DNA from: Alistipes sp. dk3624
GTDB taxonomy: Bacteria; Bacteroidota; Bacteroidia; Bacteroidales; Rikenellaceae
Direction: 5' to 3'
DNA: 64,000 nt
Assembly: GCF_009557455.1 (NCBI RefSeq)
Contig: NZ_CP045651.1
Span: 434,001-498,000, forward strand
Shown: positions 1-64,000 of the stretch, one piece after another
Position numbering within the stretch: position 1 is the stretch's first letter
How the letters are laid out: each line of letters opens with the position of its first letter
The notes under the pieces: model-generated
What the model was told of the DNA's origin: nothing
Database searches by the model: none
Seen by the model: only the letters and a program-made list of their open reading frames with translations
Made by a program: the position numbers and the translations under genes

Positions 1-1322
1 TCGCGGTCGTCGAGCCGCAAACCGTCGAAAAAACGTTGCAGTTCGTCGACCGGCATCGTCACCAGCTCGCCGATATGCTTTCCGCCAACCTGCACGTAGA
101 ACGCCTCCTTACGCAACCGCCCGCCGCCGCAGTCGGGACAAACGGTCTTGCCGGTATAGCGAGAAAGCATCACCCGGTACTGGATCTTGTAACGTTCTCC
201 CTCCAAGAATTTGAAAAATTCGTCGAGTCCGTGGAAAAACTCATTGCCTTTCCATAGCAGCCTCTTCTCTTCGCGCGTAAGTTCGTGGAACGGACGATGG
301 ATCGGAAAGTCGAATTTCGGGGCATTGATTACCAACTGGTCGCGCCACCACTTCATCGTCTCGCCGCGCCAACATGCGATCGCATCCTGATAAATGCTTT
401 TGTTCTTGTCCGGCACGACCAGATCCTCGTCGATCCCGATTACCTTACCGTATCCTTCGCAGCGCGGACAGGCGCCGATCGGATTATTAAAACTGAACAT
501 ATGTTCCGACGGATGCTCGAAAACGATGCCGTCCAACTCGAAACGGGACGAAAACGACTCGACACGGTCGCCGTCCGCTTGCTGAACGATCACGTCGCAC
601 ACGCCGTCGCCCTGCAAAAATGCGGTAGCCACCGAATCGCCCAAGCGACTGAACGTCTCCTCGTCATCGGTAGCTTTCGCCCGGTCGACCACGATCCGCA
701 AGTCGGCGCGTCCGGCGTAATCGTCCGCCTGCGCGATAATATCCTCGATAAAAAGCGACTGTCCGTCGATATAAAGCCGTTGCAAGCCCTCCTTGACCAA
801 CAGCGTCAGTTTCTCGATCAATCCCTGTCCTTCGGCCGTTTTCAGCGGAGCAGCGACCAGCACGCGGGTTCCGGACGGCAGCGCGGCGATGTAGTTGACT
901 ACGTCGGCCACCGTATGCGAACGTACCTCGCGTCCCGACACCGGCGAATAGGTACGCCCGATACGGCCGAACAGCAGTTTCAGGTAGTCGTAAATTTCGG
1001 TCGACGTACCGACCGTCGATCGCGGATTGCGCGTATTGACCTTTTGCTCGATGGCGATGGCCGGCGCGATCCCCGTAATGAAATCGACGTCCGGCTTGTT
1101 GATCTTACCCAGAAACTGCCGCGCATAGGCCGACAGGCTCTCGACGTAGCGCCGCTGCCCCTCGGCGAAAATGGTGTCGAACGCGAGCGTGGATTTGCCC
1201 GATCCCGACAATCCCGTAATGACAACCAACTGATTGTGCGGAATTTTAACCTCGATATTCTTCAGATTGTGCACCCGCGCGCCTTTGACATGAATATATT
1301 TTTCCTCTTTCGGATTCTGCAT
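1..1322 (-). CDS. uvrA: Excinuclease ABC subunit A, N-terminal part (partial)
   Basis: UvrA is the damage-recognition ATPase of UvrABC nucleotide excision repair; it loads UvrB onto lesions in the cytoplasm. About 440 codons are visible; the 3' end lies beyond position 1. The reverse strand reads from ATG at 1322, starting MQNPKEEKYIHVKGARVHNL. It contains the first Walker A motif GLSGSGKSTLAFD, then VESLSAYARQFLG and the Q-loop-side segment IEQKVNTRNPRSTVGT. It continues through the UvrB-binding region and into a zinc-finger Cys pair (CPRCEGYG) and a second (CPDCGGGR), the order normal for UvrA. No frameshift is seen. The gene is alone in this orientation and divergent from the peptidase gene at 1480. 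A full-length protein would be about 940 residues. The identification is secure; only completeness is unknown. Confidence 0.95.
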   Translation of the reverse strand, partial: MQNPKEEKYIHVKGARVHNLKNIEVKIPHNQLVVITGLSGSGKSTLAFDTIFAEGQRRYVESLSAYARQFLGKINKPDVDFITGIAPAIAIEQKVNTRNPRSTVGTSTEIYDYLKLLFGRIGRTYSPVSGREVRSHTVADVVNYIAALPSGTRVLVAAPLKTAEGQGLIEKLTLLVKEGLQRLYIDGQSLFIEDIIAQADDYAGRADLRIVVDRAKATDDEETFSRLGDSVATAFLQGDGVCDVIVQQADGDRVESFSSRFELDGIVFEHPSEHMFSFNNPIGACPRCEGYGKVIGIDEDLVVPDKNKSIYQDAIACWRGETMKWWRDQLVINAPKFDFPIHRPFHELTREEKRLLWKGNEFFHGLDEFFKFLEGERYKIQYRVMLSRYTGKTVCPDCGGGRLRKEAFYVQVGGKHIGELVTMPVDELQRFFDGLRLDDR

Positions 1323-1340
1323 TCTAAAAAAATTAATCGC

Positions 1341-1348
1341 TAAAGATA
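1341..1348 (-). promoter_or_regulatory. Candidate -7 element upstream of uvrA
   Basis: Reading the minus strand, TATCTTTA lies 18 nt upstream of the uvrA ATG. It matches the Bacteroidota -7 consensus TAnnTTTG at all but the last base. No TTTG is found at the expected 19-21 nt spacing upstream, so support is weak. Confidence 0.35.
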
Positions 1349-1479
1349 ACGATTTTTCAGCAAAAATTGATACACGACACCGGACTCTATCATCGCCGTA
1401 TTCGGAAAAACAATGACAGAAGAGTATTTGAAAACAATATTTTGTAACTTTACATGACCAACTAATCATTTCTGAATCC

Positions 1480-2862
1480 GTGAAAATTCCCCTGCTGCTC
1501 TTCCTGTCCATATTACTTTCCGGACTCCGGGCCGTCTATGCCGACACGCCCTTGACAGCCAAAGTAGACAAACGCGTCGAATTACTGGGCATCGTCGCCC
1601 GGCTGGCCGAATATCCCGAATATTGCCGGAATGACAACGCCCCCTACATCGCCGACATACACGCGCATTTCGACCGGTACAAAACACATCCGCTGATCGA
1701 ACTGATGCGACGGCTAAAAAAAGAAAATTCGATCGGTTACGACGCAGTGGTCCGTATGGCCCTTCATCTCGGACAGCCCCCCGGTCTGAAGCCGATCGTT
1801 CCTTTTACAAACCGGATTCCGGAAGAAAGATGGAGCAAGGAAAATGCGGAAAAATTCATCGACCTATTACGACAATTTTATGCAGAAACTCGTTGCGGTG
1901 ATTTTTTCGATTCACAGCATACACGGTACGAGCACGCCGAAAAAGCGTACAACAAACAACTAAGGCACATTGACTTGAAATGGTTTCCCGCATACTACGG
2001 CATAAATTCTGAAGACACGTTCCACCTGATCGTCGGGCTCGGCAACGGCAGCAATTGCTACGGGCTATCCATTGACCGGCCCGACCGTACACGGGATATT
2101 TTTTCGATCATGGGCGCATGGATGTTCGACGCGGACGGCAATCCCGTATTCACGCCGGAAATGCTCCCGACGGTCGTGCATGAATTCGGCCATTCGTTCG
2201 CAAACGCACACATCAGACGGCATGAAAACGATCTCGGGGAAGCGGCAGGGCGAATATTCGGTCAGGTATCGGAAGCGATGAAACGGCAAGCTTACGCCAA
2301 CAGCACGATCATGCTTTCCGAATCGCTGGTCAGAGTCTCCGTCATCCGCTACCTGCTCAATCACGGGGATACGACGGCCGCGACACGACAGGTCAAGCAG
2401 GATATCGCGCAGGGGTTTCTGTGGATGTCCAAATTGTCGCGTCTGCTGACAACCTACGAAAAACAACGGAACGCCTATCCGACCATGGAAAGCTTCATGC
2501 CGCGCATCGTGGAATTTTTCAACAACACGGCCGATCAGATCGACCGGTGGCCCCGTTTCGTCTCGATCGAAGAGTTCGAAAACGGCGACAATCAGGTCGA
2601 TCCCGATCTGAAAACGCTGACCATTCGTTTCGACCGGCCGATGTCCGGAGGATATGGTTTCGGATACGGGCCTTTGGGACAGGAACATTTCCCGCTGAAA
2701 AAGGTCAACGGGTATCCGAACGACCGAACGATTACTATCGACATCGCGCTAAAACCAAATTTCGAATATCAAATAAACTTACTGAGCATCGGATTTTTTT
2801 CTACCGAAGGATGGCCGATCAAAAACACGCTGATCCGTTTCAAAACCGGATCGAAAAAATAA
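1480..2862 (+). CDS. Secreted DUF4932-type zinc metalloprotease with C-terminal Ig-like domain
   Basis: A 460-residue protein read from a GTG. The first ~22 residues form a signal peptide (MKIPLLLFLSILLSGLRAVY, cleaved near ADT), so it acts in the periplasm or outside. HEFGH at residues 234-238 is a HExxH zinc site, and ESLVR with Glu281 is placed where a gluzincin third ligand would be. This arrangement fits the DUF4932 family of uncharacterised bacterial proteins. The last ~95 residues (TIRFDRPMSGGYGFG onward) look like a SbsA-type bacterial Ig-like domain. The substrate is not known. The gene stands alone between divergent uvrA and convergent pyrI. The family assignment is from memory of the motif pattern; peptidase activity is inferred from HExxH. 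Confidence 0.7.
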   Translation: MKIPLLLFLSILLSGLRAVYADTPLTAKVDKRVELLGIVARLAEYPEYCRNDNAPYIADIHAHFDRYKTHPLIELMRRLKKENSIGYDAVVRMALHLGQPPGLKPIVPFTNRIPEERWSKENAEKFIDLLRQFYAETRCGDFFDSQHTRYEHAEKAYNKQLRHIDLKWFPAYYGINSEDTFHLIVGLGNGSNCYGLSIDRPDRTRDIFSIMGAWMFDADGNPVFTPEMLPTVVHEFGHSFANAHIRRHENDLGEAAGRIFGQVSEAMKRQAYANSTIMLSESLVRVSVIRYLLNHGDTTAATRQVKQDIAQGFLWMSKLSRLLTTYEKQRNAYPTMESFMPRIVEFFNNTADQIDRWPRFVSIEEFENGDNQVDPDLKTLTIRFDRPMSGGYGFGYGPLGQEHFPLKKVNGYPNDRTITIDIALKPNFEYQINLLSIGFFSTEGWPIKNTLIRFKTGSKK

Positions 2863-2886
2863 AAAACGCGGAGCACTTCCCGCGTT
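2861..2886 (-). terminator. Terminator of the dapB-pyrI operon
   Basis: On the minus strand a 7-bp stem (AACGCGG/CCGCGTT, 2865-2871 with 2880-2886) is followed directly by a run of U from the A-tract at 2861-2866. It lies 22 nt past the pyrI stop. The U-tract overlaps the last codon of the convergent metalloprotease gene. Confidence 0.6.
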
Positions 2887-2907
2887 CGCATAAAAAATCA
2901 ATCCGTT

Positions 2908-3378
2908 CTATTTTCCGATCTCGGTTTGCTCCTGGTGCGTGATCTTTTCGCAGTATCGGCAGCGGAGCGCGATTTCGTCCCCGTTACGGATCACCAGGAA
3001 CGAGGTTTCGACCGGTTCGTTGTTGGTGACGCACTTCGGATTGGCGCATTTCACGAATCCCCGGATCGTCTCCGGAATCGTAACGGCATGCTTTTCGACC
3101 ACCTTGAAGTCCCGGATGATATTGACGACCGCCATCGGCGCGACGATCGCGATCCGGTTGATCTCCTCCTGTTTGCAGAAACGGTCGTTGATTTTGATGA
3201 TCGCCTTGGTTCCCATGCGTTTGCTTTCGAGGTTCGTTCCGAACGTAATCCGGTGATTCTCGTTTTCGAGTCCCAGTATTCTGATAATTTTAAAAAGATT
3301 GCTGGCCGGAATATGGTCGATGACCGTTCCGTTTTCGATAGCTGTAACTTCCAGCCTTCCTTCTCCCGTATTTTTCAT
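2908..3378 (-). CDS. pyrI: Aspartate carbamoyltransferase regulatory subunit
   Basis: PyrI binds the nucleotide effectors (CTP/ATP) of aspartate transcarbamoylase and pairs with the catalytic PyrB trimers, setting flux into pyrimidine synthesis. The 156-residue length is normal. The N-terminal effector domain has the typical ENGTVIDHIPA start. The C-terminal zinc domain shows all four ligands, Cys111, Cys116, Cys140 and Cys143, spaced as in the E. coli protein. The gene follows pyrB by 27 nt and is the last gene of the dapB-lepB-yigZ family-pyrB-pyrI run. The E. coli UTP-controlled pyrBI attenuator leader is not evident here, because pyrB sits 12 nt behind another gene. Confidence 0.96.
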   Translation of the reverse strand: MKNTGEGRLEVTAIENGTVIDHIPASNLFKIIRILGLENENHRITFGTNLESKRMGTKAIIKINDRFCKQEEINRIAIVAPMAVVNIIRDFKVVEKHAVTIPETIRGFVKCANPKCVTNNEPVETSFLVIRNGDEIALRCRYCEKITHQEQTEIGK

Positions 3379-3405
3379 GATTGCGATAAACTATAAAATA
3401 AACGG

Positions 3406-4317
3406 TTATTCGACGGCGCCCAACAGGTAACTGATGATAGCCATGCGGGTATAGACGCCGTTCTCGGTCTGTTTGAAATAGTAGGCTTTCGGATTGCCGT
3501 CCACGTCGGTGTCGATCTCCCCGACGCGCGGCAGCGGATGCAGGATGCGCATGTTGGGTTTGGTATTTTCCAGCATACTGTTTTTGAGGATATAAACGTT
3601 CTTCACGCGTTCGTACTCCATCGGATCGGAGAAACGTTCGCGCTGCACGCGGGTCATGTAGACGATATCGGCGTCGCCGAGCGCCTTTTCGATGCTGCGG
3701 GTTTCGGTGTAAGGAATCCCTTTTCCGCGTAAGAACAGCTTGTATTCGTCGGGCATTTTCAGCTCGTCCGGAGCGACGAACGTGAACGTCGGGTTGAAGA
3801 ACGACAGCGCTTCGAGCAGCGAATGCACCGTCCGGCCGTATTTCAGGTCGCCGATCATCACGATATTGATATTTTCGAGCGTACCCTGCGTTTTCTTGAT
3901 CGAATAAAGGTCGAGCAGCGTCTGACTCGGATGCTGGTTGGCCCCGTCTCCGGCATTGACCACCGGCACGCGCGAAATCTCGCTGGCATAACGGGCCGCA
4001 CCTTCGATCGAATGACGCATCACGATCATATCGCAGTAGTTCGAGATCGTCATGATCGTATCGTGGAAAGTTTCGCCTTTCGAAACGCTGGTATTCGAAG
4101 TCCCCGAAAAACCGATCACCCGGCCCCCGAGACGATTGATCGCGCTTTCGAAACTCAGCCGCGTCCGTGTCGATGGTTCGAAAAACAGCGACGCGAATAC
4201 CTTCCCGGCCAGCACCTGTCGGTGCGGATCGGCCTCGAAACGGGCGGCCAGATCCATAATCTTCAGAATTTCATCGCACGAAAAATCGGTGATCGAAACA
4301 AGACTTTTCTTTCCCAT
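3406..4317 (-). CDS. pyrB: Aspartate carbamoyltransferase catalytic subunit
   Basis: Catalyses carbamoyl phosphate + L-aspartate to N-carbamoyl-L-aspartate, the committed step of pyrimidine synthesis. It has 303 residues, the usual size. The carbamoyl-phosphate loop [13 protein letters not shown] is at residues 46-58 with the Ser-Thr-Arg-Thr-Arg signature. The aspartate-binding region includes MTRVQRERF and [10 protein letters not shown] near the C-terminus. The ATG at 4317 lies 12 nt after the YigZ-family gene, so it is co-transcribed with it, and pyrI follows closely. Its presence with pyrI indicates a class B, allosteric dodecameric ATCase. No missing residues were noticed. Confidence 0.97.
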
Positions 4318-4329
4318 AGAACTCTATTT

Positions 4330-4938
4330 TTACTTTAAATCAATGCTCATACTCTCCACGTTCCGCAATCGTTCGAGCAACTGTTGCGACCGGCTTCGAC
4401 GGATCGAAAGCGTCATCGTGCACGCGTTGTCGAACTGCTGGCCGAGCACCTCCGGCTGCATCTCTTTGACGATCCGCATCACGTCGTTCATCGCCAGGTA
4501 GCCGAACCCGATCCGCAACACGGTATTCACCGTACGCTGCACCACTTCGGCCGCATCCAGAACCGCCGCCGCCGACTCTTTATAAGCGGCGATCAATCCG
4601 GGCACGCCCAATTTGGTTCCGCCGAAATAACGTACCACGACCACCAGCGCATCGGTCACCTGCCGCGACAACAACTGCCCCAGAATCGGCCGTCCAGCCG
4701 TCGAAGATGGTTCCCCGTCGTCGTTCATCCGCACGTTTTCGCCTTCCGGCCCCAGGCGCCATGCATAGCAATGGTGCGTCGCATCGTAATAGCGCTTACG
4801 CAACCCGTCCAGCGCATCGCGGATCTGCCGCTCGTCGGTCACCGGCCAGGCATAGGCCAAAAACTTGCTTCCCTTGTCCTTATAGATGGCTTCGGCCGGG
4901 GCCGCGATCGTATAATAGCTGTCGTCGGCGGGTTCCAT
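4330..4938 (-). CDS. YigZ/IMPACT (UPF0029) family protein
   Basis: A 202-residue protein of the YigZ/IMPACT family. The N-terminal UPF0029 domain has the marker region RYYDATHHCYAWRLG and ends with NDDGEPSSTAGRPI and VVVVRYFGGTKLG. The C-terminal ~70 residues fit the DUF1949 ferredoxin-like domain. The bacterial members have no firmly established reaction; the eukaryotic relative IMPACT binds the translation regulator GCN1. The gene sits 7 nt after lepB and 12 nt before pyrB, so it is in an operon with protein-export and pyrimidine genes. The context gives no clear functional clue. Family assignment is confident; function is not assigned. Confidence 0.88.
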   Translation of the reverse strand: MEPADDSYYTIAAPAEAIYKDKGSKFLAYAWPVTDERQIRDALDGLRKRYYDATHHCYAWRLGPEGENVRMNDDGEPSSTAGRPILGQLLSRQVTDALVVVVRYFGGTKLGVPGLIAAYKESAAAVLDAAEVVQRTVNTVLRIGFGYLAMNDVMRIVKEMQPEVLGQQFDNACTMTLSIRRSRSQQLLERLRNVESMSIDLK

Positions 4939-4945
4939 CGTCGGT

Positions 4946-6328
4946 CTATTTCACTTTTGAAAAAATCCGGTTCCAGCGGATATTGGCCGGAAAACTTTTA
5001 TCCTTATCGAGCGACATCCACACGAACGACGGTTTTCCGACGATATGATCCTCCGGAACGAACCCCCAATAACGGGAATCCAGCGAATTGTGCCGATTGT
5101 CCCCCATCATGAAGTAGTAGTCCATCGCGAACGTGTATTTGTCGGCCGGCGTACCGTTGATATAAATTCGCCCGTCTTTGATTTCCAGCTTATTCCCTTC
5201 GTAAGTTTCGATGATCCGCCGGTACAGCGGCAGGTTCTCGACGGTCAGATCGACCGTCGAGCCTTTGCTCGGAATCCACAGCGGCCCGAAATTATCGACG
5301 TTCCACGGATAGTTTTCGCTCTGTGGGAAAATATCGGGATCGGCCCCCTCGCCCTCCCTTTTGATTATCGCCGTCACGTTCCCCATCGAACGCATCCGCC
5401 GCGCATTTTCAGCGGTCAGCGGCAATTCCACATACGCGTAGTTAGCCGCATCGTAGTGAATATCGTCCTTGGCAACGCCCATGTCTTCGAACACGTCGGG
5501 ATTGACCGGCGTACCGTTCGTTACAACCGTATAATTGTACTGTTTACCCGGAATATCCGCCTGCGGCTGTCCGTTGATCCACATTTCGGAGTGTTCGATA
5601 AAAATCGTATCGCCGGGCAGTCCGACCGCCCGTTTGACATAGTTTTCGCGCTTGTCGACCGGACGGACGACGATCCCCTCGTCCATCAGCATCTGGCGGC
5701 CGCGCCGGTCGCCGTAACGACGTTGGTACTGCCGCAAAGCGTTATAATAGCTGTCCGACGGATAAGCCAGACTTACCGTATCTCCTTCCGGAAAGTTGAA
5801 TACGACCGGATCGTTGCGTTTTACGTTTCCGAATCCTTTCAGTCGGTGGTACGGCCACTTGATCCATTCGACGAACGACTTTTTGGTCTGAGAAAACGGC
5901 ATCGTATTGTGCACCAGCGGCATCGAAATCGGCGTATTCGGGATGCGCGGACCGTAGGCCGTCTTGCTGACGCAGAGATAGTCGCCGACCAGCATACTCT
6001 TTTCCATCGACGGCGTCGGAATCACGTACATCTCGAAGACGAAGATCCGGATCAGCGTAGCCACGACCGTCGCGAACAGAATCGCTTCGACCCACTCGGA
6101 AGTCTTGCGGTAGGTCTTGTTGGTTCGCTTGCGTTCCTTGTGCTTCCGCCAGAACAAGCGGTACATCGTCTTCGATATATAAATATCGTAAATCACGACC
6201 AGTCCCAGCAACAACCACAGGTTGCCCGTCCAGACCACGAACCACAGCAGGTAAATGACCGATACCACGCCGAATTTTACCCAGCGGTTACCCCAAATCG
6301 TTTTCAGTTTGTTCAGAAATTTATTCAC
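4946..6328 (-). CDS. lepB: Signal peptidase I
   Basis: Type I leader peptidase that removes signal peptides from exported proteins at the outer face of the cytoplasmic membrane. Two membrane segments precede the catalytic part (about residues 17-50 and 80-98). The Ser-Lys dyad is visible: Ser107 in IPTPSM and Lys232 in NYVKRAVGLPGD. The late box MGDNRHNSLDSRYWG is present. At 460 residues it is longer than E. coli LepB (324), with extra sequence between the serine and lysine boxes and before box E; such enlarged SPase I forms are usual in Bacteroidota. The start at 6328 is a GTG. It lies 10 nt behind dapB and 7 nt before the YigZ-family gene. Confidence 0.95.
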   Translation of the reverse strand: MNKFLNKLKTIWGNRWVKFGVVSVIYLLWFVVWTGNLWLLLGLVVIYDIYISKTMYRLFWRKHKERKRTNKTYRKTSEWVEAILFATVVATLIRIFVFEMYVIPTPSMEKSMLVGDYLCVSKTAYGPRIPNTPISMPLVHNTMPFSQTKKSFVEWIKWPYHRLKGFGNVKRNDPVVFNFPEGDTVSLAYPSDSYYNALRQYQRRYGDRRGRQMLMDEGIVVRPVDKRENYVKRAVGLPGDTIFIEHSEMWINGQPQADIPGKQYNYTVVTNGTPVNPDVFEDMGVAKDDIHYDAANYAYVELPLTAENARRMRSMGNVTAIIKREGEGADPDIFPQSENYPWNVDNFGPLWIPSKGSTVDLTVENLPLYRRIIETYEGNKLEIKDGRIYINGTPADKYTFAMDYYFMMGDNRHNSLDSRYWGFVPEDHIVGKPSFVWMSLDKDKSFPANIRWNRIFSKVK

Positions 6329-6338
6329 AGTCGGCCGG

Positions 6339-7058
6339 TTAATCGATTCCCATTAGATCCTTCATGGTGAAAATACCCCGCTTGCCGCAGATGAATTCGG
6401 CGGCGAGCACGGCTCCGGTAGCCAATCCTTTGCGGCTCTTGGCACTGTGCGTAATGGCGATCAGGTCGGCATCCGACTCGTAGGTAACGGTATGAATCCC
6501 GGGAACGACGCTGCGGCGTACGGAGGTGATCTCCAACTCGGCGGGCTCGGTCGTCGTACCGCATATCCATTTCTTTTTGCGGGTCAGGTTCCCGAGAATT
6601 CCTTCGGCCAGCGTGATCGCCGTTCCGCTCGGAGCATCCTTTTTCTGCGTGTGATGGGTTTCTTCGACCGTCACGTCGTATTCCGGAAAACGCTCCATCA
6701 GTTCGGCCAGTCGGCGGTTCACCGCGAAAAACACGTTGACGCCGACGCTGTAATTCGAAGCGTAGAAGAACGTGCCCTTCCGCTCGTTGCACAGCTTTTC
6801 GACTTCGGCGTACCGGTCGAGCCATCCGGTCGTACCGCACACCACCGGCACGCCGGCTTCCAGGCAGGTTACGATGTTCTGAAAAGCGGTATGGGGAGTG
6901 GTGAATTCGATAGCGACATCCGCTTTCCGAAGGTTTTCGGCATTCAGATCGCCGGCGTTGTCGATGTCGATAATCAGCGTAACGGTATGGCCCCGGGAGA
7001 TCAGGATCTGTTCGATTTCCTTTCCCATCTTGCCGTAGCCTATCAATGCAATCTTCAT
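6339..7058 (-). CDS. dapB: 4-hydroxy-tetrahydrodipicolinate reductase
   Basis: Reduces (hydroxy)tetrahydrodipicolinate with NAD(P)H in the lysine/meso-diaminopimelate pathway, supplying peptidoglycan precursors. It has 239 residues. The Rossmann motif GYGKMG is at residues 7-12. The DapB signature ETHHTQKKDAPSGTA is at residues 133-147, with the catalytic His135/His136 and Lys140 region. CGTTGW at 74-79 and ASNYSVGVN at 100-108 complete the family pattern. It is the first gene of the minus-strand operon leading to lepB, a YigZ-family gene, pyrB and pyrI. A TAAATTTG promoter element lies 20 nt upstream of its ATG. Confidence 0.96.
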   Translation of the reverse strand: MKIALIGYGKMGKEIEQILISRGHTVTLIIDIDNAGDLNAENLRKADVAIEFTTPHTAFQNIVTCLEAGVPVVCGTTGWLDRYAEVEKLCNERKGTFFYASNYSVGVNVFFAVNRRLAELMERFPEYDVTVEETHHTQKKDAPSGTAITLAEGILGNLTRKKKWICGTTTEPAELEITSVRRSVVPGIHTVTYESDADLIAITHSAKSRKGLATGAVLAAEFICGKRGIFTMKDLMGID

Positions 7059-7078
7059 AATACGTACGAATGTTTTCG

Positions 7079-7086
7079 CAAATTTA
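7079..7086 (-). promoter_or_regulatory. -7 element for the dapB-lepB-yigZ-pyrBI operon
   Basis: The minus strand reads TAAATTTG, an exact match to TAnnTTTG, 20 nt upstream of the dapB ATG. No convincing -33 TTTG was found at the right distance. Confidence 0.6.
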
Positions 7087-7141
7087 CGCTAATTTTTAAA
7101 TAATCCTTTACCCGGCGCCGCATAAAACGCAAAATACTTCT

Positions 7142-7181
7142 TTCGGCAGGCGACGCCGAGCGGACGGTCGCCCCTGCCGAA
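7142..7181 (-). terminator. Possible terminator downstream of the GH172-type gene
   Basis: A stem of TTCGGCAGG-CGAC with GTCG-CC-CCTGCCGAA (one 2-nt bulge) and a 12-nt loop lies 32 nt past the stop of the gene at 7214. The U-tract after it is interrupted, so termination may be weak. Confidence 0.45.
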
Positions 7182-7213
7182 AACAAAGAACCGCGGGAAA
7201 TGGACCGTTTCGA

Positions 7214-9322
7214 TCAAGGTTCGAAAACGAGGCGGTCGAATCCGACGGTTCCGGCGGGAATATGTTCCCCGTAACGGACCATTTCGAATGCGAGCGTATT
7301 GATTCCCTTACTAATAACATGCCGGCCGAGCGAAATCGGAACGACATGCGGTTTCGGCGCATTGAGATCCAATTCCCGAACAACAGCCGTACCGTTGACC
7401 TCGATCCCGACCACTCCGTAACCCGGCGAAGCCGTACACATCAACGTGAGGTCGAACTCGCCGTCCAACACGCTTTCGAACGAGAGCGTCAACCGGTTGC
7501 CCGGCCGATTGCAGTGCCAGTAAAGCTGGGCATTGTTGCTCCAGATATCCCGGTACGGAATCCCGTGATGATGGTAATTCAGCAGATCTTCCGGACTTTT
7601 GCTCACGACGGCCATATGTTCGGCCTCGACCGTTATCTCCATTTTCTGCGAAACGAGGTCTTCCCTGTGCAGCGATACTTTGCGGGCGGCCTCCTTCTCG
7701 TTCGGTTCGACCAAGCTGCGCCCGCCCGGACGCAGGTACCAGTAAGTCGTCGGAGCGTAATCGACGACGGCCCGCAGGTGATGCCAGAGCTCCATATCGA
7801 ACCGCAGCGAAGTACGGAACGGAATCCCGTCCAGCACCCGCAGCCGGGTATTCTGCACGAATCCGGCGCTATCCGCGCCGGCGCCTTCCGGCTGGGCGAT
7901 GAACGGATGGTCGGTAATACGCTCGCGCCGTCCCCAGGCGTAACCGTAATAGTCCTCGCTTCCGGTTCCCAAATGCGACGGGAACGTCTCTCCGTCCACA
8001 TAGACTTTTTCGTCGCCTTCGCCCCACCAGGCGTATTCGGTATTGAACAGCGTCAGGCCGTCGCCGACATAAACGCCTTGTCCGTCCAGCGCGACGAAGC
8101 GGAGATCGGACGGACCGCCGGTATCGTCCGTATTCTGATGCTTGTCCCGTCCGGTCGAAACAGCTCCGTACTGATGCCACGAAGCCCCGAAATGCATCGA
8201 CCGGTCGTCCCATTTCCACGGAGCGTAGCGTACCCGACCGTCGCATAGGCGCACCGGCTGCGTTCCCAGATTATGGAACGTAATCTCGCACTTGTGTCGG
8301 AAAGGCATGACCCAGTAGGCGTCCATCCGTCCGGACGGCTCCGCATACGCGTACCACGTATTGGTATAGAGCGGCAGATAACCGATCCCGTAGAAATCCC
8401 CGACCGGACACCATACCGTTCGTTCTCCGTCGAAACGGATCTCAAGCACGGTCGAACGCAACGCCTGCTGCCGTGCGGCCGCATCGAGACGCACGGACAG
8501 TTGCCGGACGGCCTTTTCGCCCTCTATCGTGAAAGTTTTACGGTCGCCGGGAGCCAGCGTTCCGTCCAGCGGGATTTCCCGCAGTTTCAGTTCGTCCAAT
8601 CCCCGATCCCGGTCGCTCAGCTTCCGCCGGACTTCCGATAGCAGCGTCCGGTTCCTACGAAGTTCCTCCGCGGAAAAACTGACAACGCGCGTTCCCGGCT
8701 CGTAACTCCGGTAATTGATGTTGTAAAAAACCCCTTCGTGACCGGGCTGAATACCGCCTTTGTCGGAAAAATCGATCATGGAGCTCTGGTAAGTGATTTT
8801 ACAGCCTTCGGCAAACGGAATTGGGAGGTAAAGGTTCAACCCCCGGTGCATCGAGTCGGTAAGCGTCGACACGCCCATCGACAACGGGGCCCCGACCAGG
8901 CCGGCGCCGCCGATCAGGCTGCGGGCCCGGCCCTCGACGACCGGTTCGCTGTCGCCGTCCAGGTAAATACGCAGGATACCTTCGCCGGAACCCGCTCCCG
9001 AAAAAGTCATCCAAAAACGGACGACGGCACCGGGACCGTCGGCGTCGAGCATCACGTATTCCGTTCCGTGCGGGGTCGTCTCCTGCCGGATAAAATTGGT
9101 GCAGTCCCCGTTGCCGAACCAGCCCGGCTGATCCGGCGTTTTCGTGGCGGGATCGGTGCTGCTGGCCTGACGGCAGGCGAACGCAGGAGACGGCCACCGG
9201 GCGATCTCGTCGCGGTCGGTCATTTCGCGCAGCAAAGTTCCGAGCGAAACTTCCGGAGAAGCGGGTTTCGCCGCTGTAAATAACAGCAGCAATCCAGCAA
9301 GCAACATACGATTTTTTTTCAT
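7214..9322 (-). CDS. Secreted GH172-type glycoside hydrolase (DUF2961)
   Basis: A 702-residue exported protein. Starting at ATG 9322 gives a clean signal peptide (MKKNRMLLAGLLLLFTAAKP). An in-frame ATG at 9403 would place 27 polar residues before it and lies upstream of the likely promoter, so it was rejected. The body carries the DUF2961 pattern: an N-terminal region with DGPGAVVRFWMTFSG, LRIYLDGD and NLYLPIPFAEGCKI, then GTGSEDYYGYAWG further on. A C-terminal beta-rich part (residues ~590-700) may be carbohydrate-binding. Characterised GH172 members act on alpha-D-fructofuranosides or D-arabinofuranosides; the substrate here is undetermined. No SusC/SusD pair is adjacent. Confidence 0.8.
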   Translation of the reverse strand: MKKNRMLLAGLLLLFTAAKPASPEVSLGTLLREMTDRDEIARWPSPAFACRQASSTDPATKTPDQPGWFGNGDCTNFIRQETTPHGTEYVMLDADGPGAVVRFWMTFSGAGSGEGILRIYLDGDSEPVVEGRARSLIGGAGLVGAPLSMGVSTLTDSMHRGLNLYLPIPFAEGCKITYQSSMIDFSDKGGIQPGHEGVFYNINYRSYEPGTRVVSFSAEELRRNRTLLSEVRRKLSDRDRGLDELKLREIPLDGTLAPGDRKTFTIEGEKAVRQLSVRLDAAARQQALRSTVLEIRFDGERTVWCPVGDFYGIGYLPLYTNTWYAYAEPSGRMDAYWVMPFRHKCEITFHNLGTQPVRLCDGRVRYAPWKWDDRSMHFGASWHQYGAVSTGRDKHQNTDDTGGPSDLRFVALDGQGVYVGDGLTLFNTEYAWWGEGDEKVYVDGETFPSHLGTGSEDYYGYAWGRRERITDHPFIAQPEGAGADSAGFVQNTRLRVLDGIPFRTSLRFDMELWHHLRAVVDYAPTTYWYLRPGGRSLVEPNEKEAARKVSLHREDLVSQKMEITVEAEHMAVVSKSPEDLLNYHHHGIPYRDIWSNNAQLYWHCNRPGNRLTLSFESVLDGEFDLTLMCTASPGYGVVGIEVNGTAVVRELDLNAPKPHVVPISLGRHVISKGINTLAFEMVRYGEHIPAGTVGFDRLVFEP

Positions 9323-9352
9323 AGAGTCAGAATTAGTCGATTCAGTCGGATT

Positions 9353-9360
9353 TAAAGGTA
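9353..9360 (-). promoter_or_regulatory. Candidate -7 element for the GH172-type gene
   Basis: The minus strand reads TACCTTTA, one base from TAnnTTTG, 30 nt upstream of ATG 9322. Its position supports that start over the in-frame one at 9403. Confidence 0.4.
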
Positions 9361-9498
9361 ATAAAGTTTTTTCGAACCGCTCTGCATTTTCTGAAAAAGG
9401 CATCGAACCAACCGGACGAACGACTCTGTTTCGTAAAACGGCGCAGGAAAATTTATGTATTTCAAACGGACAAAATTTTTACATTTCGCCGAAAATGC

Positions 9499-9506
9499 TA
9501 TCTTTG
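9499..9506 (+). promoter_or_regulatory. -7 element for truA-galK
   Basis: TATCTTTG, an exact TAnnTTTG match, ends 19 nt before the GTG start of truA. The bases upstream are A/T-rich but show no exact TTTG at -33. Confidence 0.65.
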
Positions 9507-9525
9507 TAAACCTAAAGCGACAACC

Positions 9526-10290
9526 GTGCGTTACTTTCTACAACTCTCCTACCTCGGCAAGGCATACAACGGCTGGCAGATCCAGCCCAACGCCCCGTCC
9601 GTGCAGCAAACCCTGCAACAAAGCCTCGGCACGCTGCTCCGTCGCCCGGTCGAAACCGTAGGCGCCGGGCGCACCGACACGGGAGTGCACGCCTCTTTCT
9701 ACGTCGTCCATTTCGACACGGAAGCACCGATCGCCGATCCGGAAGATTTCTGCTACCACCTGAATGCGCTGTTGCCGTACGACATCGCCGTGCAACGACT
9801 GCGACGGGTGCGGAACGACGCACACGCCCGGTTCGACGCATTGGAACGGGAGTACAAATATTACATTTCACCGCGTAAAAACCCGTTCAACCGCGACACC
9901 GCGTACCAATTGGCTTGGCCGCTCGATCTGTGCCGCATGAACGAAGCCGCAGCCCTGCTGCCGGGAGAACAGGATTTCACCAGTTTTTGCAAGCTGCACT
10001 CGGACAATAAAACGAACCTGTGCCGCATCGCCCGCGCCGGATGGCAGCGGCAGGACGACGGGTTGCTGGTATTCACCATTGCGGCGGACCGCTTCCTGCG
10101 CAACATGGTACGCGCCGTAGTCGGCACGCTGCTCGACGTCGGCCGAGGCAAGCTGACTGCGGAAGATTTCCGCAGCGTGATCGCCGGGCGCGACCGCTCG
10201 CTGGCGAGCAGCTCGGCCCCGCCGCAGGGGCTTTTTCTGAGCCGGGTGACCTATCCGGAAACGATCTACATTTCAGACGATACGAACTAA
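9526..10290 (+). CDS. truA: tRNA pseudouridine(38-40) synthase
   Basis: Converts uridines 38-40 in the anticodon stem-loop of many tRNAs to pseudouridine. The protein has 254 residues and starts at GTG 9526, 19 nt past a TATCTTTG element. The catalytic loop AGRTDTGVHA is at residues 47-56 with the nucleophile Asp51. LSYLGKAYNGWQIQ at the N-terminus and RFLRNMVRAVVGTLLDVG in the C-terminal half are standard TruA segments. It is followed after 13 nt by galK, with which it is probably co-transcribed; no functional link between them is known. Confidence 0.96.
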   Translation: MRYFLQLSYLGKAYNGWQIQPNAPSVQQTLQQSLGTLLRRPVETVGAGRTDTGVHASFYVVHFDTEAPIADPEDFCYHLNALLPYDIAVQRLRRVRNDAHARFDALEREYKYYISPRKNPFNRDTAYQLAWPLDLCRMNEAAALLPGEQDFTSFCKLHSDNKTNLCRIARAGWQRQDDGLLVFTIAADRFLRNMVRAVVGTLLDVGRGKLTAEDFRSVIAGRDRSLASSSAPPQGLFLSRVTYPETIYISDDTN

Positions 10291-10303
10291 TCTTATAACC
10301 GCT

Positions 10304-11449
10304 ATGAAAACTAAAATTCAGGAACTATTCAAAAAAATGTACGGCGACGGAGCGTCGTTCTTCGCTTCGCCCGGACGCGTCAACCTGATCGGCGAACATA
10401 CCGACTACAACCTGGGATTCGTGTTGCCCGGTGCTATCGACAAGGCAATCTACGTTGGCGTCAAACCCAACGACGGACAGAAGTGCCGGATCCATTCGGT
10501 CGATTACGACCAGTCGATCGAAATGGATCTGCACGGCGAAAAACCGGCACAACAGTGGGCCCGCTACATCTACGGCGTAGTGCAGGAGATGGAGAAACGC
10601 GGGGCGCTGATCCGTCCGTTCGACATGACTTTCGGCGGGGACGTCCCGCTCGGCGCGGGACTTTCGTCGTCGGCCGCGCTCGAAAGCGCAGTGGGCTTCG
10701 CGCTCAACACGGTCTACAACCTCGGTTTTTCGCGCGAACAACTGGCCAAAATCGGCCAGATGACCGAACACAACTATGTAGGCGTGCGCTGCGGGATCAT
10801 GGATCAGTTCGCCTCGCTGTTCGGCGATCACGGGAAGGTGATCCGGCTGGACTGCCGTTCGCTGGAATACAAACTCGAACCGTTCGATCCGACAGGCTGC
10901 AAAGTCGTGCTGTTCGATACGCAGGTAAAACATTCGCTCGCCTCGTCGGAATACAACGTGCGCCGCGCACAGTGCGAGGCAGGCGTCGCCGTGATATTGA
11001 AACACGTGGGCGGCATCGAGTCGCTACGCGACGTAACGCTCGAAATGCTGAACACCTACAAAAACGAAATGGACGACGTGGTTTACCGCCGCTGCAGCTT
11101 CGTCATCAACGAAAACCAGCGGGTGCTCGACGCCTGCGACGCACTCGAAAAGGGGGACTACGCGACTTTCGGCGAAAAAATGAACGGTTCGCACGACGGA
11201 CTGAGCAAATGGTACGAAGTGAGCTGCGAGGAACTCGATTTTCTGGCGGATCTCGGACACCGCAACAGCGGCGTGCTCGGCGCGCGGATGATGGGCGGCG
11301 GCTTCGGCGGCTGCACGATCAACCTGGTGAGGGATGCCGCTTATGCCGATTACTTGGCCGAAGTCACCGACAAATTCACGCACCGCTTCGGCAAGGCGCC
11401 CCGCATTATCGAAGTCAACATTTCCCAGGGAGCGCATCAGATCCGATAA
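10304..11449 (+). CDS. galK: Galactokinase
   Basis: Phosphorylates alpha-D-galactose with ATP to galactose 1-phosphate, the entry of the Leloir pathway. The 381-residue GHMP kinase carries the galactokinase signature GRVNLIGEHTDYNLG near residues 24-38, the ATP loop PLGAGLSSSAALESAVG, and the third GHMP motif MMGGGFGGCTINLV near the C-terminus. galT, galM and a galactose transporter are not next to it; only truA precedes it. The gene is ended by a strong hairpin at 11461-11502. Confidence 0.95.
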   Translation: MKTKIQELFKKMYGDGASFFASPGRVNLIGEHTDYNLGFVLPGAIDKAIYVGVKPNDGQKCRIHSVDYDQSIEMDLHGEKPAQQWARYIYGVVQEMEKRGALIRPFDMTFGGDVPLGAGLSSSAALESAVGFALNTVYNLGFSREQLAKIGQMTEHNYVGVRCGIMDQFASLFGDHGKVIRLDCRSLEYKLEPFDPTGCKVVLFDTQVKHSLASSEYNVRRAQCEAGVAVILKHVGGIESLRDVTLEMLNTYKNEMDDVVYRRCSFVINENQRVLDACDALEKGDYATFGEKMNGSHDGLSKWYEVSCEELDFLADLGHRNSGVLGARMMGGGFGGCTINLVRDAAYADYLAEVTDKFTHRFGKAPRIIEVNISQGAHQIR

Positions 11450-11460
11450 CGATACCGATG

Positions 11461-11502
11461 AACGAAAGAGCCCGGAAGCGATCGCTTCCGGGCTCTTTCG
11501 TT
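11461..11502. terminator. Bidirectional terminator, perfect 42-bp palindrome
   Basis: Two 21-nt arms (from AACGAAAGAGCCCGG to its exact complement) meet without a spacer, giving one uninterrupted 42-bp palindrome. It lies 11 nt after galK and 13 nt before the end of the convergent outer-membrane gene. In RNA it would form a long GC-rich hairpin ending in U residues on the plus strand and A/U pairs on both sides, so it could stop transcription from both directions. Confidence 0.85.
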
Positions 11503-11515
11503 TCCCCGTCACACG

Positions 11516-13267
11516 CTAAAACTGCAGTTTCACGCCGGCGAGCATATTGATGCCCAGATCGCGGTATTGATTGTAACGGTAAATCCGCTGGTTGGCCAGG
11601 TTACGCCCTTCGAGGAACACGCCGATCCTCTTCGAAATGTTGTATTCGGCGCCGAAATATACGTCGAATTGCATATCCACATGAGTCCGGCCCAGTCCGG
11701 CAGACGCGCTCGCCCCGTCCGTATACATAAACAAGATGTCGAAATCGCGCGGTCCGTACACGTCCACTCCGGCCTTGAGCAGCAATTTATCCCGGTAATT
11801 GTATTTCAGAGCGAGTCCGGCCGTCAGGTTCGGCAACCCGATATGGGCGCTCTGATCTTCGATTTTTTTCACGTCGTAACCCCGGTACTGCAAATTGAAC
11901 AGCAAGCCGAACGCGCCGGAAATACGTCCTTCCAACTCGGCCCCGATCGTCCACATCGTCACGTCGCGCTGCGACACTCCGAACACGTTTCCCTGGTAAA
12001 GAGCCTGATACACATTCGCCCCGTCCCCCAGCAACATCAGGTAGGCATTCAATCCGTAATTCATGTTCAGATAGCGCGAAACGCCGCCGAACACATGGTA
12101 CGCGAACGACGACGAAACGCCGCCCCGGATACCGATCCGACCGTTGTATTCGCTGGTATTACGCCCCGTAACGCCCTGCAACACGTAAGGATTCCAAGTC
12201 ACCGTATTACGGTAACCGTAGTTCAAGTACTCGCCGTCGATCTTCAGATAAGGAGTAAAACCGTCCGAAGCGCGCCATTTGAGTTCGAACAGCGGGAAGA
12301 AGGCGCTTTCGCTGCGATCCCCGTCGTTGTCGAGCACGTAATTGGCCCCCAGCGCAAATTCCAGCTTTCCGCCCTGCAAACGGTACATCGGCCGTACCGT
12401 CAGGATATTATCCTTGTAACCGTCCAACTCGCCGCTGCCTTTATAAACATCGTAACCGGCGTGCAGAGTCACCCCATGCCGCTGCCCAAAACGTTTTCCC
12501 AGATCGAGAAACGTCTTCACATCGGCCTCCTTCATGTCGAAACGATCCTGAAAATAAGCTCCCTCGGCGCCGAAACGGATATTGAAATAGGAAAGGTCTT
12601 CGAATGCATGTCCGAAATAGATTTTCCCGTGCACGGTCGAAAAGTTCTGCCGCAGGGCCGATGCCGAAGCGTCGATATTCCGTCCGGTAAAGTTTTCCAA
12701 CGTCCAGGTCGTATCGTACCCGTAGCGGCTGATCTTATCGTAATCGTACCCCAGTTCGCCGCCGATCCCGAAACGGCCGAAACGACGCTCGCCGTACGCC
12801 CCGATCCGGTTGAACGTCTGCCCGGCCGGAGTCTTGATCCCGTTGTCGTTCTTGCGATCGCTCCAACTGCCGTAATGGTTGACCAGTACGCCCCACTTGC
12901 CGTTGACGTTCTTCGTAGACGAAAAATAAGCGTCCACCACGCTCTGGAACGGAACGCCGACGCCGACTTTCAGGTACAACGGGCGATCCTGCCGGTAGTT
13001 GTCCAGACTGACCGACACCGGTTTAATCGGCGTCACTTCGAACCCGTAGCTGATCGGGTTCGGATGAACCTTGTAAGTCACCTCGGGACGCAGCGCCACC
13101 GTATCGTTCATATCGGGTTTAACATTCAGTTTCGATGCTTCGTTCACGGTCGGTTCGTAATCGCGCGTCACTTCCATCTGGCGGTTCAGATCCCCTTCTT
13201 CGGGCTTCTGCGCCCAGGCGGGACATGCGGCCACCGCCGCTGCGATCAGTATGATTGTTTTTTTCAT
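11516..13267 (-). CDS. TonB-receptor-like outer-membrane beta-barrel protein
   Basis: A 583-residue protein with a signal peptide (MKKTIILIAAAVAACPAWAQ). A short periplasmic N-terminus (TRDYEPTVNEASKLNVKPD) is followed by many alternating amphipathic strands and a C-terminal phenylalanine (GVKLQF), the usual end of an outer-membrane barrel. It resembles plug-less TonB-dependent-receptor-like proteins common in Bacteroidota; no TonB plug domain is visible. The start is ATG 13267; the GTG codon just before it (13270) is less likely. It follows the giant TPR gene by 25 nt, so the two are probably co-expressed and may work together in the envelope. The transported substrate is unknown. Confidence 0.75.
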   Translation of the reverse strand: MKKTIILIAAAVAACPAWAQKPEEGDLNRQMEVTRDYEPTVNEASKLNVKPDMNDTVALRPEVTYKVHPNPISYGFEVTPIKPVSVSLDNYRQDRPLYLKVGVGVPFQSVVDAYFSSTKNVNGKWGVLVNHYGSWSDRKNDNGIKTPAGQTFNRIGAYGERRFGRFGIGGELGYDYDKISRYGYDTTWTLENFTGRNIDASASALRQNFSTVHGKIYFGHAFEDLSYFNIRFGAEGAYFQDRFDMKEADVKTFLDLGKRFGQRHGVTLHAGYDVYKGSGELDGYKDNILTVRPMYRLQGGKLEFALGANYVLDNDGDRSESAFFPLFELKWRASDGFTPYLKIDGEYLNYGYRNTVTWNPYVLQGVTGRNTSEYNGRIGIRGGVSSSFAYHVFGGVSRYLNMNYGLNAYLMLLGDGANVYQALYQGNVFGVSQRDVTMWTIGAELEGRISGAFGLLFNLQYRGYDVKKIEDQSAHIGLPNLTAGLALKYNYRDKLLLKAGVDVYGPRDFDILFMYTDGASASAGLGRTHVDMQFDVYFGAEYNISKRIGVFLEGRNLANQRIYRYNQYRDLGINMLAGVKLQF

Positions 13268-13292
13268 CACTCTCTGTCGGTTACTTTAAAAT

Positions 13293-16280
13293 CTATTTCA
13301 ATGCGTCCATTTTCTGCTGCGCCTCGGCTACGACGCCGTCATTCTTGTCGGAATAGCCGTCCACGATACTTTTATAGGTGGCTTTGGCCTGGAACGCGTC
13401 GTTCTGCTTGACGTAAATGTCGCCGAGAATCAGAAAGGCCTTTCCCATCCAGTACTCGTACGGCAGGTTCTTTTCGGAGAACGCGAACACTTCCTTCTCG
13501 GCCTCTTTCAGTTTGTTCTGCTTGAACAGGATCGAAACGATCTGGTAACGCGCCTCGGCCGCATCCCGCGTACGGGCGTCGATCATCTTGCGGTAGTGCG
13601 CCAGCGCCCCGTTGTCGTCCCCGGCGGCTTGTAGCGCGCGGCCTTTCAAGAAATTGGCCGTATGCGCCAGATCGTCGGTCAGGTGGGAAGAAGCCAGCAC
13701 TTCGTCGGCGGCATTGCCCGCGGCAGTCATATCCCCGGACGCCACGACCGCTTTCAGGTAGCCGTCCAACGCTTCGGAAGCCACGTTCTTCTGCGGCGCG
13801 ATCACGCTCAGCCGCTTATATGACTCGGCTGCGGCCGCATAATTTTTATCCTCCATCTGCATGGCTGCGGCTTTCTGCAGCGCCAGCGATTGGTAACGGT
13901 TGCTCGGCATGTTGCCGACCTCCTCGAAAGCCGCCAACGCCCCCGCACGGTTTCCTGCCTGCAGCGAACAGTCGCCGAGCGCATACAGCGCATCCGCCCG
14001 ATAAACCCCTTGCGGATACTGGCGCAGGTAATTGTCCATCAACGGAAGCGCCCGCGTATAATCCCGGCTCTGGTAAACCCGGTTGGCCGCCATGAACGAA
14101 AGCGAATCGCGCTCGACGACCGTCACGTTCGTCTCGATACCGCTCTGTTTGGCAAAAGCGAAATAGGTATCGACATCGTTCTTGTCGACATAAATATTCT
14201 TGATACCGATCATCGCATCCTTCACCTGCGGCGAAGAGGGATAGTTGTCGACCACCTTCTTGTAGTATTTCAACGCTTCGTCGTTTTTGCCGAGATTTTG
14301 GTAAATCAGTCCCAACTCGGACAGGGCGCTCACGGCGAACGGCGACTGCGGATAACCGTCCACCAGGCGTTTCAGTACGGCGGCGCCGTCGTTGAAGCGT
14401 TCACGGCGCACGTAGGTGCGCCCCAACTCGAACATCGCGTCGTCGACGTAGTCGCTCTTGCCGTCGCCGATAATCGCGATCAGCGACTCGACCTTGCGGT
14501 CGTACTTGTCAACCAGACCGAGCATCACGGCCCGCTGGAACCGGGCGTAATCGGCCCCGACCGTGGACAGGCTGATCGCCTTGTCGTAATTTTCGATCGC
14601 CTTGTAGTACTCGCGTTGGGCGAAAGCGATGTCACCCAACCGGTTGAAAGCGTCCGCCCGCAAATCGTCCTTGGCGGGATAAGCGTTCAGGAAACTATTG
14701 AACCTCGCGGCGGCCTTGTCCCACTGCTTGGCATTGAAATAACAGTATCCCAAGTTGTATTGCGCCATCCGGTTCTCTCGCTCGTTACTCGGAGAAAGCG
14801 CCACATAAGCCTCGTAGAGCGGCTGCGCTTTGGCGTAATCCCCTTTGCGGACATAGGTTTCGGCCCGCCAGAATTTGGTCAGCGCCGTATACTTGGCCGT
14901 ATATCTATTGGCGTCGGCCACATCGAGCAATTCGAGCGTCCGGTCGTAGTCGCCGGCCTCGAAACACTCCAGCGCACGGAAATAAGCGATCTTCTGCAAC
15001 GCCATCTTCACGTTGTTGTCCGGATCGGGCAACTGGCGGATCGCCTCGTAAGCCGCATTGTAGTTGCGGGAATTGAAATAGGCAGCCAACAGGATCTCGC
15101 GCGCCTCGTTGATCCGAGGCGAATCGGGAAACTCCTTGATATAATTATCCAACGTGGTGATCGCTTCGTTGAAAATACCGCCGCCCAATTCGTACTGCAA
15201 CTTTCCGTAGTTGAACATGGCCTCTTCGCGGATCGCCTGGTCGAAATCGTCCGAAGCGGCCAGCGCGAAAGCGCTCATCGCTTTTTTCTTGTCCCCCATC
15301 TGCAGGTAAGCGTCGCCGAGGTGGAAGCTGGCGTTCTGAGCCAGTTCGTCGCCGCCCGAAGCGACCTGCGTGAGCCGGTCGATCGCTTTCGGATAGTCGC
15401 GGTCGACGTAATTGCAGTAACCGGCCAGGTAAAGCTCCTCGCGCCCCATCTCACCGCCCAATTTGGCGTAATTGTCCATATAGGCCAGCGCCTTCGGATA
15501 GTCGCCCAGGTGGAAATAAGCTTCGCTGACGATCCGCGAAATCTCTTGTTGACGGGCTTCGGTCGCCTTGGCCAGCAACGGAATCCCGTTAGCCACCACG
15601 TAGTCGTAATTGTTCTCCCGGAACTCGATCTGCAACAGGTAAAACGGAATGATCGGTTCGTAAGCCGGATTGTCCGCGATCGACGCGAACTCCCGCTTGG
15701 CCGCCTGCAGATCGCCGCGGGAATAGTCGATATAAGCGATGTAATACGTGGCGTGCGGCTTATACTGCGGATCGGTATTGCAGTTCTTGAAATAGCCGTA
15801 GGCCTTGTCGGTGTCCCCGCACATGTAGGCGGCATATCCCGTCCGGAAATTATATTCGTCGAAACGCGAAAAGTCGAGCTCATAGGGATCGACCTGTTGG
15901 TACTGCGCATAGGCGGCCTGGTAATCGCCCTCCTCGTGCAACAGCGTGCCGAGCGAAAACCGGATGTCGTTCGCATAGATCGAACCCGGATACTCCAGAA
16001 TGAAACGGTCGAGCATCTCGCGGGCGTTTCCCTGCCGCATCTCGGCGGCGCACAAAGCTATGTAATAAGCCGCCCGCTCCGAAAACCCGACATCGTCGGC
16101 ACCTGCGCCGCGGGCCGCCTTCTCGAACTCGGTCTGCGCAGCGGAGTATTTCTGTTTTTCGTAAAGGGCTATACCCTTATCGTAATGGGATTGCGCCTCG
16201 CGCGGCGCGGCTTCTATCTGAGAAACAGGAGCCGCCAGCAACAACAGCGCGGCCCCGAAACTCAACATTTTTTTTCTCAT
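13293..16280 (-). CDS. Large exported tetratricopeptide-repeat protein
   Basis: A 995-residue protein from ATG 16280, which gives a signal peptide (MRKKMLSFGAALLLLAAPVS) and lies 24 nt after a TAACTTTG element. An in-frame codon at 16325 lies upstream of that element and was rejected. Nearly the whole mature protein is made of TPR-like helical pairs, for example ALYEKQKYSAAQTEFEKA, AAYYIALCAAEM, YNLGYCYFNAKQWDKAAARF and ALYALGDCSLQAGNRAGALA. It probably works in the periplasm as a scaffold, like YbgF/outer-membrane-assembly TPR proteins. The outer-membrane barrel gene is directly downstream. No catalytic motif is seen. Confidence 0.8.
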   Translation of the reverse strand: MRKKMLSFGAALLLLAAPVSQIEAAPREAQSHYDKGIALYEKQKYSAAQTEFEKAARGAGADDVGFSERAAYYIALCAAEMRQGNAREMLDRFILEYPGSIYANDIRFSLGTLLHEEGDYQAAYAQYQQVDPYELDFSRFDEYNFRTGYAAYMCGDTDKAYGYFKNCNTDPQYKPHATYYIAYIDYSRGDLQAAKREFASIADNPAYEPIIPFYLLQIEFRENNYDYVVANGIPLLAKATEARQQEISRIVSEAYFHLGDYPKALAYMDNYAKLGGEMGREELYLAGYCNYVDRDYPKAIDRLTQVASGGDELAQNASFHLGDAYLQMGDKKKAMSAFALAASDDFDQAIREEAMFNYGKLQYELGGGIFNEAITTLDNYIKEFPDSPRINEAREILLAAYFNSRNYNAAYEAIRQLPDPDNNVKMALQKIAYFRALECFEAGDYDRTLELLDVADANRYTAKYTALTKFWRAETYVRKGDYAKAQPLYEAYVALSPSNERENRMAQYNLGYCYFNAKQWDKAAARFNSFLNAYPAKDDLRADAFNRLGDIAFAQREYYKAIENYDKAISLSTVGADYARFQRAVMLGLVDKYDRKVESLIAIIGDGKSDYVDDAMFELGRTYVRRERFNDGAAVLKRLVDGYPQSPFAVSALSELGLIYQNLGKNDEALKYYKKVVDNYPSSPQVKDAMIGIKNIYVDKNDVDTYFAFAKQSGIETNVTVVERDSLSFMAANRVYQSRDYTRALPLMDNYLRQYPQGVYRADALYALGDCSLQAGNRAGALAAFEEVGNMPSNRYQSLALQKAAAMQMEDKNYAAAAESYKRLSVIAPQKNVASEALDGYLKAVVASGDMTAAGNAADEVLASSHLTDDLAHTANFLKGRALQAAGDDNGALAHYRKMIDARTRDAAEARYQIVSILFKQNKLKEAEKEVFAFSEKNLPYEYWMGKAFLILGDIYVKQNDAFQAKATYKSIVDGYSDKNDGVVAEAQQKMDALK

Positions 16281-16303
16281 ATCGGTTCTTGTTATCAGCT
16301 CGG

Positions 16304-16311
16304 CAAAGTTA
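16304..16311 (-). promoter_or_regulatory. -7 element for the TPR-barrel gene pair
   Basis: The minus strand reads TAACTTTG, an exact TAnnTTTG match, 23 nt upstream of ATG 16280. It sets the start of the TPR gene. Confidence 0.6.
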
Positions 16312-16397
16312 ACAAAATTTATCAATAGCCTTCCCGGCGACAGGCTAAAATATACAGTAAAATCGCCGATCGTGCGGAATCCGGTTCTTTCGGACGA

Positions 16398-17300
16398 TCA
16401 GCGTTTTTCGGCGGCCCGCAGTTTGGCGCTCCGCGAACGCGGGTTCCGTTCGGTCTCTTCGGCGGACGGAACGATCGCCTTGCGTACGACCAGTTCCCAG
16501 GGCGTCCGGGGCCGTCCGTAAAAATCCTTCTCCGGTTTGCCCGTGAAATTTCCGCTACGCATGAAATTTTTGACGAGCCGGTCTTCGAGCGAATGATAAG
16601 TGATCACCACCAACCGTCCCCCGGGACGCAGTACGCGGAGCGCCTGTTCGAGCATCATCTCCAGCGCATCCATCTCGCCGTTCACCTCGATGCGGATCGC
16701 CTGGAACAGCTTGGCCAGAAACTTACTGTCCGCCCCGCGCGGGGTTACCGGCGCAACCGCTTCGATCAGGTCGCTGATCGAAGCGAGCGGCCGCTCGCGG
16801 CGCACCCGCTCGATGCATCCTGCGATCCGGTGCGGAGCGTCCAGTTCGCCGTAATCCCGGAAAATCCGGATCAATTTTCCCGTTTCGTAACGGTTCACTA
16901 CGTCCGCAGCCGAAAGCCGGGCACGCTGATTCATCCGCATGTCGAGCGGAGCGTCGAAACGGAACGAGAATCCGCGCTGCCGCGTATCGAAATGGTGCGA
17001 CGACACGCCCAGATCGGCCAGCACCCCGTCCACCTGTTCGTATCCGTGCAGGCGCAATTGCCCCCGCATGAAACGGAAATTCGATTCTATGAACGTGAAG
17101 CGGGCGTCGTCGGGGACGTTGCGGCGGGCGTCGCTATCCTGGTCGAACCCCAGCAGGCGCCCCTTTGCGGAAAGCCGCTCCAGAATCCCGCGCGAATGCC
17201 CGCCGCCGCCGAAAGTCAGATCGACATACATTCCGTCGGGACGTATGTTTAGCAAATCGATACTTTCGGCGAACAGCACCGGCACATGGTAGGACTCCAT
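16398..17300 (-). CDS. rsmH: 16S rRNA (cytosine-1402-N4)-methyltransferase
   Basis: RsmH (MraW) methylates N4 of C1402 in the ribosomal P site. The 300-residue protein begins YHVPVLFAESIDLL and carries the SAM site DLTFGGGGHSRGIL at about residues 28-41, LGVSSHHFDTRQRGFSFR, and the family C-terminal segment SLEDRLVKNFM. Both ends are normal. In many bacteria mraW/rsmH opens the division-cell wall (dcw) cluster after mraZ. Here neither mraZ, ftsL nor a penicillin-binding protein is adjacent, so it is a detached copy. It is divergent from the glsA-like gene; a TTTG and an imperfect TAACTTG lie just upstream, but no promoter is firmly assigned. Confidence 0.96.
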   Translation of the reverse strand: MESYHVPVLFAESIDLLNIRPDGMYVDLTFGGGGHSRGILERLSAKGRLLGFDQDSDARRNVPDDARFTFIESNFRFMRGQLRLHGYEQVDGVLADLGVSSHHFDTRQRGFSFRFDAPLDMRMNQRARLSAADVVNRYETGKLIRIFRDYGELDAPHRIAGCIERVRRERPLASISDLIEAVAPVTPRGADSKFLAKLFQAIRIEVNGEMDALEMMLEQALRVLRPGGRLVVITYHSLEDRLVKNFMRSGNFTGKPEKDFYGRPRTPWELVVRKAIVPSAEETERNPRSRSAKLRAAEKR

Positions 17301-17373
17301 AACGACAAGTTAAAATTTCGCGGATAAAAGTACAAAATTTACCCGAAATCGTTCCAATGAACCGGGAATATCT

Positions 17374-17381
17374 TAATTTTG
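17374..17381 (+). promoter_or_regulatory. -7 element for the glsA-like gene
   Basis: TAATTTTG fits TAnnTTTG and ends 20 nt before ATG 17402. An upstream in-frame ATG at 17357 lies before this element, so 17402 is the better start. Confidence 0.55.
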
Positions 17382-17401
17382 CGCAAAATCAACCCAACGT
17401 G

Positions 17402-18238
17402 ATGTCCGACGAGAAAACGCTTACCGTCGATCTGGAGAAAGTGATCCGGGATAAAAATCCGGCGCTGGCGCGTTTGTTACCGCGCTTCGTAGTGGCCTAT
17501 CTGAAACGCACGATCCACCAGGACGAAATCAACCGTATTTTGCAGGCTTATTCGCACCTCGAACCGATCCCGTTCATCCGCGCGGCGCTGGCGGATATGG
17601 GTATCCGTTACCGGGCGGTCGGGCTCGAAAAGCTGCCGCGCGAAGGACGCTACCTGTTCGCTTCGAACCATCCGTTCGGCGGCATGGACGGCATGATGCT
17701 GTGCGACGAACTGGAGCGCCATTTCGGATCGGTCAAAATCATCGTCAACGACCTGTTGATGCACCTCACGCCGCTCAATCCGCTCTTCATCCCGGTCAAC
17801 AAGCACGGCCGGCAGAAGGCGCAGTACGCCGAACTGTTCCGGCAAAACCTGCAAAGCGGCGTGCAGGTCGCCACGTTCCCGGCCGGGCTCTGCTCGCGCC
17901 GGCACCGGGGCGTCGTGCGGGATTGCCCGTGGCGACCCAGTTTCGTCAAAAACGCGATCGAAAGCCGCCGCGACGTCGTTCCGGTCTATTTCGAAGGGGA
18001 ACTGTCGTCTTTTTTTTACAACCTGTCCAACTTCCGCACCGCCGTGGGCATCCGGGCCAATCTCGAAATGCTCTACCTGCCCGACGAGATGTTCCGCCAG
18101 CGAGGAAAAGATTTCCGCATCCGCTTCGGAAAACCGGTGCCGTGGCAGCGGCTCGACGACGGGAAGCCCGCGAAAGTATGGGCGGAACGGCTCCGGGAAT
18201 ACGTATATAAACTTAAAAACGAACAAAAAAACGGCTAA
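17402..18238 (+). CDS. glsA: PlsC-family O-acyltransferase, GlsA-like (glycine lipid synthesis)
   Basis: A 278-residue membrane-associated acyltransferase of the lysophosphatidic acid acyltransferase family. NHPFGGMDG at residues 89-97 is the HxD-type active site (His90, Asp96) in the five-residue spacing seen in OlsA-like members, and FPAGLCSRR lies in the second conserved block. In Bacteroides thetaiotaomicron, GlsB N-acylates glycine with a 3-hydroxy fatty acid and GlsA then O-acylates the hydroxyl to make diacylated glycine lipid. The GNAT-type gene 54 nt downstream matches GlsB, so the pair strongly suggests this pathway. Gene order here is A then B. The symbol is assigned by pairing and motif, not by alignment. 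Confidence 0.75.
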   Translation: MSDEKTLTVDLEKVIRDKNPALARLLPRFVVAYLKRTIHQDEINRILQAYSHLEPIPFIRAALADMGIRYRAVGLEKLPREGRYLFASNHPFGGMDGMMLCDELERHFGSVKIIVNDLLMHLTPLNPLFIPVNKHGRQKAQYAELFRQNLQSGVQVATFPAGLCSRRHRGVVRDCPWRPSFVKNAIESRRDVVPVYFEGELSSFFYNLSNFRTAVGIRANLEMLYLPDEMFRQRGKDFRIRFGKPVPWQRLDDGKPAKVWAERLREYVYKLKNEQKNG

Positions 18239-18263
18239 ATATTACTTTGTCGATTTGTTTTTA

Positions 18264-18271
18264 TATTTTTG
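18264..18271 (+). promoter_or_regulatory. Candidate internal -7 element before the glsB-like gene
   Basis: TATTTTTG fits TAnnTTTG and ends 21 nt before ATG 18293. Two TTTG strings lie upstream but at too short a distance for the -33 element. It could give glsB its own transcript in addition to read-through from glsA. Confidence 0.45.
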
Positions 18272-18292
18272 CTCATCCAATCAAAACACCCG

Positions 18293-19201
18293 ATGAAACC
18301 ACTGATCGACCCCGTCCCGACCGATTTGATAGAAGCAGAATTGACCCGGGAACGCTTTCTGCGCCCGACCAATAACGGAGACAATGAAATATACGTCGTC
18401 ACAGCCGGCGACAGCCCGAACGTAATGCGGGAAATCGGACGGCTCAGGGAAGTGTCGTTCCGCGACGGCGGAGGCGGCACGGGAGCCGACACGGACATCG
18501 ACGAATACGACCTCGATCCGGAAGGATACCGGCAGTTGATCGTCTGGGATCCGAAACAAAAGGAGATCGTCGGCGGATACCGCTTCATCATTTCGCATTC
18601 GTCGCATCCGAAATGCATGTCGACGGAACACTATTTTCGTTTCACGGACAAATTCCGCGAGGAATACCTGCCCTACACGATCGAATTGGGACGGTCGTTC
18701 GTACAGCCCCATTACCAGGGCTCGCGCAGCAACCCGAAAGGGCTTTACTCGCTCGACAACCTGTGGGACGGACTGGGAGCGCTGGTCGTGAACAATCCGG
18801 ACATGCGCTACTTTTTCGGCAAAGTCACCATGTACGGCTCGTACGACAAAGAAGCCCGCAACATCCTGCTCTATTTCCTGCGCAAACATTTCCCGGATCG
18901 CGAAAACCTGGTCGAGGCCATTCACCCGATCGTCCTCGATTTCGACGTCGAAAAGATGGAAGCGCTGTTCTGCGGCGGCAGCTATGCGGAAGACTACAAA
19001 ACGTTGATCCGCGAGATCCGCAATTACCGTGAAAACATCCCGCCGCTGATCAACTCGTACATGAGCCTTTCGCCATCGATGCGCGTTTTCGGAACGGTCG
19101 TCAACCCCGATTTCGGGAATGTCGAGGAGACCGGGATACTGATTACGATCAGCGACATTTATCCCAAAAAATCGGAGCGGCATTTCAAAATAAGGAAATA
19201 G
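18293..19201 (+). CDS. glsB: GNAT-type N-acyltransferase, GlsB-like (glycine lipid synthesis)
   Basis: A 302-residue protein of the OlsB/hemolysin-like GNAT family (Acetyltransf_5 type). Visible hallmarks are REVSFRDGGGGTG, EYDLDPEGYRQLIVWD and IVGGYRFI in the N-terminal half, then YTIELGRSFVQPHYQG, and a C-terminal extension. In B. thetaiotaomicron the equivalent enzyme transfers a 3-hydroxyacyl chain to the amino group of glycine, the first step of glycine lipid synthesis. The start at ATG 18293 is preferred over an in-frame TTG at 18269, which falls inside a -7 element. It follows the GlsA-like gene. Substrate specificity cannot be read from sequence. Confidence 0.75.
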   Translation: MKPLIDPVPTDLIEAELTRERFLRPTNNGDNEIYVVTAGDSPNVMREIGRLREVSFRDGGGGTGADTDIDEYDLDPEGYRQLIVWDPKQKEIVGGYRFIISHSSHPKCMSTEHYFRFTDKFREEYLPYTIELGRSFVQPHYQGSRSNPKGLYSLDNLWDGLGALVVNNPDMRYFFGKVTMYGSYDKEARNILLYFLRKHFPDRENLVEAIHPIVLDFDVEKMEALFCGGSYAEDYKTLIREIRNYRENIPPLINSYMSLSPSMRVFGTVVNPDFGNVEETGILITISDIYPKKSERHFKIRK

Positions 19202-19247
19202 CTCGTCCAGAACGTGTTGTATCCCCCAAAAGCGCAAAATCCAGAAA

Positions 19248-19278
19248 AAAAGCAATTTCCGTGGAAATCATTGCTTTT
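19248..19278 (+). terminator. Terminator after the glsA-glsB-like pair
   Basis: AAAAGCAAT (19248-19256) pairs with ATTGCTTTT (19270-19278), with inner TTCC/GGAA pairs. The descending arm ends in a T-run. It lies 46 nt past the glsB stop and before the response-regulator gene, so that gene probably has its own promoter. Confidence 0.6.
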
Positions 19279-19329
19279 ATGGAAAAAATTGGCTTATTTT
19301 GTAACGTTTAATTAATCCTATCGGTAGTA

Positions 19330-19695
19330 ATGGCAGACAATCGACCCAAGAAAATATTGGTTGCGGAAGATACGGACAGTAACTTTCTGCTGGTGTCCAT
19401 CATCTTAAGGAAAGAGTATACCGTTTTACGGGCATACAACGGCATCGAAGCCATCGACGTTTACAAAAAAGAGCAGCCCGACCTGATCCTGATGGACATC
19501 AAAATGCCGGAGATGGACGGACTGGAAGCATCCCGCGCAATCCGGGATATCGATCCGGAAATCCCGATCATCGCACTTACTGCCAACGCTTTCGACAGCG
19601 ACAAGCAAAAAGCGATCGACGCAGGCTGTAACGACTACATGGCCAAGCCCATCGTCGTGGGACAGTTGACCGCAATGATCAAAAAATACATCTAA
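19330..19695 (+). CDS. Single-domain response regulator (CheY-like receiver)
   Basis: A 121-residue receiver domain with no output domain. All catalytic positions are present: Glu13-Asp14 (VAEDTDSN), phosphoacceptor Asp56 (LILMDIKMPEMDG), Thr84 (IALTANA) and Lys106 (AKPI). The sequence type, with ALTANAFDSDKQKAI, resembles receivers detached from hybrid histidine kinases, so it may act as a shuttle in a phosphorelay. No kinase gene is next to it; the nearest are the three kinases at 39070-46981. It is isolated by a hairpin on each side. A TTATTTTG string at 19294-19301 may be an imperfect -7 element. Confidence 0.88.
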   Translation: MADNRPKKILVAEDTDSNFLLVSIILRKEYTVLRAYNGIEAIDVYKKEQPDLILMDIKMPEMDGLEASRAIRDIDPEIPIIALTANAFDSDKQKAIDAGCNDYMAKPIVVGQLTAMIKKYI

Positions 19696-19717
19696 GCCGA
19701 TTTTCCGACGTCATCGG

Positions 19718-19749
19718 GCGGGTCTGCGATCAGGCCCGCTTTGCTTTTT
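19718..19749 (+). terminator. Terminator between response regulator and GT2 genes
   Basis: GCGGGTCTG pairs with CAGGCCCGC (one G-U/mismatch position) around a 4-nt loop and is followed on the plus strand by a T-rich tract to 19749. It lies 22 nt past the response-regulator stop and overlaps the end of the convergent glycosyltransferase gene. Confidence 0.65.
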
Positions 19750-20908
19750 CCCACGCGCCCGAACCCGATCCCCGTTTTTTCCGCAAATAGCAGAAACCGC
19801 GGATCACGTTCACGTTCATAAAAAGGAAATAATACGGCACGAACAAGTACTTGTTGCGGATCGCCCGGGTCGCCAGGTAATATCCTCCGAGGGCGGCGGC
19901 GTAAAACGCCAGTTGCAACGCCAGGAACGTAATGTACAACGGCGATCCGCTAAAGGCCAGCGCCGCATTGACCGGCAACAGCAAAAAAAGCAGCAGCGGA
20001 GTGAGCGACCAACGCAGCACCCGGTGCGATAAGAACATGAAACTGACCACGCCGTAACGAAAGACATTCAGCAGCGGTCGCAGACGTCCGATCGACTGCA
20101 GGCCGCCGGCGCAAATACGCACCTTGCGCTTCTGCTCTTCCTTCATGTCGGACGAAGCGCCTTCGATGGCATAGGCCGTATCGCAATAAGCGATGCGGTA
20201 TCCTTTCTGCACGATCCGCAGCGAGAGGACGAAATCGTCCAGCAGCGTATCGTTCTCCATCCGCTCGAAGAGGCCGCGCCGCACGGCAAACAACTCGCCG
20301 GCCGCCCCCATCGCGGAGTACAGCCGCCAGTCGAGCCGCTTCAGCGCCGACTCGTATTTCCAGTAAAGGCCTTCGCCTCCGGCAGCCGCGCCGTCGAGCC
20401 GCCGCACGGCGATCCGCTTTTCGCCGGCCACGCATCCCACCGTCGGGTCGGAAAAGCAGCGCACGATCTCACGTATCGCCTCCCGGTTCAACATCGTATT
20501 GGCATCGGTAAACACCACCAGCGACGTTTCGACGAATTCGATCCCGCGATTCAACGCCGCCGTTTTCCCCTGACGTTCGGGCTGAAAAAATACCTCGACC
20601 TCCGGGTAGGCCTCCAGTCTCCGGTTCGTCGAATCGTCGCTTCCGTCCGTCACCCAAACCACTTTCAACCGATCGGCCGGGTAATCTAACGACCGGGTAT
20701 TCGCCATCTTCTCGTCCACGACCCGTTCTTCGTTGTAAGCGGCAACGAACAGAGTCACTTCCGGCAATTCGTCCGGCATCCGCGGCTCCTTCCGGGGACG
20801 GAACGTCTCCTTAACCTTTACCAGCACCCACAACACGATGCCATAACCGATATAAGTATAAAAAACGACGAATACCGAAATCCAGAATACGATCTCCAAT
20901 GCTTTCAT
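19730..20908 (-). CDS. Membrane glycosyltransferase, family 2
   Basis: A 392-residue GT2 enzyme that probably adds sugars on the cytoplasmic face during surface glycan synthesis. One N-terminal membrane segment is followed by the GT-A domain with VTLFVAAYNEE, VTDGSDDSTNRR and the metal-binding FTDANTMLN; DDFVLSLRI and EEQKRKVR stand where processive GT2 enzymes have ED and QxxRW. Three to four membrane helices follow (about residues 275-365). It overlaps the upstream GT4 gene by ATGA, so translation is probably coupled. Donor and acceptor are unknown. Confidence 0.85.
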   Translation of the reverse strand: MKALEIVFWISVFVVFYTYIGYGIVLWVLVKVKETFRPRKEPRMPDELPEVTLFVAAYNEERVVDEKMANTRSLDYPADRLKVVWVTDGSDDSTNRRLEAYPEVEVFFQPERQGKTAALNRGIEFVETSLVVFTDANTMLNREAIREIVRCFSDPTVGCVAGEKRIAVRRLDGAAAGGEGLYWKYESALKRLDWRLYSAMGAAGELFAVRRGLFERMENDTLLDDFVLSLRIVQKGYRIAYCDTAYAIEGASSDMKEEQKRKVRICAGGLQSIGRLRPLLNVFRYGVVSFMFLSHRVLRWSLTPLLLFLLLPVNAALAFSGSPLYITFLALQLAFYAAALGGYYLATRAIRNKYLFVPYYFLFMNVNVIRGFCYLRKKRGSGSGAWEKAKRA

Positions 20909-22023
20909 AATCCGACCGATTTATAAACGTCCAACGTCTGTTCCGCCGTCTTTCGCCACGAAAATTGTTTTACCCGCTCCAACCCGTAAGCCCGCTGGCG
21001 TTCGTACAGTTGCGGATCGTCCAGCAACCGCCGCACTGCTCCGGCGATCTGCGTCTCGTCCGTCGGATCGACCAGCACGGCCCCGCTCCCAGCGACCTCG
21101 GGCATCGCCGAAGTGTCGGAAGTAACGACCGGCGTTCCGCAGGCCATCGCCTCCAGCATCGGGATTCCGAAGCTCTCGCGCAACGACGTATAAAGAAAAA
21201 TCTTCGCTCCGCAATATACCGACGGCAGGTCGCCGTTGGGAATGTAACCGGGCAGGCGCAGCAGCGGTTTGACGTCGGAAATCTGCTGCTCCTTCAATAT
21301 TCCGTCAATCACGTTTTCGGGAATATCCGCTACCAGCAGCGGCAGCGGACGCTCTGTCTGCCGGGCATACAGGGCATAGGCGCGGAGCGTGCGCGCCGTA
21401 TTTTTCTTCGGATCGGTATTGCCGAGAAAAAACAGGTATTCTTTCTCCGGTAGGTATTTGCGAGTCACCTCGTACGGAGATTCGACCGGACGAAAATGAC
21501 TTCCGTACCCGTTGTAAACGGCAACCAACCGGTCGCCGCCGATCTGCAGTGCACTCCCGATCCGCTCGCGCTCGTAGTTCGACACGGTGATGATCCGGCG
21601 GCATTTCGGCAGAACACGCGGGACGACGAAGCGCCTGTAATACCACCCCATGTTCTGATACCACGAAGGACTGGAACCGGAACGTTTCTCCAAGAAAATA
21701 ATATCGTGCAGGGTAAGCACCAGCGGAACGTCGCACCGCAGCGGCGCCGTATTGCCGGTACAATGCAGGATGTCGGGCCCGATCCGGCGCACCGCTTCCG
21801 GCAGGCAGACCTGTTCCCAAAGCGGATAGAGCGGAGCGTTTACCGTCACGATATGCATATTCTCGCTCTCCTCGAGGCAGCGGTCTTCGCCCGCGTTGAC
21901 GAGGATGAAATATTCGTTTTCACGATCTATCTTCTGCAATTCCCGGATCACTTCCAGCGCGACGAAATCCATCCCATGCTTATTCACGCGGAAAATGCGC
22001 TGGGCTTCGATAGCTATTTTCAT
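20905..22023 (-). CDS. Glycosyltransferase family 4
   Basis: A 372-residue GT-B fold protein. The N-terminal half has ILHCTGNTAPLRCDVPLVLTLHD and SNYERERIG; the C-terminal half has FLGNTDPKKNTARTL, and the nucleotide-sugar site FGIPMLEAMACGTPVVTS with the conserved Glu. These are typical of mannosyl/rhamnosyl-type GT4 enzymes, but the sugar is not predictable. It starts 13 nt after the acyltransferase-3 gene and overlaps the next GT2 gene by 4 nt, forming a three-gene operon. It is soluble, without a membrane helix, so it would act at the inner membrane's cytoplasmic side. Confidence 0.88.
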   Translation of the reverse strand: MKIAIEAQRIFRVNKHGMDFVALEVIRELQKIDRENEYFILVNAGEDRCLEESENMHIVTVNAPLYPLWEQVCLPEAVRRIGPDILHCTGNTAPLRCDVPLVLTLHDIIFLEKRSGSSPSWYQNMGWYYRRFVVPRVLPKCRRIITVSNYERERIGSALQIGGDRLVAVYNGYGSHFRPVESPYEVTRKYLPEKEYLFFLGNTDPKKNTARTLRAYALYARQTERPLPLLVADIPENVIDGILKEQQISDVKPLLRLPGYIPNGDLPSVYCGAKIFLYTSLRESFGIPMLEAMACGTPVVTSDTSAMPEVAGSGAVLVDPTDETQIAGAVRRLLDDPQLYERQRAYGLERVKQFSWRKTAEQTLDVYKSVGL

Positions 22024-22036
22024 GGTATTGTACCGA

Positions 22037-23212
22037 TTAATTCACATTCAGTTCCCCTGCAAATCCGTTTGCAGCTCTCAGCCGGACGTTCCGCTTCCTG
22101 GCGATACAGGGTCGTTCCACGACCCAGTAAAACACCGAAGCGACCAGAATCGTCAGCGGGAAGAAAACCAGAGCATGCGTAAAATAGTTCGCCACGTAAC
22201 TTTCCGACCACATCAGATGCTGTCCGAATACTTTACCGAACAAGTAGAACATCGGATAGTGCAACAAATAGAACGAATAGCTCATGCCGCCCAGGACATA
22301 AACGGCCTTATGGGTCAGCATCCGGTTCAGCAAACGGCTTTTGAATACGGCGACCAGGAAAACGAAACAGCAGACCGTAAAGGCAGTGCGGTTCGGGGCG
22401 TAGGTCGTCCACAACATACCGAAAAAGACGGCCGCAGCGACCGCATCCCATACGTATGACTTCCGAAGCAGGAAATCATTATGACGCAAATAGATAAAAG
22501 CCAGCAGAAACCCGGAAAGGAACAGCGGCAGGAATACGAACACCGTCCGGTCGAGATGCAACCGCGCGATATCGTCCAGGAACAAAGCCCGTACGACGAT
22601 GGCCGCCGCCGCGAGTCCCAGCAGTTTCACCAGCATGAGCGAATGGTTCGAAAATATAAAACCGATCAGAAAAGGCGCGATCAGATAGAACTGCACTTCC
22701 GCCTCCAGGCTCCAGGTGACCGGATTGAACGGAGCCCATGCCCCGTAAATCAGCGTATGCACATAAGCCACGGCGCTGAACAGGTGCGGGGATTCGCCGG
22801 CCAGCGACAAACGGTTGGCTACGACATAAAGCGTATAAAATATCACGCAAGAGAGCCGGAACGGCCAGCCGATCCGGGAAAACCGACGCCGGTAATAAAC
22901 CTTTAGCTCCGTTTTTTTTTCGTGATACATGTAATGCCGCAGAAAAGGCAAGGAGATCACGAAACCGCTGATGGCAAAAAAGATCTCGACCCCGAACCCG
23001 AACCGGTTGATAAACCAGTCCCATGAAAAAAAGTCCGAAATCCCGGCGTTGAAGTTCCGGCCGACGCTCCGGCTGACATAATTATTCAAATGCAGCATGA
23101 ATACCGTCAGGATGGCCAGAAAACGCAGACCGTCGATCTCCTTGATAAACAATTTCGGATCGACGGGGCGCTTGATTTTCTCCAGGATGGACTGTTTCCC
23201 TTTATTCTGCAT
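22037..23212 (-). CDS. Acyltransferase family 3 membrane protein
   Basis: A 391-residue polytopic membrane protein of the acyltransferase-3 (OafA/NodX-like) family, which O-acetylates or otherwise acylates surface polysaccharides. The early conserved motif EIDGLRFLAILTVFMLHLN (with the family Arg and His) is present, followed by about ten hydrophobic segments; RRRFSRIGWPFRL and WSLEAEVQFYLIAPFLI are also diagnostic. ATG 23212 (MQNKGKQ) was chosen over an in-frame GTG at 23260. It heads a minus-strand group with two glycosyltransferase genes and lies opposite the nuclease/phosphatase-family gene. Confidence 0.88.
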   Translation of the reverse strand: MQNKGKQSILEKIKRPVDPKLFIKEIDGLRFLAILTVFMLHLNNYVSRSVGRNFNAGISDFFSWDWFINRFGFGVEIFFAISGFVISLPFLRHYMYHEKKTELKVYYRRRFSRIGWPFRLSCVIFYTLYVVANRLSLAGESPHLFSAVAYVHTLIYGAWAPFNPVTWSLEAEVQFYLIAPFLIGFIFSNHSLMLVKLLGLAAAAIVVRALFLDDIARLHLDRTVFVFLPLFLSGFLLAFIYLRHNDFLLRKSYVWDAVAAAVFFGMLWTTYAPNRTAFTVCCFVFLVAVFKSRLLNRMLTHKAVYVLGGMSYSFYLLHYPMFYLFGKVFGQHLMWSESYVANYFTHALVFFPLTILVASVFYWVVERPCIARKRNVRLRAANGFAGELNVN

Positions 23213-23458
23213 AAATATCTGCCAAACAGCATTTAACGACACCGGTTTCGCTCGACGCACCCCTCCGATAACCGATTGTCAAAATAAACACATTATCCCG
23301 GATATTCCAAGCCGTTTGCAGCATTTATTTATCGGAGCGTACGAATATCCGGCAACAGAAATACCCTATTTACCGCGTGTGCGGAAAACCGCGGCGACCG
23401 AAACGGAATAAATCCGGCTTAAATTTCGCGCTCCCCCTCCGAAAATCGCTAAAAACAC

Positions 23459-23466
23459 TATATTTG
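23459..23466 (+). promoter_or_regulatory. -7 element for the gene at 23488
   Basis: TATATTTG, an exact TAnnTTTG match, ends 21 nt before ATG 23488. It rules out the longer open frame that begins at 23377. Confidence 0.6.
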
Positions 23467-23487
23467 CGATTCATTCATCGCCGCGCC

Positions 23488-24555
23488 ATGGGGAAAAAAG
23501 CCGTCGGAACATTTATGAAACTGACCTTCAATCTGGTCATCTGCCTGGTATCGCTGATTACGATGGCCGGATATTTCGTACCGTACGCCGACCCGGCCGT
23601 TTACCCGTCGATGCCGTTTTTGGGTCTGGCGATCCCCGCCCTGCTGATCCTCTGCGCGCTGTTCATTATCTGGCTGATCTTCAAACGACAATTCATATGG
23701 CTGCTGTTCCCCATTCTGGCGATCGCAGCGAACTACCGGTATCTGAACGGTATGTTCCAGTACTCGCCCCCGGCGTCCGCCGCAGGCAAAACGATGAAAA
23801 TTATGACGCTGAATGCGGGAGCCGTCCATCAAGAAGTGCGTCTGATTCTGGACGACATCCTGTTGCATGCCCGCGAGGAGGAAGTTGATATCATCTGTTT
23901 TCAGGAATTCAACGGCATCCGGGGGATGCCCGGTCTGGATTCTCTGTTCGGCGCTTACCCGTACCGGAGCGAACCGGACAGAGGCGACGGTAAACTGCTC
24001 CTGGCCGTATTCAGCAAATATCCGATCACGGACTGGCAGATAATCCCGTTCGAGAATAGCTGCAACGACGGCTTGTGGTGCGACCTTTCGATCGACGGCC
24101 GACCCGTCCGAATCGTAAACGTGCACATGCAGACGACCAGCATCACGCAGAGCCGGGCGCTCATCGAGGGCATCAAGGAGAATTACGTCATCGGAGACCT
24201 GCACGGCGTCAACCAGCTGCAAAACACCATACAAAGCAATTTCGTGAAACGAGCCGAGCAGGCCCGCCAGGTACATGCCATCGTACAATCGACCCGCTCC
24301 CCGCTGATCCTCTGCGGCGACTTCAACGACACGCCGGTATCCTATACCTACCAAACGATCCGGGGAGACCTGCTGAAAGACGGTTTCAAAAGTTGCGGAA
24401 ACGGGTACGGATATACGTTCCACGGCTTTTTCGACCTGCTGCGCATCGACTTCATCCTATACTCTCAGGGAATCCATCCGGTCAGCTACTATTCGCTGCC
24501 GCAGGAATGGAGCGACCACAATCCCGTTTTCATGGGATTTACGCTCGCCGAATAG
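23488..24555 (+). CDS. Membrane-anchored endonuclease/exonuclease/phosphatase family protein
   Basis: A 355-residue protein. Three hydrophobic segments occupy about the first 95 residues, followed by an EEP (DNase I-like) domain. Its catalytic signature is complete: CFQEFNGI (metal-binding Glu), CGDFNDTP and WSDHNPVFM (general base His). Family members cut DNA or RNA or hydrolyse phosphoesters such as inositol phosphates or sphingomyelin; the membrane anchor suggests an envelope phosphodiesterase, which is inference. Such genes are common in Bacteroidota. It is divergent from the acyltransferase-3 gene and convergent with the long glycan operon, so it is a separate unit placed between two glycan operons. 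Confidence 0.85.
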   Translation: MGKKAVGTFMKLTFNLVICLVSLITMAGYFVPYADPAVYPSMPFLGLAIPALLILCALFIIWLIFKRQFIWLLFPILAIAANYRYLNGMFQYSPPASAAGKTMKIMTLNAGAVHQEVRLILDDILLHAREEEVDIICFQEFNGIRGMPGLDSLFGAYPYRSEPDRGDGKLLLAVFSKYPITDWQIIPFENSCNDGLWCDLSIDGRPVRIVNVHMQTTSITQSRALIEGIKENYVIGDLHGVNQLQNTIQSNFVKRAEQARQVHAIVQSTRSPLILCGDFNDTPVSYTYQTIRGDLLKDGFKSCGNGYGYTFHGFFDLLRIDFILYSQGIHPVSYYSLPQEWSDHNPVFMGFTLAE

Positions 24556-24730
24556 CGCCGCCGCACGGGTTCGGTCATTCGAAACGGATTTAAATTCCGA
24601 ACCGGCACTCCGCGGAGGAGACACTTTCCGCACCATTTCCGGCGTCCGTTTGTTCAGGAAAAACGCACGTAAGGTTCACCTGATCTCATAACCTATCGAA
24701 TCCACTATAATTCGGTTCCCATCCAGCCTT

Positions 24731-25579
24731 TCAGCGGACAAGGTTCGACTCGTCGTCCCGGTAACGATCCTTTTTCGTAAAATAACTTCCCATACCCTTG
24801 AGATACTTGACAATCCGCACCCGGAAACTGTTCAGGAACGAACCGTCGGCGCCGACCGTCCCGTAACCGGTCACCGCACGGGCTTTCCGGCTGCGTACGA
24901 AACCGATCCTGCCGTATTGCTTTAAGCCCAATGCCATCGACCCATCCTCGCCTCGGATAATATCCACCCGGTATCCCACTTTCCGGCCGTAGTCGGCATT
25001 GTAGGCGAACACCAACCCCCGGACGCTCAGTTCCGGCCGTTTGAACGACTGCATCCACAGGTGCGTATCGCGCATAAACTCGTAAATTTTAAGGCCCAGC
25101 CACGGGTGACCTTCGTCCGGCATGTAACTCCACAGCGACGAAACGGCGACGATCCCCGGTCTTTGCAACGCATCCGCCATCGCCTGCACATACCCCGGCG
25201 GATACATCGTGTCGGAATCGATGCAAATGTAATATTTCCCTTGGGCATATTGTAGTCCGCACCGGCGGGCATATCCGCAACTATGTTGCAGTTCGGTATG
25301 ATACGGAATTCCGGACGCTTCGAAAACATCCGCCGTGCGGTCGGCCGAATCGTTATTCACGCCGATGATCTCCATCGGATATTCGCACACGCTTTCCGAA
25401 AGCGACCACAGGCATGCCGGCAGGTGCTTCTCTTCGTTATAGGCGATCACCACGACCGAAACCAGCGGCTCGTCGCTCTGCAATGTCCGAAGCCGGTTGC
25501 GGATTCCGTCCATAACCTCGGCAGGCACACCCGCGTACGGTTTTCCGTAAACGGACAGATATTTTTCGTACCATTTCAT
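24731..25579 (-). CDS. Glycosyltransferase family 2
   Basis: A 282-residue GT-A enzyme with VSVVVIAYNEEKHLPAC, VNNDSADRTADVF and the DxD-type CIDSDTMYPPGYV. After the catalytic domain a C-terminal part rich in basic residues (GSYFTKKDRYRDDE) has no membrane helix. It is the last gene of the 15-gene minus-strand glycan run, 17 nt after the preceding GT4. The 175-nt spacer behind it holds only a weak inverted repeat and no clear terminator. Donor and acceptor unknown. Confidence 0.85.
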   Translation of the reverse strand: MKWYEKYLSVYGKPYAGVPAEVMDGIRNRLRTLQSDEPLVSVVVIAYNEEKHLPACLWSLSESVCEYPMEIIGVNNDSADRTADVFEASGIPYHTELQHSCGYARRCGLQYAQGKYYICIDSDTMYPPGYVQAMADALQRPGIVAVSSLWSYMPDEGHPWLGLKIYEFMRDTHLWMQSFKRPELSVRGLVFAYNADYGRKVGYRVDIIRGEDGSMALGLKQYGRIGFVRSRKARAVTGYGTVGADGSFLNSFRVRIVKYLKGMGSYFTKKDRYRDDESNLVR

Positions 25580-25596
25580 ATTTCCGGCATGATCCT

Positions 25597-26748
25597 TTAC
25601 GAAGTCACCTCATCGAAAAGCTGTCTCCATTGCTGCATAATGGTGTCGATATCGAACCGCCGCACATGTTCCCTCGCCCGGCTCCCCATCCGTTTGCGCA
25701 GTTCGTCCCGTTCGATCAACAGGCATATCTTTTCGGCCAGGTCCTCCACATCCCCGTTTTTCGCCAGCAGTCCGTCCTCGCCGTCACGGATAATATCCTT
25801 CGGCCCGCAGGGACAGGCGAACGCAACCGGAGGTACTCCGCAGGCCATCGCTTCGGCCACGACCAGCCCGAACCCTTCGAAACGCGAAGAAAGCACAAAA
25901 ACGGAACTTTCGCAAAACCTACCGACCACATCGTCGGTAACGCCTTCCAAACGGCAGGTTCGCCGTAATCCGGCCTCTTCGACCATCCGCGCATAAATCG
26001 TCGGATCCCCTCCCCCGTAAATTCGCAACGTCCAGTCCGGATGACGGACCGCCACCCGTTTCCACGCTTCGATCAAAAGGTCGAATCCCTTCTGCCACGT
26101 ATAACGGCCGACGGCAATCGCTTGTTTGGCCGTACACGGAGAAACACGGTCCGGTCCCGGATAGAACGGCAACGGATTGTGGATCGTCGTGACATTATCC
26201 AACTCCGTCCACAGCGCCTCGTCTTCGCGGGTCAGCACCACGAATTTTTTCAATTTTTTCAACTCCCGGATCAACTGCGCGTTCCAGTATTTTTTGACCG
26301 CATCCCGGACGAAACCGGGAAGCATCCGGTTGTTGAAGTCGCGGTAATTGGAACGGTTGAAGTGGATCTCCCCGATTTTCACGCTGCCGTCCGGAACGGT
26401 ATTCAGGAAATTGATGTCCCGGCGCAACAACGAAACCGTAATATCCGGCTTCAACTCGCATAACGTCGAGGTCAGCATTTTTTTGAACTTCCGCAGTCGC
26501 TTCCGGTAATAAACCAGCCGCCGATGCAACGGCAAACCGTACATCCGGTCGAAGTTCAAATCGAAATTGATCGTTTTGACCTTCGGCGAAAGTGGATAAT
26601 AGAACGGCTTGTCCTTCTCTTCGGTCAGGATCACCGTCACGTCGTAACCGAACTCGTCGGCCAGGTAGTTGGCCTTGAGCGTCAGTACCCGTTCCATGCC
26701 GCTCGGAAAATGGAGCCCGGGAATCAGATATACGATTTTTTTTGCCAT
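25597..26748 (-). CDS. Glycosyltransferase family 4
   Basis: A 383-residue GT-B enzyme. The N-terminus has the glycine-rich acceptor loop LIPGLHFPSGMERVL, the middle has AVGRYTWQKGFDLLIEAWK, and the donor site is FEGFGLVVAEAMACGVPPV with the EX7E glutamates. The type resembles galactosyl/GalNAc GT4 enzymes of LPS and capsule clusters; specificity is not predictable. It starts immediately after the stop of the preceding gene (no spacer), supporting co-translation in the glycan operon. Confidence 0.88.
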   Translation of the reverse strand: MAKKIVYLIPGLHFPSGMERVLTLKANYLADEFGYDVTVILTEEKDKPFYYPLSPKVKTINFDLNFDRMYGLPLHRRLVYYRKRLRKFKKMLTSTLCELKPDITVSLLRRDINFLNTVPDGSVKIGEIHFNRSNYRDFNNRMLPGFVRDAVKKYWNAQLIRELKKLKKFVVLTREDEALWTELDNVTTIHNPLPFYPGPDRVSPCTAKQAIAVGRYTWQKGFDLLIEAWKRVAVRHPDWTLRIYGGGDPTIYARMVEEAGLRRTCRLEGVTDDVVGRFCESSVFVLSSRFEGFGLVVAEAMACGVPPVAFACPCGPKDIIRDGEDGLLAKNGDVEDLAEKICLLIERDELRKRMGSRAREHVRRFDIDTIMQQWRQLFDEVTS

Positions 26749-27879
26749 TTATGCCGTCTTTAACGATTCGTCGAGCACTTTGCGCATCTGATTCTCCCAC
26801 GAAAGAAACCGCACGGACTCCCGGATCTCCGCGGCAGAGAAACGGCGTCCGGAACAAAAGGCCACCAATGCGCCGACGTCCAGCGGCGACTCGTCGGCCG
26901 GCGCTTTCAACACATAAGGCATCCGCTCGAAATCGCTGTCGCACTCGGAATAAACGAACGGGATTCCCCGAACCGCATACTCCCTGTTCTTCAAAGTTTT
27001 GATATATGAGATTCCGCTACGATGCCGCCCGAGACTGCCGACGGCCATATCGGCCCGGTCGAACTCCCGATCCAGCGCTTCTCCGAACAGCGGGCCGGTA
27101 AAACGCACCCATCGTTCCAATCCGTTCTGCCGAACGGTCCGGCGCAGTTCGTCGAGCGTCTCAGCCCGGCCGCGGCCCACAATGCTCAGGTACACGTCGG
27201 CCGGGCGCTGTTTGCAAGCATAATAAGCCGCCATCCCCCGTACCAAACGGTCGAACCCGTGCCAGAAACTGATATCGGCCACGGCAACCAGATGCACTTC
27301 GCCGCGAACCGGATCGTGTTCCCGGCGGACCGGAATGCGTTCGAAACTGACCCCGTTGGATATGCGAATCGCCCGCTGTCCGAAAATCGAGCTTAAATCA
27401 CTGAATGTCACCACGGCGCGTAATTGGCGGGCCAGCGCGCGCCGGTAAATACGGTCGATCGCCAGTTCCGTTTTTTCTTTCAGCCCCAGCGTCCGGTACT
27501 CCTGATCGTAGGGATAAGTCGGAATTTCCATCACCATCGCGATGCCGGCCCGGCGTACACGCCGGGCCATCCGAATCGTAAACGGATTGGCGTTATGATC
27601 GGAACGCATGTAAACGAAATCGAAACCGTCCTCTACGATGTAACGGGCAAGCGAACCGTAACGCCATCTTTTTTTTAATTTCCCGACGATCCCGGCGCCG
27701 AGATCCTCCACGACCCGGTCGCCGCCCATGCGTTTCCAGCGTCCCCGTTCGTCCACAGCGAGCGAACCGAGCTCGACCTGATGACCGAGTATCCGCAACG
27801 CCTCGATCTGATAGCCGATCTTCTTACTGATTCCGTTGAACGCATCGAAACCGTGGAATACGAGGAACAGGATTTTCAT
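26749..27879 (-). CDS. Glycosyltransferase family 4-like
   Basis: A 376-residue GT-B type protein. It has an N-terminal Rossmann half with FHGFDAFNGISKKIGYQIEA and a donor half with VAVADISFWHGFDRLV, LSIVGRGRAETLDELR, and a diverged donor site SGISYIKTLKNREYAVRGIPFV that lacks the usual EAMACG wording. It is therefore assigned to glycosyltransferases with less certainty than its neighbours. It overlaps the flippase gene by 4 nt (ATGA) and abuts the next GT gene, so it is firmly inside the glycan operon. Confidence 0.75.
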   Translation of the reverse strand: MKILFLVFHGFDAFNGISKKIGYQIEALRILGHQVELGSLAVDERGRWKRMGGDRVVEDLGAGIVGKLKKRWRYGSLARYIVEDGFDFVYMRSDHNANPFTIRMARRVRRAGIAMVMEIPTYPYDQEYRTLGLKEKTELAIDRIYRRALARQLRAVVTFSDLSSIFGQRAIRISNGVSFERIPVRREHDPVRGEVHLVAVADISFWHGFDRLVRGMAAYYACKQRPADVYLSIVGRGRAETLDELRRTVRQNGLERWVRFTGPLFGEALDREFDRADMAVGSLGRHRSGISYIKTLKNREYAVRGIPFVYSECDSDFERMPYVLKAPADESPLDVGALVAFCSGRRFSAAEIRESVRFLSWENQMRKVLDESLKTA

Positions 27880-29324
27880 GACGGATTACCTTTACGTTTG
27901 AATTTGGCCAAAATATCATATTCCCCGCTAACCTGCAGGTACACAAACAAAGTTAATAAAAAAACGGCCCCTTTCGCCAGGATGCTGACAAGTTCCGGAG
28001 AATCTTTCGTCAGGGCCGTCGTCGCTCCCAGCAACAGCACGAGTATCCCGCTTACCGCCAGCGGCGAAACGAGCTGTCGGCAGAACCCCGACAGGCGGCT
28101 TTTCGCGAACGTCACCCGGTACATCATCCAGTAACACTGCACGAAATTGATCGTAAACGTCACGCAAATGCACCATGCGACCGCCTCCAACGATCGAAAA
28201 ACGAAAATCCCGACCAGAATGCCAGCCACGTTGAGCATCGCCGAAAACGCCCCGCTGACAAAAAGGCTCCGCGTATCGTTAGCCGCCTGGAAAATCCCGC
28301 CGGACGACGCCAGCACGATCTGTACGCCGACCGAAAGAGACAGAATCCGGAAGACCGGCACCGACGGCATCCACTGCGATCCGAAAATAATCAGCACGAC
28401 TTCCTGAGCGGCGAACCACAGAAAAACCGACAGCGGGAAACCGATGAAAGCCAGCAAGCGGACAATCTTCTCATACGACGTGCGCACCCGCTGCAAATCG
28501 TGCTGGAACTCTGAAAATACCGGATGCATGACCGGACTGATCACATGCGTGATGTTTTGCAGCGGCAGCATCATCAGTCGGTACGATTTCTCGTAATACC
28601 CCAACGGAGTCATCCCCATATACTTACCGATCAGCAGTTTGTCCAGGTTCCGGCTGAAATAGTTGATCGCGTTGAACAGGAACTGGTAAGCCGAAAAACT
28701 GAATATCTTCCGGATCGCATCCAGCCCGAAGGTCGGCCGCAGCCGCTGCGGGTAGGCCCGGTACGAAAGGACGAACAGCAGGACGCTCGACAAAATCGGA
28801 TTGACGATCAGCGCGTACAAACCGGCGCCGCACAGCGCCGCTACGATCGAAACCGCTCCGCCTCCGACCTGAACGACCAGATTCCGCACAGCCAGGAAAC
28901 GGAAACGTTTCGCCTTGTGCAGCAGAGCGTTTGGCACGATATTGACCGAAGCGAACAGCAGGTTGACCGACAGCCACTGACACAGGCTTTTCAGGATACT
29001 TTTTTCATAATACGCGGCAATCGGCCACGATGCGGCGAAAAACAGTACGGCCAACAACACGCCCGTCCACACCGTGAACGAGTAAATCTTCGACAGATCT
29101 CCGTCGGTCAGGATCTTGTTCTGTATCACGGCAGCCCCGACTCCCAGATCGCTGAATATGCCGAAAAAACTGATAATTACGGTCGCCACCGCTACGACAC
29201 CGAAATCCTCCGGCGGAATCAGGCGCGCCAGTACGCCGGCGATCACCAGCGAGACGATCAGGCCCGAATACCGGGCGACCGCCGTATAGAATACCCCCGA
29301 AAACAAATCTTTCTTTAGCGACAT
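27876..29324 (-). CDS. Wzx-like lipid-linked oligosaccharide flippase
   Basis: A 482-residue polytopic protein of the MOP/PST (polysaccharide synthase, MviN-like) superfamily, with about 12-14 hydrophobic segments. The N-terminal SGVFYTAVARYSGLIVSLVI and LARLIPPEDFGVVAVATVI are characteristic. In Wzx/Wzy pathways the protein moves undecaprenyl-diphosphate-linked repeat units across the inner membrane. The Wzy-like and Wzz-like genes upstream in the same operon support that role. No sign of truncation. Confidence 0.9.
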   Translation of the reverse strand: MSLKKDLFSGVFYTAVARYSGLIVSLVIAGVLARLIPPEDFGVVAVATVIISFFGIFSDLGVGAAVIQNKILTDGDLSKIYSFTVWTGVLLAVLFFAASWPIAAYYEKSILKSLCQWLSVNLLFASVNIVPNALLHKAKRFRFLAVRNLVVQVGGGAVSIVAALCGAGLYALIVNPILSSVLLFVLSYRAYPQRLRPTFGLDAIRKIFSFSAYQFLFNAINYFSRNLDKLLIGKYMGMTPLGYYEKSYRLMMLPLQNITHVISPVMHPVFSEFQHDLQRVRTSYEKIVRLLAFIGFPLSVFLWFAAQEVVLIIFGSQWMPSVPVFRILSLSVGVQIVLASSGGIFQAANDTRSLFVSGAFSAMLNVAGILVGIFVFRSLEAVAWCICVTFTINFVQCYWMMYRVTFAKSRLSGFCRQLVSPLAVSGILVLLLGATTALTKDSPELVSILAKGAVFLLTLFVYLQVSGEYDILAKFKRKGNPS

Positions 29325-29336
29325 GCCCCGTTCCCT

Positions 29337-30269
29337 TCAGCGTTTGAACAAAAATACGAATAAGGTTCTCACTTTCACGTAACCGAAATAGGGAAACCCG
29401 GCCCGGACGACCCGCCATTTGTCACGCAGCGGCAGCGCATGGGCTTTCCAGATCACCGGATCGACGATATAGGAGAACCACAGCCCGACCAACCGCTTGT
29501 CGCCCGGATGCGAGCGTTTCCAAAAGCGCATCTCACGGAACGCCGTGAAATACCCCTCCATATTGCGCCGGGAAATCCGGTTCGTCATAATCGAACCCTC
29601 GCGGACCCGACGCTTGAAAAAAGCGCGCTCGATACAGCCGACTCGCGCGGCATACAGATACAGCATCGGCGTATAAAGTTCGTCCTCGTGCAGCATGTCC
29701 GGGTAAAAACGGAGTCCGGATTCCCGCAGCAGACCGAGACGAACGAAACTCAAACAGGCCGAAGGCAGGTAACGCCCTTCGCGCAGCAACAGAGCCAGCA
29801 GCTCCCGGCCATCGTAGACACGATCCCGCATTCCCTGCGTTCGTTCGTACCGGATCCCCGGAATATCCGCCCCTTCGTCGGAAAACGCCTCTGCGTCGAA
29901 AATCACGAAATCGAGACGCTGTTCCGTACATTTCCGATAACATGTCTCCAAAGCGTCTTTCTCCAGCAGGTCGTCGCTGTCCATAAAATAAACGAACTCG
30001 CCGGAGGCCCGTGCGATCCCGGCATTCCGCGCCAGGGACAATCCCCGGTTCGGTTGCGAAACGAGAACGATCCGGCCGTCCTCGTCCGCGGCCCGGCGGA
30101 CGATCTCCGCACTGCAATCCGTCGAACCGTCGTCGATCACGATGATCTCGATTTCGCAACAAGTTTGATTCCGGATGCTCTGCAACGTAGCCTCCAGATA
30201 CTTTTCCGTATTATAAACCGGAATCACGACGCTTACTTTCGGCTTACCTTTCTCCATTTCGTTTTCCAT
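29337..30269 (-). CDS. Glycosyltransferase family 2 (capsule/EPS type)
   Basis: A 310-residue GT-A enzyme beginning MENEMEKGKPKVSVVIPVYN. The open frame extends upstream into the acyltransferase gene, but that extension is Arg-rich shadow sequence, so ATG 30269 (or 30257) is the start. Motifs: VIDDGSTDCSAEI, LARNAGIARASGEF and the DxD element MDSDDLLEKDALE. This is the common WcaA/EpsJ-like type in polysaccharide loci. It lies 26 nt after the hexapeptide acyltransferase and 12 nt before the flippase. Confidence 0.87.
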   Translation of the reverse strand: MENEMEKGKPKVSVVIPVYNTEKYLEATLQSIRNQTCCEIEIIVIDDGSTDCSAEIVRRAADEDGRIVLVSQPNRGLSLARNAGIARASGEFVYFMDSDDLLEKDALETCYRKCTEQRLDFVIFDAEAFSDEGADIPGIRYERTQGMRDRVYDGRELLALLLREGRYLPSACLSFVRLGLLRESGLRFYPDMLHEDELYTPMLYLYAARVGCIERAFFKRRVREGSIMTNRISRRNMEGYFTAFREMRFWKRSHPGDKRLVGLWFSYIVDPVIWKAHALPLRDKWRVVRAGFPYFGYVKVRTLFVFLFKR

Positions 30270-30295
30270 TCCGAACGGATCCACAGGCCCTTCGG

Positions 30296-30907
30296 TCAAT
30301 TTTTTTTCCACAAACCGGCCTCCCGGTCGTAATACTTTACGATCCGCGCCGGATTTCCGGCCGCCACACAACACTCCGGGACGTTTTTCGTCACAACGGC
30401 ACCGGCTGCAACGACGCTGTGAGAACCGATACTGACCCCGGCCAGAATCACGGCGTTGGCTCCGATCCATACGTCGTCGGCGATCACGACTTCCGACGTC
30501 GAAACGCCCTGCGCCGCAATCGGAGCGCAAATATTTTCGAAATTATGATTCAGCCCCGACACGGTAATTCCTTGGGCCAGATTGACGTCGTCGCCGATAC
30601 GCACCGGCCCGATGATCGTATTGCCCAGTCCGATGCGGCTCCGGTCGCCGATACGCACCGCGCCGACCGCATTGTTGACCGTACTGAAATCCTCGATCAC
30701 CGAACGCGCGCCGAGCGAAAACGGATTGAACGGAACGATATCCAACCGCGCGCTGCGGCAGACGACCGAGCCTTTCCCGCGTTCGGTATAAAACCGCCGG
30801 AACAGGCGCAACCATCCCCGCGGCCGAGTTTTGACCGGATGCACCATCGCATTCAGCAGGCGGCGCTTAAGCTCCGGATTCTGCTTTATTTTCTCTTTCA
30901 AACTCAT
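30296..30907 (-). CDS. Hexapeptide-repeat (left-handed beta-helix) acyltransferase
   Basis: A 203-residue protein with imperfect hexapeptide repeats across residues ~75-185 (IGDRSRIGLGNTIIG, IGDDVNLAQG, VWIGANAVILAGVSIGSHSV) and the typical end VVTKNVPECCVAAGNPARI. Members such as WcaF and maltose O-acetyltransferase use acetyl-CoA to acetylate sugars; here the likely acceptor is a sugar of the exopolysaccharide repeat unit. It sits 5 nt after a GT2 gene. Acyl donor and acceptor are inferred from family only. Confidence 0.87.
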   Translation of the reverse strand: MSLKEKIKQNPELKRRLLNAMVHPVKTRPRGWLRLFRRFYTERGKGSVVCRSARLDIVPFNPFSLGARSVIEDFSTVNNAVGAVRIGDRSRIGLGNTIIGPVRIGDDVNLAQGITVSGLNHNFENICAPIAAQGVSTSEVVIADDVWIGANAVILAGVSIGSHSVVAAGAVVTKNVPECCVAAGNPARIVKYYDREAGLWKKN

Positions 30908-30912
30908 AATAA

Positions 30913-32103
30913 TCAGTTTACGACAGATTCGTCACCGTGTTCGGTATGAATAAAACGCTTGTTTACGCCCCGCAACCGGAAGAGGTTCAGCACCATCCCG
31001 GCGGCCAAGCCAGGCGCCTTCCGCAGCGCCCCGCTCAGTTGCCTGTCCGCATGGGAATCCGGGATCGCCATCGCCACCGCCAACCCGATCAGCCACAGCA
31101 GGATTCCCCATTTAATCCCCCAAACGGGATCGGCCGCCGTAAACAGTACCCCGAAAAAAAGAATGCCGGCAATCAGCACCGCCCTCGGCAGCAGCATCCA
31201 CTGGAACAACTTGTCGGCGTAATCGAAATTACCGCCGGCAATCGCCCCGGGCAGGTCGCGAAGGCCTTTCGCCAACGCGCCGAACTGCGCCGCCAGCCAA
31301 CGCCTGCGCTGGTTGCCGAACGCCTCTCCGCGCTGGGTTTTCTCGTCGTAGACCGGAACGTCCGGCAGGTAATGAATATATATTCCCTGCTTCAACAACA
31401 GGGCTTCCAACTCTTTGTCCTCGCCGGCCGTACACGTTTTGCGGATATTATCGCGAAACCATCCGTAATCGAAAGCCATCCCCGAACCGGTCAGCGCCGA
31501 CGAAAGCCCGCTGCGGATATGCCCGGCCCGGAATACCGCATTGTTGATCTCCTCGCTGACGGCGTCGAGAACGGCCGTCGGCGTATTGCGGTTTTTGGCC
31601 TGACGATGCGCTTGGACGGCCCGCGTACCCGTCTCGAACGTTTCGTTCAGCCGTCGCAGGAAATCGGGCTGCACCGTATTGTCGGCATCCATCACTACCG
31701 CGACGTCGTACCGTTTCCGATCCAGCTTATCGACGGCGAACGTAAGCGCCCGGGCCTTCGAACTGTTTTCGAAATCCGCTTCGAGCAGCGTTACCGGCAG
31801 TCCGGACAACCGCTCGTTCGTCCGATCCTGCATCCGATCCGAAATCACGACCACTTCGTAGAAATCGGCCGGATAATCCTGCCGCAAAAAAGACTCCACA
31901 GCCTCTACGATCACACGGTCTTCCTTGTAGGCCGGAAAAAACACGGCGAAACGCCGCTTGCTGCGGACTGGCCGCCGCACGGCGCTCCACGGTCGCAGCA
32001 TCCCGCCCTTCCAGGCGAAAAACAGCAGATACGCGACCTGCACTGCAAACACGATCCACAACAGGATATCGGCCCAACCGGCTATTTCGTACAAAACCGC
32101 CAT
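30913..32103 (-). CDS. Processive-type membrane glycosyltransferase family 2
   Basis: A 396-residue protein with an N-terminal membrane helix, a GT-A domain and two to three C-terminal helices (residues ~285-350). It shows FPAYKEDRVIVEAVESF, the DxD motif VVMDADNTVQPDFL, GEDKELE and the QxxRW-type NQRRRWLAAQ seen in cellulose- and hyaluronan-synthase-like enzymes. It may extend or elongate a chain while threading it through the membrane, or act as a single-addition GT. It follows a GT2 gene by 9 nt and precedes the acyltransferase by 5 nt. Confidence 0.86.
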   Translation of the reverse strand: MAVLYEIAGWADILLWIVFAVQVAYLLFFAWKGGMLRPWSAVRRPVRSKRRFAVFFPAYKEDRVIVEAVESFLRQDYPADFYEVVVISDRMQDRTNERLSGLPVTLLEADFENSSKARALTFAVDKLDRKRYDVAVVMDADNTVQPDFLRRLNETFETGTRAVQAHRQAKNRNTPTAVLDAVSEEINNAVFRAGHIRSGLSSALTGSGMAFDYGWFRDNIRKTCTAGEDKELEALLLKQGIYIHYLPDVPVYDEKTQRGEAFGNQRRRWLAAQFGALAKGLRDLPGAIAGGNFDYADKLFQWMLLPRAVLIAGILFFGVLFTAADPVWGIKWGILLWLIGLAVAMAIPDSHADRQLSGALRKAPGLAAGMVLNLFRLRGVNKRFIHTEHGDESVVN

Positions 32104-32112
32104 GACATAAAA

Positions 32113-33009
32113 TTATAAGATTTTCCAAAAGTCCCGCCACCCCCTCAGCACCGCCGAGACGTTCCGCCGGTCGCCTTTCAACGTCGCCGAAAGGCACGCT
32201 TTCGGAACCGCCACCGCCGTCTGATAGAGGATCGAAAGCCACCTGTACGCTCCCTTCAGGTTTCGCCGCGCGAATAGCAGCCGGTTGCGGGTCAGGTAAT
32301 AAGTCCGCAGCGGACTGTTCTGTCCGGCGGAGCGGCTTTCGCGATGAAATACGGTGGCTTTCGGCTCGTACCACAACAGGTATCCGGCCTGCGCGATCCG
32401 AACGCACCAGTCCAGCTCTTCATAGTAGAGGAAATACGCCTCCGGCATCGGTCCGACCCGTTCTACCGTCTCCCGGCGGAACATCATGGCGGCGCCGTGA
32501 CAATACGGAGTGACATGCGAAGCCTGATATTGTCCCCGATCGGGTTCTCCAAAACCGATCAGCGAATTTCGCAACGTAATGCGGCTGAGCGGAGTATACC
32601 CGGCGAACTGAATATCGCGCAGAGAATCGGCAAAACGGATCTTCGGGGAGACGCATCCGATCCGGGAATCGTTTTCCAACACGGCGATCAACTCCCGCAG
32701 CGAACCGTCCTCGACGAAGGCGTCGTTGTTCAGCAACAGCAGATAATCGCCCCTCGCCGCTCCGATCCCGAGGTTATTTCCTCCGGCGAATCCGAGATTC
32801 CGCTCGCTACGAATCAACACCAGCCGCTCCTCGTCCGGAAAATGCCGGCGGATAGCTTCCGCTTCGTCCGTACGCGAAGCATTGTCGACGACGATCGCCT
32901 CGAACGGAATATCCGCCAGATATTTTCTCAGGGAGTCGATCAGCGCTACCGTATCCCCGTATCCGTTATAATTGACGGTAATGACCGACAGCTCAGGCTT
33001 CGTCCCCAT
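32113..33009 (-). CDS. Glycosyltransferase family 2 (rhamnosyltransferase-like)
   Basis: A 298-residue GT-A enzyme with SVITVNYNGYGDTVALIDSL, NLGFAGGNNLGIGAA, the metal-site variant LLLNNDAFVEDGSL and YYEELDWCVRIAQAGY. This arrangement matches dTDP-rhamnosyl-type GT2 enzymes, although the sugar cannot be confirmed. The 3' part has no membrane segment. Its start overlaps the end of the Wzy-like gene by 17 nt, so translation is probably coupled. Confidence 0.87.
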   Translation of the reverse strand: MGTKPELSVITVNYNGYGDTVALIDSLRKYLADIPFEAIVVDNASRTDEAEAIRRHFPDEERLVLIRSERNLGFAGGNNLGIGAARGDYLLLLNNDAFVEDGSLRELIAVLENDSRIGCVSPKIRFADSLRDIQFAGYTPLSRITLRNSLIGFGEPDRGQYQASHVTPYCHGAAMMFRRETVERVGPMPEAYFLYYEELDWCVRIAQAGYLLWYEPKATVFHRESRSAGQNSPLRTYYLTRNRLLFARRNLKGAYRWLSILYQTAVAVPKACLSATLKGDRRNVSAVLRGWRDFWKIL

Positions 33010-34456
33010 GCGACAGTTCCTTTTGTTTCCTTGCGGCCAATTCCCGGTCGTACCAGCAACCGGCGAATACGAACGCTTCGCAGATATAGACCATCGGTCC
33101 GTTCGGAAAATTCATGATCTCGTTGGCATAACACCCCGCCATCATTCCCCCGGCCCCGGCCAGCAGGGCTCCCAGCAACCCCTTCAACTGCGGATCCCGT
33201 ATCCGGAACATGATCCGCCACGCCCCGACCCCGAGAATCAAAGCATGCAGAACCAAGTACAGCACAGCGCCTACGGCTCCGGTTTCGACCCATACCATCA
33301 CATACCACGAGTCGGTCGCAATCCACGACGTAACGGCCGTGTCGTCGAAACGGCTCGCCTTGCCTCCGCCCAACCCGAGCCCGACCCCGAAAGGCTTATC
33401 GGCCATAACCCTCCGCAGCCTTTCCTGATTTTCGAGCCGCACCTGGAAAGAAGCGTCTTCGGTCGGATTGAATGCGGAACGTATCCGATAAATCATGACA
33501 TTGCCGTCCCCGATATGCGTAAATTTAAAAAAGCCGAACAGGATGGCCAACGTCACGACACCGGCCAACAAGATCCGTTTGTTCTTCGTGGTCAGAATAT
33601 ACAGCGCGTAACCTACGAACGGCACGATCACCGCGCTGCGGGTACCCGACAGTCCGAAACCGTAAGCGGCGGCGACAGCGACAGCCAGATAGTAAAACCG
33701 CAGCCCCCCCCGGACGTAAACCGAGGCGATCGAAAATACGACCATCGAAAACACCATTCCCGAACCGAAATTCGCCGCATCGGTGAAAAAAGAAAAATAA
33801 CGGGTTCCCGACCAGATGATGTGCGTACTGGCTCCGCCTTCCTGATACAAAAAAATCTTCTCGGCGGTATCGAATCCGACCGTTTTCTGCCACAGCGCCT
33901 TGCATACGGCCGTCAGAGTAAGCAACGAAAAGACGAACAGGAAAATCTTCAGGTCGCGGTACCTGCGGAAAATAATCGGCACCGCGAATACCAGCAGCAA
34001 AGGGATAAAAGCGTACAAGTTGATCGCAATCATCCAAGCGTCGAAATGAGCGCTCGGCAGGAAAGCGAGCACCGTACAGTACACGAACCAAATCGTCCAG
34101 TAAAGGGTAAGTTGATTGAATCCCCTGCGCCACTCCACCTTTCCGAGCCATTGGCTGACGAACAATACCACCAACAACAATACGGAGAATCCCATCATCA
34201 GCATACCGCCTTTCAGGTCGACGTAACGGGTCAGACCGAGGATGTAATAATTGACGGCGATATAAAGCCACAGCGTGGCATACGGTCTCAGTGCGAAAGC
34301 GAAACCCAGCAGCGCGAAAATCGGCAACAGCATGAATGCAACGCCCTGTACCGTTCCCGCACGCACCAGCAATTCGTTTACGACCAGTACGCCAAGCAGC
34401 AGGACGACGATCACGAAAAAGCGAGGACGCTCTTTTATCGCACCGGACGATTTCAT
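32993..34456 (-). CDS. Wzy/O-antigen ligase-like membrane polymerase
   Basis: A 487-residue polytopic protein with about ten to twelve hydrophobic helices and a large hydrophilic loop before the last ones. The loop contains NPTEDASFQVRLENQERL and GVGLGLGGGKASRF, which resembles the Wzy_C/WaaL periplasmic loop. It would polymerise undecaprenyl-linked repeat units on the periplasmic side, with chain length set by the Wzz-like protein encoded just upstream. Wzy and WaaL ligases are hard to tell apart from sequence; the company of Wzx, Wzz and an initiating transferase favours polymerase. Confidence 0.82.
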   Translation of the reverse strand: MKSSGAIKERPRFFVIVVLLLGVLVVNELLVRAGTVQGVAFMLLPIFALLGFAFALRPYATLWLYIAVNYYILGLTRYVDLKGGMLMMGFSVLLLVVLFVSQWLGKVEWRRGFNQLTLYWTIWFVYCTVLAFLPSAHFDAWMIAINLYAFIPLLLVFAVPIIFRRYRDLKIFLFVFSLLTLTAVCKALWQKTVGFDTAEKIFLYQEGGASTHIIWSGTRYFSFFTDAANFGSGMVFSMVVFSIASVYVRGGLRFYYLAVAVAAAYGFGLSGTRSAVIVPFVGYALYILTTKNKRILLAGVVTLAILFGFFKFTHIGDGNVMIYRIRSAFNPTEDASFQVRLENQERLRRVMADKPFGVGLGLGGGKASRFDDTAVTSWIATDSWYVMVWVETGAVGAVLYLVLHALILGVGAWRIMFRIRDPQLKGLLGALLAGAGGMMAGCYANEIMNFPNGPMVYICEAFVFAGCWYDRELAARKQKELSHGDEA

Positions 34457-34471
34457 TGCGGCATTTTCTGT

Positions 34472-36643
34472 TTAAACTCCCGATTCGTTCTTTTTCGTAT
34501 CCCGAGCGGTAAGCCCGAGCTGGGAAAGCCGGTAAAGCCAGCGACGGAAACGGGAATAAGGCGGCAACAGCCCCGTGAAATCTTCCGTAACGTCCCAGGC
34601 CGTCTGATTCAACACCAGGAACAACGGAGTTTCCCCGCTCTGCTCGCCCACTTTCTCGAAGACTTCCTGATCGATGGTTGTCCACGTCCTGTCCGAACGG
34701 GCGATCATCAGGTTCAGGTTCGCACTTTCCAACAACGGGGACGGCACGCTCTCCTCGGTCAGCGGCTGGTGAACGACCAGCACGATCATCGCGTCGCCCA
34801 CCTGACAGTAATCCGTCAAATTGTTCGCCAACAAGTAAGATTCGCTCCGGCAATTGAATTCTTCGCGGTAGGACAGCAGGCCTACCTTCAAACCCGACTT
34901 TTGCCAATAGTCGCGCAGGTATTGCGCTACGAAATGCTTGCCGTCGCCTTCTTCGGTACTCAGTATATTGATAACAACCGGTTTTTCCCGTCCGAAATAG
35001 GGTACGAGGGCTTTAGCCAAGCAATGCATGGCAATCTCTTTGGCCTGCTGATTGAACGGACGGTAACGCCGTGAATTCCGCGGCATGACGCCGAGCACCT
35101 TACGGCCGGTAATACGCTCCGCCCGGATGCGGTCGCGCAGCGTGCGGTCGACCAACTCCAGAAACAGAAAATAAGCCACTACGAAAATCGCCGTGCAAAC
35201 AAAGGCCAGCAGCACCATCATCTTCCGCTTGTGCGGCAGCGGAGATATCGGATAAGACGGTTCATCGGTCACTTTCAGCGTATTGGTCGTCATCTGCAAC
35301 TGCCTCAACCGCAGGATGGCCGAATTCAAACCTTCCAACAACGAAAGGTAAGTCCTTTCGGTAAAGTCGATTTCACGCTCCTTCGATTTGATCGTGGAAC
35401 CGATCGGAGCGTAATACGTATATTTTTCGTTCAACTCCCGCCGCCATTTTTCCATCACCTCCTTCTGCGCTTTCGCCTTGGATAATTCCAACGTCTGCGC
35501 CAGCCAATCCTGAACGAACCGATCGCTCACGATGCCTTCTTTCGAATACTTGTTTTCATTGATGGTTTTGGTCAATTCGGAGACGCTCCGCTCTTCGGCT
35601 TTCAGGGCTTTTTTCAGTGTAGCGAGTTTCTCCAGATTAGCCTCGTTTTTCTGCCCGAAAGCATCTATATTGGTAATCTGCGTCTGCAACTCGGAGATGA
35701 GCTTCAACTTCTCCATAAACGCCGAATTACTACGCATATTATTGATATTCATATCAATCCGACCTTCCAACTGCGAAACGGCCGCATCCGCCTTCGCATA
35801 GTTCATCAGCACGTCCTGATACTGGATCTCGAACTCTTTGTTGATCGAAGCGACCTCTTTGGTTTCGTCGGTATAATTGATTACCCGTTTTTCGACATTG
35901 TAACTGGTCAGCTCGTCTTCGGCGGCTTTCAACTTCGTACCGGCTTCGGCCAGCTCCCTGCGGAAATAAGCGATCGCATCGTTCGTTTCGCCGAAACGCA
36001 ACGCCTGGTACTGATCGAAAAACTCCTTGACCAGGATCAGTACCGTATTGTAAGTGATCCCCGGATCGCTGTTCTGATACGAAAGTTTCAGCATGTCGCT
36101 GGAAGCGATCCGGTCGACGCGGATCTGTTCCAAATCCTTATATCCGAAATATCGGCTGGCTTCCCACATGAACAGGCCGTACAAATGATCTCGGTTGTCG
36201 GGTTTCATGTTGTCGAAGAAATTCTCCACCGTCTTGTCTTCGTCGCCTTTTACGATCAAATCCAACACATATTTGGGCGTACGGTCCATCAACCAGCGGT
36301 AAGTGTCCGCATTGATGTACGTATTGTTTTTCATCGAATCGCCGTTCATCAGGCAGCGGGCGTACAACCGCATCGATACCCGGCGCAACGTGGCCTCGCT
36401 CTTGAGGATATCCATCATATTAACGATCGTGCTGTTTTTCGTATTCCAGTCGGCCTCGCGGACTGACGCCTGCTCGATATCGTACCCCGACACGACGCCC
36501 GTATAAACGGTCGTACGCACCTCGTAGTAACGGGCGATATCGCGGGTCTTCCAGATCATATAGCAAGCCGCCAGCACGGGCAGCAGGATCAGCCAGAAAC
36601 GAATCCGGTAAAAGAACCGGAGAATATACAGCACGTATTTCAT
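34472..36643 (-). CDS. Wzz/BY-kinase-like chain-length protein with degenerate ATPase domain
   Basis: A 723-residue inner-membrane protein. Membrane helices at about residues 14-30 and 476-496 flank a long periplasmic region with coiled-coil stretches (~215-400), the Wzz/GumC plan. The C-terminal ~165 residues align in layout with bacterial tyrosine kinases. However, the Walker A region reads STEEGDGKH (562-570) with His in place of Ser/Thr, the Walker A' acidic DxD is replaced by VGLLSYREEF, and no tyrosine cluster ends the protein. It probably controls chain length or export without kinase activity. It lies between the TolC-like and Wzy-like genes. Confidence 0.85.
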   Translation of the reverse strand: MKYVLYILRFFYRIRFWLILLPVLAACYMIWKTRDIARYYEVRTTVYTGVVSGYDIEQASVREADWNTKNSTIVNMMDILKSEATLRRVSMRLYARCLMNGDSMKNNTYINADTYRWLMDRTPKYVLDLIVKGDEDKTVENFFDNMKPDNRDHLYGLFMWEASRYFGYKDLEQIRVDRIASSDMLKLSYQNSDPGITYNTVLILVKEFFDQYQALRFGETNDAIAYFRRELAEAGTKLKAAEDELTSYNVEKRVINYTDETKEVASINKEFEIQYQDVLMNYAKADAAVSQLEGRIDMNINNMRSNSAFMEKLKLISELQTQITNIDAFGQKNEANLEKLATLKKALKAEERSVSELTKTINENKYSKEGIVSDRFVQDWLAQTLELSKAKAQKEVMEKWRRELNEKYTYYAPIGSTIKSKEREIDFTERTYLSLLEGLNSAILRLRQLQMTTNTLKVTDEPSYPISPLPHKRKMMVLLAFVCTAIFVVAYFLFLELVDRTLRDRIRAERITGRKVLGVMPRNSRRYRPFNQQAKEIAMHCLAKALVPYFGREKPVVINILSTEEGDGKHFVAQYLRDYWQKSGLKVGLLSYREEFNCRSESYLLANNLTDYCQVGDAMIVLVVHQPLTEESVPSPLLESANLNLMIARSDRTWTTIDQEVFEKVGEQSGETPLFLVLNQTAWDVTEDFTGLLPPYSRFRRWLYRLSQLGLTARDTKKNESGV

Positions 36644-36646
36644 AAT

Positions 36647-37453
36647 TTATTTTTTCGAAATGATTTCGGTATTCGACAGAATCTCCAGTTGCAACAGCAA
36701 ACCGTACAGTTCCGAACGCACATTCTCGTATTCGGTGATGGCCTTAATCTGACGTTCCTTTTCGACATTGATTTCCGACGCTCCGATTTTACTGTTGATA
36801 AAATCGTTCTGGCTGATGGCATACTGAGCATCGGCAAATACCCTTTTCTCGGTCGTCGCCTTCAGAATAGGCATGTAACTGAGCACTTTCGAGTAGATCG
36901 TTGCGATGGTTACCCGCCGCTCCTCGATCGCGCTCTGCCGTTCGTATTCGACCTTTTCCACCTGTTTGCGCTGACGTTTCACGCTTCCCCGCAAATCGAA
37001 CAACTTTTCCAGCGGAATCGAAACCGATGCGCCCAGGTTGTAATTGGACTGCGACTGCCGGGAATAGTTTTGCGGAATCGGCATACCGCTCTCATCGTAA
37101 AGATGACTGCTCATCGTCCCGTTGCCGTAATAATAATTGGCATTGACGTTCAGAAAAGAGAGGAAATTCCGTTTCTCGCGTTTCAACTGCAACTCCTCGA
37201 ATTCTTTCTGTTTTTCCAGCGCCAGCACGCCGGGGTTCTGCTCCGCATTGGCATAGAGCTGCTCCAGCGACGGCAGAACGACCTTGCCCAACTCATAGCC
37301 CGAAGGCCCGAAACCGGCCAGGTCGTCGATCGTATCCGTGGCGGCGGCGCTCGCCGGAACCGCTCCATCCAAACTATCAGGTTGCTGGGCCGTAACCGCC
37401 CCGCAACACAAAATCGCGGTCAGCGCGATCAAACCCGAAACTCTTTTCGACAT
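36647..37453 (-). CDS. Short TolC-like outer-membrane export protein
   Basis: A 268-residue exported protein (MSKRVSGLIALTAILCCGAV signal, cleavage near VTAQQ). The mature part has one TolC-type unit: SLEQLYANAEQNPGVLAL, a beta-strand pair with FLSVNANYYYG-like sequence and NYNLGASVSIPL, then long alpha-helical coils to the C-terminus. Classical TolC/OEP proteins carry two such units in ~450 residues, so this is about half-size and would need six copies instead of three for a 12-strand barrel, if it forms a channel. A start at 37462 (MYSMSKRV) is possible but overlaps the preceding gene by 8 nt. It is 3 nt before the Wzz-like gene, so a role in polymer export is likely. Confidence 0.78.
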   Translation of the reverse strand: MSKRVSGLIALTAILCCGAVTAQQPDSLDGAVPASAAATDTIDDLAGFGPSGYELGKVVLPSLEQLYANAEQNPGVLALEKQKEFEELQLKREKRNFLSFLNVNANYYYGNGTMSSHLYDESGMPIPQNYSRQSQSNYNLGASVSIPLEKLFDLRGSVKRQRKQVEKVEYERQSAIEERRVTIATIYSKVLSYMPILKATTEKRVFADAQYAISQNDFINSKIGASEINVEKERQIKAITEYENVRSELYGLLLQLEILSNTEIISKK

Positions 37454-37454
37454 A

Positions 37455-38630
37455 CTATACATTTTCTTTTTGTACGAACGCTGATATCGTTTTTAAGATT
37501 ATCCGGAAATCCATCCCGAACGAAAAATCCCGGGCATATTCGATGTCCAGTTTCTTCCGCTCTTCGGCGGACATACTGCCCGAATCGCCCCGCTTCTCTA
37601 CCTGCCATAACCCGGTCAGCCCGGCCGGAGCCATAAAACGGTCGATATATTCGTCGCTGGTCAGCCGTTCGGCTTCGTACAACGGCAGCGGACGGTTCCC
37701 CACAACGGACATATCTCCTTTCAGGATATTGATCAATTGCGGAAGTTCGTCGATGCTGTATTTGCGAATGAACCGCCCGACCCGCGTAATCCGCGGATCG
37801 TTTTCCAGTTTCACGAATGCATTTTCCTGTTCATAGCTTTTCTGGTCGATGTATTCCTTTTCTAAAATCACCTCGTCATCGGAAACCAACACCACGTCGT
37901 CGTCGCCGACCAAAAAATCTCCGGAAATATTCAATTTTCCGCCGTCCTCATCGGTCGTCTTCTCGAATTTATACTGGTTCAACTGCTCGTAATGCTTCAA
38001 TTGCTTTTCAGCCCCCGCATACATCGACCGGAATTTCAGGAAATCGAATACCCGGTAGTTGCTTCCCACCCTCTTGGAACGATAAACCGCCGCGCCTTTG
38101 CTTTCCAGTCGGATTGCCAGCATCGTCAGCAGCAGCAACGGCGACAGCGACAGCAAAGCGACCGACGAGAAACAGATGTCGAAAAGCCTTTTCCATAAAG
38201 GCAGGCGAAAATGGCAGATCGCTTCCTGCGACGCTTTCTCCCTTTTTCCGAGAATCATCTCCCGGGTCTGCTGTATAAACGAAAGCCGGCTTACGAACTG
38301 TTCTTTCGGAATATGCCGGAGCATGGTATCGTTCACGCCCGCTTTCAGGTATCCGCTCCTCTCGTCCGGCGTCAGTTCATTTCCTATCAGAATCAGGTAA
38401 ACATTCCCGCGGGTTTTCCGAAAAGCCCTGATCGCGGACAAATCCCTGTCTATCGTCGTTTTTTCCCAAAGAACGACGATTTCGCTTTTCGAATCGCCTG
38501 ATCCGACCTGTTGCAGGGAATTACTGCCGTCGGCCGCTTCACGAAACGAATACCCGTCGGCAATATCGCGAAAATACTCTTTCAATACGGAATCCGGTCC
38601 GACAAAAAGCAGATCGAACTCTTTACTCAT
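37455..38630 (-). CDS. Initiating sugar-phosphate transferase with N-terminal receiver-like domain
   Basis: A 391-residue protein. Residues ~143-391 are a bacterial sugar transferase (WbaP/PglC type): membrane helix 150-175, LKFRSMY at 198-204, the catalytic Asp-Glu of SIDELPQ at 292-298, and GDMSVVGNRP. This enzyme class moves a sugar 1-phosphate to undecaprenyl phosphate and starts the repeat unit. Residues 1-~125 have the alpha/beta pattern of a receiver domain (FDLLFVGPDS, SEIVVLWEKT, VYLILIGNE, LKAGVNDTML), but Trp55 replaces the phosphoacceptor Asp, so it is a pseudo-receiver. An acidic insert (~225-256) follows KFRSMY. Its start overlaps the response-regulator gene by 8 nt. Confidence 0.87.
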   Translation of the reverse strand: MSKEFDLLFVGPDSVLKEYFRDIADGYSFREAADGSNSLQQVGSGDSKSEIVVLWEKTTIDRDLSAIRAFRKTRGNVYLILIGNELTPDERSGYLKAGVNDTMLRHIPKEQFVSRLSFIQQTREMILGKREKASQEAICHFRLPLWKRLFDICFSSVALLSLSPLLLLTMLAIRLESKGAAVYRSKRVGSNYRVFDFLKFRSMYAGAEKQLKHYEQLNQYKFEKTTDEDGGKLNISGDFLVGDDDVVLVSDDEVILEKEYIDQKSYEQENAFVKLENDPRITRVGRFIRKYSIDELPQLINILKGDMSVVGNRPLPLYEAERLTSDEYIDRFMAPAGLTGLWQVEKRGDSGSMSAEERKKLDIEYARDFSFGMDFRIILKTISAFVQKENV

Positions 38631-38994
38631 TTTCGATGATCTTCCGGATTCTGATTTTCAACTCCATGGGATTAAACGGTTTGACGATATAATCGGAAGC
38701 GCCCACTTCCAGCAGGCGTATCCGTTCGGAGGTGCTTTCCTCGCTCGACAGAATAATCACAGGGAAAGATTTGAACAGCTCGTTGTTCTTGACATATTCC
38801 AGAAACTCATCGCCGCGCATAACCGGCATCCGAATGTCCGAAATTATCAGATCGGGCTTATTCCCCTCCTGTAGCCACTGAATCCCCTTCAATGCATTGT
38901 CGAAATAAACGACATCGTATTCGCCGGATAAATAAACCGCCACCACTTTCGCTATGGACTCCTTATCGTCCAAAAGCAAAATCGTTTTCTTCAT
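38623..38994 (-). CDS. Single-domain response regulator of the glycan operon
   Basis: A 123-residue receiver without output domain. The phosphorylation site is intact: Asp9-Asp10 (LLLDDKES), Asp53 (IISDIRMPVMRG), Ser83 region (ILSSEES) and Lys105 (VKPFN). ATG 38994 was chosen over an upstream in-frame codon at 39039 because the shorter form begins exactly at the receiver strand and lies behind a TACATTTG element. It follows two histidine kinase genes and overlaps the sugar transferase gene. It may act by protein contact, for example with the receiver-like domain of that transferase (inference). Confidence 0.9.
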   Translation of the reverse strand: MKKTILLLDDKESIAKVVAVYLSGEYDVVYFDNALKGIQWLQEGNKPDLIISDIRMPVMRGDEFLEYVKNNELFKSFPVIILSSEESTSERIRLLEVGASDYIVKPFNPMELKIRIRKIIENE

Positions 38995-39000
38995 AACTTC

Positions 39001-39014
39001 CGATTTTAAAATCG
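39001..39014. promoter_or_regulatory. 14-bp perfect palindrome in the response-regulator leader
   Basis: CGATTTTAAAATCG is an exact palindrome 7 nt upstream of the response-regulator ATG and downstream of the TACATTTG element. Its position suits an operator or a leader hairpin; no binding protein is known. Confidence 0.4.
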
Positions 39015-39055
39015 CAATATTCCCGGCGGAGCGCAACATACCCGAATCCGTCAGA

Positions 39056-39063
39056 CAAATGTA
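39056..39063 (-). promoter_or_regulatory. Candidate internal promoter before the response regulator
   Basis: The minus strand reads TACATTTG, an exact TAnnTTTG match, 61 nt upstream of ATG 38994 in the only sizeable gap (75 nt) of the long operon. It would allow the response regulator and glycan genes to be expressed apart from the two kinases. No -33 TTTG at the expected distance. Confidence 0.45.
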
Positions 39064-39069
39064 AATAAA

Positions 39070-41865
39070 TTATTTAATAATCGTTCTTTTTTTAATCCTA
39101 TAAGGTAATTTAAACCAAAAATAAGAACCTTTGCCCGTTTTCGACTCGGCTCCGATGCGACCGCCCAGTTGCTCGATCAAACTTTTACAGATAGGCAGTC
39201 CCAATCCGGTTCCCTGAATAAAACTGTTCAACTTCACGAACCGGTCGAAAACATGACCGAGCTGCTCTTTGGAAATCCCGACGCCGGTATCGCGGACATA
39301 AAACACCACATCGTTCTTATGCGGCACGAGTCCCGCATGAATACTGCCCTTCGAAGTAAACTTGGCGGCATTGTTGATAAAATTCACCAGCACCTGGGCA
39401 ATCCGATTCTTGTCGCTGTGTACGACGCATTCCGCCGCCGGTTCGTCGAAAATCAGCTCTACGCCGGGCTGCGTTTTCATCCGTAGCGACATAACGATTT
39501 CACGGCATAGCCTGTTGCACGGCACGTCCGCATAATTGAATTCGAAAACGCCCGCTTCGATCTTCGACAGATCGAGAATATCCGAGACCAACTGCAACAA
39601 CAAATCGCTGTTATCCTGCACGATCTGCATATAATGCTCCCGGTCTTCCTTCTCGAAAGCTTCCTGACTCAGTAACATCTGGGAGAAACCGACGATCGCA
39701 TTCAACGGAGTGCGGATCTCATGGCTCATGTTCGCCAGGAACGCGGATTTCAACCGATCCATTTTTTCCGCTTTCTCTTTGGCCACGATCAGGCTTTGCT
39801 GGGTCTCCTTGATCTGGGTAATGTCGATATTCACCCCGATCACCTCGGTCGACCCGTCGGCAAGGGAGTTTACGATCATGTCGATGCGCAGCCACCGCCA
39901 TTTCCTGTCGGCGGGCCCTTTGACCCGGACTTCCCGCTGGTAAGAATCGACTCTACGGTTCCGGGCCGCAGCGAAGAACGCATACATGTGTTTGCGATCC
40001 TCCCGGTGCACATAGCGGAATCCCCGGCCGGCCACCTCCCGCACGCTCGAATGGACCGGCTCGCCCAGATTTCGGAACCACTGCGGAATGGCCGTTCCAG
40101 TCTGCGTATCGAAATTGTATTTTCCATACCCCACTTTCGCGAAATCGGCAATCAGCGAGAAGATATGCTCGAAATCGTGGATCCGGTTCTGGATATTGAC
40201 CGTATCGGTGTTATCGATCACGATGCACAGATGGTAAAGCAGGCGGTTGCCGCCGTCATAAAGCGGAACATACTTGGCGACGATATCCTTACGGGTATCC
40301 CGGTCTTCGAAAGACGTATTGTAATAATCGCTGAGCAGACCGAACCGGTAGTCCAGCCGGAAATCGACCGGTTGCCTGTTCCGAATCTTCTCTTTCACCT
40401 GCTCCGGCACCAGCGGGTTGTCCATAATATTGATTCCCAATACCTCGTCCGGCCGGACGCCGAAAATCTCGCAATCTTTCGGATTGATACTTCTCAGACT
40501 GCCTTCCGGATCGTACAGTTCGATCCCGACCGGAATGTTCCGGAACAAGTTATCGAGCATTCGTTCGTGCTGCTTGGATTCTTCATTGGCTTTTACGGTT
40601 TCCGTCTCGTCTTTCAGCAGGGTAATCACCTCGTCGGGACCGGATAAATAATCGATCTCCTTGCAGTGCACTCCCGTCCGTTCGATATAACGATCGCGCT
40701 TGTACTGTAATTTTTGCTCCGGAGAAGTCGACCGGATGATCGACAGGCTGGTGTTCACCTCCTCCTGAGAAAGTATATCCGAAGCCCGGAGACCGGCCAG
40801 TTCCTCGCAGGCAAGACCGATCAGTTTTTCAGCCATCTGGTTGGCGTATTCGAACCGGCAGTCCGTAACTTTGCCGGAACCGTCGCGCACCAAACGGCTG
40901 CGCAAGAATCCGATCGGCATGTGACTGTACAGCTCCTTATAATACAAACTTTCCCGTTCCGCCTTTTTTCGACTGTAATAAAGCCCTATGCAAATGGAAA
41001 TGATGTTGGCCAGAAAGGAGAACCACTGGTAATCCTCCCGGCTCCAGTTACGGGACTCCCGCACCATATCGATCCCCATGTATCCGTAAACGGATTCCGT
41101 AGACATCATAGGCACCACCATCAACGACCGAATGTTCTGTGCGTCAAGAATATTTCTTTCCTGAACGATCTGCGGCGGAAGATCGTCCAGCGTATTGAGA
41201 ATAATCGGCCGTTTGTTCAGAACCTGCCCGCTCCACCACGGACTCTCTTCCAAAGGCATCTTCTGCAACATGTCGATCTGCGGCGAAGTGCCTTCGGCGA
41301 CTGCTTCGTAAACGCAACTATGATATTTTTCCGACTCGTTCAGTTCGAAAATATAGGCCCGGTCGGCATGGAAACGCTTCAAAAGCTCTTTCAGGATATT
41401 TTCGCATACATGTTTCAGATCCTTTGTCTTGAGGAAAGAGAACAACAAACGGGATATATGCTTTTGCTGCTGCAATATATCGTTGACCTGCCGTCTGCTT
41501 GCTTCACCTCCCTTCGGCAACAACAACACCGAGAAAAGCGCCTTTCCGCCGTGTTCCCCGGCATACGCGCACCTCACCCACTGTTCCCCGGCCGAAACGG
41601 CGATCGGAAATTCAATCGCCGTTTTCGAATCGCCGTGATCGGACAGCAACACACTGGCGTCCACTCGGCTTCTGAAATCCGTCCGGACCAACTGCAAAAA
41701 ATCATTCTGGCTCAACGTATCATTCGATAGATCAAGAGCATCCCCCAGCAATGAAGAAAAATGGCAACGCCCTCCTCCGGACTCTTTTTCGATCCATCCC
41801 ACCTGCGCCGCGTCCAGCAGACACTGCATTTTCCGAATATCCAAATTATCTTCCGACAATTCCAT
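39070..41865 (-). CDS. Soluble GAF/PAS sensor histidine kinase
   Basis: A 931-residue kinase without membrane helices. Order: N-terminal region, possibly PAS (1-120); GAF domain (~140-295, HADRAYIFELNESEKYHSCV to GYMGIDMV); three PAS-like domains (~305-425, 435-560, 565-695); HisKA with His715 in ANMSHEIRTPLNAIVGFS; HATPase_c (~815-920) with NFINNAAKF, DTGVGIS and GTGLGLPICKSL. It ends after the ATPase, with no receiver, so it must pass phosphate to a separate receiver. The response regulator 75 nt downstream is the likely partner. The input signal is intracellular but unknown. Confidence 0.9.
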   Translation of the reverse strand: MELSEDNLDIRKMQCLLDAAQVGWIEKESGGGRCHFSSLLGDALDLSNDTLSQNDFLQLVRTDFRSRVDASVLLSDHGDSKTAIEFPIAVSAGEQWVRCAYAGEHGGKALFSVLLLPKGGEASRRQVNDILQQQKHISRLLFSFLKTKDLKHVCENILKELLKRFHADRAYIFELNESEKYHSCVYEAVAEGTSPQIDMLQKMPLEESPWWSGQVLNKRPIILNTLDDLPPQIVQERNILDAQNIRSLMVVPMMSTESVYGYMGIDMVRESRNWSREDYQWFSFLANIISICIGLYYSRKKAERESLYYKELYSHMPIGFLRSRLVRDGSGKVTDCRFEYANQMAEKLIGLACEELAGLRASDILSQEEVNTSLSIIRSTSPEQKLQYKRDRYIERTGVHCKEIDYLSGPDEVITLLKDETETVKANEESKQHERMLDNLFRNIPVGIELYDPEGSLRSINPKDCEIFGVRPDEVLGINIMDNPLVPEQVKEKIRNRQPVDFRLDYRFGLLSDYYNTSFEDRDTRKDIVAKYVPLYDGGNRLLYHLCIVIDNTDTVNIQNRIHDFEHIFSLIADFAKVGYGKYNFDTQTGTAIPQWFRNLGEPVHSSVREVAGRGFRYVHREDRKHMYAFFAAARNRRVDSYQREVRVKGPADRKWRWLRIDMIVNSLADGSTEVIGVNIDITQIKETQQSLIVAKEKAEKMDRLKSAFLANMSHEIRTPLNAIVGFSQMLLSQEAFEKEDREHYMQIVQDNSDLLLQLVSDILDLSKIEAGVFEFNYADVPCNRLCREIVMSLRMKTQPGVELIFDEPAAECVVHSDKNRIAQVLVNFINNAAKFTSKGSIHAGLVPHKNDVVFYVRDTGVGISKEQLGHVFDRFVKLNSFIQGTGLGLPICKSLIEQLGGRIGAESKTGKGSYFWFKLPYRIKKRTIIK

Positions 41866-41891
41866 AGCGCGAAATAACCTACAATCCGAAT

Positions 41892-44501
41892 TTAAAGATA
41901 CTTGTTAAACAACCGTTCGACTTGTTCCCGGCTCCAGGGAACAGCCATGAAATCATCGTAACAGTCCGTCGGCGCAGAATTGCCGAATGCGACGACCGGA
42001 ACCCCGGGAGATACCTCTTTAATGATTCCGGCGACCTCGGCGCAGTTTATATCCGTCACGGCGACATTCAACAAAACCAACTGGGGGCGGTACTGCTCGA
42101 ACAACGTAACCGCCTCTACGCCGCTGTCGGCCCGTACGAAAAAGATCCCGTCTCCGAAAGTATCGCACAGCAGATCGAAATCCGACGGCTCGCTCTCCAC
42201 GACCAGCACCGTCACGGTACCGGAAACAGCCTTCCGTGCCCCGGCTTTCCGGACAGACGTTTTCAGCCTGCCCGGATTTCCCGAACCGACACGCTCGTTC
42301 ACCGGCGGAACATATGGAATCGTAAATACGAACTTCGTGCCTCTTCCTATCGCCGACTCCACGCCGATCCGTCCGCCCATCTTTTCGATCAATACTTTAC
42401 AGATAGGCAGGCCGAGTCCCGTTCCCTGAGCGAAATCGTTTCCTTTGACGAACCGGTCGAAAATCTTATCCTGCTTGTCGGTCTCGATCCCCGATCCCGT
42501 ATCTTCCACATAACAGACGATATTCGGTCCGTCGAGCCGGTACCCGAACGTCACACGCCCGGAATCTGTAAATTTGAACGCATTGGTAATCAGGTTCGCA
42601 AAAACCTGGAACAGGCGGTTCGGATCGGTACGGGTCACCAGATTCGGACTCGATCCGTCGAACGAGAAAATCACATTGCCCGGACAACGGAACAGGTTGG
42701 CATTGAGCAACTCCCCGCACAGCACCCGCATATTGACCGGCTTGGACGACAGTTCCAGCATCCCCGCCTCGATCTTCGACATGTCCAGGATCTCATTGAT
42801 CAGCGACAACAACCGTTCGTTGTTGGTCTCTACGATCTTATACATTCCGCGGCGTTCTTCCATATCCTGAGTCTCCGCAATGATATTCGAAAATCCGACG
42901 ATCGCATTCAGCGGAGTCCGGATCTCGTGGCTCATATTGGCCAGGAACGCCGACTTCAGGCGTCCCGACTCTTCGGCTTTCTCTTTGGCCTCTACGAGTT
43001 CTTTCTCCAAAGCGACACGGGAAGTAATATCCCAAAACACACCGATAATCAAAGGCGTGCCGTCTTTCTTCTCTGAATAGATACGCACCTCCTCGTACGT
43101 GACAGGAGAACCGGAGGCTCCGCCGACCTGCCCGGTACGTTCGATCTTCGTCCGGTCGGAAACAAGCTGCAGGTCTTCATTTCGGATGGCTTCGGCTTTG
43201 CTGCGGCCGAATATCTCAAAATCGTTCTTTCCGATCACGTCCTCGCGGCCGGACCGCAGGAAATCGAATGCCGACCGGTTGCAGAACAGGTACTTGAAAT
43301 CATCGGCGACGTCCTTGACATACAGGCCGACCGGAATATTATTGATAATCGAATTGGTCAGGTATTGCAGACTGTTGATCTCGTCTTCCCGCTTCAGACG
43401 TTCGGAGATATCCCGGGCGAACACCCAGATCAATTCCTGGTGCAACTGATTCTCAATCAAGTAAGAGTAATTCTCGAAAGTCATCGCCTCTCCCTGACCG
43501 TCCGACACCCTGTCCTGCGTAAAATTCCAACTGCCGCCGTTTTCCCGGAGACTCCTGAGCCAATCGCCCCATTGCGTCTTGTCTACCAGCGTTTTATTCA
43601 GGTCGAACACCTTCTCGCCGATGACATCCCGTGAGCGATCGCTCACGTTATGTTCCAGAAACGTTTTATTGGCGAATGCCAACGAACCGTCGGATTCGAC
43701 GGCGAAAACATCCTCAGAAACGGAATCGATAGCCTGCCGCAACATCTCGATGCGCGTCTGTCCGGTAATCAGATCCGTAACATTCTGCACATAACCTTCC
43801 CACAGATAGCCTCCGTCGGAAGGCCGGCAACTGATCGGCTCGACCCGCAGCACCACATCCCCGTACTGGTAATGCATCATATACTGGATACTCTCTTGCC
43901 GACGGCCGGCGTCCAACCCCCGGATATATTCCTTGACCTTTTCCACGTCCGTCACAGACATCCGAGAAAAATATTCGGCCATATCCATCTCCCGGTATTC
44001 GCCCGGTTGGAACATAGGATCGGCATACCCCTTCGATTCGAGCCGCTGCTTTTTCGAATCGTACTTCCACACGCCGATCCCGGCGAGCCTTTTCAGATCT
44101 TCCACCTTTTGTTCCTCCTGCCGCAGCAGTCGCTCGTGCTTATTGATATAATAGGAAATATTCCTCAGCCGGATCATAGCGTGGAAGTCGTCGTATCGGC
44201 TCATCGAAATCACATAATAAACGGACAATTCCCCCGTTTCCCCCGCACATTCGTAAAGATCTTCGCAAAATCCTTTCCGTCCGCTCCACAAGGTTGAAAA
44301 TCCGGCGCGCAACGAGCCCGAAGCCGAAGCCGGAAAAAGGTCGAAAATATTCTCCCCCACCATCCGATTGCTCAGATAGCGGTCTTCGGTCTGGAGCTGG
44401 GCATGCACACACATCCCGCCCCGATCGACCAGCAATAAATTTCCCGAGCACAATCCACGATCCCTGGACGGACATTGTATCTCAAATCTAAACGTTTCCA
44501 T
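41892..44501 (-). CDS. Soluble multi-PAS histidine kinase with degenerate C-terminal receiver
   Basis: An 869-residue kinase without membrane helices. PAS-like domains cover about residues 20-115, 130-245, 250-370 and 380-495. HisKA has His525 (ANMSHEIRTPLNAIVGFS). HATPase_c has NLITNAFKF, DTGSGIE and GTGLGLPICKVL. Residues 762-869 look like a receiver, but Asn812 replaces the phosphoacceptor Asp (QLVLLNVAV) and the conserved Lys is lost (MAVPWS). ATG 44501 is preferred to ATG 44528, because the TATCTTTG element at 44539 would leave almost no leader for the latter. It is the first gene of the long glycan operon, 26 nt before the second kinase. Confidence 0.88.
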   Translation of the reverse strand: METFRFEIQCPSRDRGLCSGNLLLVDRGGMCVHAQLQTEDRYLSNRMVGENIFDLFPASASGSLRAGFSTLWSGRKGFCEDLYECAGETGELSVYYVISMSRYDDFHAMIRLRNISYYINKHERLLRQEEQKVEDLKRLAGIGVWKYDSKKQRLESKGYADPMFQPGEYREMDMAEYFSRMSVTDVEKVKEYIRGLDAGRRQESIQYMMHYQYGDVVLRVEPISCRPSDGGYLWEGYVQNVTDLITGQTRIEMLRQAIDSVSEDVFAVESDGSLAFANKTFLEHNVSDRSRDVIGEKVFDLNKTLVDKTQWGDWLRSLRENGGSWNFTQDRVSDGQGEAMTFENYSYLIENQLHQELIWVFARDISERLKREDEINSLQYLTNSIINNIPVGLYVKDVADDFKYLFCNRSAFDFLRSGREDVIGKNDFEIFGRSKAEAIRNEDLQLVSDRTKIERTGQVGGASGSPVTYEEVRIYSEKKDGTPLIIGVFWDITSRVALEKELVEAKEKAEESGRLKSAFLANMSHEIRTPLNAIVGFSNIIAETQDMEERRGMYKIVETNNERLLSLINEILDMSKIEAGMLELSSKPVNMRVLCGELLNANLFRCPGNVIFSFDGSSPNLVTRTDPNRLFQVFANLITNAFKFTDSGRVTFGYRLDGPNIVCYVEDTGSGIETDKQDKIFDRFVKGNDFAQGTGLGLPICKVLIEKMGGRIGVESAIGRGTKFVFTIPYVPPVNERVGSGNPGRLKTSVRKAGARKAVSGTVTVLVVESEPSDFDLLCDTFGDGIFFVRADSGVEAVTLFEQYRPQLVLLNVAVTDINCAEVAGIIKEVSPGVPVVAFGNSAPTDCYDDFMAVPWSREQVERLFNKYL

Positions 44502-44538
44502 CGACAACCTTTTAAGCCTCGCCACCATACCGACCTCG

Positions 44539-44546
44539 CAAAGATA
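44539..44546 (-). promoter_or_regulatory. -7 element of the signalling/glycan operon
   Basis: The minus strand reads TATCTTTG, an exact TAnnTTTG match, 37 nt upstream of ATG 44501. As the gaps in the genes behind it are short, it may drive the whole 20-kb run down to 24731. Confidence 0.65.
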
Positions 44547-44574
44547 AAAGAATATCGCAATATAATGACACGAA

Positions 44575-44605
44575 ATTGAAAAAACCCAATTCCCATTTTT
44601 TCAAT
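44575..44605. repeat. Inverted repeat, 10-bp arms, 11-nt spacer
   Basis: ATTGAAAAAA (44575-44584) is matched exactly by TTTTTTCAAT (44596-44605). It lies 28 nt upstream of the -7 element of the kinase gene, where an activator or repressor could bind. A chance A/T-rich hairpin is the alternative. Confidence 0.5.
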
Positions 44606-44667
44606 ATTCCAAATGACCGATCCCCGCACATTCAACACCTTAATTTTTATCGTCATATCAGACCTTC

Positions 44668-44684
44668 GGAAAACGCCGTTTTCC
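44668..44684. repeat. 17-bp dyad GGAAAAC-GCC-GTTTTCC
   Basis: Perfect 7-bp arms around a 3-nt spacer, 55 nt upstream of the -7 element of the UDP-xylose synthase gene and between the two divergent promoters. The size and symmetry are typical of an operator for a dimeric regulator, which is inference. Confidence 0.5.
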
Positions 44685-44739
44685 ATATAATTTTATTAAC
44701 ATTTAAAAAATACAATCGTTCAGACAGAAGAAAAAATAA

Positions 44740-44747
44740 TAACTTTG
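44740..44747 (+). promoter_or_regulatory. -7 element for UDP-xylose synthase
   Basis: TAACTTTG, an exact TAnnTTTG match, 110 nt before ATG 44858. The implied leader is about 105 nt and includes small hairpins such as GGACG-TTCATC-CGTCC. Confidence 0.55.
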
Positions 44748-44857
44748 TCGTCAATTCGGACGTTCATCCGTCCATTCCGGCCTGCTTGCTCCGGGGCGCC
44801 ATCCGGGTCAACCATGCAGTGTAACGATTTTAGGCAATTTAAATTCGCTCTGTTTTT

Positions 44858-45805
44858 ATGAAAAGAATATTGGTTACGGGAGGCGCAGGTTTTATCGGAT
44901 CGCATTTGTGCGTTCGACTGCTCAACGAAGGTTGTCAGGTTGTCTGCCTGGATAATTTTCTCACCGGATCGCCGAAGAACATCCAACACCTGACCGCCAA
45001 TCCGAATTTCCAAATGGCGGAACAGGATATTACGACCCCTTATTGTCCGGACGGTCCGATCGACGAGATCTACAATCTGGCCTGCCCGGCTTCGCCTATA
45101 CATTACCAGTACAATCCGATCAAGACACTGAAAACGAACGTACTCGGCGCGATCAACATGCTGGATCTGGCCATTAAGAAACGCTCGAAGCTGCTACAAG
45201 CATCTACCAGCGAAGTCTACGGAGACCCGGCCGTGCATCCCCAACCCGAAACGTACTGGGGGAATGTCAACCCGATCGGGCCGCGTTCATGCTACGACGA
45301 AGGCAAGCGTTGCGCGGAAACGCTGTGCATGGATTACTACCGGCAATACCGGATTCCGATTAAAATCGTTCGCATATTCAATACCTACGGCCCGAACATG
45401 TGTCTCAACGACGGACGCGTAATCTCGAATTTCACCATACAGGCACTGATGAACCAGGACATTACGGTCTACGGAGACGGCTCTCAAACCCGCAGTTTTC
45501 TCTATATCGACGATCTCGTCGAAGGCCTGGTGCGCACGATGGCGACGGACGATGATTTTACAGGCCCGGTCAACCTGGGAAATCCGCGCGAATTCACGAT
45601 CCGCCAACTGGCGACGCTCGTACTGGAGATCACGCGGTCGAAGGCGAGCGTCATCCTCAAACCGCTGCCGGCCGACGACCCGCAGCGCAGAAAACCGGAC
45701 ATTACGACCGCGCAGGAAAACCTCGGATGGAGTCCCACCATACTCCTCGAACAGGGACTGGTAAAAATGATGAAATATTTCAAAGAGGAATTGAAAATCA
45801 AATAA
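44858..45805 (+). CDS. uxs: UDP-glucuronate decarboxylase (UDP-xylose synthase)
   Basis: A 315-residue extended SDR enzyme that converts UDP-glucuronate to UDP-xylose with bound NAD. The Rossmann motif [10 protein letters not shown] is at residues 8-17. The catalytic Tyr146/Lys150 pair lies in the UXS-specific segment [14 protein letters not shown], and STSEVYGDP supplies the Ser/Thr-Glu residues. [10 protein letters not shown] and [16 protein letters not shown] follow as expected. It would provide a nucleotide pentose for the glycan made by the divergent operon. UDP-glucose dehydrogenase, needed for its substrate, is not in the window. A receiver-kinase gene follows after 33 nt. Confidence 0.9.
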
Positions 45806-45838
45806 CCGGACCGGAAGCCCTACTTAAACTGATTTTCA

Positions 45839-46981
45839 ATGGATACAAGCCTGGATTTCAACGCTGCGGAATATAAAATTCTGATCGTGGACGACGTCGT
45901 ATCGAACGTGTTGCTCCTGAAAGTGCTCCTAAAGAACCTGAACTACCAAATCGCCACCGCGAACGACGGCCTGCAAGCGCTATCGGCCGTAGAGACGGAA
46001 AAGCCGGATCTGATCCTGCTGGATGTCATGATGCCCGGTCTGAACGGATTCGAGGTCGCCGAAAAGTTGAAAGAGAATCCGGAAACAAGAGACATCCCGA
46101 TCATCTTTCTGACCGCGCTGAACGCTACGTCCGACGTCGTCCGGGGTTTCAAAGCCGGGGCCAACGACTTCATATCGAAACCTTTCCACAAAGAGGAACT
46201 GCTGATCCGGGTATCCCATCAGATCTCGCTGATCGCCGCCAGGCGGATCATCATCCGGCAAACCGAAGAGCTGCAGCGCACGATATCGGGACGGGATAAA
46301 CTGTACTCGGTCATCGCGCACGACCTGCGCTCGCCGATCGGTTCGATCAAAATGGTTCTGAACATGCTGCTGCTGAACCTTCCGGCTTCGTCGATCGGAA
46401 AGGATATGCACGAAATGCTGAACATGGCCAACCGCATGACCGAAGAGGTCTTCTCGTTGCTGGACAACCTGCTAAAATGGACGAAAAGCCAGATCGGACG
46501 GCTGAATGTCGTCTATCAGCAATTCGACCTCGTCCCGATCATACAAGGGGGCATCGAAATATTCTCGATCGCGGCCGAACTGAAAAACATCCGGCTCCGG
46601 GTCGAAATTCCCGACACGCTGGAAGTGTACGCCGACTGCGACATGATGAAAACCGTCATCCGGAACCTGATCAGCAACGCGATGAAATTCACGCCAGAAG
46701 GGGGCGACATCACGATTCGCGTCCGGCAGGATGATGCACAGGCGGCGATCGTCGAAGTGTCCGACAGCGGATGCGGCATCAGCAAGGAGAATCAGGCCAA
46801 ACTGATGAAACCGAGCACTCATTTCAGCACGTTTGGCACCAAAAACGAAGAAGGATCGGGACTCGGCCTGCTGTTGTGCCAGGATTTTGCGACGAAGAAC
46901 GGAGGACGCCTCTGGTTCGAATCGGAAGAAGGCAAAGGCTCGACGTTCAGTTTCTCGATCCCGTTGCAGAAAACGGAATAA
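45839..46981 (+). CDS. Receiver-histidine kinase hybrid (receiver first)
   Basis: A 380-residue soluble protein. Residues 12-130 are an intact receiver (Asp18-Asp19 in ILIVDDVVSN, Asp62 in LILLDVMMPGLNG, Lys114 in SKPFHK). HisKA follows with His161 (YSVIAHDLRSPIGSI), then HATPase_c (~255-380) with NLISNAMKF, DSGCGIS and GSGLGLLLCQ. The receiver-to-kinase order means phosphorylation of the receiver could tune kinase activity. It is probably co-transcribed with UDP-xylose synthase (33-nt gap) and lies opposite the kinase-led glycan operon, so a role in the same signalling network is plausible but inferred. Confidence 0.9.
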   Translation: MDTSLDFNAAEYKILIVDDVVSNVLLLKVLLKNLNYQIATANDGLQALSAVETEKPDLILLDVMMPGLNGFEVAEKLKENPETRDIPIIFLTALNATSDVVRGFKAGANDFISKPFHKEELLIRVSHQISLIAARRIIIRQTEELQRTISGRDKLYSVIAHDLRSPIGSIKMVLNMLLLNLPASSIGKDMHEMLNMANRMTEEVFSLLDNLLKWTKSQIGRLNVVYQQFDLVPIIQGGIEIFSIAAELKNIRLRVEIPDTLEVYADCDMMKTVIRNLISNAMKFTPEGGDITIRVRQDDAQAAIVEVSDSGCGISKENQAKLMKPSTHFSTFGTKNEEGSGLGLLLCQDFATKNGGRLWFESEEGKGSTFSFSIPLQKTE

Positions 46982-46998
46982 ACGACAAACTGTACCGT

Positions 46999-47035
46999 AT
47001 CGAAAAAGGAGGGAAAATTTCCCTCCTTTTTCGAT
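46999..47035. terminator. Strong bidirectional terminator
   Basis: A perfect 15-bp stem (ATCGAAAAAGGAGGG with its complement) and 7-nt loop start 18 nt after the receiver-kinase stop. The arms end in T-runs on both strands, so it can end the plus-strand transcript; it may also serve the convergent GH78 gene, though that stop is 133 nt away. Confidence 0.85.
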
Positions 47036-47167
47036 ATTCTAACCGGATTTATTTCATTTCCGAACCGAAACGTTCTCCGGCTTTCCGGACGACCTTCCCG
47101 ACTCCGTCCCGTTCGCCTCGAAAGAAATCTTCCGATAGCATCCACCGATATTCCGGCACAGCCAAGG

Positions 47168-49501
47168 TCAACGGACGGCTATCAGCTTGTAAGCGCCACC
47201 CTTCACTTCGAAACTCAGGTGCAGGTCGCTGGGCTGTTTTTTGATGAAACGAACCACTTTATTGCGTACCGGACTGCCGTTCTTCCAGACGGTCGTCCCG
47301 TTGATCTTCACTTCGCGCACGCCCTGTTTCGGAGCACCGATCACCCCTTCGTACTCTTTCGGAAACTCCGTATCCAACACAAATACGTTCGGACTGGATT
47401 CGAAAGCCGACGTTACCCGGCCGATCGGAGTGACCACCGAAGCTTTCGCCCACGACAGGCCGGACGGCAACGGCAACACCCCGACCTTGTTGTAAGCCAC
47501 GTCCATCGGACGGATACCGCAAACATACCGGTAAGCCACCGTCAGGCCTCCCCCGCTCCACGCGTGGTTGACGCTGCCGCCGCCGAATCCTTCGCTACCG
47601 ATCCCCCACCCCTCGAAAAGCGTGGTGAAATAGTCGTTCCGCACCATATTCGAAAAACGGCGGTTATGTCGTGCAAAACCTTCGTCGCCGTTCCCCATCT
47701 GCATCAGGGCTTCGAAAACGTATTTTTCCATATAGGGGCTCGCGTTCTCCTGCGAACGAAATACGTTCAGGATAGCCGGATATTTGTCCGGATCGGCCAG
47801 CCCGGATACGACCGCCAACGCATGAACGCGGTCATCGGTCGCTTTTTTGTACTCCGGATCGCGGTACTCCTTACCGTTCCAGAAATGACTGTTGAACGCC
47901 TGCTTCAGCGCCGCCATCTCTTCGGTATACGACCGGGCGTCGGCCGCATGGCCGAGCACTTCGGCCGCATTGCGCATCCCTTTGATCATCAAGTAATACC
48001 ACGCATTTTGCAACGGCAGAATGTCGATATTGTCGCCCCAATCGCCCCAATTCCATCCGCCGTCGCGCAGCAATACGGTTCCTTTGGGGCCCTTTTTCCA
48101 TAGGGCGATGTAACGCTGTACGGCCGGATACACTTCGGCGAGCGTCTCCTTATCGCCCGTATACCAATAGTAGTTCCACAACCCGTAGTAACCCAGCGAA
48201 GCCATCACCTGGCCCGGCAGTTCCTTGTCCCAATTCGACGACGGAACGGGGGCATAAATCACGCCGTCGGGCTTCTGCCATCCGGCAAGATTATGGAGCC
48301 ATTTGCGGGTCAGTCGGTTGGCCGACTCGGACAGGGCGTAAAACGCCTCTCCGGATTCATTGACCACATCTCCCGTCCACTGCGAACGCTCGCGGTCGGG
48401 ACAATCCATGTAGGTATCGCGCATCGTAATATACAGCGTGCGCACGGCTTTGGTCAGGAAACGGTTGAACTCCGGATCGGAGCATTCGAACGTACCGACG
48501 AATTCGGTATCGTAACCGCTCTCGCGGAACTTCAGCTCCATCACCTCCGCATCGGCAGGCACTACGTAGTAAACCCGGTGTCCGTTCGTCCACCCTTTGT
48601 TCTCGTAGTCCTGCACGCCGTCGCGGGCGATGTATTCGCAGCGCAGGTAATTATCCCCGCCGTTGTATTTCAAATAGTTATCGGTAAATATCTGCACTTT
48701 ATCCCCGGACGAGGCCTTCAGTTTGATATAAGGCGTGATCTGTGCATTGTAAGGCAGCGTACAAACGATCGTATCGCCGTTGCGAACCTGAGACGGGTAG
48801 TCCTGCAACTCGCCCACCTTCCACAGCGGAATCGGCCGCAACACCAGCTTGTTCCATGGCCGGCTGCCTGCGGTTCCGTTTTCGACGGCCTGCGGCATCT
48901 CGTCGGCATTGAAGTCCGGCTGGTGCCATGCCCGTCCCGCCTTGCGGGCGTCGTACCGGATATTGGACTCGGCGAGCCGCATGTTCGGATCGGGAGGCGG
49001 ACAGGTTCCGTAAGCCGGATTCGCCTCGCATTTCCACGAATCGTCGCTCAGGATATCGAACGAAGGGGTCTGGCAATCGAACAACAACCCGGCTTTCCCG
49101 CTGTCGTTATGCGAAAACGACGGCCGGCCGAAGTACCACAGCAACACGGCGATCGTATTCTCGCCGCGTTTTAGGTAAGGAGCAATCTCCACCTCATCGT
49201 AATAGGTATCGAGCGGATTGGGGCCCCGTTTCAGTCCGCCTTCGAAGACCACCGGCTTCCCGTTGATCCATAGCCAGTATTTGCTGTCCGCCCCGATCCG
49301 TGCGATCACGGAAGTCGGTACGTTCGGCAGGTTCACCTCTTTGCGGAAATTAAGCCAGGTGTTCGGCTGCTCCCGGGTAGTCCCCGAACTGATCCATTTG
49401 GCTTTCCATTCGACATTCTGTTCGGAACTCTTCGCCGTCGCACGGTATCCGCACAACGACAACAGCAGGCCCATCACGATGGACAACACTTTCAGATTCA
49501 T
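47168..49501 (-). CDS. Secreted GH78-type alpha-L-rhamnosidase
   Basis: A 777-residue exported protein (signal MNLKVLSIVMGLLLSLCGYR). The N-terminal beta-sandwich (~30-330; WISSGTTREQPNTWLNFRKE, WLWINGKPV) is followed by an (alpha/alpha)6 barrel. The GH78 hallmark DCPDRERSQWTGD is at residues 366-378, holding the proposed acid residue region, with GWNWGDWGDN and NHAWSGGG farther on and a C-terminal beta domain. GH78 enzymes release terminal alpha-L-rhamnose from plant or bacterial glycans by inversion. No transporter or SusCD pair is adjacent. The NYN-domain gene lies 30 nt upstream on the same strand, but functional coupling is unlikely. Confidence 0.85.
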   Translation of the reverse strand: MNLKVLSIVMGLLLSLCGYRATAKSSEQNVEWKAKWISSGTTREQPNTWLNFRKEVNLPNVPTSVIARIGADSKYWLWINGKPVVFEGGLKRGPNPLDTYYDEVEIAPYLKRGENTIAVLLWYFGRPSFSHNDSGKAGLLFDCQTPSFDILSDDSWKCEANPAYGTCPPPDPNMRLAESNIRYDARKAGRAWHQPDFNADEMPQAVENGTAGSRPWNKLVLRPIPLWKVGELQDYPSQVRNGDTIVCTLPYNAQITPYIKLKASSGDKVQIFTDNYLKYNGGDNYLRCEYIARDGVQDYENKGWTNGHRVYYVVPADAEVMELKFRESGYDTEFVGTFECSDPEFNRFLTKAVRTLYITMRDTYMDCPDRERSQWTGDVVNESGEAFYALSESANRLTRKWLHNLAGWQKPDGVIYAPVPSSNWDKELPGQVMASLGYYGLWNYYWYTGDKETLAEVYPAVQRYIALWKKGPKGTVLLRDGGWNWGDWGDNIDILPLQNAWYYLMIKGMRNAAEVLGHAADARSYTEEMAALKQAFNSHFWNGKEYRDPEYKKATDDRVHALAVVSGLADPDKYPAILNVFRSQENASPYMEKYVFEALMQMGNGDEGFARHNRRFSNMVRNDYFTTLFEGWGIGSEGFGGGSVNHAWSGGGLTVAYRYVCGIRPMDVAYNKVGVLPLPSGLSWAKASVVTPIGRVTSAFESSPNVFVLDTEFPKEYEGVIGAPKQGVREVKINGTTVWKNGSPVRNKVVRFIKKQPSDLHLSFEVKGGAYKLIAVR

Positions 49502-49531
49502 GGCTATTTATAGGTATGAGTTAAATCTCTG

Positions 49532-50461
49532 CTACAAATCGGGCTGCTCGTCGGACTCCAAATTCTCCACCTCCTCGGGCGTAAGTTTTCGCACGTTCTT
49601 GGCAACGTCCTGCTTCTGGGGATTTTGCTCGACGGTAAATTCCACCTTGTCTCCGACGGAGAGATCGCTGAACTCGCCGACCACGTCCTGATAATGGAAA
49701 AACAGGTTGTTGTTGGGATACTTGATAAACCCGAACCCGTTTTTCAGGCTCAGCACTTCGCTGACCTCGTACGATTTGGTTCGCTCGGTCTGCTGTCGGG
49801 AAGGATCCACCGGAACAAACAGGTCGTTAATCAGCGGATTGTTCTGCTCGATCCCGTAATCGATCACGTCGTGCATCGCGACCGGATAAGTCGCCATCGA
49901 CAACAGTTCGTGCGAAGTTTTGGTAATCATCCGCACCCCTTCGTCGGTAGTATACTCGAAATCCCAGCTCAGCAGCATGACCCGCACGCCGAAGGACATC
50001 AATTTGCGCAGCAGAGGCGTATAATCCGTATCGGCGACGATCAACACGACGATATCCAGCCGCCGCATCATCACCAGTTCGAAAGCCTCCAGCGACAGCC
50101 ATACGTCTATCCCTCGCTCCTCGCGTTTTCCGAGCAGGTTGCGCAGGGGCAGGTAATGCGGATGTATGCCCTCGGCCATCAGGATATCGTCGAAAACGCG
50201 GTCATTGTACAATTGGTTGCCGCGCTGAGCCGCATCCGCAGCGTTCAGGCGCCCCCTGAAATAGTGCGCTTCGGCAATCTGACACTGCAACGGTTCGACC
50301 CCTTCCTCCTCGGCGACGCGATGCTGGATAAAACGGTGCAATCCTCCCAACGAAAGGCGCCGTTTCATGTGATGAATATAATTGTAATAATTCGATGCGT
50401 GCAACAAAAAATTCCCGTCGTAAAAAATGCCGATCCTACGGGATTCAAAAGGTGATATCAT
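49532..50461 (-). CDS. NYN-domain ribonuclease-like protein with C-terminal cold-shock domain
   Basis: A 309-residue cytoplasmic protein. Residues ~8-195 form a NYN (PIN-like, LabA/DUF88) domain with the acidic residues needed for metal binding: Asp15 (IFYDGN), Asp119 (ERGIDVWLS), Asp144 and Asp146 (VADTDYTPLL). Residues ~229-292 are a cold-shock/OB domain with RNP-like motifs NGFGFIKY and NLFFHYQDV, and a Glu/Asp-rich tail. The fusion suggests an RNA-binding nuclease; activity is inferred from domains. The start at ATG 50461 places the NYN strand right after ten residues. It is divergent from the operon at 50788. Confidence 0.85.
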   Translation of the reverse strand: MISPFESRRIGIFYDGNFLLHASNYYNYIHHMKRRLSLGGLHRFIQHRVAEEEGVEPLQCQIAEAHYFRGRLNAADAAQRGNQLYNDRVFDDILMAEGIHPHYLPLRNLLGKREERGIDVWLSLEAFELVMMRRLDIVVLIVADTDYTPLLRKLMSFGVRVMLLSWDFEYTTDEGVRMITKTSHELLSMATYPVAMHDVIDYGIEQNNPLINDLFVPVDPSRQQTERTKSYEVSEVLSLKNGFGFIKYPNNNLFFHYQDVVGEFSDLSVGDKVEFTVEQNPQKQDVAKNVRKLTPEEVENLESDEQPDL

Positions 50462-50787
50462 ACCATTTATCTTTTCTCAATATTTGTTCTATAAATCAGT
50501 AAAAACCATTTATTTACACGCAAATTACCGGGATTGCGTATGAATTAAGATTTTCAAAATTATAATAATTTATTGAAAATACAATCTCCGATTCATTTTT
50601 TATCATTTCACAGTCCGCATACCGAATTCCTTTTTTGCAAAATGAAGCATACAGGTGTTTGTAATAATCGGTATAAAGTTTAACTTTGAAAAAAATTTCG
50701 CCGTCCGCTACGGACGCACATCCGGCGGCCCGTCCGGCCCGGACAAGTCCGTCGGCAACGGAATGAATCGCCTAAAGTACTGTAAAG
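50462..50787. other. 326-nt divergent region with leader hairpins
   Basis: No gene is seen. The left part is A/T-rich (upstream of the NYN-domain gene; a near -7 string TAATTTG on the minus strand at 50521-50527). The right part holds the promoter at 50658-50688 and a ~95-nt GC-rich leader with a 6-bp hairpin (50702-50716). Two overlapping, mutually exclusive hairpins follow (50732-50744 and 50740-50751). Confidence 0.6.
50658..50688 (+). promoter_or_regulatory. Promoter of the 50788-56509 operon
   Basis: TTTG (50658-50661), a 19-nt spacer and TAACTTTG (50681-50688) match the full Bacteroidota consensus at both elements and the spacing. It is the best promoter in the window; the leader to ATG 50788 would be about 95 nt. 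Confidence 0.8.
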
Positions 50788-51678
50788 ATGGATATTCGGA
50801 AATTGATTGAAGAGATTGACAGCATCCGGCAAATTGCCGAAACGTGGAAGGAAACGGACAAAACGCCCGAAATCGAAAAAGGGATCGTACTCGATAAACT
50901 GAAAAAACTTTACGAAATGCTACTGCTGCTGCCGCAGCCGACGCCGACCGTTGCGGAGACGGAATGTGCTATTCGCGCGGAGGAAGACACGGCAGCGCCC
51001 GCCGCAGTGCCGATCCCGGCGGCGGAACCCGTCATCGGGAACGAAATCGTTCCGGAAACGGTAAACGTCCCGCCGATCGTAGAACCGGCCGCGCCGCCGG
51101 CCGCGGAAATCGAAACGACGGTCTCCGTCGAACAGCAGCTTTTCGGAGACGAGCAGACCGTCCGTCCGCGCATGGACAAACAGGTGATCCTGTCGTTGTA
51201 CGGGGACGCTCCGACGCAGCCGACCCACCCGCATAACTCGACGCCGCAGGCACGCTCCTACGAGGCTCCGCATCCGGCCCCGCCCGTTGCTGCGCCGGAA
51301 CCGGCCGGACAAAACGGCCCGGCTTCCGATACGGCCGCCCACAAAAAAGTGCTCGGCGAAACTTTCGCCAACGGAAACGGAGTCGCGATGAACGAAGTGC
51401 TCGGAAAACAAACGGCACACGCCGACGTGGCTTCCAAACTACAATCGCAGAGCATCAGCGGCGACCTGCGCCAATGTATCGGGATCAACGACCGCTTCAT
51501 GCTGATCCGCAGCCTGTTCAACGGGAATGCCGACCAGTATGCGGCGGCCATCGCGCAACTGAACGCCTTTACCGACCTGAACGACGCGCTGCTGTACATT
51601 CAGGAAAACTATCAGTGGGATCCGGACAGCGAAGGAGTGCGGCTGCTCGTGGATCTGCTGGAACGTAAACTGGGTTGA
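50788..51678 (+). CDS. Conserved Pro/Ala-rich protein of unknown function
   Basis: A 296-residue protein I do not recognise. The N-terminal ~50 residues are helical and charged (MDIRKLIEEIDSIRQIAETW). Residues ~50-180 form a low-complexity Pro/Ala/Val linker. The C-terminal ~90 residues are well ordered and look like a conserved domain: LRQCIGINDRFMLIRSLF, YAAAIAQLNAFTDLNDALLYI and NYQWDPDSEGVRLLVDLL. No signal peptide or membrane segment, so it is cytoplasmic. Its TGA overlaps the rsmI ATG (TGATG), implying translational coupling. A link with the ribosome or RNA is possible from context, but unproven. Confidence 0.8.
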   Translation: MDIRKLIEEIDSIRQIAETWKETDKTPEIEKGIVLDKLKKLYEMLLLLPQPTPTVAETECAIRAEEDTAAPAAVPIPAAEPVIGNEIVPETVNVPPIVEPAAPPAAEIETTVSVEQQLFGDEQTVRPRMDKQVILSLYGDAPTQPTHPHNSTPQARSYEAPHPAPPVAAPEPAGQNGPASDTAAHKKVLGETFANGNGVAMNEVLGKQTAHADVASKLQSQSISGDLRQCIGINDRFMLIRSLFNGNADQYAAAIAQLNAFTDLNDALLYIQENYQWDPDSEGVRLLVDLLERKLG

Positions 51679-52397
51679 TGCCGATGGCCAGGCTGTATCT
51701 CGTCCCGACCCCGATCGGAAACATGGATGATATCACGCTGCGGGCGGTCAAAGTCCTCTCGTCGGTCGATGTGATCCTGGCCGAGGACACCCGAACTTCC
51801 CAGGTATTACTAAAACATCTGGGAATCGAGAAAAAGATGTGGAGCCACCATAAGTTCAACGAACACGCCGCCGTCGAAGCGGTCGCGCAGACGATCGTCG
51901 GCGGACAAAACATAGCGCTGATCTCCGACGCAGGCACGCCCGGCATCTCCGATCCCGGTTTCCTACTGGTACGCACCTGCATCGAACACGGCATCGACGT
52001 AGAAACATTGCCCGGCGCTACGGCATTCGTTCCGGCGCTGATCGACAGCGGATTCCCGTGCGACCGGTTCTGTTTCGAAGGCTTCCTGCCCCCTAAGAAG
52101 GGCCGCTCCAAACGGTTGCAACAATTGGCGACCGAAGAACGCACGATGATTTTCTACGAATCGCCTTACCGGCTGGTAAAAACGCTGGAGCAGTTCGCGG
52201 AACTGTTCGGCGGCGACCGTCCCGCATCCGTATCGCGCGAACTAACCAAAAAATTCGAAGAAACCGTACGCGGCTCCCTCGCCGAACTGACCCGCCGTTT
52301 TTCGGAACGCGAGCCCAAAGGCGAAATCGTCCTGATCGTCGCCGGCAAGCCGCGCCGGGAACGCACGGACGACAGGAGCAATCACGAGACAGAATAA
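51678..52397 (+). CDS. rsmI: 16S rRNA (cytidine-1402-2'-O)-methyltransferase
   Basis: RsmI adds the 2'-O-methyl group to C1402 of 16S rRNA, next to the N4-methyl made by RsmH (also in this window). The 239-residue protein starts LYLVPTPIGNMDDITLRAV and has AEDTRTSQVLL, ISDAGTPGISDPGF, LPGATAFVPALIDSGFP, FEGFLP and FYESPYRLVKTL, all typical of the RsmI/tetrapyrrole-methylase fold. ATG 51678 overlaps the stop of the upstream gene; the TTG at 51675 in the same frame is inside the stop region and was not used. The DUF389 gene follows after 19 nt. Confidence 0.95.
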   Translation: MPMARLYLVPTPIGNMDDITLRAVKVLSSVDVILAEDTRTSQVLLKHLGIEKKMWSHHKFNEHAAVEAVAQTIVGGQNIALISDAGTPGISDPGFLLVRTCIEHGIDVETLPGATAFVPALIDSGFPCDRFCFEGFLPPKKGRSKRLQQLATEERTMIFYESPYRLVKTLEQFAELFGGDRPASVSRELTKKFEETVRGSLAELTRRFSEREPKGEIVLIVAGKPRRERTDDRSNHETE

Positions 52398-52416
52398 AAT
52401 ATCTTAGGAAAGAACC

Positions 52417-53775
52417 ATGAGCAACCGTTCCCCGCACCACTTGTCCGAAGCCCTCCGCAGCTTTCTCCGCAGCCGGTTCGATCTCAGCGCCGACAAGGCT
52501 TCCGAGGAAGAGGTGGTCGACAACATCCGCAAGGGCGTGGAGTTCAAGGGCACGAACCTATGGGTGCTGATTTTCGCCACGTTCGTCGCTTCGCTGGGAC
52601 TCAACGTCAACTCGACGGCCGTTATCATCGGAGCCATGCTGATCTCGCCGCTGATGGGGCCGATCATGGGCATGGGACTGTCCGTCGGGATCAACGATTT
52701 CGAGTTGCTGAAACGCTCGCTGCGCAACTTCGGTTTCATGGTGCTGGCCAGCATTTTCACCTCGACGCTCTACTTTTTCATTTCGCCGCTCAGCGGGGCC
52801 CAGAGCGAACTGTTGGCACGCACGACACCGACGACCTACGACGTGCTGATCGCCTTTTTCGGCGGCCTGGCCGGAATCGTCGCCCAATCGCGCAAGGACC
52901 GTACGTCTACGGTCATCCCCGGCGTAGCCATCGCTACGGCGCTGATGCCGCCGCTGTGTACGGCCGGATTCGGATTAGCCACCCTGCAATTCAAATACTT
53001 CATCGGAGCGTTCTATCTGTTCTTTATCAATACGGTCTTCATCGCGATCGCCACGTTCATCGTCGTGCGCTTTCTGCACTACTCGAAAAAGGAGTTCGTC
53101 GACAAAAACCGCGAAATGCGGGTCAGACGCTCGATCCTGCTGATCGTGTTGGTCACGATCATCCCGAGCGTAGTGATCGGCTACCGGATCGTCAAACGCA
53201 GCCTTTTCGAAAACGACGTAAAACGATACGTGAATACGGTATTCCAGTTCCCGAAAACGAAGGTCATCGAACATACCGGCATTTACCGGCCCGACAACGG
53301 GGAGAGTTACGTGGAGATTTACCTGATCGGCGAACCGATCTCGGACGAAATGATCGAAAACGCACGACTGCAAATGCCGCAGTACAACCTGCGGGACGTC
53401 CGTCTGGTCGTCCGCCAAAGCGGCGAAACGGACAACCTGAATTTTTCGACGCTGCAAACCGGTTATCAGGAACTGCTATCCGAAAAAAACATTCGGATCA
53501 GGGAACTGGAAACGAAACTGTCGGCCTTTGCGACCGACACGCTGGCCGTCCGGGACATCACGGTCGAAATGCGCACGCTGGTGCCCGATCTGCACGACGT
53601 AACGCTTTCGAAAGCGGTGCGTTACAATACGGACAAAACGCCGGCCGACACGCTGGTGCTCTGCGTCATGCATCTGAACAAAGGAAAAAAACTCGCAGCC
53701 GGAGAACGGGAACGGATCGAGCAATGGCTGCGGGTACGAACCAAAACGGACAGTTTAAAACTATATACGGAATAA
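52417..53775 (+). CDS. DUF389 (TIGR00341-type) membrane protein
   Basis: A 452-residue protein. A soluble N-terminal ~50 residues is followed by a bundle of about six membrane helices (~50-250) with the family motif STAVIIGAMLISPLMGPIMG and GIATAL-like VIPGVAIATALMPPLC. A soluble C-terminal part (~265-452) has YRPDNGESYVEIYLIG and a coiled stretch around ELLSEKNIRIRELETKL. DUF389 proteins are widespread and their transport or other function is not established. It lies inside the operon, 1 nt before the inositol-monophosphatase gene. Confidence 0.87.
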   Translation: MSNRSPHHLSEALRSFLRSRFDLSADKASEEEVVDNIRKGVEFKGTNLWVLIFATFVASLGLNVNSTAVIIGAMLISPLMGPIMGMGLSVGINDFELLKRSLRNFGFMVLASIFTSTLYFFISPLSGAQSELLARTTPTTYDVLIAFFGGLAGIVAQSRKDRTSTVIPGVAIATALMPPLCTAGFGLATLQFKYFIGAFYLFFINTVFIAIATFIVVRFLHYSKKEFVDKNREMRVRRSILLIVLVTIIPSVVIGYRIVKRSLFENDVKRYVNTVFQFPKTKVIEHTGIYRPDNGESYVEIYLIGEPISDEMIENARLQMPQYNLRDVRLVVRQSGETDNLNFSTLQTGYQELLSEKNIRIRELETKLSAFATDTLAVRDITVEMRTLVPDLHDVTLSKAVRYNTDKTPADTLVLCVMHLNKGKKLAAGERERIEQWLRVRTKTDSLKLYTE

Positions 53776-53776
53776 A

Positions 53777-54565
53777 ATGCTGGATTACCGAGCAATATGC
53801 CTCAGCGCATGCGACCTGGCGCGCGAAGCGGGCGCCTACATCGCCGAACAGCGCAAAAGTTTCACGTTCGCGGACGTGGAGTTCAAAGGCGCGCAGAACC
53901 TGGTCTCATATGTCGACAAGCAGACCGAAAAGATGATCGTCGAACGGCTTCGCGAACTGACTCCCGACGCAGGATTCATCACCGAAGAAGGGACCGTGAC
54001 CGCCGCCGTCGAAGGACAGCCGCTCAAATGGATCGTCGATCCGCTGGACGGCACGACCAATTTCGTGCACGATTTCTCGCCGTATTGCGTCAGCATCGCG
54101 CTGATGGACGAAGACGAGCTGACGGCGGGCGTGATTTACGAAGTGACCCGGGACGAACTGTTTTACGCCTGGCGCGGATCGTACGCCTATCTGAACGGGC
54201 AGCGCATCCGGGTTTCGGCGACCGACAAACTCGAAAACGCGCTGATCGCCATCGGATTCTCCTACGCGGCGCTGAACAAGACCGACGGGTTCGTGGACAG
54301 CCTCGTCCATTTTCAAAACACCACCAATGGAATCCGACGCGTAGGATCGGCCGCCGCAGACCTCGCTTATGTGGCCTGCGGACGCTGCGACGCTTTTTAC
54401 CATACGGGACTCTCCCCGTGGGACGTAGCCGCAGGCGTTCTGATTGCCCGGCAGGCCGGAGCGCGGATCACCGACTATGCAGGCGGAGACGACTACCTGT
54501 TCGGACGGCAGATTATCGCTTGCACGCCGAACATTTACGAAGACTTCAAGCAAAAAGTACGATGA
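53777..54565 (+). CDS. Inositol monophosphatase family protein
   Basis: A 262-residue phosphatase of the SuhB/IMPase family that hydrolyses inositol 1-phosphate or similar phosphomonoesters using Mg2+. All metal-binding motifs are present: Glu70-Glu71 (GFITEEGT), Asp88/Asp91 in WIVDPLDGTTNFVHDF, and the late motif SPWDVAAGVLIARQAGARI. In some bacteria SuhB also binds the transcription antitermination complex; that cannot be judged here. It begins one nt after DUF389 and overlaps the acyltransferase start by ATGA. Confidence 0.92.
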   Translation: MLDYRAICLSACDLAREAGAYIAEQRKSFTFADVEFKGAQNLVSYVDKQTEKMIVERLRELTPDAGFITEEGTVTAAVEGQPLKWIVDPLDGTTNFVHDFSPYCVSIALMDEDELTAGVIYEVTRDELFYAWRGSYAYLNGQRIRVSATDKLENALIAIGFSYAALNKTDGFVDSLVHFQNTTNGIRRVGSAAADLAYVACGRCDAFYHTGLSPWDVAAGVLIARQAGARITDYAGGDDYLFGRQIIACTPNIYEDFKQKVR

Positions 54566-55491
54566 CTACGGGCGGCAGGATACAATATGCGTTGCTGATG
54601 GGCGCATGCCGGATAACGGGCATGTTCCCGAACCGGCTGTTGTATCATGCGCTGGCCCCTTTCATCTGTTTCGTCCTGCACCGGATCGTCCGCTACCGGC
54701 TGACCGTCGTGCGCACGAACCTGTCGAACTCATTCCCGGAAAAAAGCGCAGCGGAACTCCGTGAGATCGAAACGAAATTCTACCGCCACCTGTCCGAAGT
54801 CTTCGTGGACACGATCAAACTCGCGACGATCTCGCGCAAGGAGATCCTCGAACGGATGGTTTACCGCGACGTGGAAGCGCAGGAAGAGGCCATGCGCGGA
54901 CGCAACTGGATCTCGGCGATGTCCCACTACGGATCGTGGGAACTGACGATCAACTACGCCTGCCACAGCGACCACCGGGTACTGGCCGTCTACCGCCCGC
55001 TGCACAGCGAGGCGTTCGACCTCTTCTACCACAAAGCCCGATCCCGTTTCGGCACGCAGCCGGTTCCGATGAACAACATCCTGCAGGAAACGCTGAAATC
55101 CAAACGCAAAGGGGCCCGGCCGGTCAGTGTCGCGCTGATCGCCGACCAGACGCCGCCTTGGCACGAAATCAAGCACTGGTACCGGTTCCTGGGACAGGAC
55201 ACGCCATTTTTTTCGGGCGTGGAAAAAATGGCGTTGCGGTTGAAAATGCCGGTCTACTTCATGTATGTCCGCAAAACCTCGCCGCAGCATTACGAAGCGG
55301 AACTGCAACGAATCTACGACGGCGAAGAAGCGGTCGCTCCGCACGAAATCACCGAACGCTACATCAGCCGGCTCGAGGCGATGATTCGGGAAACGCCCGA
55401 ATTGTGGATGTGGTCGCACCGGCGGTGGAAGCATAAAAAACCCGCGGATTACGACATCACCCATTCCGAAAAAGAAACCGAAGCCCGATAA
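54562..55491 (+). CDS. Lipid A-type late acyltransferase (LpxL/HtrB family)
   Basis: A 309-residue inner-membrane protein that transfers acyl chains to lipid A precursors or related lipids. The catalytic HX4E motif is SHYGSWE with His122 and Glu127. LSNSFPEKSAAELREIE and FYRHLSEVFVDTIK in the N-terminal half, and ADQTPPW and FFSGVEKMALRLKMPVYF further on, fit the family. A single N-terminal hydrophobic segment anchors it. ATG 54562 overlaps the IMPase stop (ATGA); the same frame is open far upstream but that part is shadow sequence. A GT2 gene follows after 7 nt. Confidence 0.9.
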   Translation: MTTGGRIQYALLMGACRITGMFPNRLLYHALAPFICFVLHRIVRYRLTVVRTNLSNSFPEKSAAELREIETKFYRHLSEVFVDTIKLATISRKEILERMVYRDVEAQEEAMRGRNWISAMSHYGSWELTINYACHSDHRVLAVYRPLHSEAFDLFYHKARSRFGTQPVPMNNILQETLKSKRKGARPVSVALIADQTPPWHEIKHWYRFLGQDTPFFSGVEKMALRLKMPVYFMYVRKTSPQHYEAELQRIYDGEEAVAPHEITERYISRLEAMIRETPELWMWSHRRWKHKKPADYDITHSEKETEAR

Positions 55492-55498
55492 CCCGCCT

Positions 55499-56509
55499 AT
55501 GAAACCGGTCAAAGTCGTTATCCTAAACTGGAACGGCCGTTCGCACCTCGAACGGTTCCTTCCGGTGCTGGTCGCCCGTACCCCCGGCGCAGACATCGTC
55601 GTCGCCGACAACGGATCGACGGACGATTCGGCGGATTTCATCCGGGCGCGGTTTCCGCAGGTTGAACTGCTGTTGCTGGATCGGAATTACGGCTTTGCCG
55701 AAGGATACAACCGGGCCCTGGCCCGGATCGAAGCCGACTACTGCGTCCTGCTCAATTCGGACGTCGAGGTGACCGAAGGATGGCTCGCTCCGCTGGTGGA
55801 ACTGCTCGAACGGGACTCGGCGGCGGCGGCCGTCGCTCCCAAGATCCGTTCCTACGCCAATCCCGGCAAATTCGAATACGCCGGGGCCGCCGGCGGCTTC
55901 ATCGATTTTTTGGGCTATCCGTTCTGCCGCGGGCGAATCCTCGACACGATCGAGTCCGACCGGGGGCAATACGACGCCCCGCGCGAAGTGTTTTGGGCGT
56001 CGGGAGCGTGTATGCTGGTGCGCAGCGAAGTATTCCGACGACTCGGCGGCTTCGACGGCGATTTTTTCGCCCACATGGAGGAGATCGACTTCTGCTGGCG
56101 GGCGCAACTGGCCGGATACCGGATCCGGGTCGAACCGCGCAGCACGGTGTTCCATGTCGGCGGCGGAACGTTGCCGAACAACAGTCCGCAGAAAATTTAC
56201 CTGAATTTCCGTAACAATCTCTGCATGTTGTTCAAGAATCTGTCGCCCGGCACTTTCTGGCCGGTACTGTTCTCCCGGATGGTACTGGACGGTATGGCGG
56301 CGCTCGTGTTCCTCGTTCAGGGCCACCCCGACTTCTTTAAAAAAGTATTCCGGGCCCACATCGATTTTCACAGGCAGCGGAAATCGCTGCACGAAAAAAG
56401 ACGTGCGATCCAACGGCACCGCGTCGCGCGCCCACACGGTATCCTGCGCAACAGCATCATCCTACTGCACGCCTTCGGCTACCGCACTTTCGACAAAGTC
56501 ATGCGGTAG
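55499..56509 (+). CDS. Glycosyltransferase family 2
   Basis: A 336-residue GT-A enzyme with VKVVILNWNGRSHLERFLP, VADNGSTDDSADF, LDRNYGFAEGYNRALA, the DxD-type LLNSDVEVTEGWL, and FFAHMEEIDFCWRAQLAGY. The type is the rhamnosyltransferase-like group common in LPS and glycoprotein pathways. It ends the operon that includes a lipid A-type acyltransferase, so a lipid A/LPS-core acceptor is possible but unproven. The C-terminal ~60 residues are rich in Arg and His, without membrane segments. Confidence 0.87.
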   Translation: MKPVKVVILNWNGRSHLERFLPVLVARTPGADIVVADNGSTDDSADFIRARFPQVELLLLDRNYGFAEGYNRALARIEADYCVLLNSDVEVTEGWLAPLVELLERDSAAAAVAPKIRSYANPGKFEYAGAAGGFIDFLGYPFCRGRILDTIESDRGQYDAPREVFWASGACMLVRSEVFRRLGGFDGDFFAHMEEIDFCWRAQLAGYRIRVEPRSTVFHVGGGTLPNNSPQKIYLNFRNNLCMLFKNLSPGTFWPVLFSRMVLDGMAALVFLVQGHPDFFKKVFRAHIDFHRQRKSLHEKRRAIQRHRVARPHGILRNSIILLHAFGYRTFDKVMR

Positions 56510-56557
56510 ACCATGCTTATTCCCAGGTAAATTTCCTGCCGGAAATCCGCCTGCTTC

Positions 56558-57250
56558 CTATGCGCCAACCGTTAAGAGATTTCGGTCGAAATCGTCGAAA
56601 CTGCGAATCACCCGGGCGACGCCGTCCAGTCGCGCCAGCACCGCAGGGTCCGTCGCCCCGGAATCCATTGCCACGATGTATCCGGCGCCGGCCCGCCGGG
56701 CGGCTTCGATCCCCGAAACGGCATCTTCGACGACCACGCAGCGAGACGGAGCAAGCCCGATCGTGCGAGCCGCTTTCAGGTAAATGTCCGGATTCGGCTT
56801 ACCGGGCAGTGTTCCGTCGTCATAGACGATCTTTTCCGGATCGAACCAACGCTCCAAACCGAAACTACGGATGAAGAAGGTCACGTTGACGATCTCCGAA
56901 GCCGTCGCGATCGTACGGGGGATTCGACGCTCTTTGATCCAATCCAGCAATTCGACCGCTCCCGGAGCCAGGTGAAAACGCTCCCGGTCTTTCAAACACA
57001 GTTCCCGGTAAATCTCCTCTTTCTCGGCCATCAGCCGCAGCACTTCGTCGTCGGGCACGTCGCGTTCGAGCAAGTATTCGAAAATCGACTTGCCGCTGCG
57101 GCCGTGCATACGCCGCTGCATCTCCTGTTTCCCGAACGCCCGCCCGCGCAAACGCATCGAAATAATCTCCCACGACTCTTCCTGCTTGTCCGAATCGAAA
57201 AAAAGCGTGCCGTTGAAATCGAAAATGATCCCCGAATAGCCCGTTTTCAT
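56558..57250 (-). CDS. HAD-superfamily hydrolase with DxN motif
   Basis: A 230-residue HAD subfamily IA protein related to beta-phosphoglucomutase. The first motif reads IIFDFNGTLFFDSDK, so Asn13 stands where phosphatases have the second, acid/base Asp. The cap domain has LLERDVPDDEVLRLMAE; motif II is ATASEIVN; Lys and Asp motifs are KPNPDIYLKAA and VVEDAVSGIEAARRAGAG. Phosphatase or mutase activity is uncertain without the acid/base Asp, although this DxN type is seen in related proteins. It follows the M23 peptidase gene by 4 nt and is the last of the prmC operon. Confidence 0.85.
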   Translation of the reverse strand: MKTGYSGIIFDFNGTLFFDSDKQEESWEIISMRLRGRAFGKQEMQRRMHGRSGKSIFEYLLERDVPDDEVLRLMAEKEEIYRELCLKDRERFHLAPGAVELLDWIKERRIPRTIATASEIVNVTFFIRSFGLERWFDPEKIVYDDGTLPGKPNPDIYLKAARTIGLAPSRCVVVEDAVSGIEAARRAGAGYIVAMDSGATDPAVLARLDGVARVIRSFDDFDRNLLTVGA

Positions 57251-57254
57251 TTTT

Positions 57255-59006
57255 TCACCTTCTGTAATTGCCTTTAAATACGGTTTTGTTCCCCTTGCCG
57301 TCGGCCACAGTCAGCACCAGGACATGCGTCGTTTCCCGACTCCAACGGCCGTCGTCGAAATAGTGCGTCAGCGTAGCGGTCTTCGGGTCGTATTCGAACA
57401 AAGCCCATTTGCCGTCGATGGTCGCACTGTAAGAACCGATCCCCGAAAAATCGTCCGATATCTTAAACGACAGCGTTTTGCGAGACGCGAAGTCGTTGCC
57501 GCTCTTGAACTGCGGCGTAATCCGCGGAGCGACCGTGTCCACCGCAATGTAATACGTTCCGAAACTGCGCGTCTCGGTCGTCACGCGCCCCTCTTTCCAG
57601 GCTCCGCCGGCGGCGCTGCGACCGCCGTCGCGTCCGACCGTCGCAAGCAACGCTTTGCTACGCAGTTCCGCGGGCAGTTCCGACGCGTCGATGCTGACCG
57701 TCACCGCGCCCTGCAACGGCACGTCCGGCGTATGGATCGCATACAGCGGCGAGTAGGCGTATCTCTGCTTCGGCTTTTCCGAAAGATCCAACAGAATCGA
57801 TTCGTAAAGCGCGCCCCGGGGAACCGACAGCGACAGGCCGCCTTGCTGATGGCGAAAATCTTTCGTCCAGTCGACCGGAATCCCGTCCGGAACGACCTGA
57901 GGCGCCGACAACCCCCGAACGACCCGGAAAGCGAGCCGCGACGCATTGCCGCAATCGTCCGTCAGTTCGATCCCGACCTCGTGACGACCGTCGTCGTCGA
58001 GCGTCAGCAAGCCGTTTCGCACCGTCTTACGGTACACCGGCAGGCGGTTGTTCGGCAATTTGTAAAGCCGGTAAACCCCGTTGCGCGTAGCGCGGGACTG
58101 CGGATAGAGCGCCGCCGCGTAACAATAGCGCCCCACGTCGAACCCGATCCGATCGACGACCATCGAAAAAGCCGGCTTACCGTCGTAAGTCACGTCGAAA
58201 GCGTAAACGCCCATCGGGTTGTCGGTGCCGTTCTTCTTCTCCTCGGCCTCGACGGCAAAATACCCGTTGCGGGCGACACGCAACGCGGCCGTATCGAGCA
58301 GCGTATAATTTCCCCGCGCATCGCGGCGCACCGAAAGTTTCCAGCGCACCGTATGTACCGGAACACCCTGAACCGTGTCGACCCCGATGTAATAAAGCAC
58401 GACCGGTTTCGGCGGAATCGTATCCCTAACCTGCAACATGCCGCGCGCAAGCAGGTTCAGCGGACGCTGCGAATCGGTTTCGCGCACTTCCAGATGCAGG
58501 TGCGGGCCGCCCGAAGAACCCCGGTTGCCCGACAGGGCGATCTGTTCGCCCTGCTTGAAAACGAATTTGCCGGCAGGCGGCGTAACATCCACAGCGAACG
58601 ATTTGCGAACATACTGTATCTCATGGATATACCGCTCGATCGAGTCCGAAAAACGTTCCAGGTGACCGTAAACGCTCGTCGTGCCATTCGGATGATTTAT
58701 GTAAAGGGCCTTGCCGAATCCGGACGGACTGACGGCGATGCGGACGACCGTGCCGTCGGCAATCGCACGGATCGGCTTGTTGATTACGCCCTGGGTCTTG
58801 ACGTCGATGCCCGAATGGAAATGGTTGCCGCGCAACTCGCCGTAATTGGCCGACAACAGCACCGGAAAAGAGACCGGCGAAACGAACCCGAACTCGGTAG
58901 CCATCGCCGGATGCGGCGTATACTGAGCCGGCAACGCGCCGGCATAACAGACTGCCGCCGACAAAACAATCCATTTTTTAATCCTGCTCAATTTGCTATT
59001 TCTCAT
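57255..59006 (-). CDS. Exported M23 (LytM) family peptidase
   Basis: A 583-residue exported protein (signal MRNSKLSRIKKWIVLSAAVC, cleavage near LPAQ). The LytM domain lies at residues ~45-180 with the zinc ligands His64 and Asp68 (FHSGIDVKTQG), YGHLERFSD and His171 in GGPHLHLEVRETD. The remaining ~400 residues are beta-rich, perhaps Ig-like, for substrate or partner binding. It probably cleaves peptidoglycan cross-links, or else acts as a cell-wall binding regulator. Start: ATG 59006 rather than the overlapping TTG 59012. It is 2 nt behind recX and 4 nt before the HAD gene. Confidence 0.87.
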   Translation of the reverse strand: MRNSKLSRIKKWIVLSAAVCYAGALPAQYTPHPAMATEFGFVSPVSFPVLLSANYGELRGNHFHSGIDVKTQGVINKPIRAIADGTVVRIAVSPSGFGKALYINHPNGTTSVYGHLERFSDSIERYIHEIQYVRKSFAVDVTPPAGKFVFKQGEQIALSGNRGSSGGPHLHLEVRETDSQRPLNLLARGMLQVRDTIPPKPVVLYYIGVDTVQGVPVHTVRWKLSVRRDARGNYTLLDTAALRVARNGYFAVEAEEKKNGTDNPMGVYAFDVTYDGKPAFSMVVDRIGFDVGRYCYAAALYPQSRATRNGVYRLYKLPNNRLPVYRKTVRNGLLTLDDDGRHEVGIELTDDCGNASRLAFRVVRGLSAPQVVPDGIPVDWTKDFRHQQGGLSLSVPRGALYESILLDLSEKPKQRYAYSPLYAIHTPDVPLQGAVTVSIDASELPAELRSKALLATVGRDGGRSAAGGAWKEGRVTTETRSFGTYYIAVDTVAPRITPQFKSGNDFASRKTLSFKISDDFSGIGSYSATIDGKWALFEYDPKTATLTHYFDDGRWSRETTHVLVLTVADGKGNKTVFKGNYRR

Positions 59007-59008
59007 CT

Positions 59009-59506
59009 TCAATCATTTTTTACATATTCCCCGTCGCCAACCAGCCGGTCGACCAAATCGCCCACCGTTTCGAAATCGAAACCGAGTCCGACGCCATAAC
59101 GCAACAACTTGCCGCGCAATTCGTAACCGTTGCGGGCCCGGATCGCTTGCATCTTCCGGCGCAATTGCTCTTCGAGCTTACCGCGCATAAACTGCGGATC
59201 GACCTGACGAAGGGCCTCTTCGATCAACATTTCGGGAATCTGTTTCGCCCGCAACGCCGCGCGGATCTTGTAAACGCCCCAACGGCTCAGACCGGTCTTT
59301 TCCCGGACATAGGCCTCGGCGTAGCGCCGTTCGTCAATAAACCTTTCGCGCAGCAGCGTATCGACGATCCGCTGCCGGTCAGCCTCCGCAACGCCCCACC
59401 GAACAAGCGACCGACGGGCGTCCGACACGGCTACTTCGCTTTTGGCGCAACGGTACATCAGCATCCTCAAAGCCTGTTCCGGCGTTTTCGTTCTTTTTAC
59501 TTCCAT
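59009..59506 (-). CDS. recX: RecX-family regulatory protein
   Basis: RecX binds RecA filaments and limits their activity. The 165-residue protein starts at ATG 59506 (MEVKRTKTPEQAL). It has the RecX three-helix repeats: LRMLMYRCAKSEVAVSDARRSL, RFIDERRYAEAYVREKTGLSRWG and KIRAALRAKQIPEMLIEEAL. An extended open frame upstream is the shadow of prmC, so the longer form was rejected. The start overlaps the prmC end by 10 nt. recA itself is not in the window. Confidence 0.88.
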   Translation of the reverse strand: MEVKRTKTPEQALRMLMYRCAKSEVAVSDARRSLVRWGVAEADRQRIVDTLLRERFIDERRYAEAYVREKTGLSRWGVYKIRAALRAKQIPEMLIEEALRQVDPQFMRGKLEEQLRRKMQAIRARNGYELRGKLLRYGVGLGFDFETVGDLVDRLVGDGEYVKND

Positions 59507-60336
59507 ACGGCCTCCGTTATTCTCGGCTTTCCGAACAGGTCGGCCGTCAGTTTCACATCCGCATAACCGAGCGAGCCGAGCAGCGCGGTCACTTCGTCCC
59601 CGAAACGCTCGTTGATCTCGAACCAAAGCGCTCCGCCGGGCGCCAGCAAACTCCTCCCCCGTTCGGCGATTACGCGGTAAAACAGCAACGGATCGTCATC
59701 GCCGACGAACAGCGCGCGGTGCGGCTCGTGCTTCAGTATGTTCGGACGCATCCCGGCTTTCTCGCCGAGGGTCACATAAGGCGGATTGCTGACCACCAGA
59801 TCGAATCGCCCCCCGGGTTGCCGCGTCAGGATGTCGCAGCATTCGAAACGGACGCGGCCGCCGCAAAGGCTTCCGTTTCGCCCGGCGACGGCCAGCACCG
59901 TCTCGGAAACGTCGATCCCCGTCACTTCGGCGTCGGGCAGTTCCGCCGCAAGCGTCACGGCGATGCAACCGCTTCCCGTCCCGACGTCGAGAATCCGCAT
60001 TCCGCTGCGTCCTTTGTATCGGTCGACGATGCGACGCACCATCTCCTCGGTCTCCGGACGCGGAATCAGCACCCCTTCGCGGACGGCGAACTTCCTGCCG
60101 AGAAAATAGGCGAACCCGGCAATATACTGGGCCGGGCGACAGTCGCGTATCTCGGCCAGGATGTCGGGCAGGTCTTCCCGGTCGGGACAAGGAGCGTCCG
60201 GCTCGACGATCACATCGGTAAACCGCATACCCAGCCGTCCTTCGCAAACGAACGCTGCGAACGCCCTCGCCTCCCGCCGGTCGTAAACGCCGGCGGCGGC
60301 ATCGTATATACAGTCCCACAATTCGCGTCGGGTCAT
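59497..60336 (-). CDS. prmC: Peptide chain release factor glutamine methyltransferase
   Basis: PrmC (HemK) N5-methylates the glutamine of the GGQ motif of release factors RF1 and RF2. The 279-residue protein has the N-terminal helical domain, PRPETEEMVRRIVD, the SAM-binding LDVGTGSGCIAVTLA at about residues 116-130, and the substrate motif NPPY at 184-187. ATG 60336 is preferred; an in-frame codon at 60363 lies upstream of the TATCTTTG element. It is the first gene of the prmC-recX-M23-HAD minus-strand operon. Confidence 0.94.
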   Translation of the reverse strand: MTRRELWDCIYDAAAGVYDRREARAFAAFVCEGRLGMRFTDVIVEPDAPCPDREDLPDILAEIRDCRPAQYIAGFAYFLGRKFAVREGVLIPRPETEEMVRRIVDRYKGRSGMRILDVGTGSGCIAVTLAAELPDAEVTGIDVSETVLAVAGRNGSLCGGRVRFECCDILTRQPGGRFDLVVSNPPYVTLGEKAGMRPNILKHEPHRALFVGDDDPLLFYRVIAERGRSLLAPGGALWFEINERFGDEVTALLGSLGYADVKLTADLFGKPRITEAVWK

Positions 60337-60352
60337 AGTCGCTCTTTTGACG

Positions 60353-60360
60353 CAAAGATA
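60353..60360 (-). promoter_or_regulatory. -7 element for the prmC operon
   Basis: The minus strand reads TATCTTTG, an exact TAnnTTTG match, 16 nt upstream of ATG 60336. A TTTG lies 23 nt farther upstream, 2 nt more than the usual spacing. Confidence 0.6.
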
Positions 60361-60445
60361 CAAAAACCGGCTGCGCCGGAAAACAAAAAATCCGGTCGGC
60401 GGCCAGGTTTTTCACTCTTTTTCTTCATTCGGAACCATAATATGC

Positions 60446-60453
60446 TAAATTTG
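60446..60453 (+). promoter_or_regulatory. -7 element for the M16 peptidase gene
   Basis: TAAATTTG, an exact TAnnTTTG match, ends 50 nt before ATG 60504. It is divergent from and ~90 nt away from the prmC promoter. Confidence 0.55.
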
Positions 60454-60503
60454 TACGTTCCTTTAAAAGTGAAACCAAATGACGTTAAACACAGATCGGA
60501 TCC

Positions 60504-63335
60504 ATGAGAAACAAACTGATGCTTCCGTTGCTGGCATGTACCCTTTTGAGTATGAATAGTTGCGGAAATAAAAACAACGACGACAGCGTATCGCTCGATT
60601 ACGAGAAATACGTCCTCGCGAACGGCCTCGAGGTCGTTCTTCACCACGATGACTCCGACCCGGTAGTGTCGGTGGCCATCCAGTATCACGTAGGCAGCAA
60701 CCGCGAAAAGCCGGGCAAAACCGGTTTCGCGCACTTCTTCGAACACATGCTGTTCCAGCGCTCCGAAAACCTGCCGCGCAACGCCTTTTTCCAAAAAATC
60801 GACGCGATGGGCGGAACGTTCAACGGCGGCACGAGCAACGACGGCACCGTCTACTACGAAACCGTCCCGCGCGATGCGTTGGAAAAAGTGCTGTGGATGG
60901 AGTCCGACCGGATGGGCTATTTCATCAACACGGTGACCGAAGGCGGACTGAAACGCGAAATCGACGTCGTATCGAACGAAAAACGACAGGGCGAAAACGC
61001 TCCGTACGGACTGGCTTTCGACCTGGTGTTCAAAAACCTGTTCCCCGAAGGACATCCGTACAGTTGGACGGTGATCGGCGAAATTCCCGATTTGAGAAGC
61101 GCGACCGTCGAAGACGTCAAGGAGTTCTACGAACGGTATTACCTTCCGGGCAACGCCACGTTGGTCGTCGCCGGCGATTTCGACCCGGCTCAGACCAAAG
61201 CGCTGATCGAAAAATATTTCGGGGAGATTCCCGCCCGGCCCGTTCCGGAGGCCCCGAAAACATGGAACGTCGAACTCGACGCGACGCGCAAAATTTCTTA
61301 CGAGGACACGTTCTGCAATGCGCCGATGCTGATTCTCGCCTACCCGGGCGTCGAAGCCTACCACCGGGACGGTTATGCGCTCGACTTTTTGACGAACTTG
61401 CTCGCCGGAGATAAAAAATCCCCGCTGTACAAAGTACTCGTCGAGGAGCGCAAACTGGCGCCCGAAGTGGAGATGTTCAACTACCAGCTCGAAATATCAG
61501 GCATGATCGTATTCGACGCCAAGACATTCCCCGGCGTAAAACTGGACGACGTGAAGGCCGCTTACGACGAAGCGCTGGCGCGTTTCGAGCGGGACGGCAT
61601 CGACCCGAAAGACCTCGAACGGTATAAGATCACCGAAGAGACACGCACCTACAACCGGCTGACTTCGACCAACGGCAAGGCGCTCGCCATGGCGCACGAC
61701 AACGTATTCGGCGGAACGCCCGACCGGATGCTAAAAGAACTCGACGCTTACCGCTCCGTAACGGCGGACGACGTAATGCGCGTCTACGAAAAATACGTCA
61801 AAGGCCGCAACCTACTCGCCGTCAGTATCTACCCGGAAGGAGAAGCCTCTCTGGCGCTGACCGGATCGACACAGATAGCACCCGAGCAGGAGACGATCGG
61901 CGAGCAGCAGATGAACGCCGAATCGGGAGCCGTCGCAGACGATCCGTACGAAAAAACGCCGTCGCGGTTCGACCGCAGCGTCGAACCGGACCTGCTGCCT
62001 AACACGCCCGAACTGAAAATCCCGGAAATATGGAGCGCAGTGCTCGGCAACGGAATGACGGTCAAAGGGATCGAATATTGCGAACTGCCGCTCGTGAATT
62101 TCACGATCGAACTGAACGACGGTATGCTGCTCGACGATCCGGACAAGGTGGGAGTCGCCTACCTGACCGCACAGATGCTCAACGAAGGCACCGCTTCGCG
62201 GACGCCCGAAGAACTCGAAGACGCGATCGGGCAACTCGGCGCCCAGATCCGGGTCGCCGCCGCGCGCGAATCGATGACCGTCTCCGGAAATTGCCTGAAG
62301 CGGAACTTTTCGCAGGTCATGGCGCTGGTCGGAGAAATGCTGCTGTCGCCGCGCTGGGACGAGAAATCGTTCGCCGTGGTCAAAGAGCGGGCGCTCGACA
62401 ACATCCGCCAGCGCAGTACCGAACCCAAAGCGATCGCATCGGACGTATTCAACAAAGTCATTTTCGGAGCGAACAACATTCTTTCGAACAACGTGACCGG
62501 AACCGAGGCGTCCGTACAGACGATCACGCTGGACGACCTGAAAGCGTTCTATGCGGCCCACTTCACGCCAAAAGCGGCCCGAATGAGCTTCGTCGGAGGA
62601 CTGACCCGCCCGGAAGTCGAACGGGCGCTGGCTCCGCTGACCGAAAAATGGGAAGCGACAGCGGTCAGCATACCGCTGATCGACGGTAATGCGGCGCGAC
62701 CGGCCGCCAAGGTCTTTTTTGCGGACTACCCCGGCGCCCGCCAGTCCTACGTTATCGTCGGATCGAAAGCCATGCCCATCGCCGATCCGGACGCCTACCC
62801 GGCCGTGATCGTCAACGACAAACTCGGCGAATCGGCGGGCAGTCTGCTGTTCGAAATCCTGCGCCTGCAGCACGGATATACTTACGGGGCCTATTCAGGG
62901 TTTTCACAAGGCAACCTGATCAACACGTTCCAGGCGTGGTCGAGCGTACAGGCGACCGTCACGCAGGAATCGCTGACCTTGCTGCGCGACATTCTGAAAA
63001 ACTACGGGACGGATTACTCGCAGCAGTGGCTCGACCATTCGAAAGAAGCCATGCTGCGCACGATGAACGGCGCCCTCGAAACGCCTAACGCACAGCTAAA
63101 CATGCTGCGCACGATCGTGCTGTTCGGCCTGCCGGACGATTACGTCAAACAGCGCGAAAACACGCTGAAAACGTTTACGCTCGACCAGGCGAAAACCGTG
63201 ATCGGAAAGTACCTGAACTTCGACGACATGACCGTCGTCGTCGTGGGCGACGCCAAAACGCAGTTGGAAGGGGTGAAATCCCTCGGACTGGGCGATCCGG
63301 TGCTGGTCGATTTCAGCGGACGGCCGATCCGGTAA
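60504..63335 (+). CDS. M16 (insulinase-type) zinc peptidase, lipoprotein
   Basis: A 943-residue double-unit M16 peptidase, exported with a signal that ends in the lipobox-like SMNSC; Cys20 is the likely acylated residue, followed by GNKNNDD. The first unit has the inverted zinc motif HFFEH at residues 77-81 with NEKRQGENAPYGL (Glu of the third ligand) downstream. The second unit (~from 500) lacks HxxEH, as usual for the non-catalytic half, and keeps RLQHGYTYGAYS for substrate binding. It probably degrades peptides in the periplasm or at the outer membrane. It is monocistronic, ended by the hairpin at 63351. Confidence 0.92.
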   Translation: MRNKLMLPLLACTLLSMNSCGNKNNDDSVSLDYEKYVLANGLEVVLHHDDSDPVVSVAIQYHVGSNREKPGKTGFAHFFEHMLFQRSENLPRNAFFQKIDAMGGTFNGGTSNDGTVYYETVPRDALEKVLWMESDRMGYFINTVTEGGLKREIDVVSNEKRQGENAPYGLAFDLVFKNLFPEGHPYSWTVIGEIPDLRSATVEDVKEFYERYYLPGNATLVVAGDFDPAQTKALIEKYFGEIPARPVPEAPKTWNVELDATRKISYEDTFCNAPMLILAYPGVEAYHRDGYALDFLTNLLAGDKKSPLYKVLVEERKLAPEVEMFNYQLEISGMIVFDAKTFPGVKLDDVKAAYDEALARFERDGIDPKDLERYKITEETRTYNRLTSTNGKALAMAHDNVFGGTPDRMLKELDAYRSVTADDVMRVYEKYVKGRNLLAVSIYPEGEASLALTGSTQIAPEQETIGEQQMNAESGAVADDPYEKTPSRFDRSVEPDLLPNTPELKIPEIWSAVLGNGMTVKGIEYCELPLVNFTIELNDGMLLDDPDKVGVAYLTAQMLNEGTASRTPEELEDAIGQLGAQIRVAAARESMTVSGNCLKRNFSQVMALVGEMLLSPRWDEKSFAVVKERALDNIRQRSTEPKAIASDVFNKVIFGANNILSNNVTGTEASVQTITLDDLKAFYAAHFTPKAARMSFVGGLTRPEVERALAPLTEKWEATAVSIPLIDGNAARPAAKVFFADYPGARQSYVIVGSKAMPIADPDAYPAVIVNDKLGESAGSLLFEILRLQHGYTYGAYSGFSQGNLINTFQAWSSVQATVTQESLTLLRDILKNYGTDYSQQWLDHSKEAMLRTMNGALETPNAQLNMLRTIVLFGLPDDYVKQRENTLKTFTLDQAKTVIGKYLNFDDMTVVVVGDAKTQLEGVKSLGLGDPVLVDFSGRPIR

Positions 63336-63350
63336 ACGCTCCCTTTACCA

Positions 63351-63391
63351 AACGACGAAGCCGTTCCCATTGCGGAAACGGCTTCGTCGTT
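63351..63391. terminator. Bidirectional terminator after the M16 gene
   Basis: A perfect 15-bp stem (AACGACGAAGCCGTT with its complement) and 11-nt loop, 15 nt after the M16 stop, followed on the plus strand by TTTTCGT. It lies 15 nt before the end of the convergent gene at 63406 and can serve both. Confidence 0.85.
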
Positions 63392-63405
63392 TTCGTAACC
63401 CCGGA

Positions 63406-64000
63406 TCAATACCCGATCGTAAAACGTTCGCGGTGGTGCATCTCTTTCTCCAGTTCATCGATCATCGCCACGGCATAGTCCTCTACCGATATCCGGCTCT
63501 CTCCGGAAACGCTACGGATCAGGTCGTCCTTGCCCAGCCTGAATTTTCGGGTGCGTTCGCCCGGAACGAGGTTGGCGGCCGGACTGAAAAAGACCCAATC
63601 CAGCTCCTTTTCCGGGATCAGGTACGAATAGTAGACCTCGGCCAGTCCCTTGACGCCCGGAGCGAACGCTTCCGGAACACCCCGGTCCATCACGCGCACC
63701 CCCGGCGCAACGTACAGGCTTCCGGCCCCGCCGACGATCAGCAACCGACGGACGCCGGCTTCCTTCACGCTCCGGATAATAAGCGGGTAAACCCGCAACG
63801 TTTCCCGATAGATATCCGGGTTCCGCCAACCCGGATTGTACGCGCTGATCACGGCATCGCTGCCGGAAACCGCTCCTGCAAGGAATTGCCGGTCGGAAAC
63901 GTCGCCGGAGACGACTTCGAGTTCGGGTCGGCGGACGGTCATTTTCTCGGGATGGCGCACGATCGCCGTCACCCGGAATCCCCTTTCCAGCGCTTCGCTC
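63406..64000 (-). CDS. NAD(P)H-binding protein, atypical SDR (partial)
   Basis: The 3' part of a gene whose start lies beyond position 64000. The visible 198 codons read SEALERGFRVTAIVRHP, then VSGDVSD, SDAVISAYNPG, LLIVGGAGSLYVAPG and KELDWVFFSPAANL. This is the layout of NmrA-like/YwnB-like NAD(P)-binding Rossmann proteins (atypical short-chain dehydrogenases). The N-terminal GxxGxxG dinucleotide motif would be in the missing 30 or so residues. Substrate unknown. A GTG at 63972 could be taken for a start, but the reading frame continues upstream with family-like sequence. Confidence 0.8.
   Translation of the reverse strand, partial: SEALERGFRVTAIVRHPEKMTVRRPELEVVSGDVSDRQFLAGAVSGSDAVISAYNPGWRNPDIYRETLRVYPLIIRSVKEAGVRRLLIVGGAGSLYVAPGVRVMDRGVPEAFAPGVKGLAEVYYSYLIPEKELDWVFFSPAANLVPGERTRKFRLGKDDLIRSVSGESRISVEDYAVAMIDELEKEMHHRERFTIGY

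Follow-up and report, generated by a model that had tools for sequence, protein, structure and literature searches.

How does a bacterium control the step that commits its lipid carrier to one surface polysaccharide? Undecaprenyl phosphate is common to peptidoglycan and other surface glycans, and for this reason control of the committing first step is a real question. It is raised by an exopolysaccharide cluster in the 64,000-nucleotide stretch of Alistipes DNA analysed here (the window), in which a stand-alone receiver (REC) lies just upstream of an initiating phosphoglycosyl transferase (PGT) that itself bears a dead receiver. This arrangement suggests that a kinase probably controls the first step of synthesis and not the expression of the genes. 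We consider it likely that the live REC, the pseudo-receiver PGT and a histidine kinase encoded on the opposite strand (RECHK) form one system, in which phosphorylated REC gates the first glycan step.

The cluster is a run of 15 minus-strand genes from 44501 to 24731, with intergenic distances of -17 to 75 nt by ORF coordinates, the widest lying between the HK2 and REC genes. This bears out an earlier sequence-only reading, which had described a one-strand run with short gaps or overlaps and a largest gap of 75 nt. The features are:

45839..46981, plus: RECHK, receiver + HisKA + HATPase_c, 380 aa, no further sensor domain (Pfam)
44858..45805, plus: EPI, NAD-dependent epimerase/dehydratase (Pfam)
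41892..44501, minus: HK1, PAS-HisKA-HATPase with a C-terminal degenerate receiver (Pfam); alternative upstream ATG at 44528
39070..41865, minus: HK2, GAF-PAS-HisKA-HATPase without receiver (Pfam)
39056..39063, minus: TACATTTG, candidate Bacteroidota -7 promoter element before REC (pattern match)
38623..38994, minus: REC, stand-alone receiver, Response_reg only (Pfam); the ORF could begin at 39039
37455..38630, minus: PGT, pseudo-receiver (aa 1-135) and monotopic phosphoglycosyl transferase (aa 147-386) (Pfam, AlphaFold2, Foldseek, HHalign, hydropathy)
36647..37462, minus: OEP, short TolC-like outer-membrane protein (Pfam, hydropathy)
34472..36643, minus: WZZ, polysaccharide co-polymerase-like (TIGR03007 E 6e-17, below cut-off; two hydrophobic segments; alignment)
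32993..34456, minus: WZY, O-antigen ligase/polymerase family (Wzy_C)
32113..33009, minus: GTa, GT2 glycosyltransferase (Pfam)
30913..32103, minus: GTb, GT2 glycosyltransferase (Pfam)
30296..30907, minus: HEX, hexapeptide acyltransferase (Pfam)
29337..30269, minus: GTc, GT2 glycosyltransferase, start adjusted (ORF too long as listed; likely start the ATG at 30269)
27876..29324, minus: WZX, flippase (PF13440)
26749..27879, minus: GTd, GT4-type glycosyltransferase (Pfam)
25597..26748, minus: GTe, GT4-type glycosyltransferase (Pfam)
24731..25579, minus: GTf, GT2 glycosyltransferase (Pfam)
23377..24555, plus: EEP, Exo_endo_phos family; homologues recur near clusters of relatives
19730..23260, minus: second cluster stretch, three genes beyond EEP
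22037-23260, minus: Acyl_transf_3, in the second stretch
20905-22023, minus: GT4, in the second stretch; homologues inside relatives' clusters
19730-20908, minus: GTh, GT2, in the second stretch; homologues inside relatives' clusters
19330..19695, plus: REC2, receiver (match at G000:C1:453354-453683)

The cluster encodes the PGT together with Wzx and Wzy, which marks a Wzx/Wzy-dependent exopolysaccharide pathway, and the run further encodes four GT2 and two GT4-type glycosyltransferases and one hexapeptide acyltransferase. A Pfam scan upheld the gene identities of the sequence-only reading overall, although the Wzz-like protein is only weakly matched (no Pfam match at E<=0.001). OEP, of 271 aa, has a single OEP stretch and an N-terminal, signal-peptide-like hydrophobic segment; this TolC-like protein was the only export candidate, no Wza/OPX protein being found among the scanned cluster and flanking proteins. 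The locus extends past 24731, first with EEP on the plus strand and then with the minus-strand acyltransferase, GT4 and GT2 genes.

The PGT is the only Bac_transf match in its genome. Its catalytic domain (PF02397, E 6e-58; Foldseek match to PglC), combined with a predicted membrane-entering helix at residues 149-176, the sole hydrophobic segment in the hydropathy profile, identifies it as a monotopic PGT. Assignment to the large EpsZ/WbaP-type monoPGTs was rejected, as there is no helix bundle and the N-terminus has a receiver fold; the protein also scores below the cut-offs of TIGR03025, TIGR03022 and TIGR03023. Residues 1-135 form a (beta-alpha)5 receiver fold (AlphaFold2; Foldseek match to CheY), and a profile of PGT N-termini, whose alignment retained one row with X, matched the upstream RECs with 99.0% probability in HHalign. 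The fold is that of a receiver, whereas the Asp and acidic pair of a phospho-acceptor are absent: in the window Glu56 occupies the phosphosite and the acidic pair is missing. The phosphosite is thus lost in the PGT and kept in REC, whose phosphorylation residues align intact in the window. Among 113 REC-PGT pairs, from which PGTs below 341 aa or holding X were excluded, the PGT residue is Glu in 91, Asp in 8 and another in 14, while REC keeps the phospho-Asp in 110 and the Lys in all 113; these pairs are not all independent, since the collections overlap (L076 is the L032 contig; the order- and phylum-level samples share G254, G313 and G473).

The REC gene overlaps the start of the PGT gene by 8 nt at its 3' end, and this adjacency recurs widely. 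REC lies directly upstream of the long PGT in 8/8 cases in the family (own genome included), in 28/29 top order-level loci, with the single miss at a contig start, in 32/33 further order-level long PGTs with enough flank, and in 17/18 phylum-level long PGTs (own genome excluded); L170 and L228 are the two long PGTs with flank but without REC. Chance neighbourhood was rejected as an explanation, since the short-PGT controls lack an adjacent REC, both among the other short PGTs of the family (0/21) and among close short paralogues at the order level (0/5). Judged by sequence, the conserved unit is the REC-PGT pair, spread through Bacteroidota; Dyadobacter fermentans (L110) and Pedobacter suwonensis (L116) are among its carriers. 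Seven loci were set aside before counting, namely L074, L094, L127, L155, L169 and L192 (contig end or fewer than 300 bases upstream) and L131 (57 bases upstream). Regions spanning 41 of the 50 order-level PGT places without a locus were examined and 9 were left out; at the phylum level the 30 PGT places given a locus were examined. The own genome was left out of the phylum and Fisher counts, and the Fisher values ignore shared ancestry. The PGT cut-off (E<=1e-128) was picked after the lists were seen, and absences are soft as the order- and phylum-level searches scored 4 candidates per genome.

These comparisons also bear on a different account, namely that REC acts on the co-polymerase or a glycosyltransferase, or serves as a phosphate sink between kinases, with the receiver of the PGT being a relic of an old fusion. 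Most pseudo-receiver positions are indeed poorly conserved across the 113-pair alignment, and REC also adjoins short PGTs lacking the domain, in 4/11 phylum-level loci as well as in L117 and L129. Accordingly, the pseudo-receiver is not always needed, and we discarded the idea that it is invariably required for pairing with REC; however, in four of the 11 phylum-level short-PGT loci (L229, L231, L235 and L237) there is a stop inside a longer match, which implies that some may be shortened long PGTs. Against a relic, the PGT stays beside REC even where the following genes differ (L254, L255, L077, L082, L083, L108 and L114), the domain is retained in 17 of 21 other phylum-level PGTs with REC, and an Anaerolineae MAG (L142) encodes an intact receiver and a PGT fused in one chain. 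We hence regard the relic account as improbable and favor a functional pairing of REC with the PGT.

An alternative in which the kinases act on cluster transcription via a DNA-binding regulator, with REC a tuning branch and the gene order ordinary operon packing, appears very unlikely, even though such pathways are, per the main text of PMC12802240, commonly regulated by transcription. No DNA-binding regulator was detected by Pfam among the scanned cluster and flanking proteins, and REC has no output domain, in line with the earlier description of a receiver without a DNA-binding domain. Nor does the kinase-led gene run, which stands as such, readily amount to a single operon. A box of the TACATTTG type, a candidate Bacteroidota -7 promoter element, lies in the 75-nt gap between HK2 and REC, making a single transcript doubtful. 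Such boxes occur within 150 nt of REC in 25/37 related genes versus 4.6% of random 150-nt windows, a comparison with random rather than matched intergenic windows in which one further short-flank locus was skipped. Across the whole window they number 24 versus 19.8, close to chance; the promoter scan gave 5 sigma-70-type sites versus 8.6 in shuffles, and there are 14 terminator-like sites versus a shuffle mean of 10.6.

Which kinase, then, might feed REC? The sequence-only reading had HK1 and HK2 as dedicated kinases sharing a transcript with REC and the glycan genes, a version that we find rather doubtful. In its favor are the shared strand and short gaps in the window. HK2 occurs in 7/150 family genomes, all of them PGT-positive, and L245, L247 and L257 show it in linkage with the cluster; at the order level, on the other hand, it is found in only 3/328 other genomes, one of which is outside the PGT matches (absences being soft, with 5 candidates scored per family genome and 2 per order-level genome). 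HK2 therefore seems partly co-inherited with the locus. In the nearest relative, G074, EPI-RECHK is flanked by a divergent HK1 homologue (52% identity), an arrangement shared with the window (L246); the G074 contigs stop before the REC junction, and HK2 was not found in this 69%-complete genome. HK1 finds nine matches in the own genome, counting the one to itself, and as a member of such a large paralogous set it was rejected as the one dedicated kinase. The order of two kinases, REC and the sugar transferase, proposed earlier as something to seek in relatives, is absent from all seven family neighborhoods with readable DNA upstream of REC, in 5 of which the kinase nearest to REC is divergent, and it was likewise not seen in the order-level loci read; we consequently rejected it as a conserved order. 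Single same-strand kinases do precede REC in L109, L111, L178, L237, L238, L240, L254 and L255. In a kinase tree built on 220 columns, in which several nodes are poorly supported and 5 own-genome HATPase places are omitted, the REC-divergent kinases of G041, G100, G127 and G133 group with another kinase of the own genome (L200), which together with the -7 box between HK2 and REC also speaks against this version. The earlier picture of two soluble multi-PAS kinases needs adjustment: HK2 has no predicted membrane helix, and the single HK1 segment just above the membrane threshold is part of the degenerate receiver (which scores 23.3 bits, below cut-off, and has Asn at the phosphosite), but the PAS models of HK1 cover one stretch only (aa 384-496), beside its HisKA and HATPase_c domains.

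The most clearly co-inherited kinase, by its distribution, appears to be RECHK, which the earlier reading had overlooked. It is present in 9/150 family genomes, among them all 8 with the PGT, and at the order level 16/17 other carriers have the PGT (E<=1e-99, a cut-off picked after the lists were seen, with one of the 17, G281, at 2.8e-100). Conversely, RECHK at this cut-off is found in 16 of 66 other order-level PGT genomes (PGT E<=1e-50) and is missing from most of a second group of PGTs; it is thus co-inherited within one PGT clade, and other kinases must act elsewhere. Absences are again soft, as 13 candidates were scored per family genome and 4 per order-level genome. G033 and G208 have RECHK without the PGT. 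It is contiguous with REC-PGT in L254 and L255, lies on another contig or about 537 kb away in G285, G254 and G473, and is adjoined by EPI in 11 of 20 loci examined. In the Bacteroides/Prevotella-type loci (L076-L105) a kinase lies within the examined flanks in 3/30. These distributions make RECHK the best candidate kinase for REC.

Taken together, the cluster would make an exopolysaccharide by a Wzx/Wzy-type route with its first step under direct phospho-control. Soluble histidine kinases, chiefly RECHK, with HK2 and HK1 as additional or lineage-specific inputs, would phosphorylate REC, which would then bind the non-phosphorylatable pseudo-receiver at the N-terminus of the PGT. Bound phosphorylated REC would switch the membrane-anchored PGT, most likely on, such that undecaprenyl phosphate would be committed to this glycan only under an inducing signal. 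In this scheme we infer the phosphotransfer partners, the physical contact between REC and PGT, the direction of control and the signal. A sharper form, in which live and dead receivers make up a phosphorylation-controlled hetero-pair, with the Glu-frozen dead half docking, REC switching and RECHK feeding in within its clade, seems to us evenly balanced between right and wrong; if true, it would constitute phylum-wide post-translational control of the first step of surface polysaccharide synthesis in Bacteroidota.

A proven precedent comes from Myxococcus xanthus, where, according to the main text of Schwabe et al. 2025 (PMC12802240), phosphorylated EpsW stimulates the initiating transferase EpsZ post-translationally, and deletion of epsW abolishes the glycan with cluster transcript and protein levels unchanged. 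Along with the phylum-wide REC-PGT adjacency, the pseudo-receiver and the retained phospho-Asp of REC, this precedent strongly favors, for the receiver, the post-translational control proposed in the sequence-only reading, whereas the lead position of the kinases in that reading is not a conserved feature. The likeness comprises a stand-alone receiver in a polysaccharide locus and a Wzx/Wzy-initiating transferase, with contact and control in the window only proposed; REC, as a single-domain receiver with an intact phosphosite within the polysaccharide locus of its PGT, is of the EpsW type in this sense, although against NF041866 it scores 54 bits (E 1.2e-14), short of the 200-bit cut-off. In the account of PMC12802240, EpsZ belongs to the large monoPGTs and has both a four-helix bundle and a cytoplasmic DUF, whereas the window PGT has neither and bears a pseudo-receiver instead; EpsW receives its phosphate from DifE, a kinase in a chemosensory system, while here the kinase is probably the REC-HisKA-HATPase protein. 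RECHK matches EpsF (NF041880) in two stretches (E 2e-53), but its 181.5 bits fall short of the cut-off of 900, so that it is not a member; numerous other kinase models fit it just as well.

The 2025 report of EpsW-EpsZ suggests a wider principle, and the string "Bacteroid" is absent from its main text (PMC12802240). The present locus and its relatives would represent a different architecture of that idea across Bacteroidota, with the receiver, docking domain and likely kinase all named and the mechanism open to a two-protein assay. Receiver domains on small monotopic PGTs were noted by O'Toole, Imperiali and Allen 2021, PNAS (as cited in the main text of PMC12802240), and these resemble our PGT in having a receiver and the catalytic domain on the same chain. 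Beside them, the live/dead receiver pair with a co-inherited kinase looks new. Campylobacter concisus PglC (PDB 8e37, 8g1n) shares the catalytic fold (Foldseek E 5e-13), but these entries, of 185-193 residues, have no receiver domain, unlike the window PGT. Lastly, REC2 is the sole other receiver match in the short (<200 aa) open frames of the own genome.

The observation that 15 exopolysaccharide genes run on one strand from 44501 to 24731, with short gaps or overlaps, was confirmed, the genes and gaps alike being borne out by a gene-and-gap check and a Pfam scan. The genome carrying the window is a single contig of 3.02 Mb, and a search of the whole of it returned the initiating sugar transferase (PGT, 37455-38630, minus strand) as the only Bac_transf match. 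A whole-genome receiver-model search gave 24 matches, of which the sole ones in open frames shorter than 200 aa are REC, the stand-alone receiver directly upstream of PGT (38623-38994, minus strand; 148 aa), and a second stand-alone receiver, REC2 (127 aa). The flanks of the cluster hold the following features:

22037-23260, 20905-22023 and 19730-20908: continuation of the cluster beyond 24731, past one plus-strand gene
19330-19695, plus strand: REC2, at the far end of the glycan cluster and convergent with the GT2 glycosyltransferase gene at 19730-20908
44858-46981, plus strand, on the opposite flank: EPI, encoding an NAD-dependent epimerase/dehydratase, and RECHK, encoding a REC-HisKA-HATPase kinase

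Full-length PGT was recovered from 8 of 150 family genomes, our own included, and in all eight a REC lies immediately upstream; the broken PGT of G032 is also preceded by a REC. At the order level the PGT profile matched 67 of 393 genomes at E<=1e-50, and REC is directly upstream in 28 of 29 loci (own excluded), one of which, L064, has a shortened PGT; the remaining locus begins at a contig end. Regions covering 41 of 50 further order-level PGT places were examined. Of the long PGTs there, which have an N-terminal pseudo-receiver before the catalytic domain, 33 had sufficient flanking DNA, and REC accompanies 32 of these; it accompanies none of five close short PGTs, which lack the N-terminal domain. 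Of the 55 named loci (L076-L130), which with few exceptions bear Bacteroidota names and include records from Bacteroides, Prevotella, Mediterranea, Dyadobacter, Pedobacter, Mucilaginibacter and Saprospiraceae, 52 carry a REC no more than about 200 nt upstream. Of the other three, two lie at contig ends and one, L115, has a short PGT, 2.5 kb upstream of which there is a receiver. A phylum-wide sample yielded PGT matches in 45 of 395 genomes, and among 29 loci examined there (own excluded) REC is present with 17 of 18 long and 4 of 11 short PGTs. Other short PGTs of the family had no REC in the 0.9-1.5 kb searched upstream (0/21). Outside Bacteroidota a separate adjacent REC was found at none of 24 loci (for L131 within just 57 bases upstream), and at L145 a receiver lies 2.9 kb from PGT. 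An Anaerolineae MAG (L142:7260-8315) encodes an intact receiver and PGT in a single chain, a natural fusion of both partners. In a Rikenellaceae MAG (L129:9194-10708) two distinct receiver genes precede a PGT of 236 aa, with two kinases divergent upstream, as if the fused receiver domain existed there as a separate gene.

Pfam detects the catalytic domain alone on PGT (aa 147-386). An AlphaFold2 model built with 35 sequences (mean pLDDT 82) places five alternating strands and helices at aa 5-135, with the catalytic domain after them; ten-residue blocks across 11-120 score pLDDT 85-96, but 67 for 41-50. Foldseek against the PDB returned PglC for the catalytic part and, for PGT, many CheY-like receivers, e.g. 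2qxy with a TM of 0.83 on the target. A profile of PGT N-termini aligned with the adjacent RECs over 121 columns (probability 99.0), and REC models in many relatives matched the PGT N-terminus directly as self hits; Pfam Response_reg reached E<=0.01 in 2 of 35. Across 113 pairs REC keeps Asp53 in 110 and the Ser/Thr and Lys105 in all 113. In the PGT domain the phosphosite residue is Glu at 91, Asp at 8 and another residue at 14 of 113 loci, and the acidic pair is gone from the window protein. One PDB match, 2jb9, is titled as the constitutively active PhoB double mutant D10A and D53E, a resemblance only, which fits a PGT domain frozen in one state.

A precedent for a receiver-controlled PGT is the EpsW-EpsZ pair of Myxococcus xanthus: PMC12802240 reports that phosphorylated EpsW acts post-translationally, that proximity labelling places it near EpsZ, and that in a heterologous host EpsW makes EpsZ more active. 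As described there, EpsZ combines a membrane bundle with a DUF; the window PGT has a pseudo-receiver instead. The discussion in the same source states that a 2021 network study had noted receiver domains on small monoPGTs, and given that study we claim no novelty for the receiver-PGT fusion as such. A limited literature search on receiver domains or single-domain response regulators with phosphoglycosyl transferases returned the EpsW work and otherwise myxobacterial pili; further work may exist.

Among the kinases, RECHK is the clearest case of co-inheritance with PGT. At E<=1e-50 it is found in 9 of 150 family genomes, namely all eight PGT-positive ones and G033. Seventeen further genomes carry it across the order at E<=1e-99, and 16 of these belong to the 18 whose PGT matches are strongest (E<=1e-128; Fisher p ~2e-25, with cut-offs set afterwards and shared ancestry ignored). 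The two of the 18 without it at that threshold are G172, which holds a RECHK fragment of 70% identity where a contig ends, and G151, whose match is weaker. At E<=1e-99 RECHK is missing from the remaining 48 PGT genomes of the order, and it is therefore a feature of a single PGT clade. Coordinates place RECHK and PGT within 20 kb on one contig in 13 of the 16 order-level genomes; they are on different contigs in G285 and G254 and about 537 kb apart in G473. G227 and G330 (L254, L255) have the one-strand order EPI-RECHK-REC-PGT.

The sequence-only reading had taken the two histidine kinases HK1 (41892-44501) and HK2 (39070-41865), both on the minus strand, and REC as a set dedicated to this glycan that may act post-translationally. 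This is partly supported, for REC and its transferase, and can be improved on as regards the kinases: the order HK-HK-REC was absent from every relative neighbourhood read. In G020, G041, G100, G127 and G133 REC has a divergently oriented kinase close upstream, separated from it in the last two by a small receiver-like frame; that of G012 is 6.5 kb from REC, and the stretch read in G032 contained no kinase. In a tree the divergent kinases of G041, G100, G127 and G133 group with L200, a different kinase of our genome far from the window. Single same-strand kinases precede REC in L109, L111 and L178 and are apparently unrelated. In three loci of another Bacteroidota group (L237, L238 and L240), consecutive genes encode a receiver-bearing kinase, REC and a short PGT lacking the pseudo-receiver. 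A search with HK1 at E<=1e-60 finds nine matches in our genome, HK1 included, and in the same-genus genome G074 a homologue of 52% identity (L246), at a contig end, is oriented divergently from EPI-RECHK, an arrangement shared with the window. Seven of 150 family genomes, each PGT-positive, carry HK2 at E<=1e-120, and at order level (E<=1e-150) so do 3 of 328 other genomes, one of which, G406, is not among the listed PGT matches; HK2 stands at the cluster end in G041, G012 and also G209, of another family. Full-length relatives of HK2 have open frames of 1063-1105 aa against 931 aa in the window, where HK2 may have lost a C-terminal receiver.

We propose that RECHK, together with HK2 and HK1, would pass phosphate to REC, and that phosphorylated REC would dock on the PGT pseudo-receiver and switch the transferase on. 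Co-inheritance points to the phosphate transfer as most likely, and pairing, predicted fold and precedent make binding and activation of PGT by phosphorylated REC the most likely second step. The mechanism as a whole we regard as reasonably probable, our confidence being lowered slightly because RECHK covers just one PGT clade.

REC might also be transcribed apart from the kinases. The motif TAnnTTTG, which we take to be the -7 element of Bacteroidota, occurs at two places:

39056-39063: TAnnTTTG box in the gap between HK2 and REC
44539-44546: TAnnTTTG box ahead of HK1

Such a box lies within 150 nt of 25 of 37 related REC genes, at about 49 nt in many Prevotella-type ones, so in many relatives a separate transcript probably starts at REC, as may be the case in the window too.

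Several neighbouring proteins merit separate mention. The co-polymerase (34472-36643, minus strand) has a C-terminal part with a damaged Walker-A-like motif, GDGKH, the consensus of its relatives being GDGKS; this brings to mind EcpK, the M. xanthus BY pseudokinase that PMC12802240 mentions. The TolC-like protein (36647-37462, minus strand) has a single OEP stretch and is about half as long as TolC usually is; its relatives are of similar length, so it may assemble differently. An Exo_endo_phos protein (23377-24555, plus strand) repeatedly adjoins such clusters in several relatives, and the gene at 49532-50461 (minus strand) combines an NYN nuclease-like domain and a cold-shock domain in one protein.
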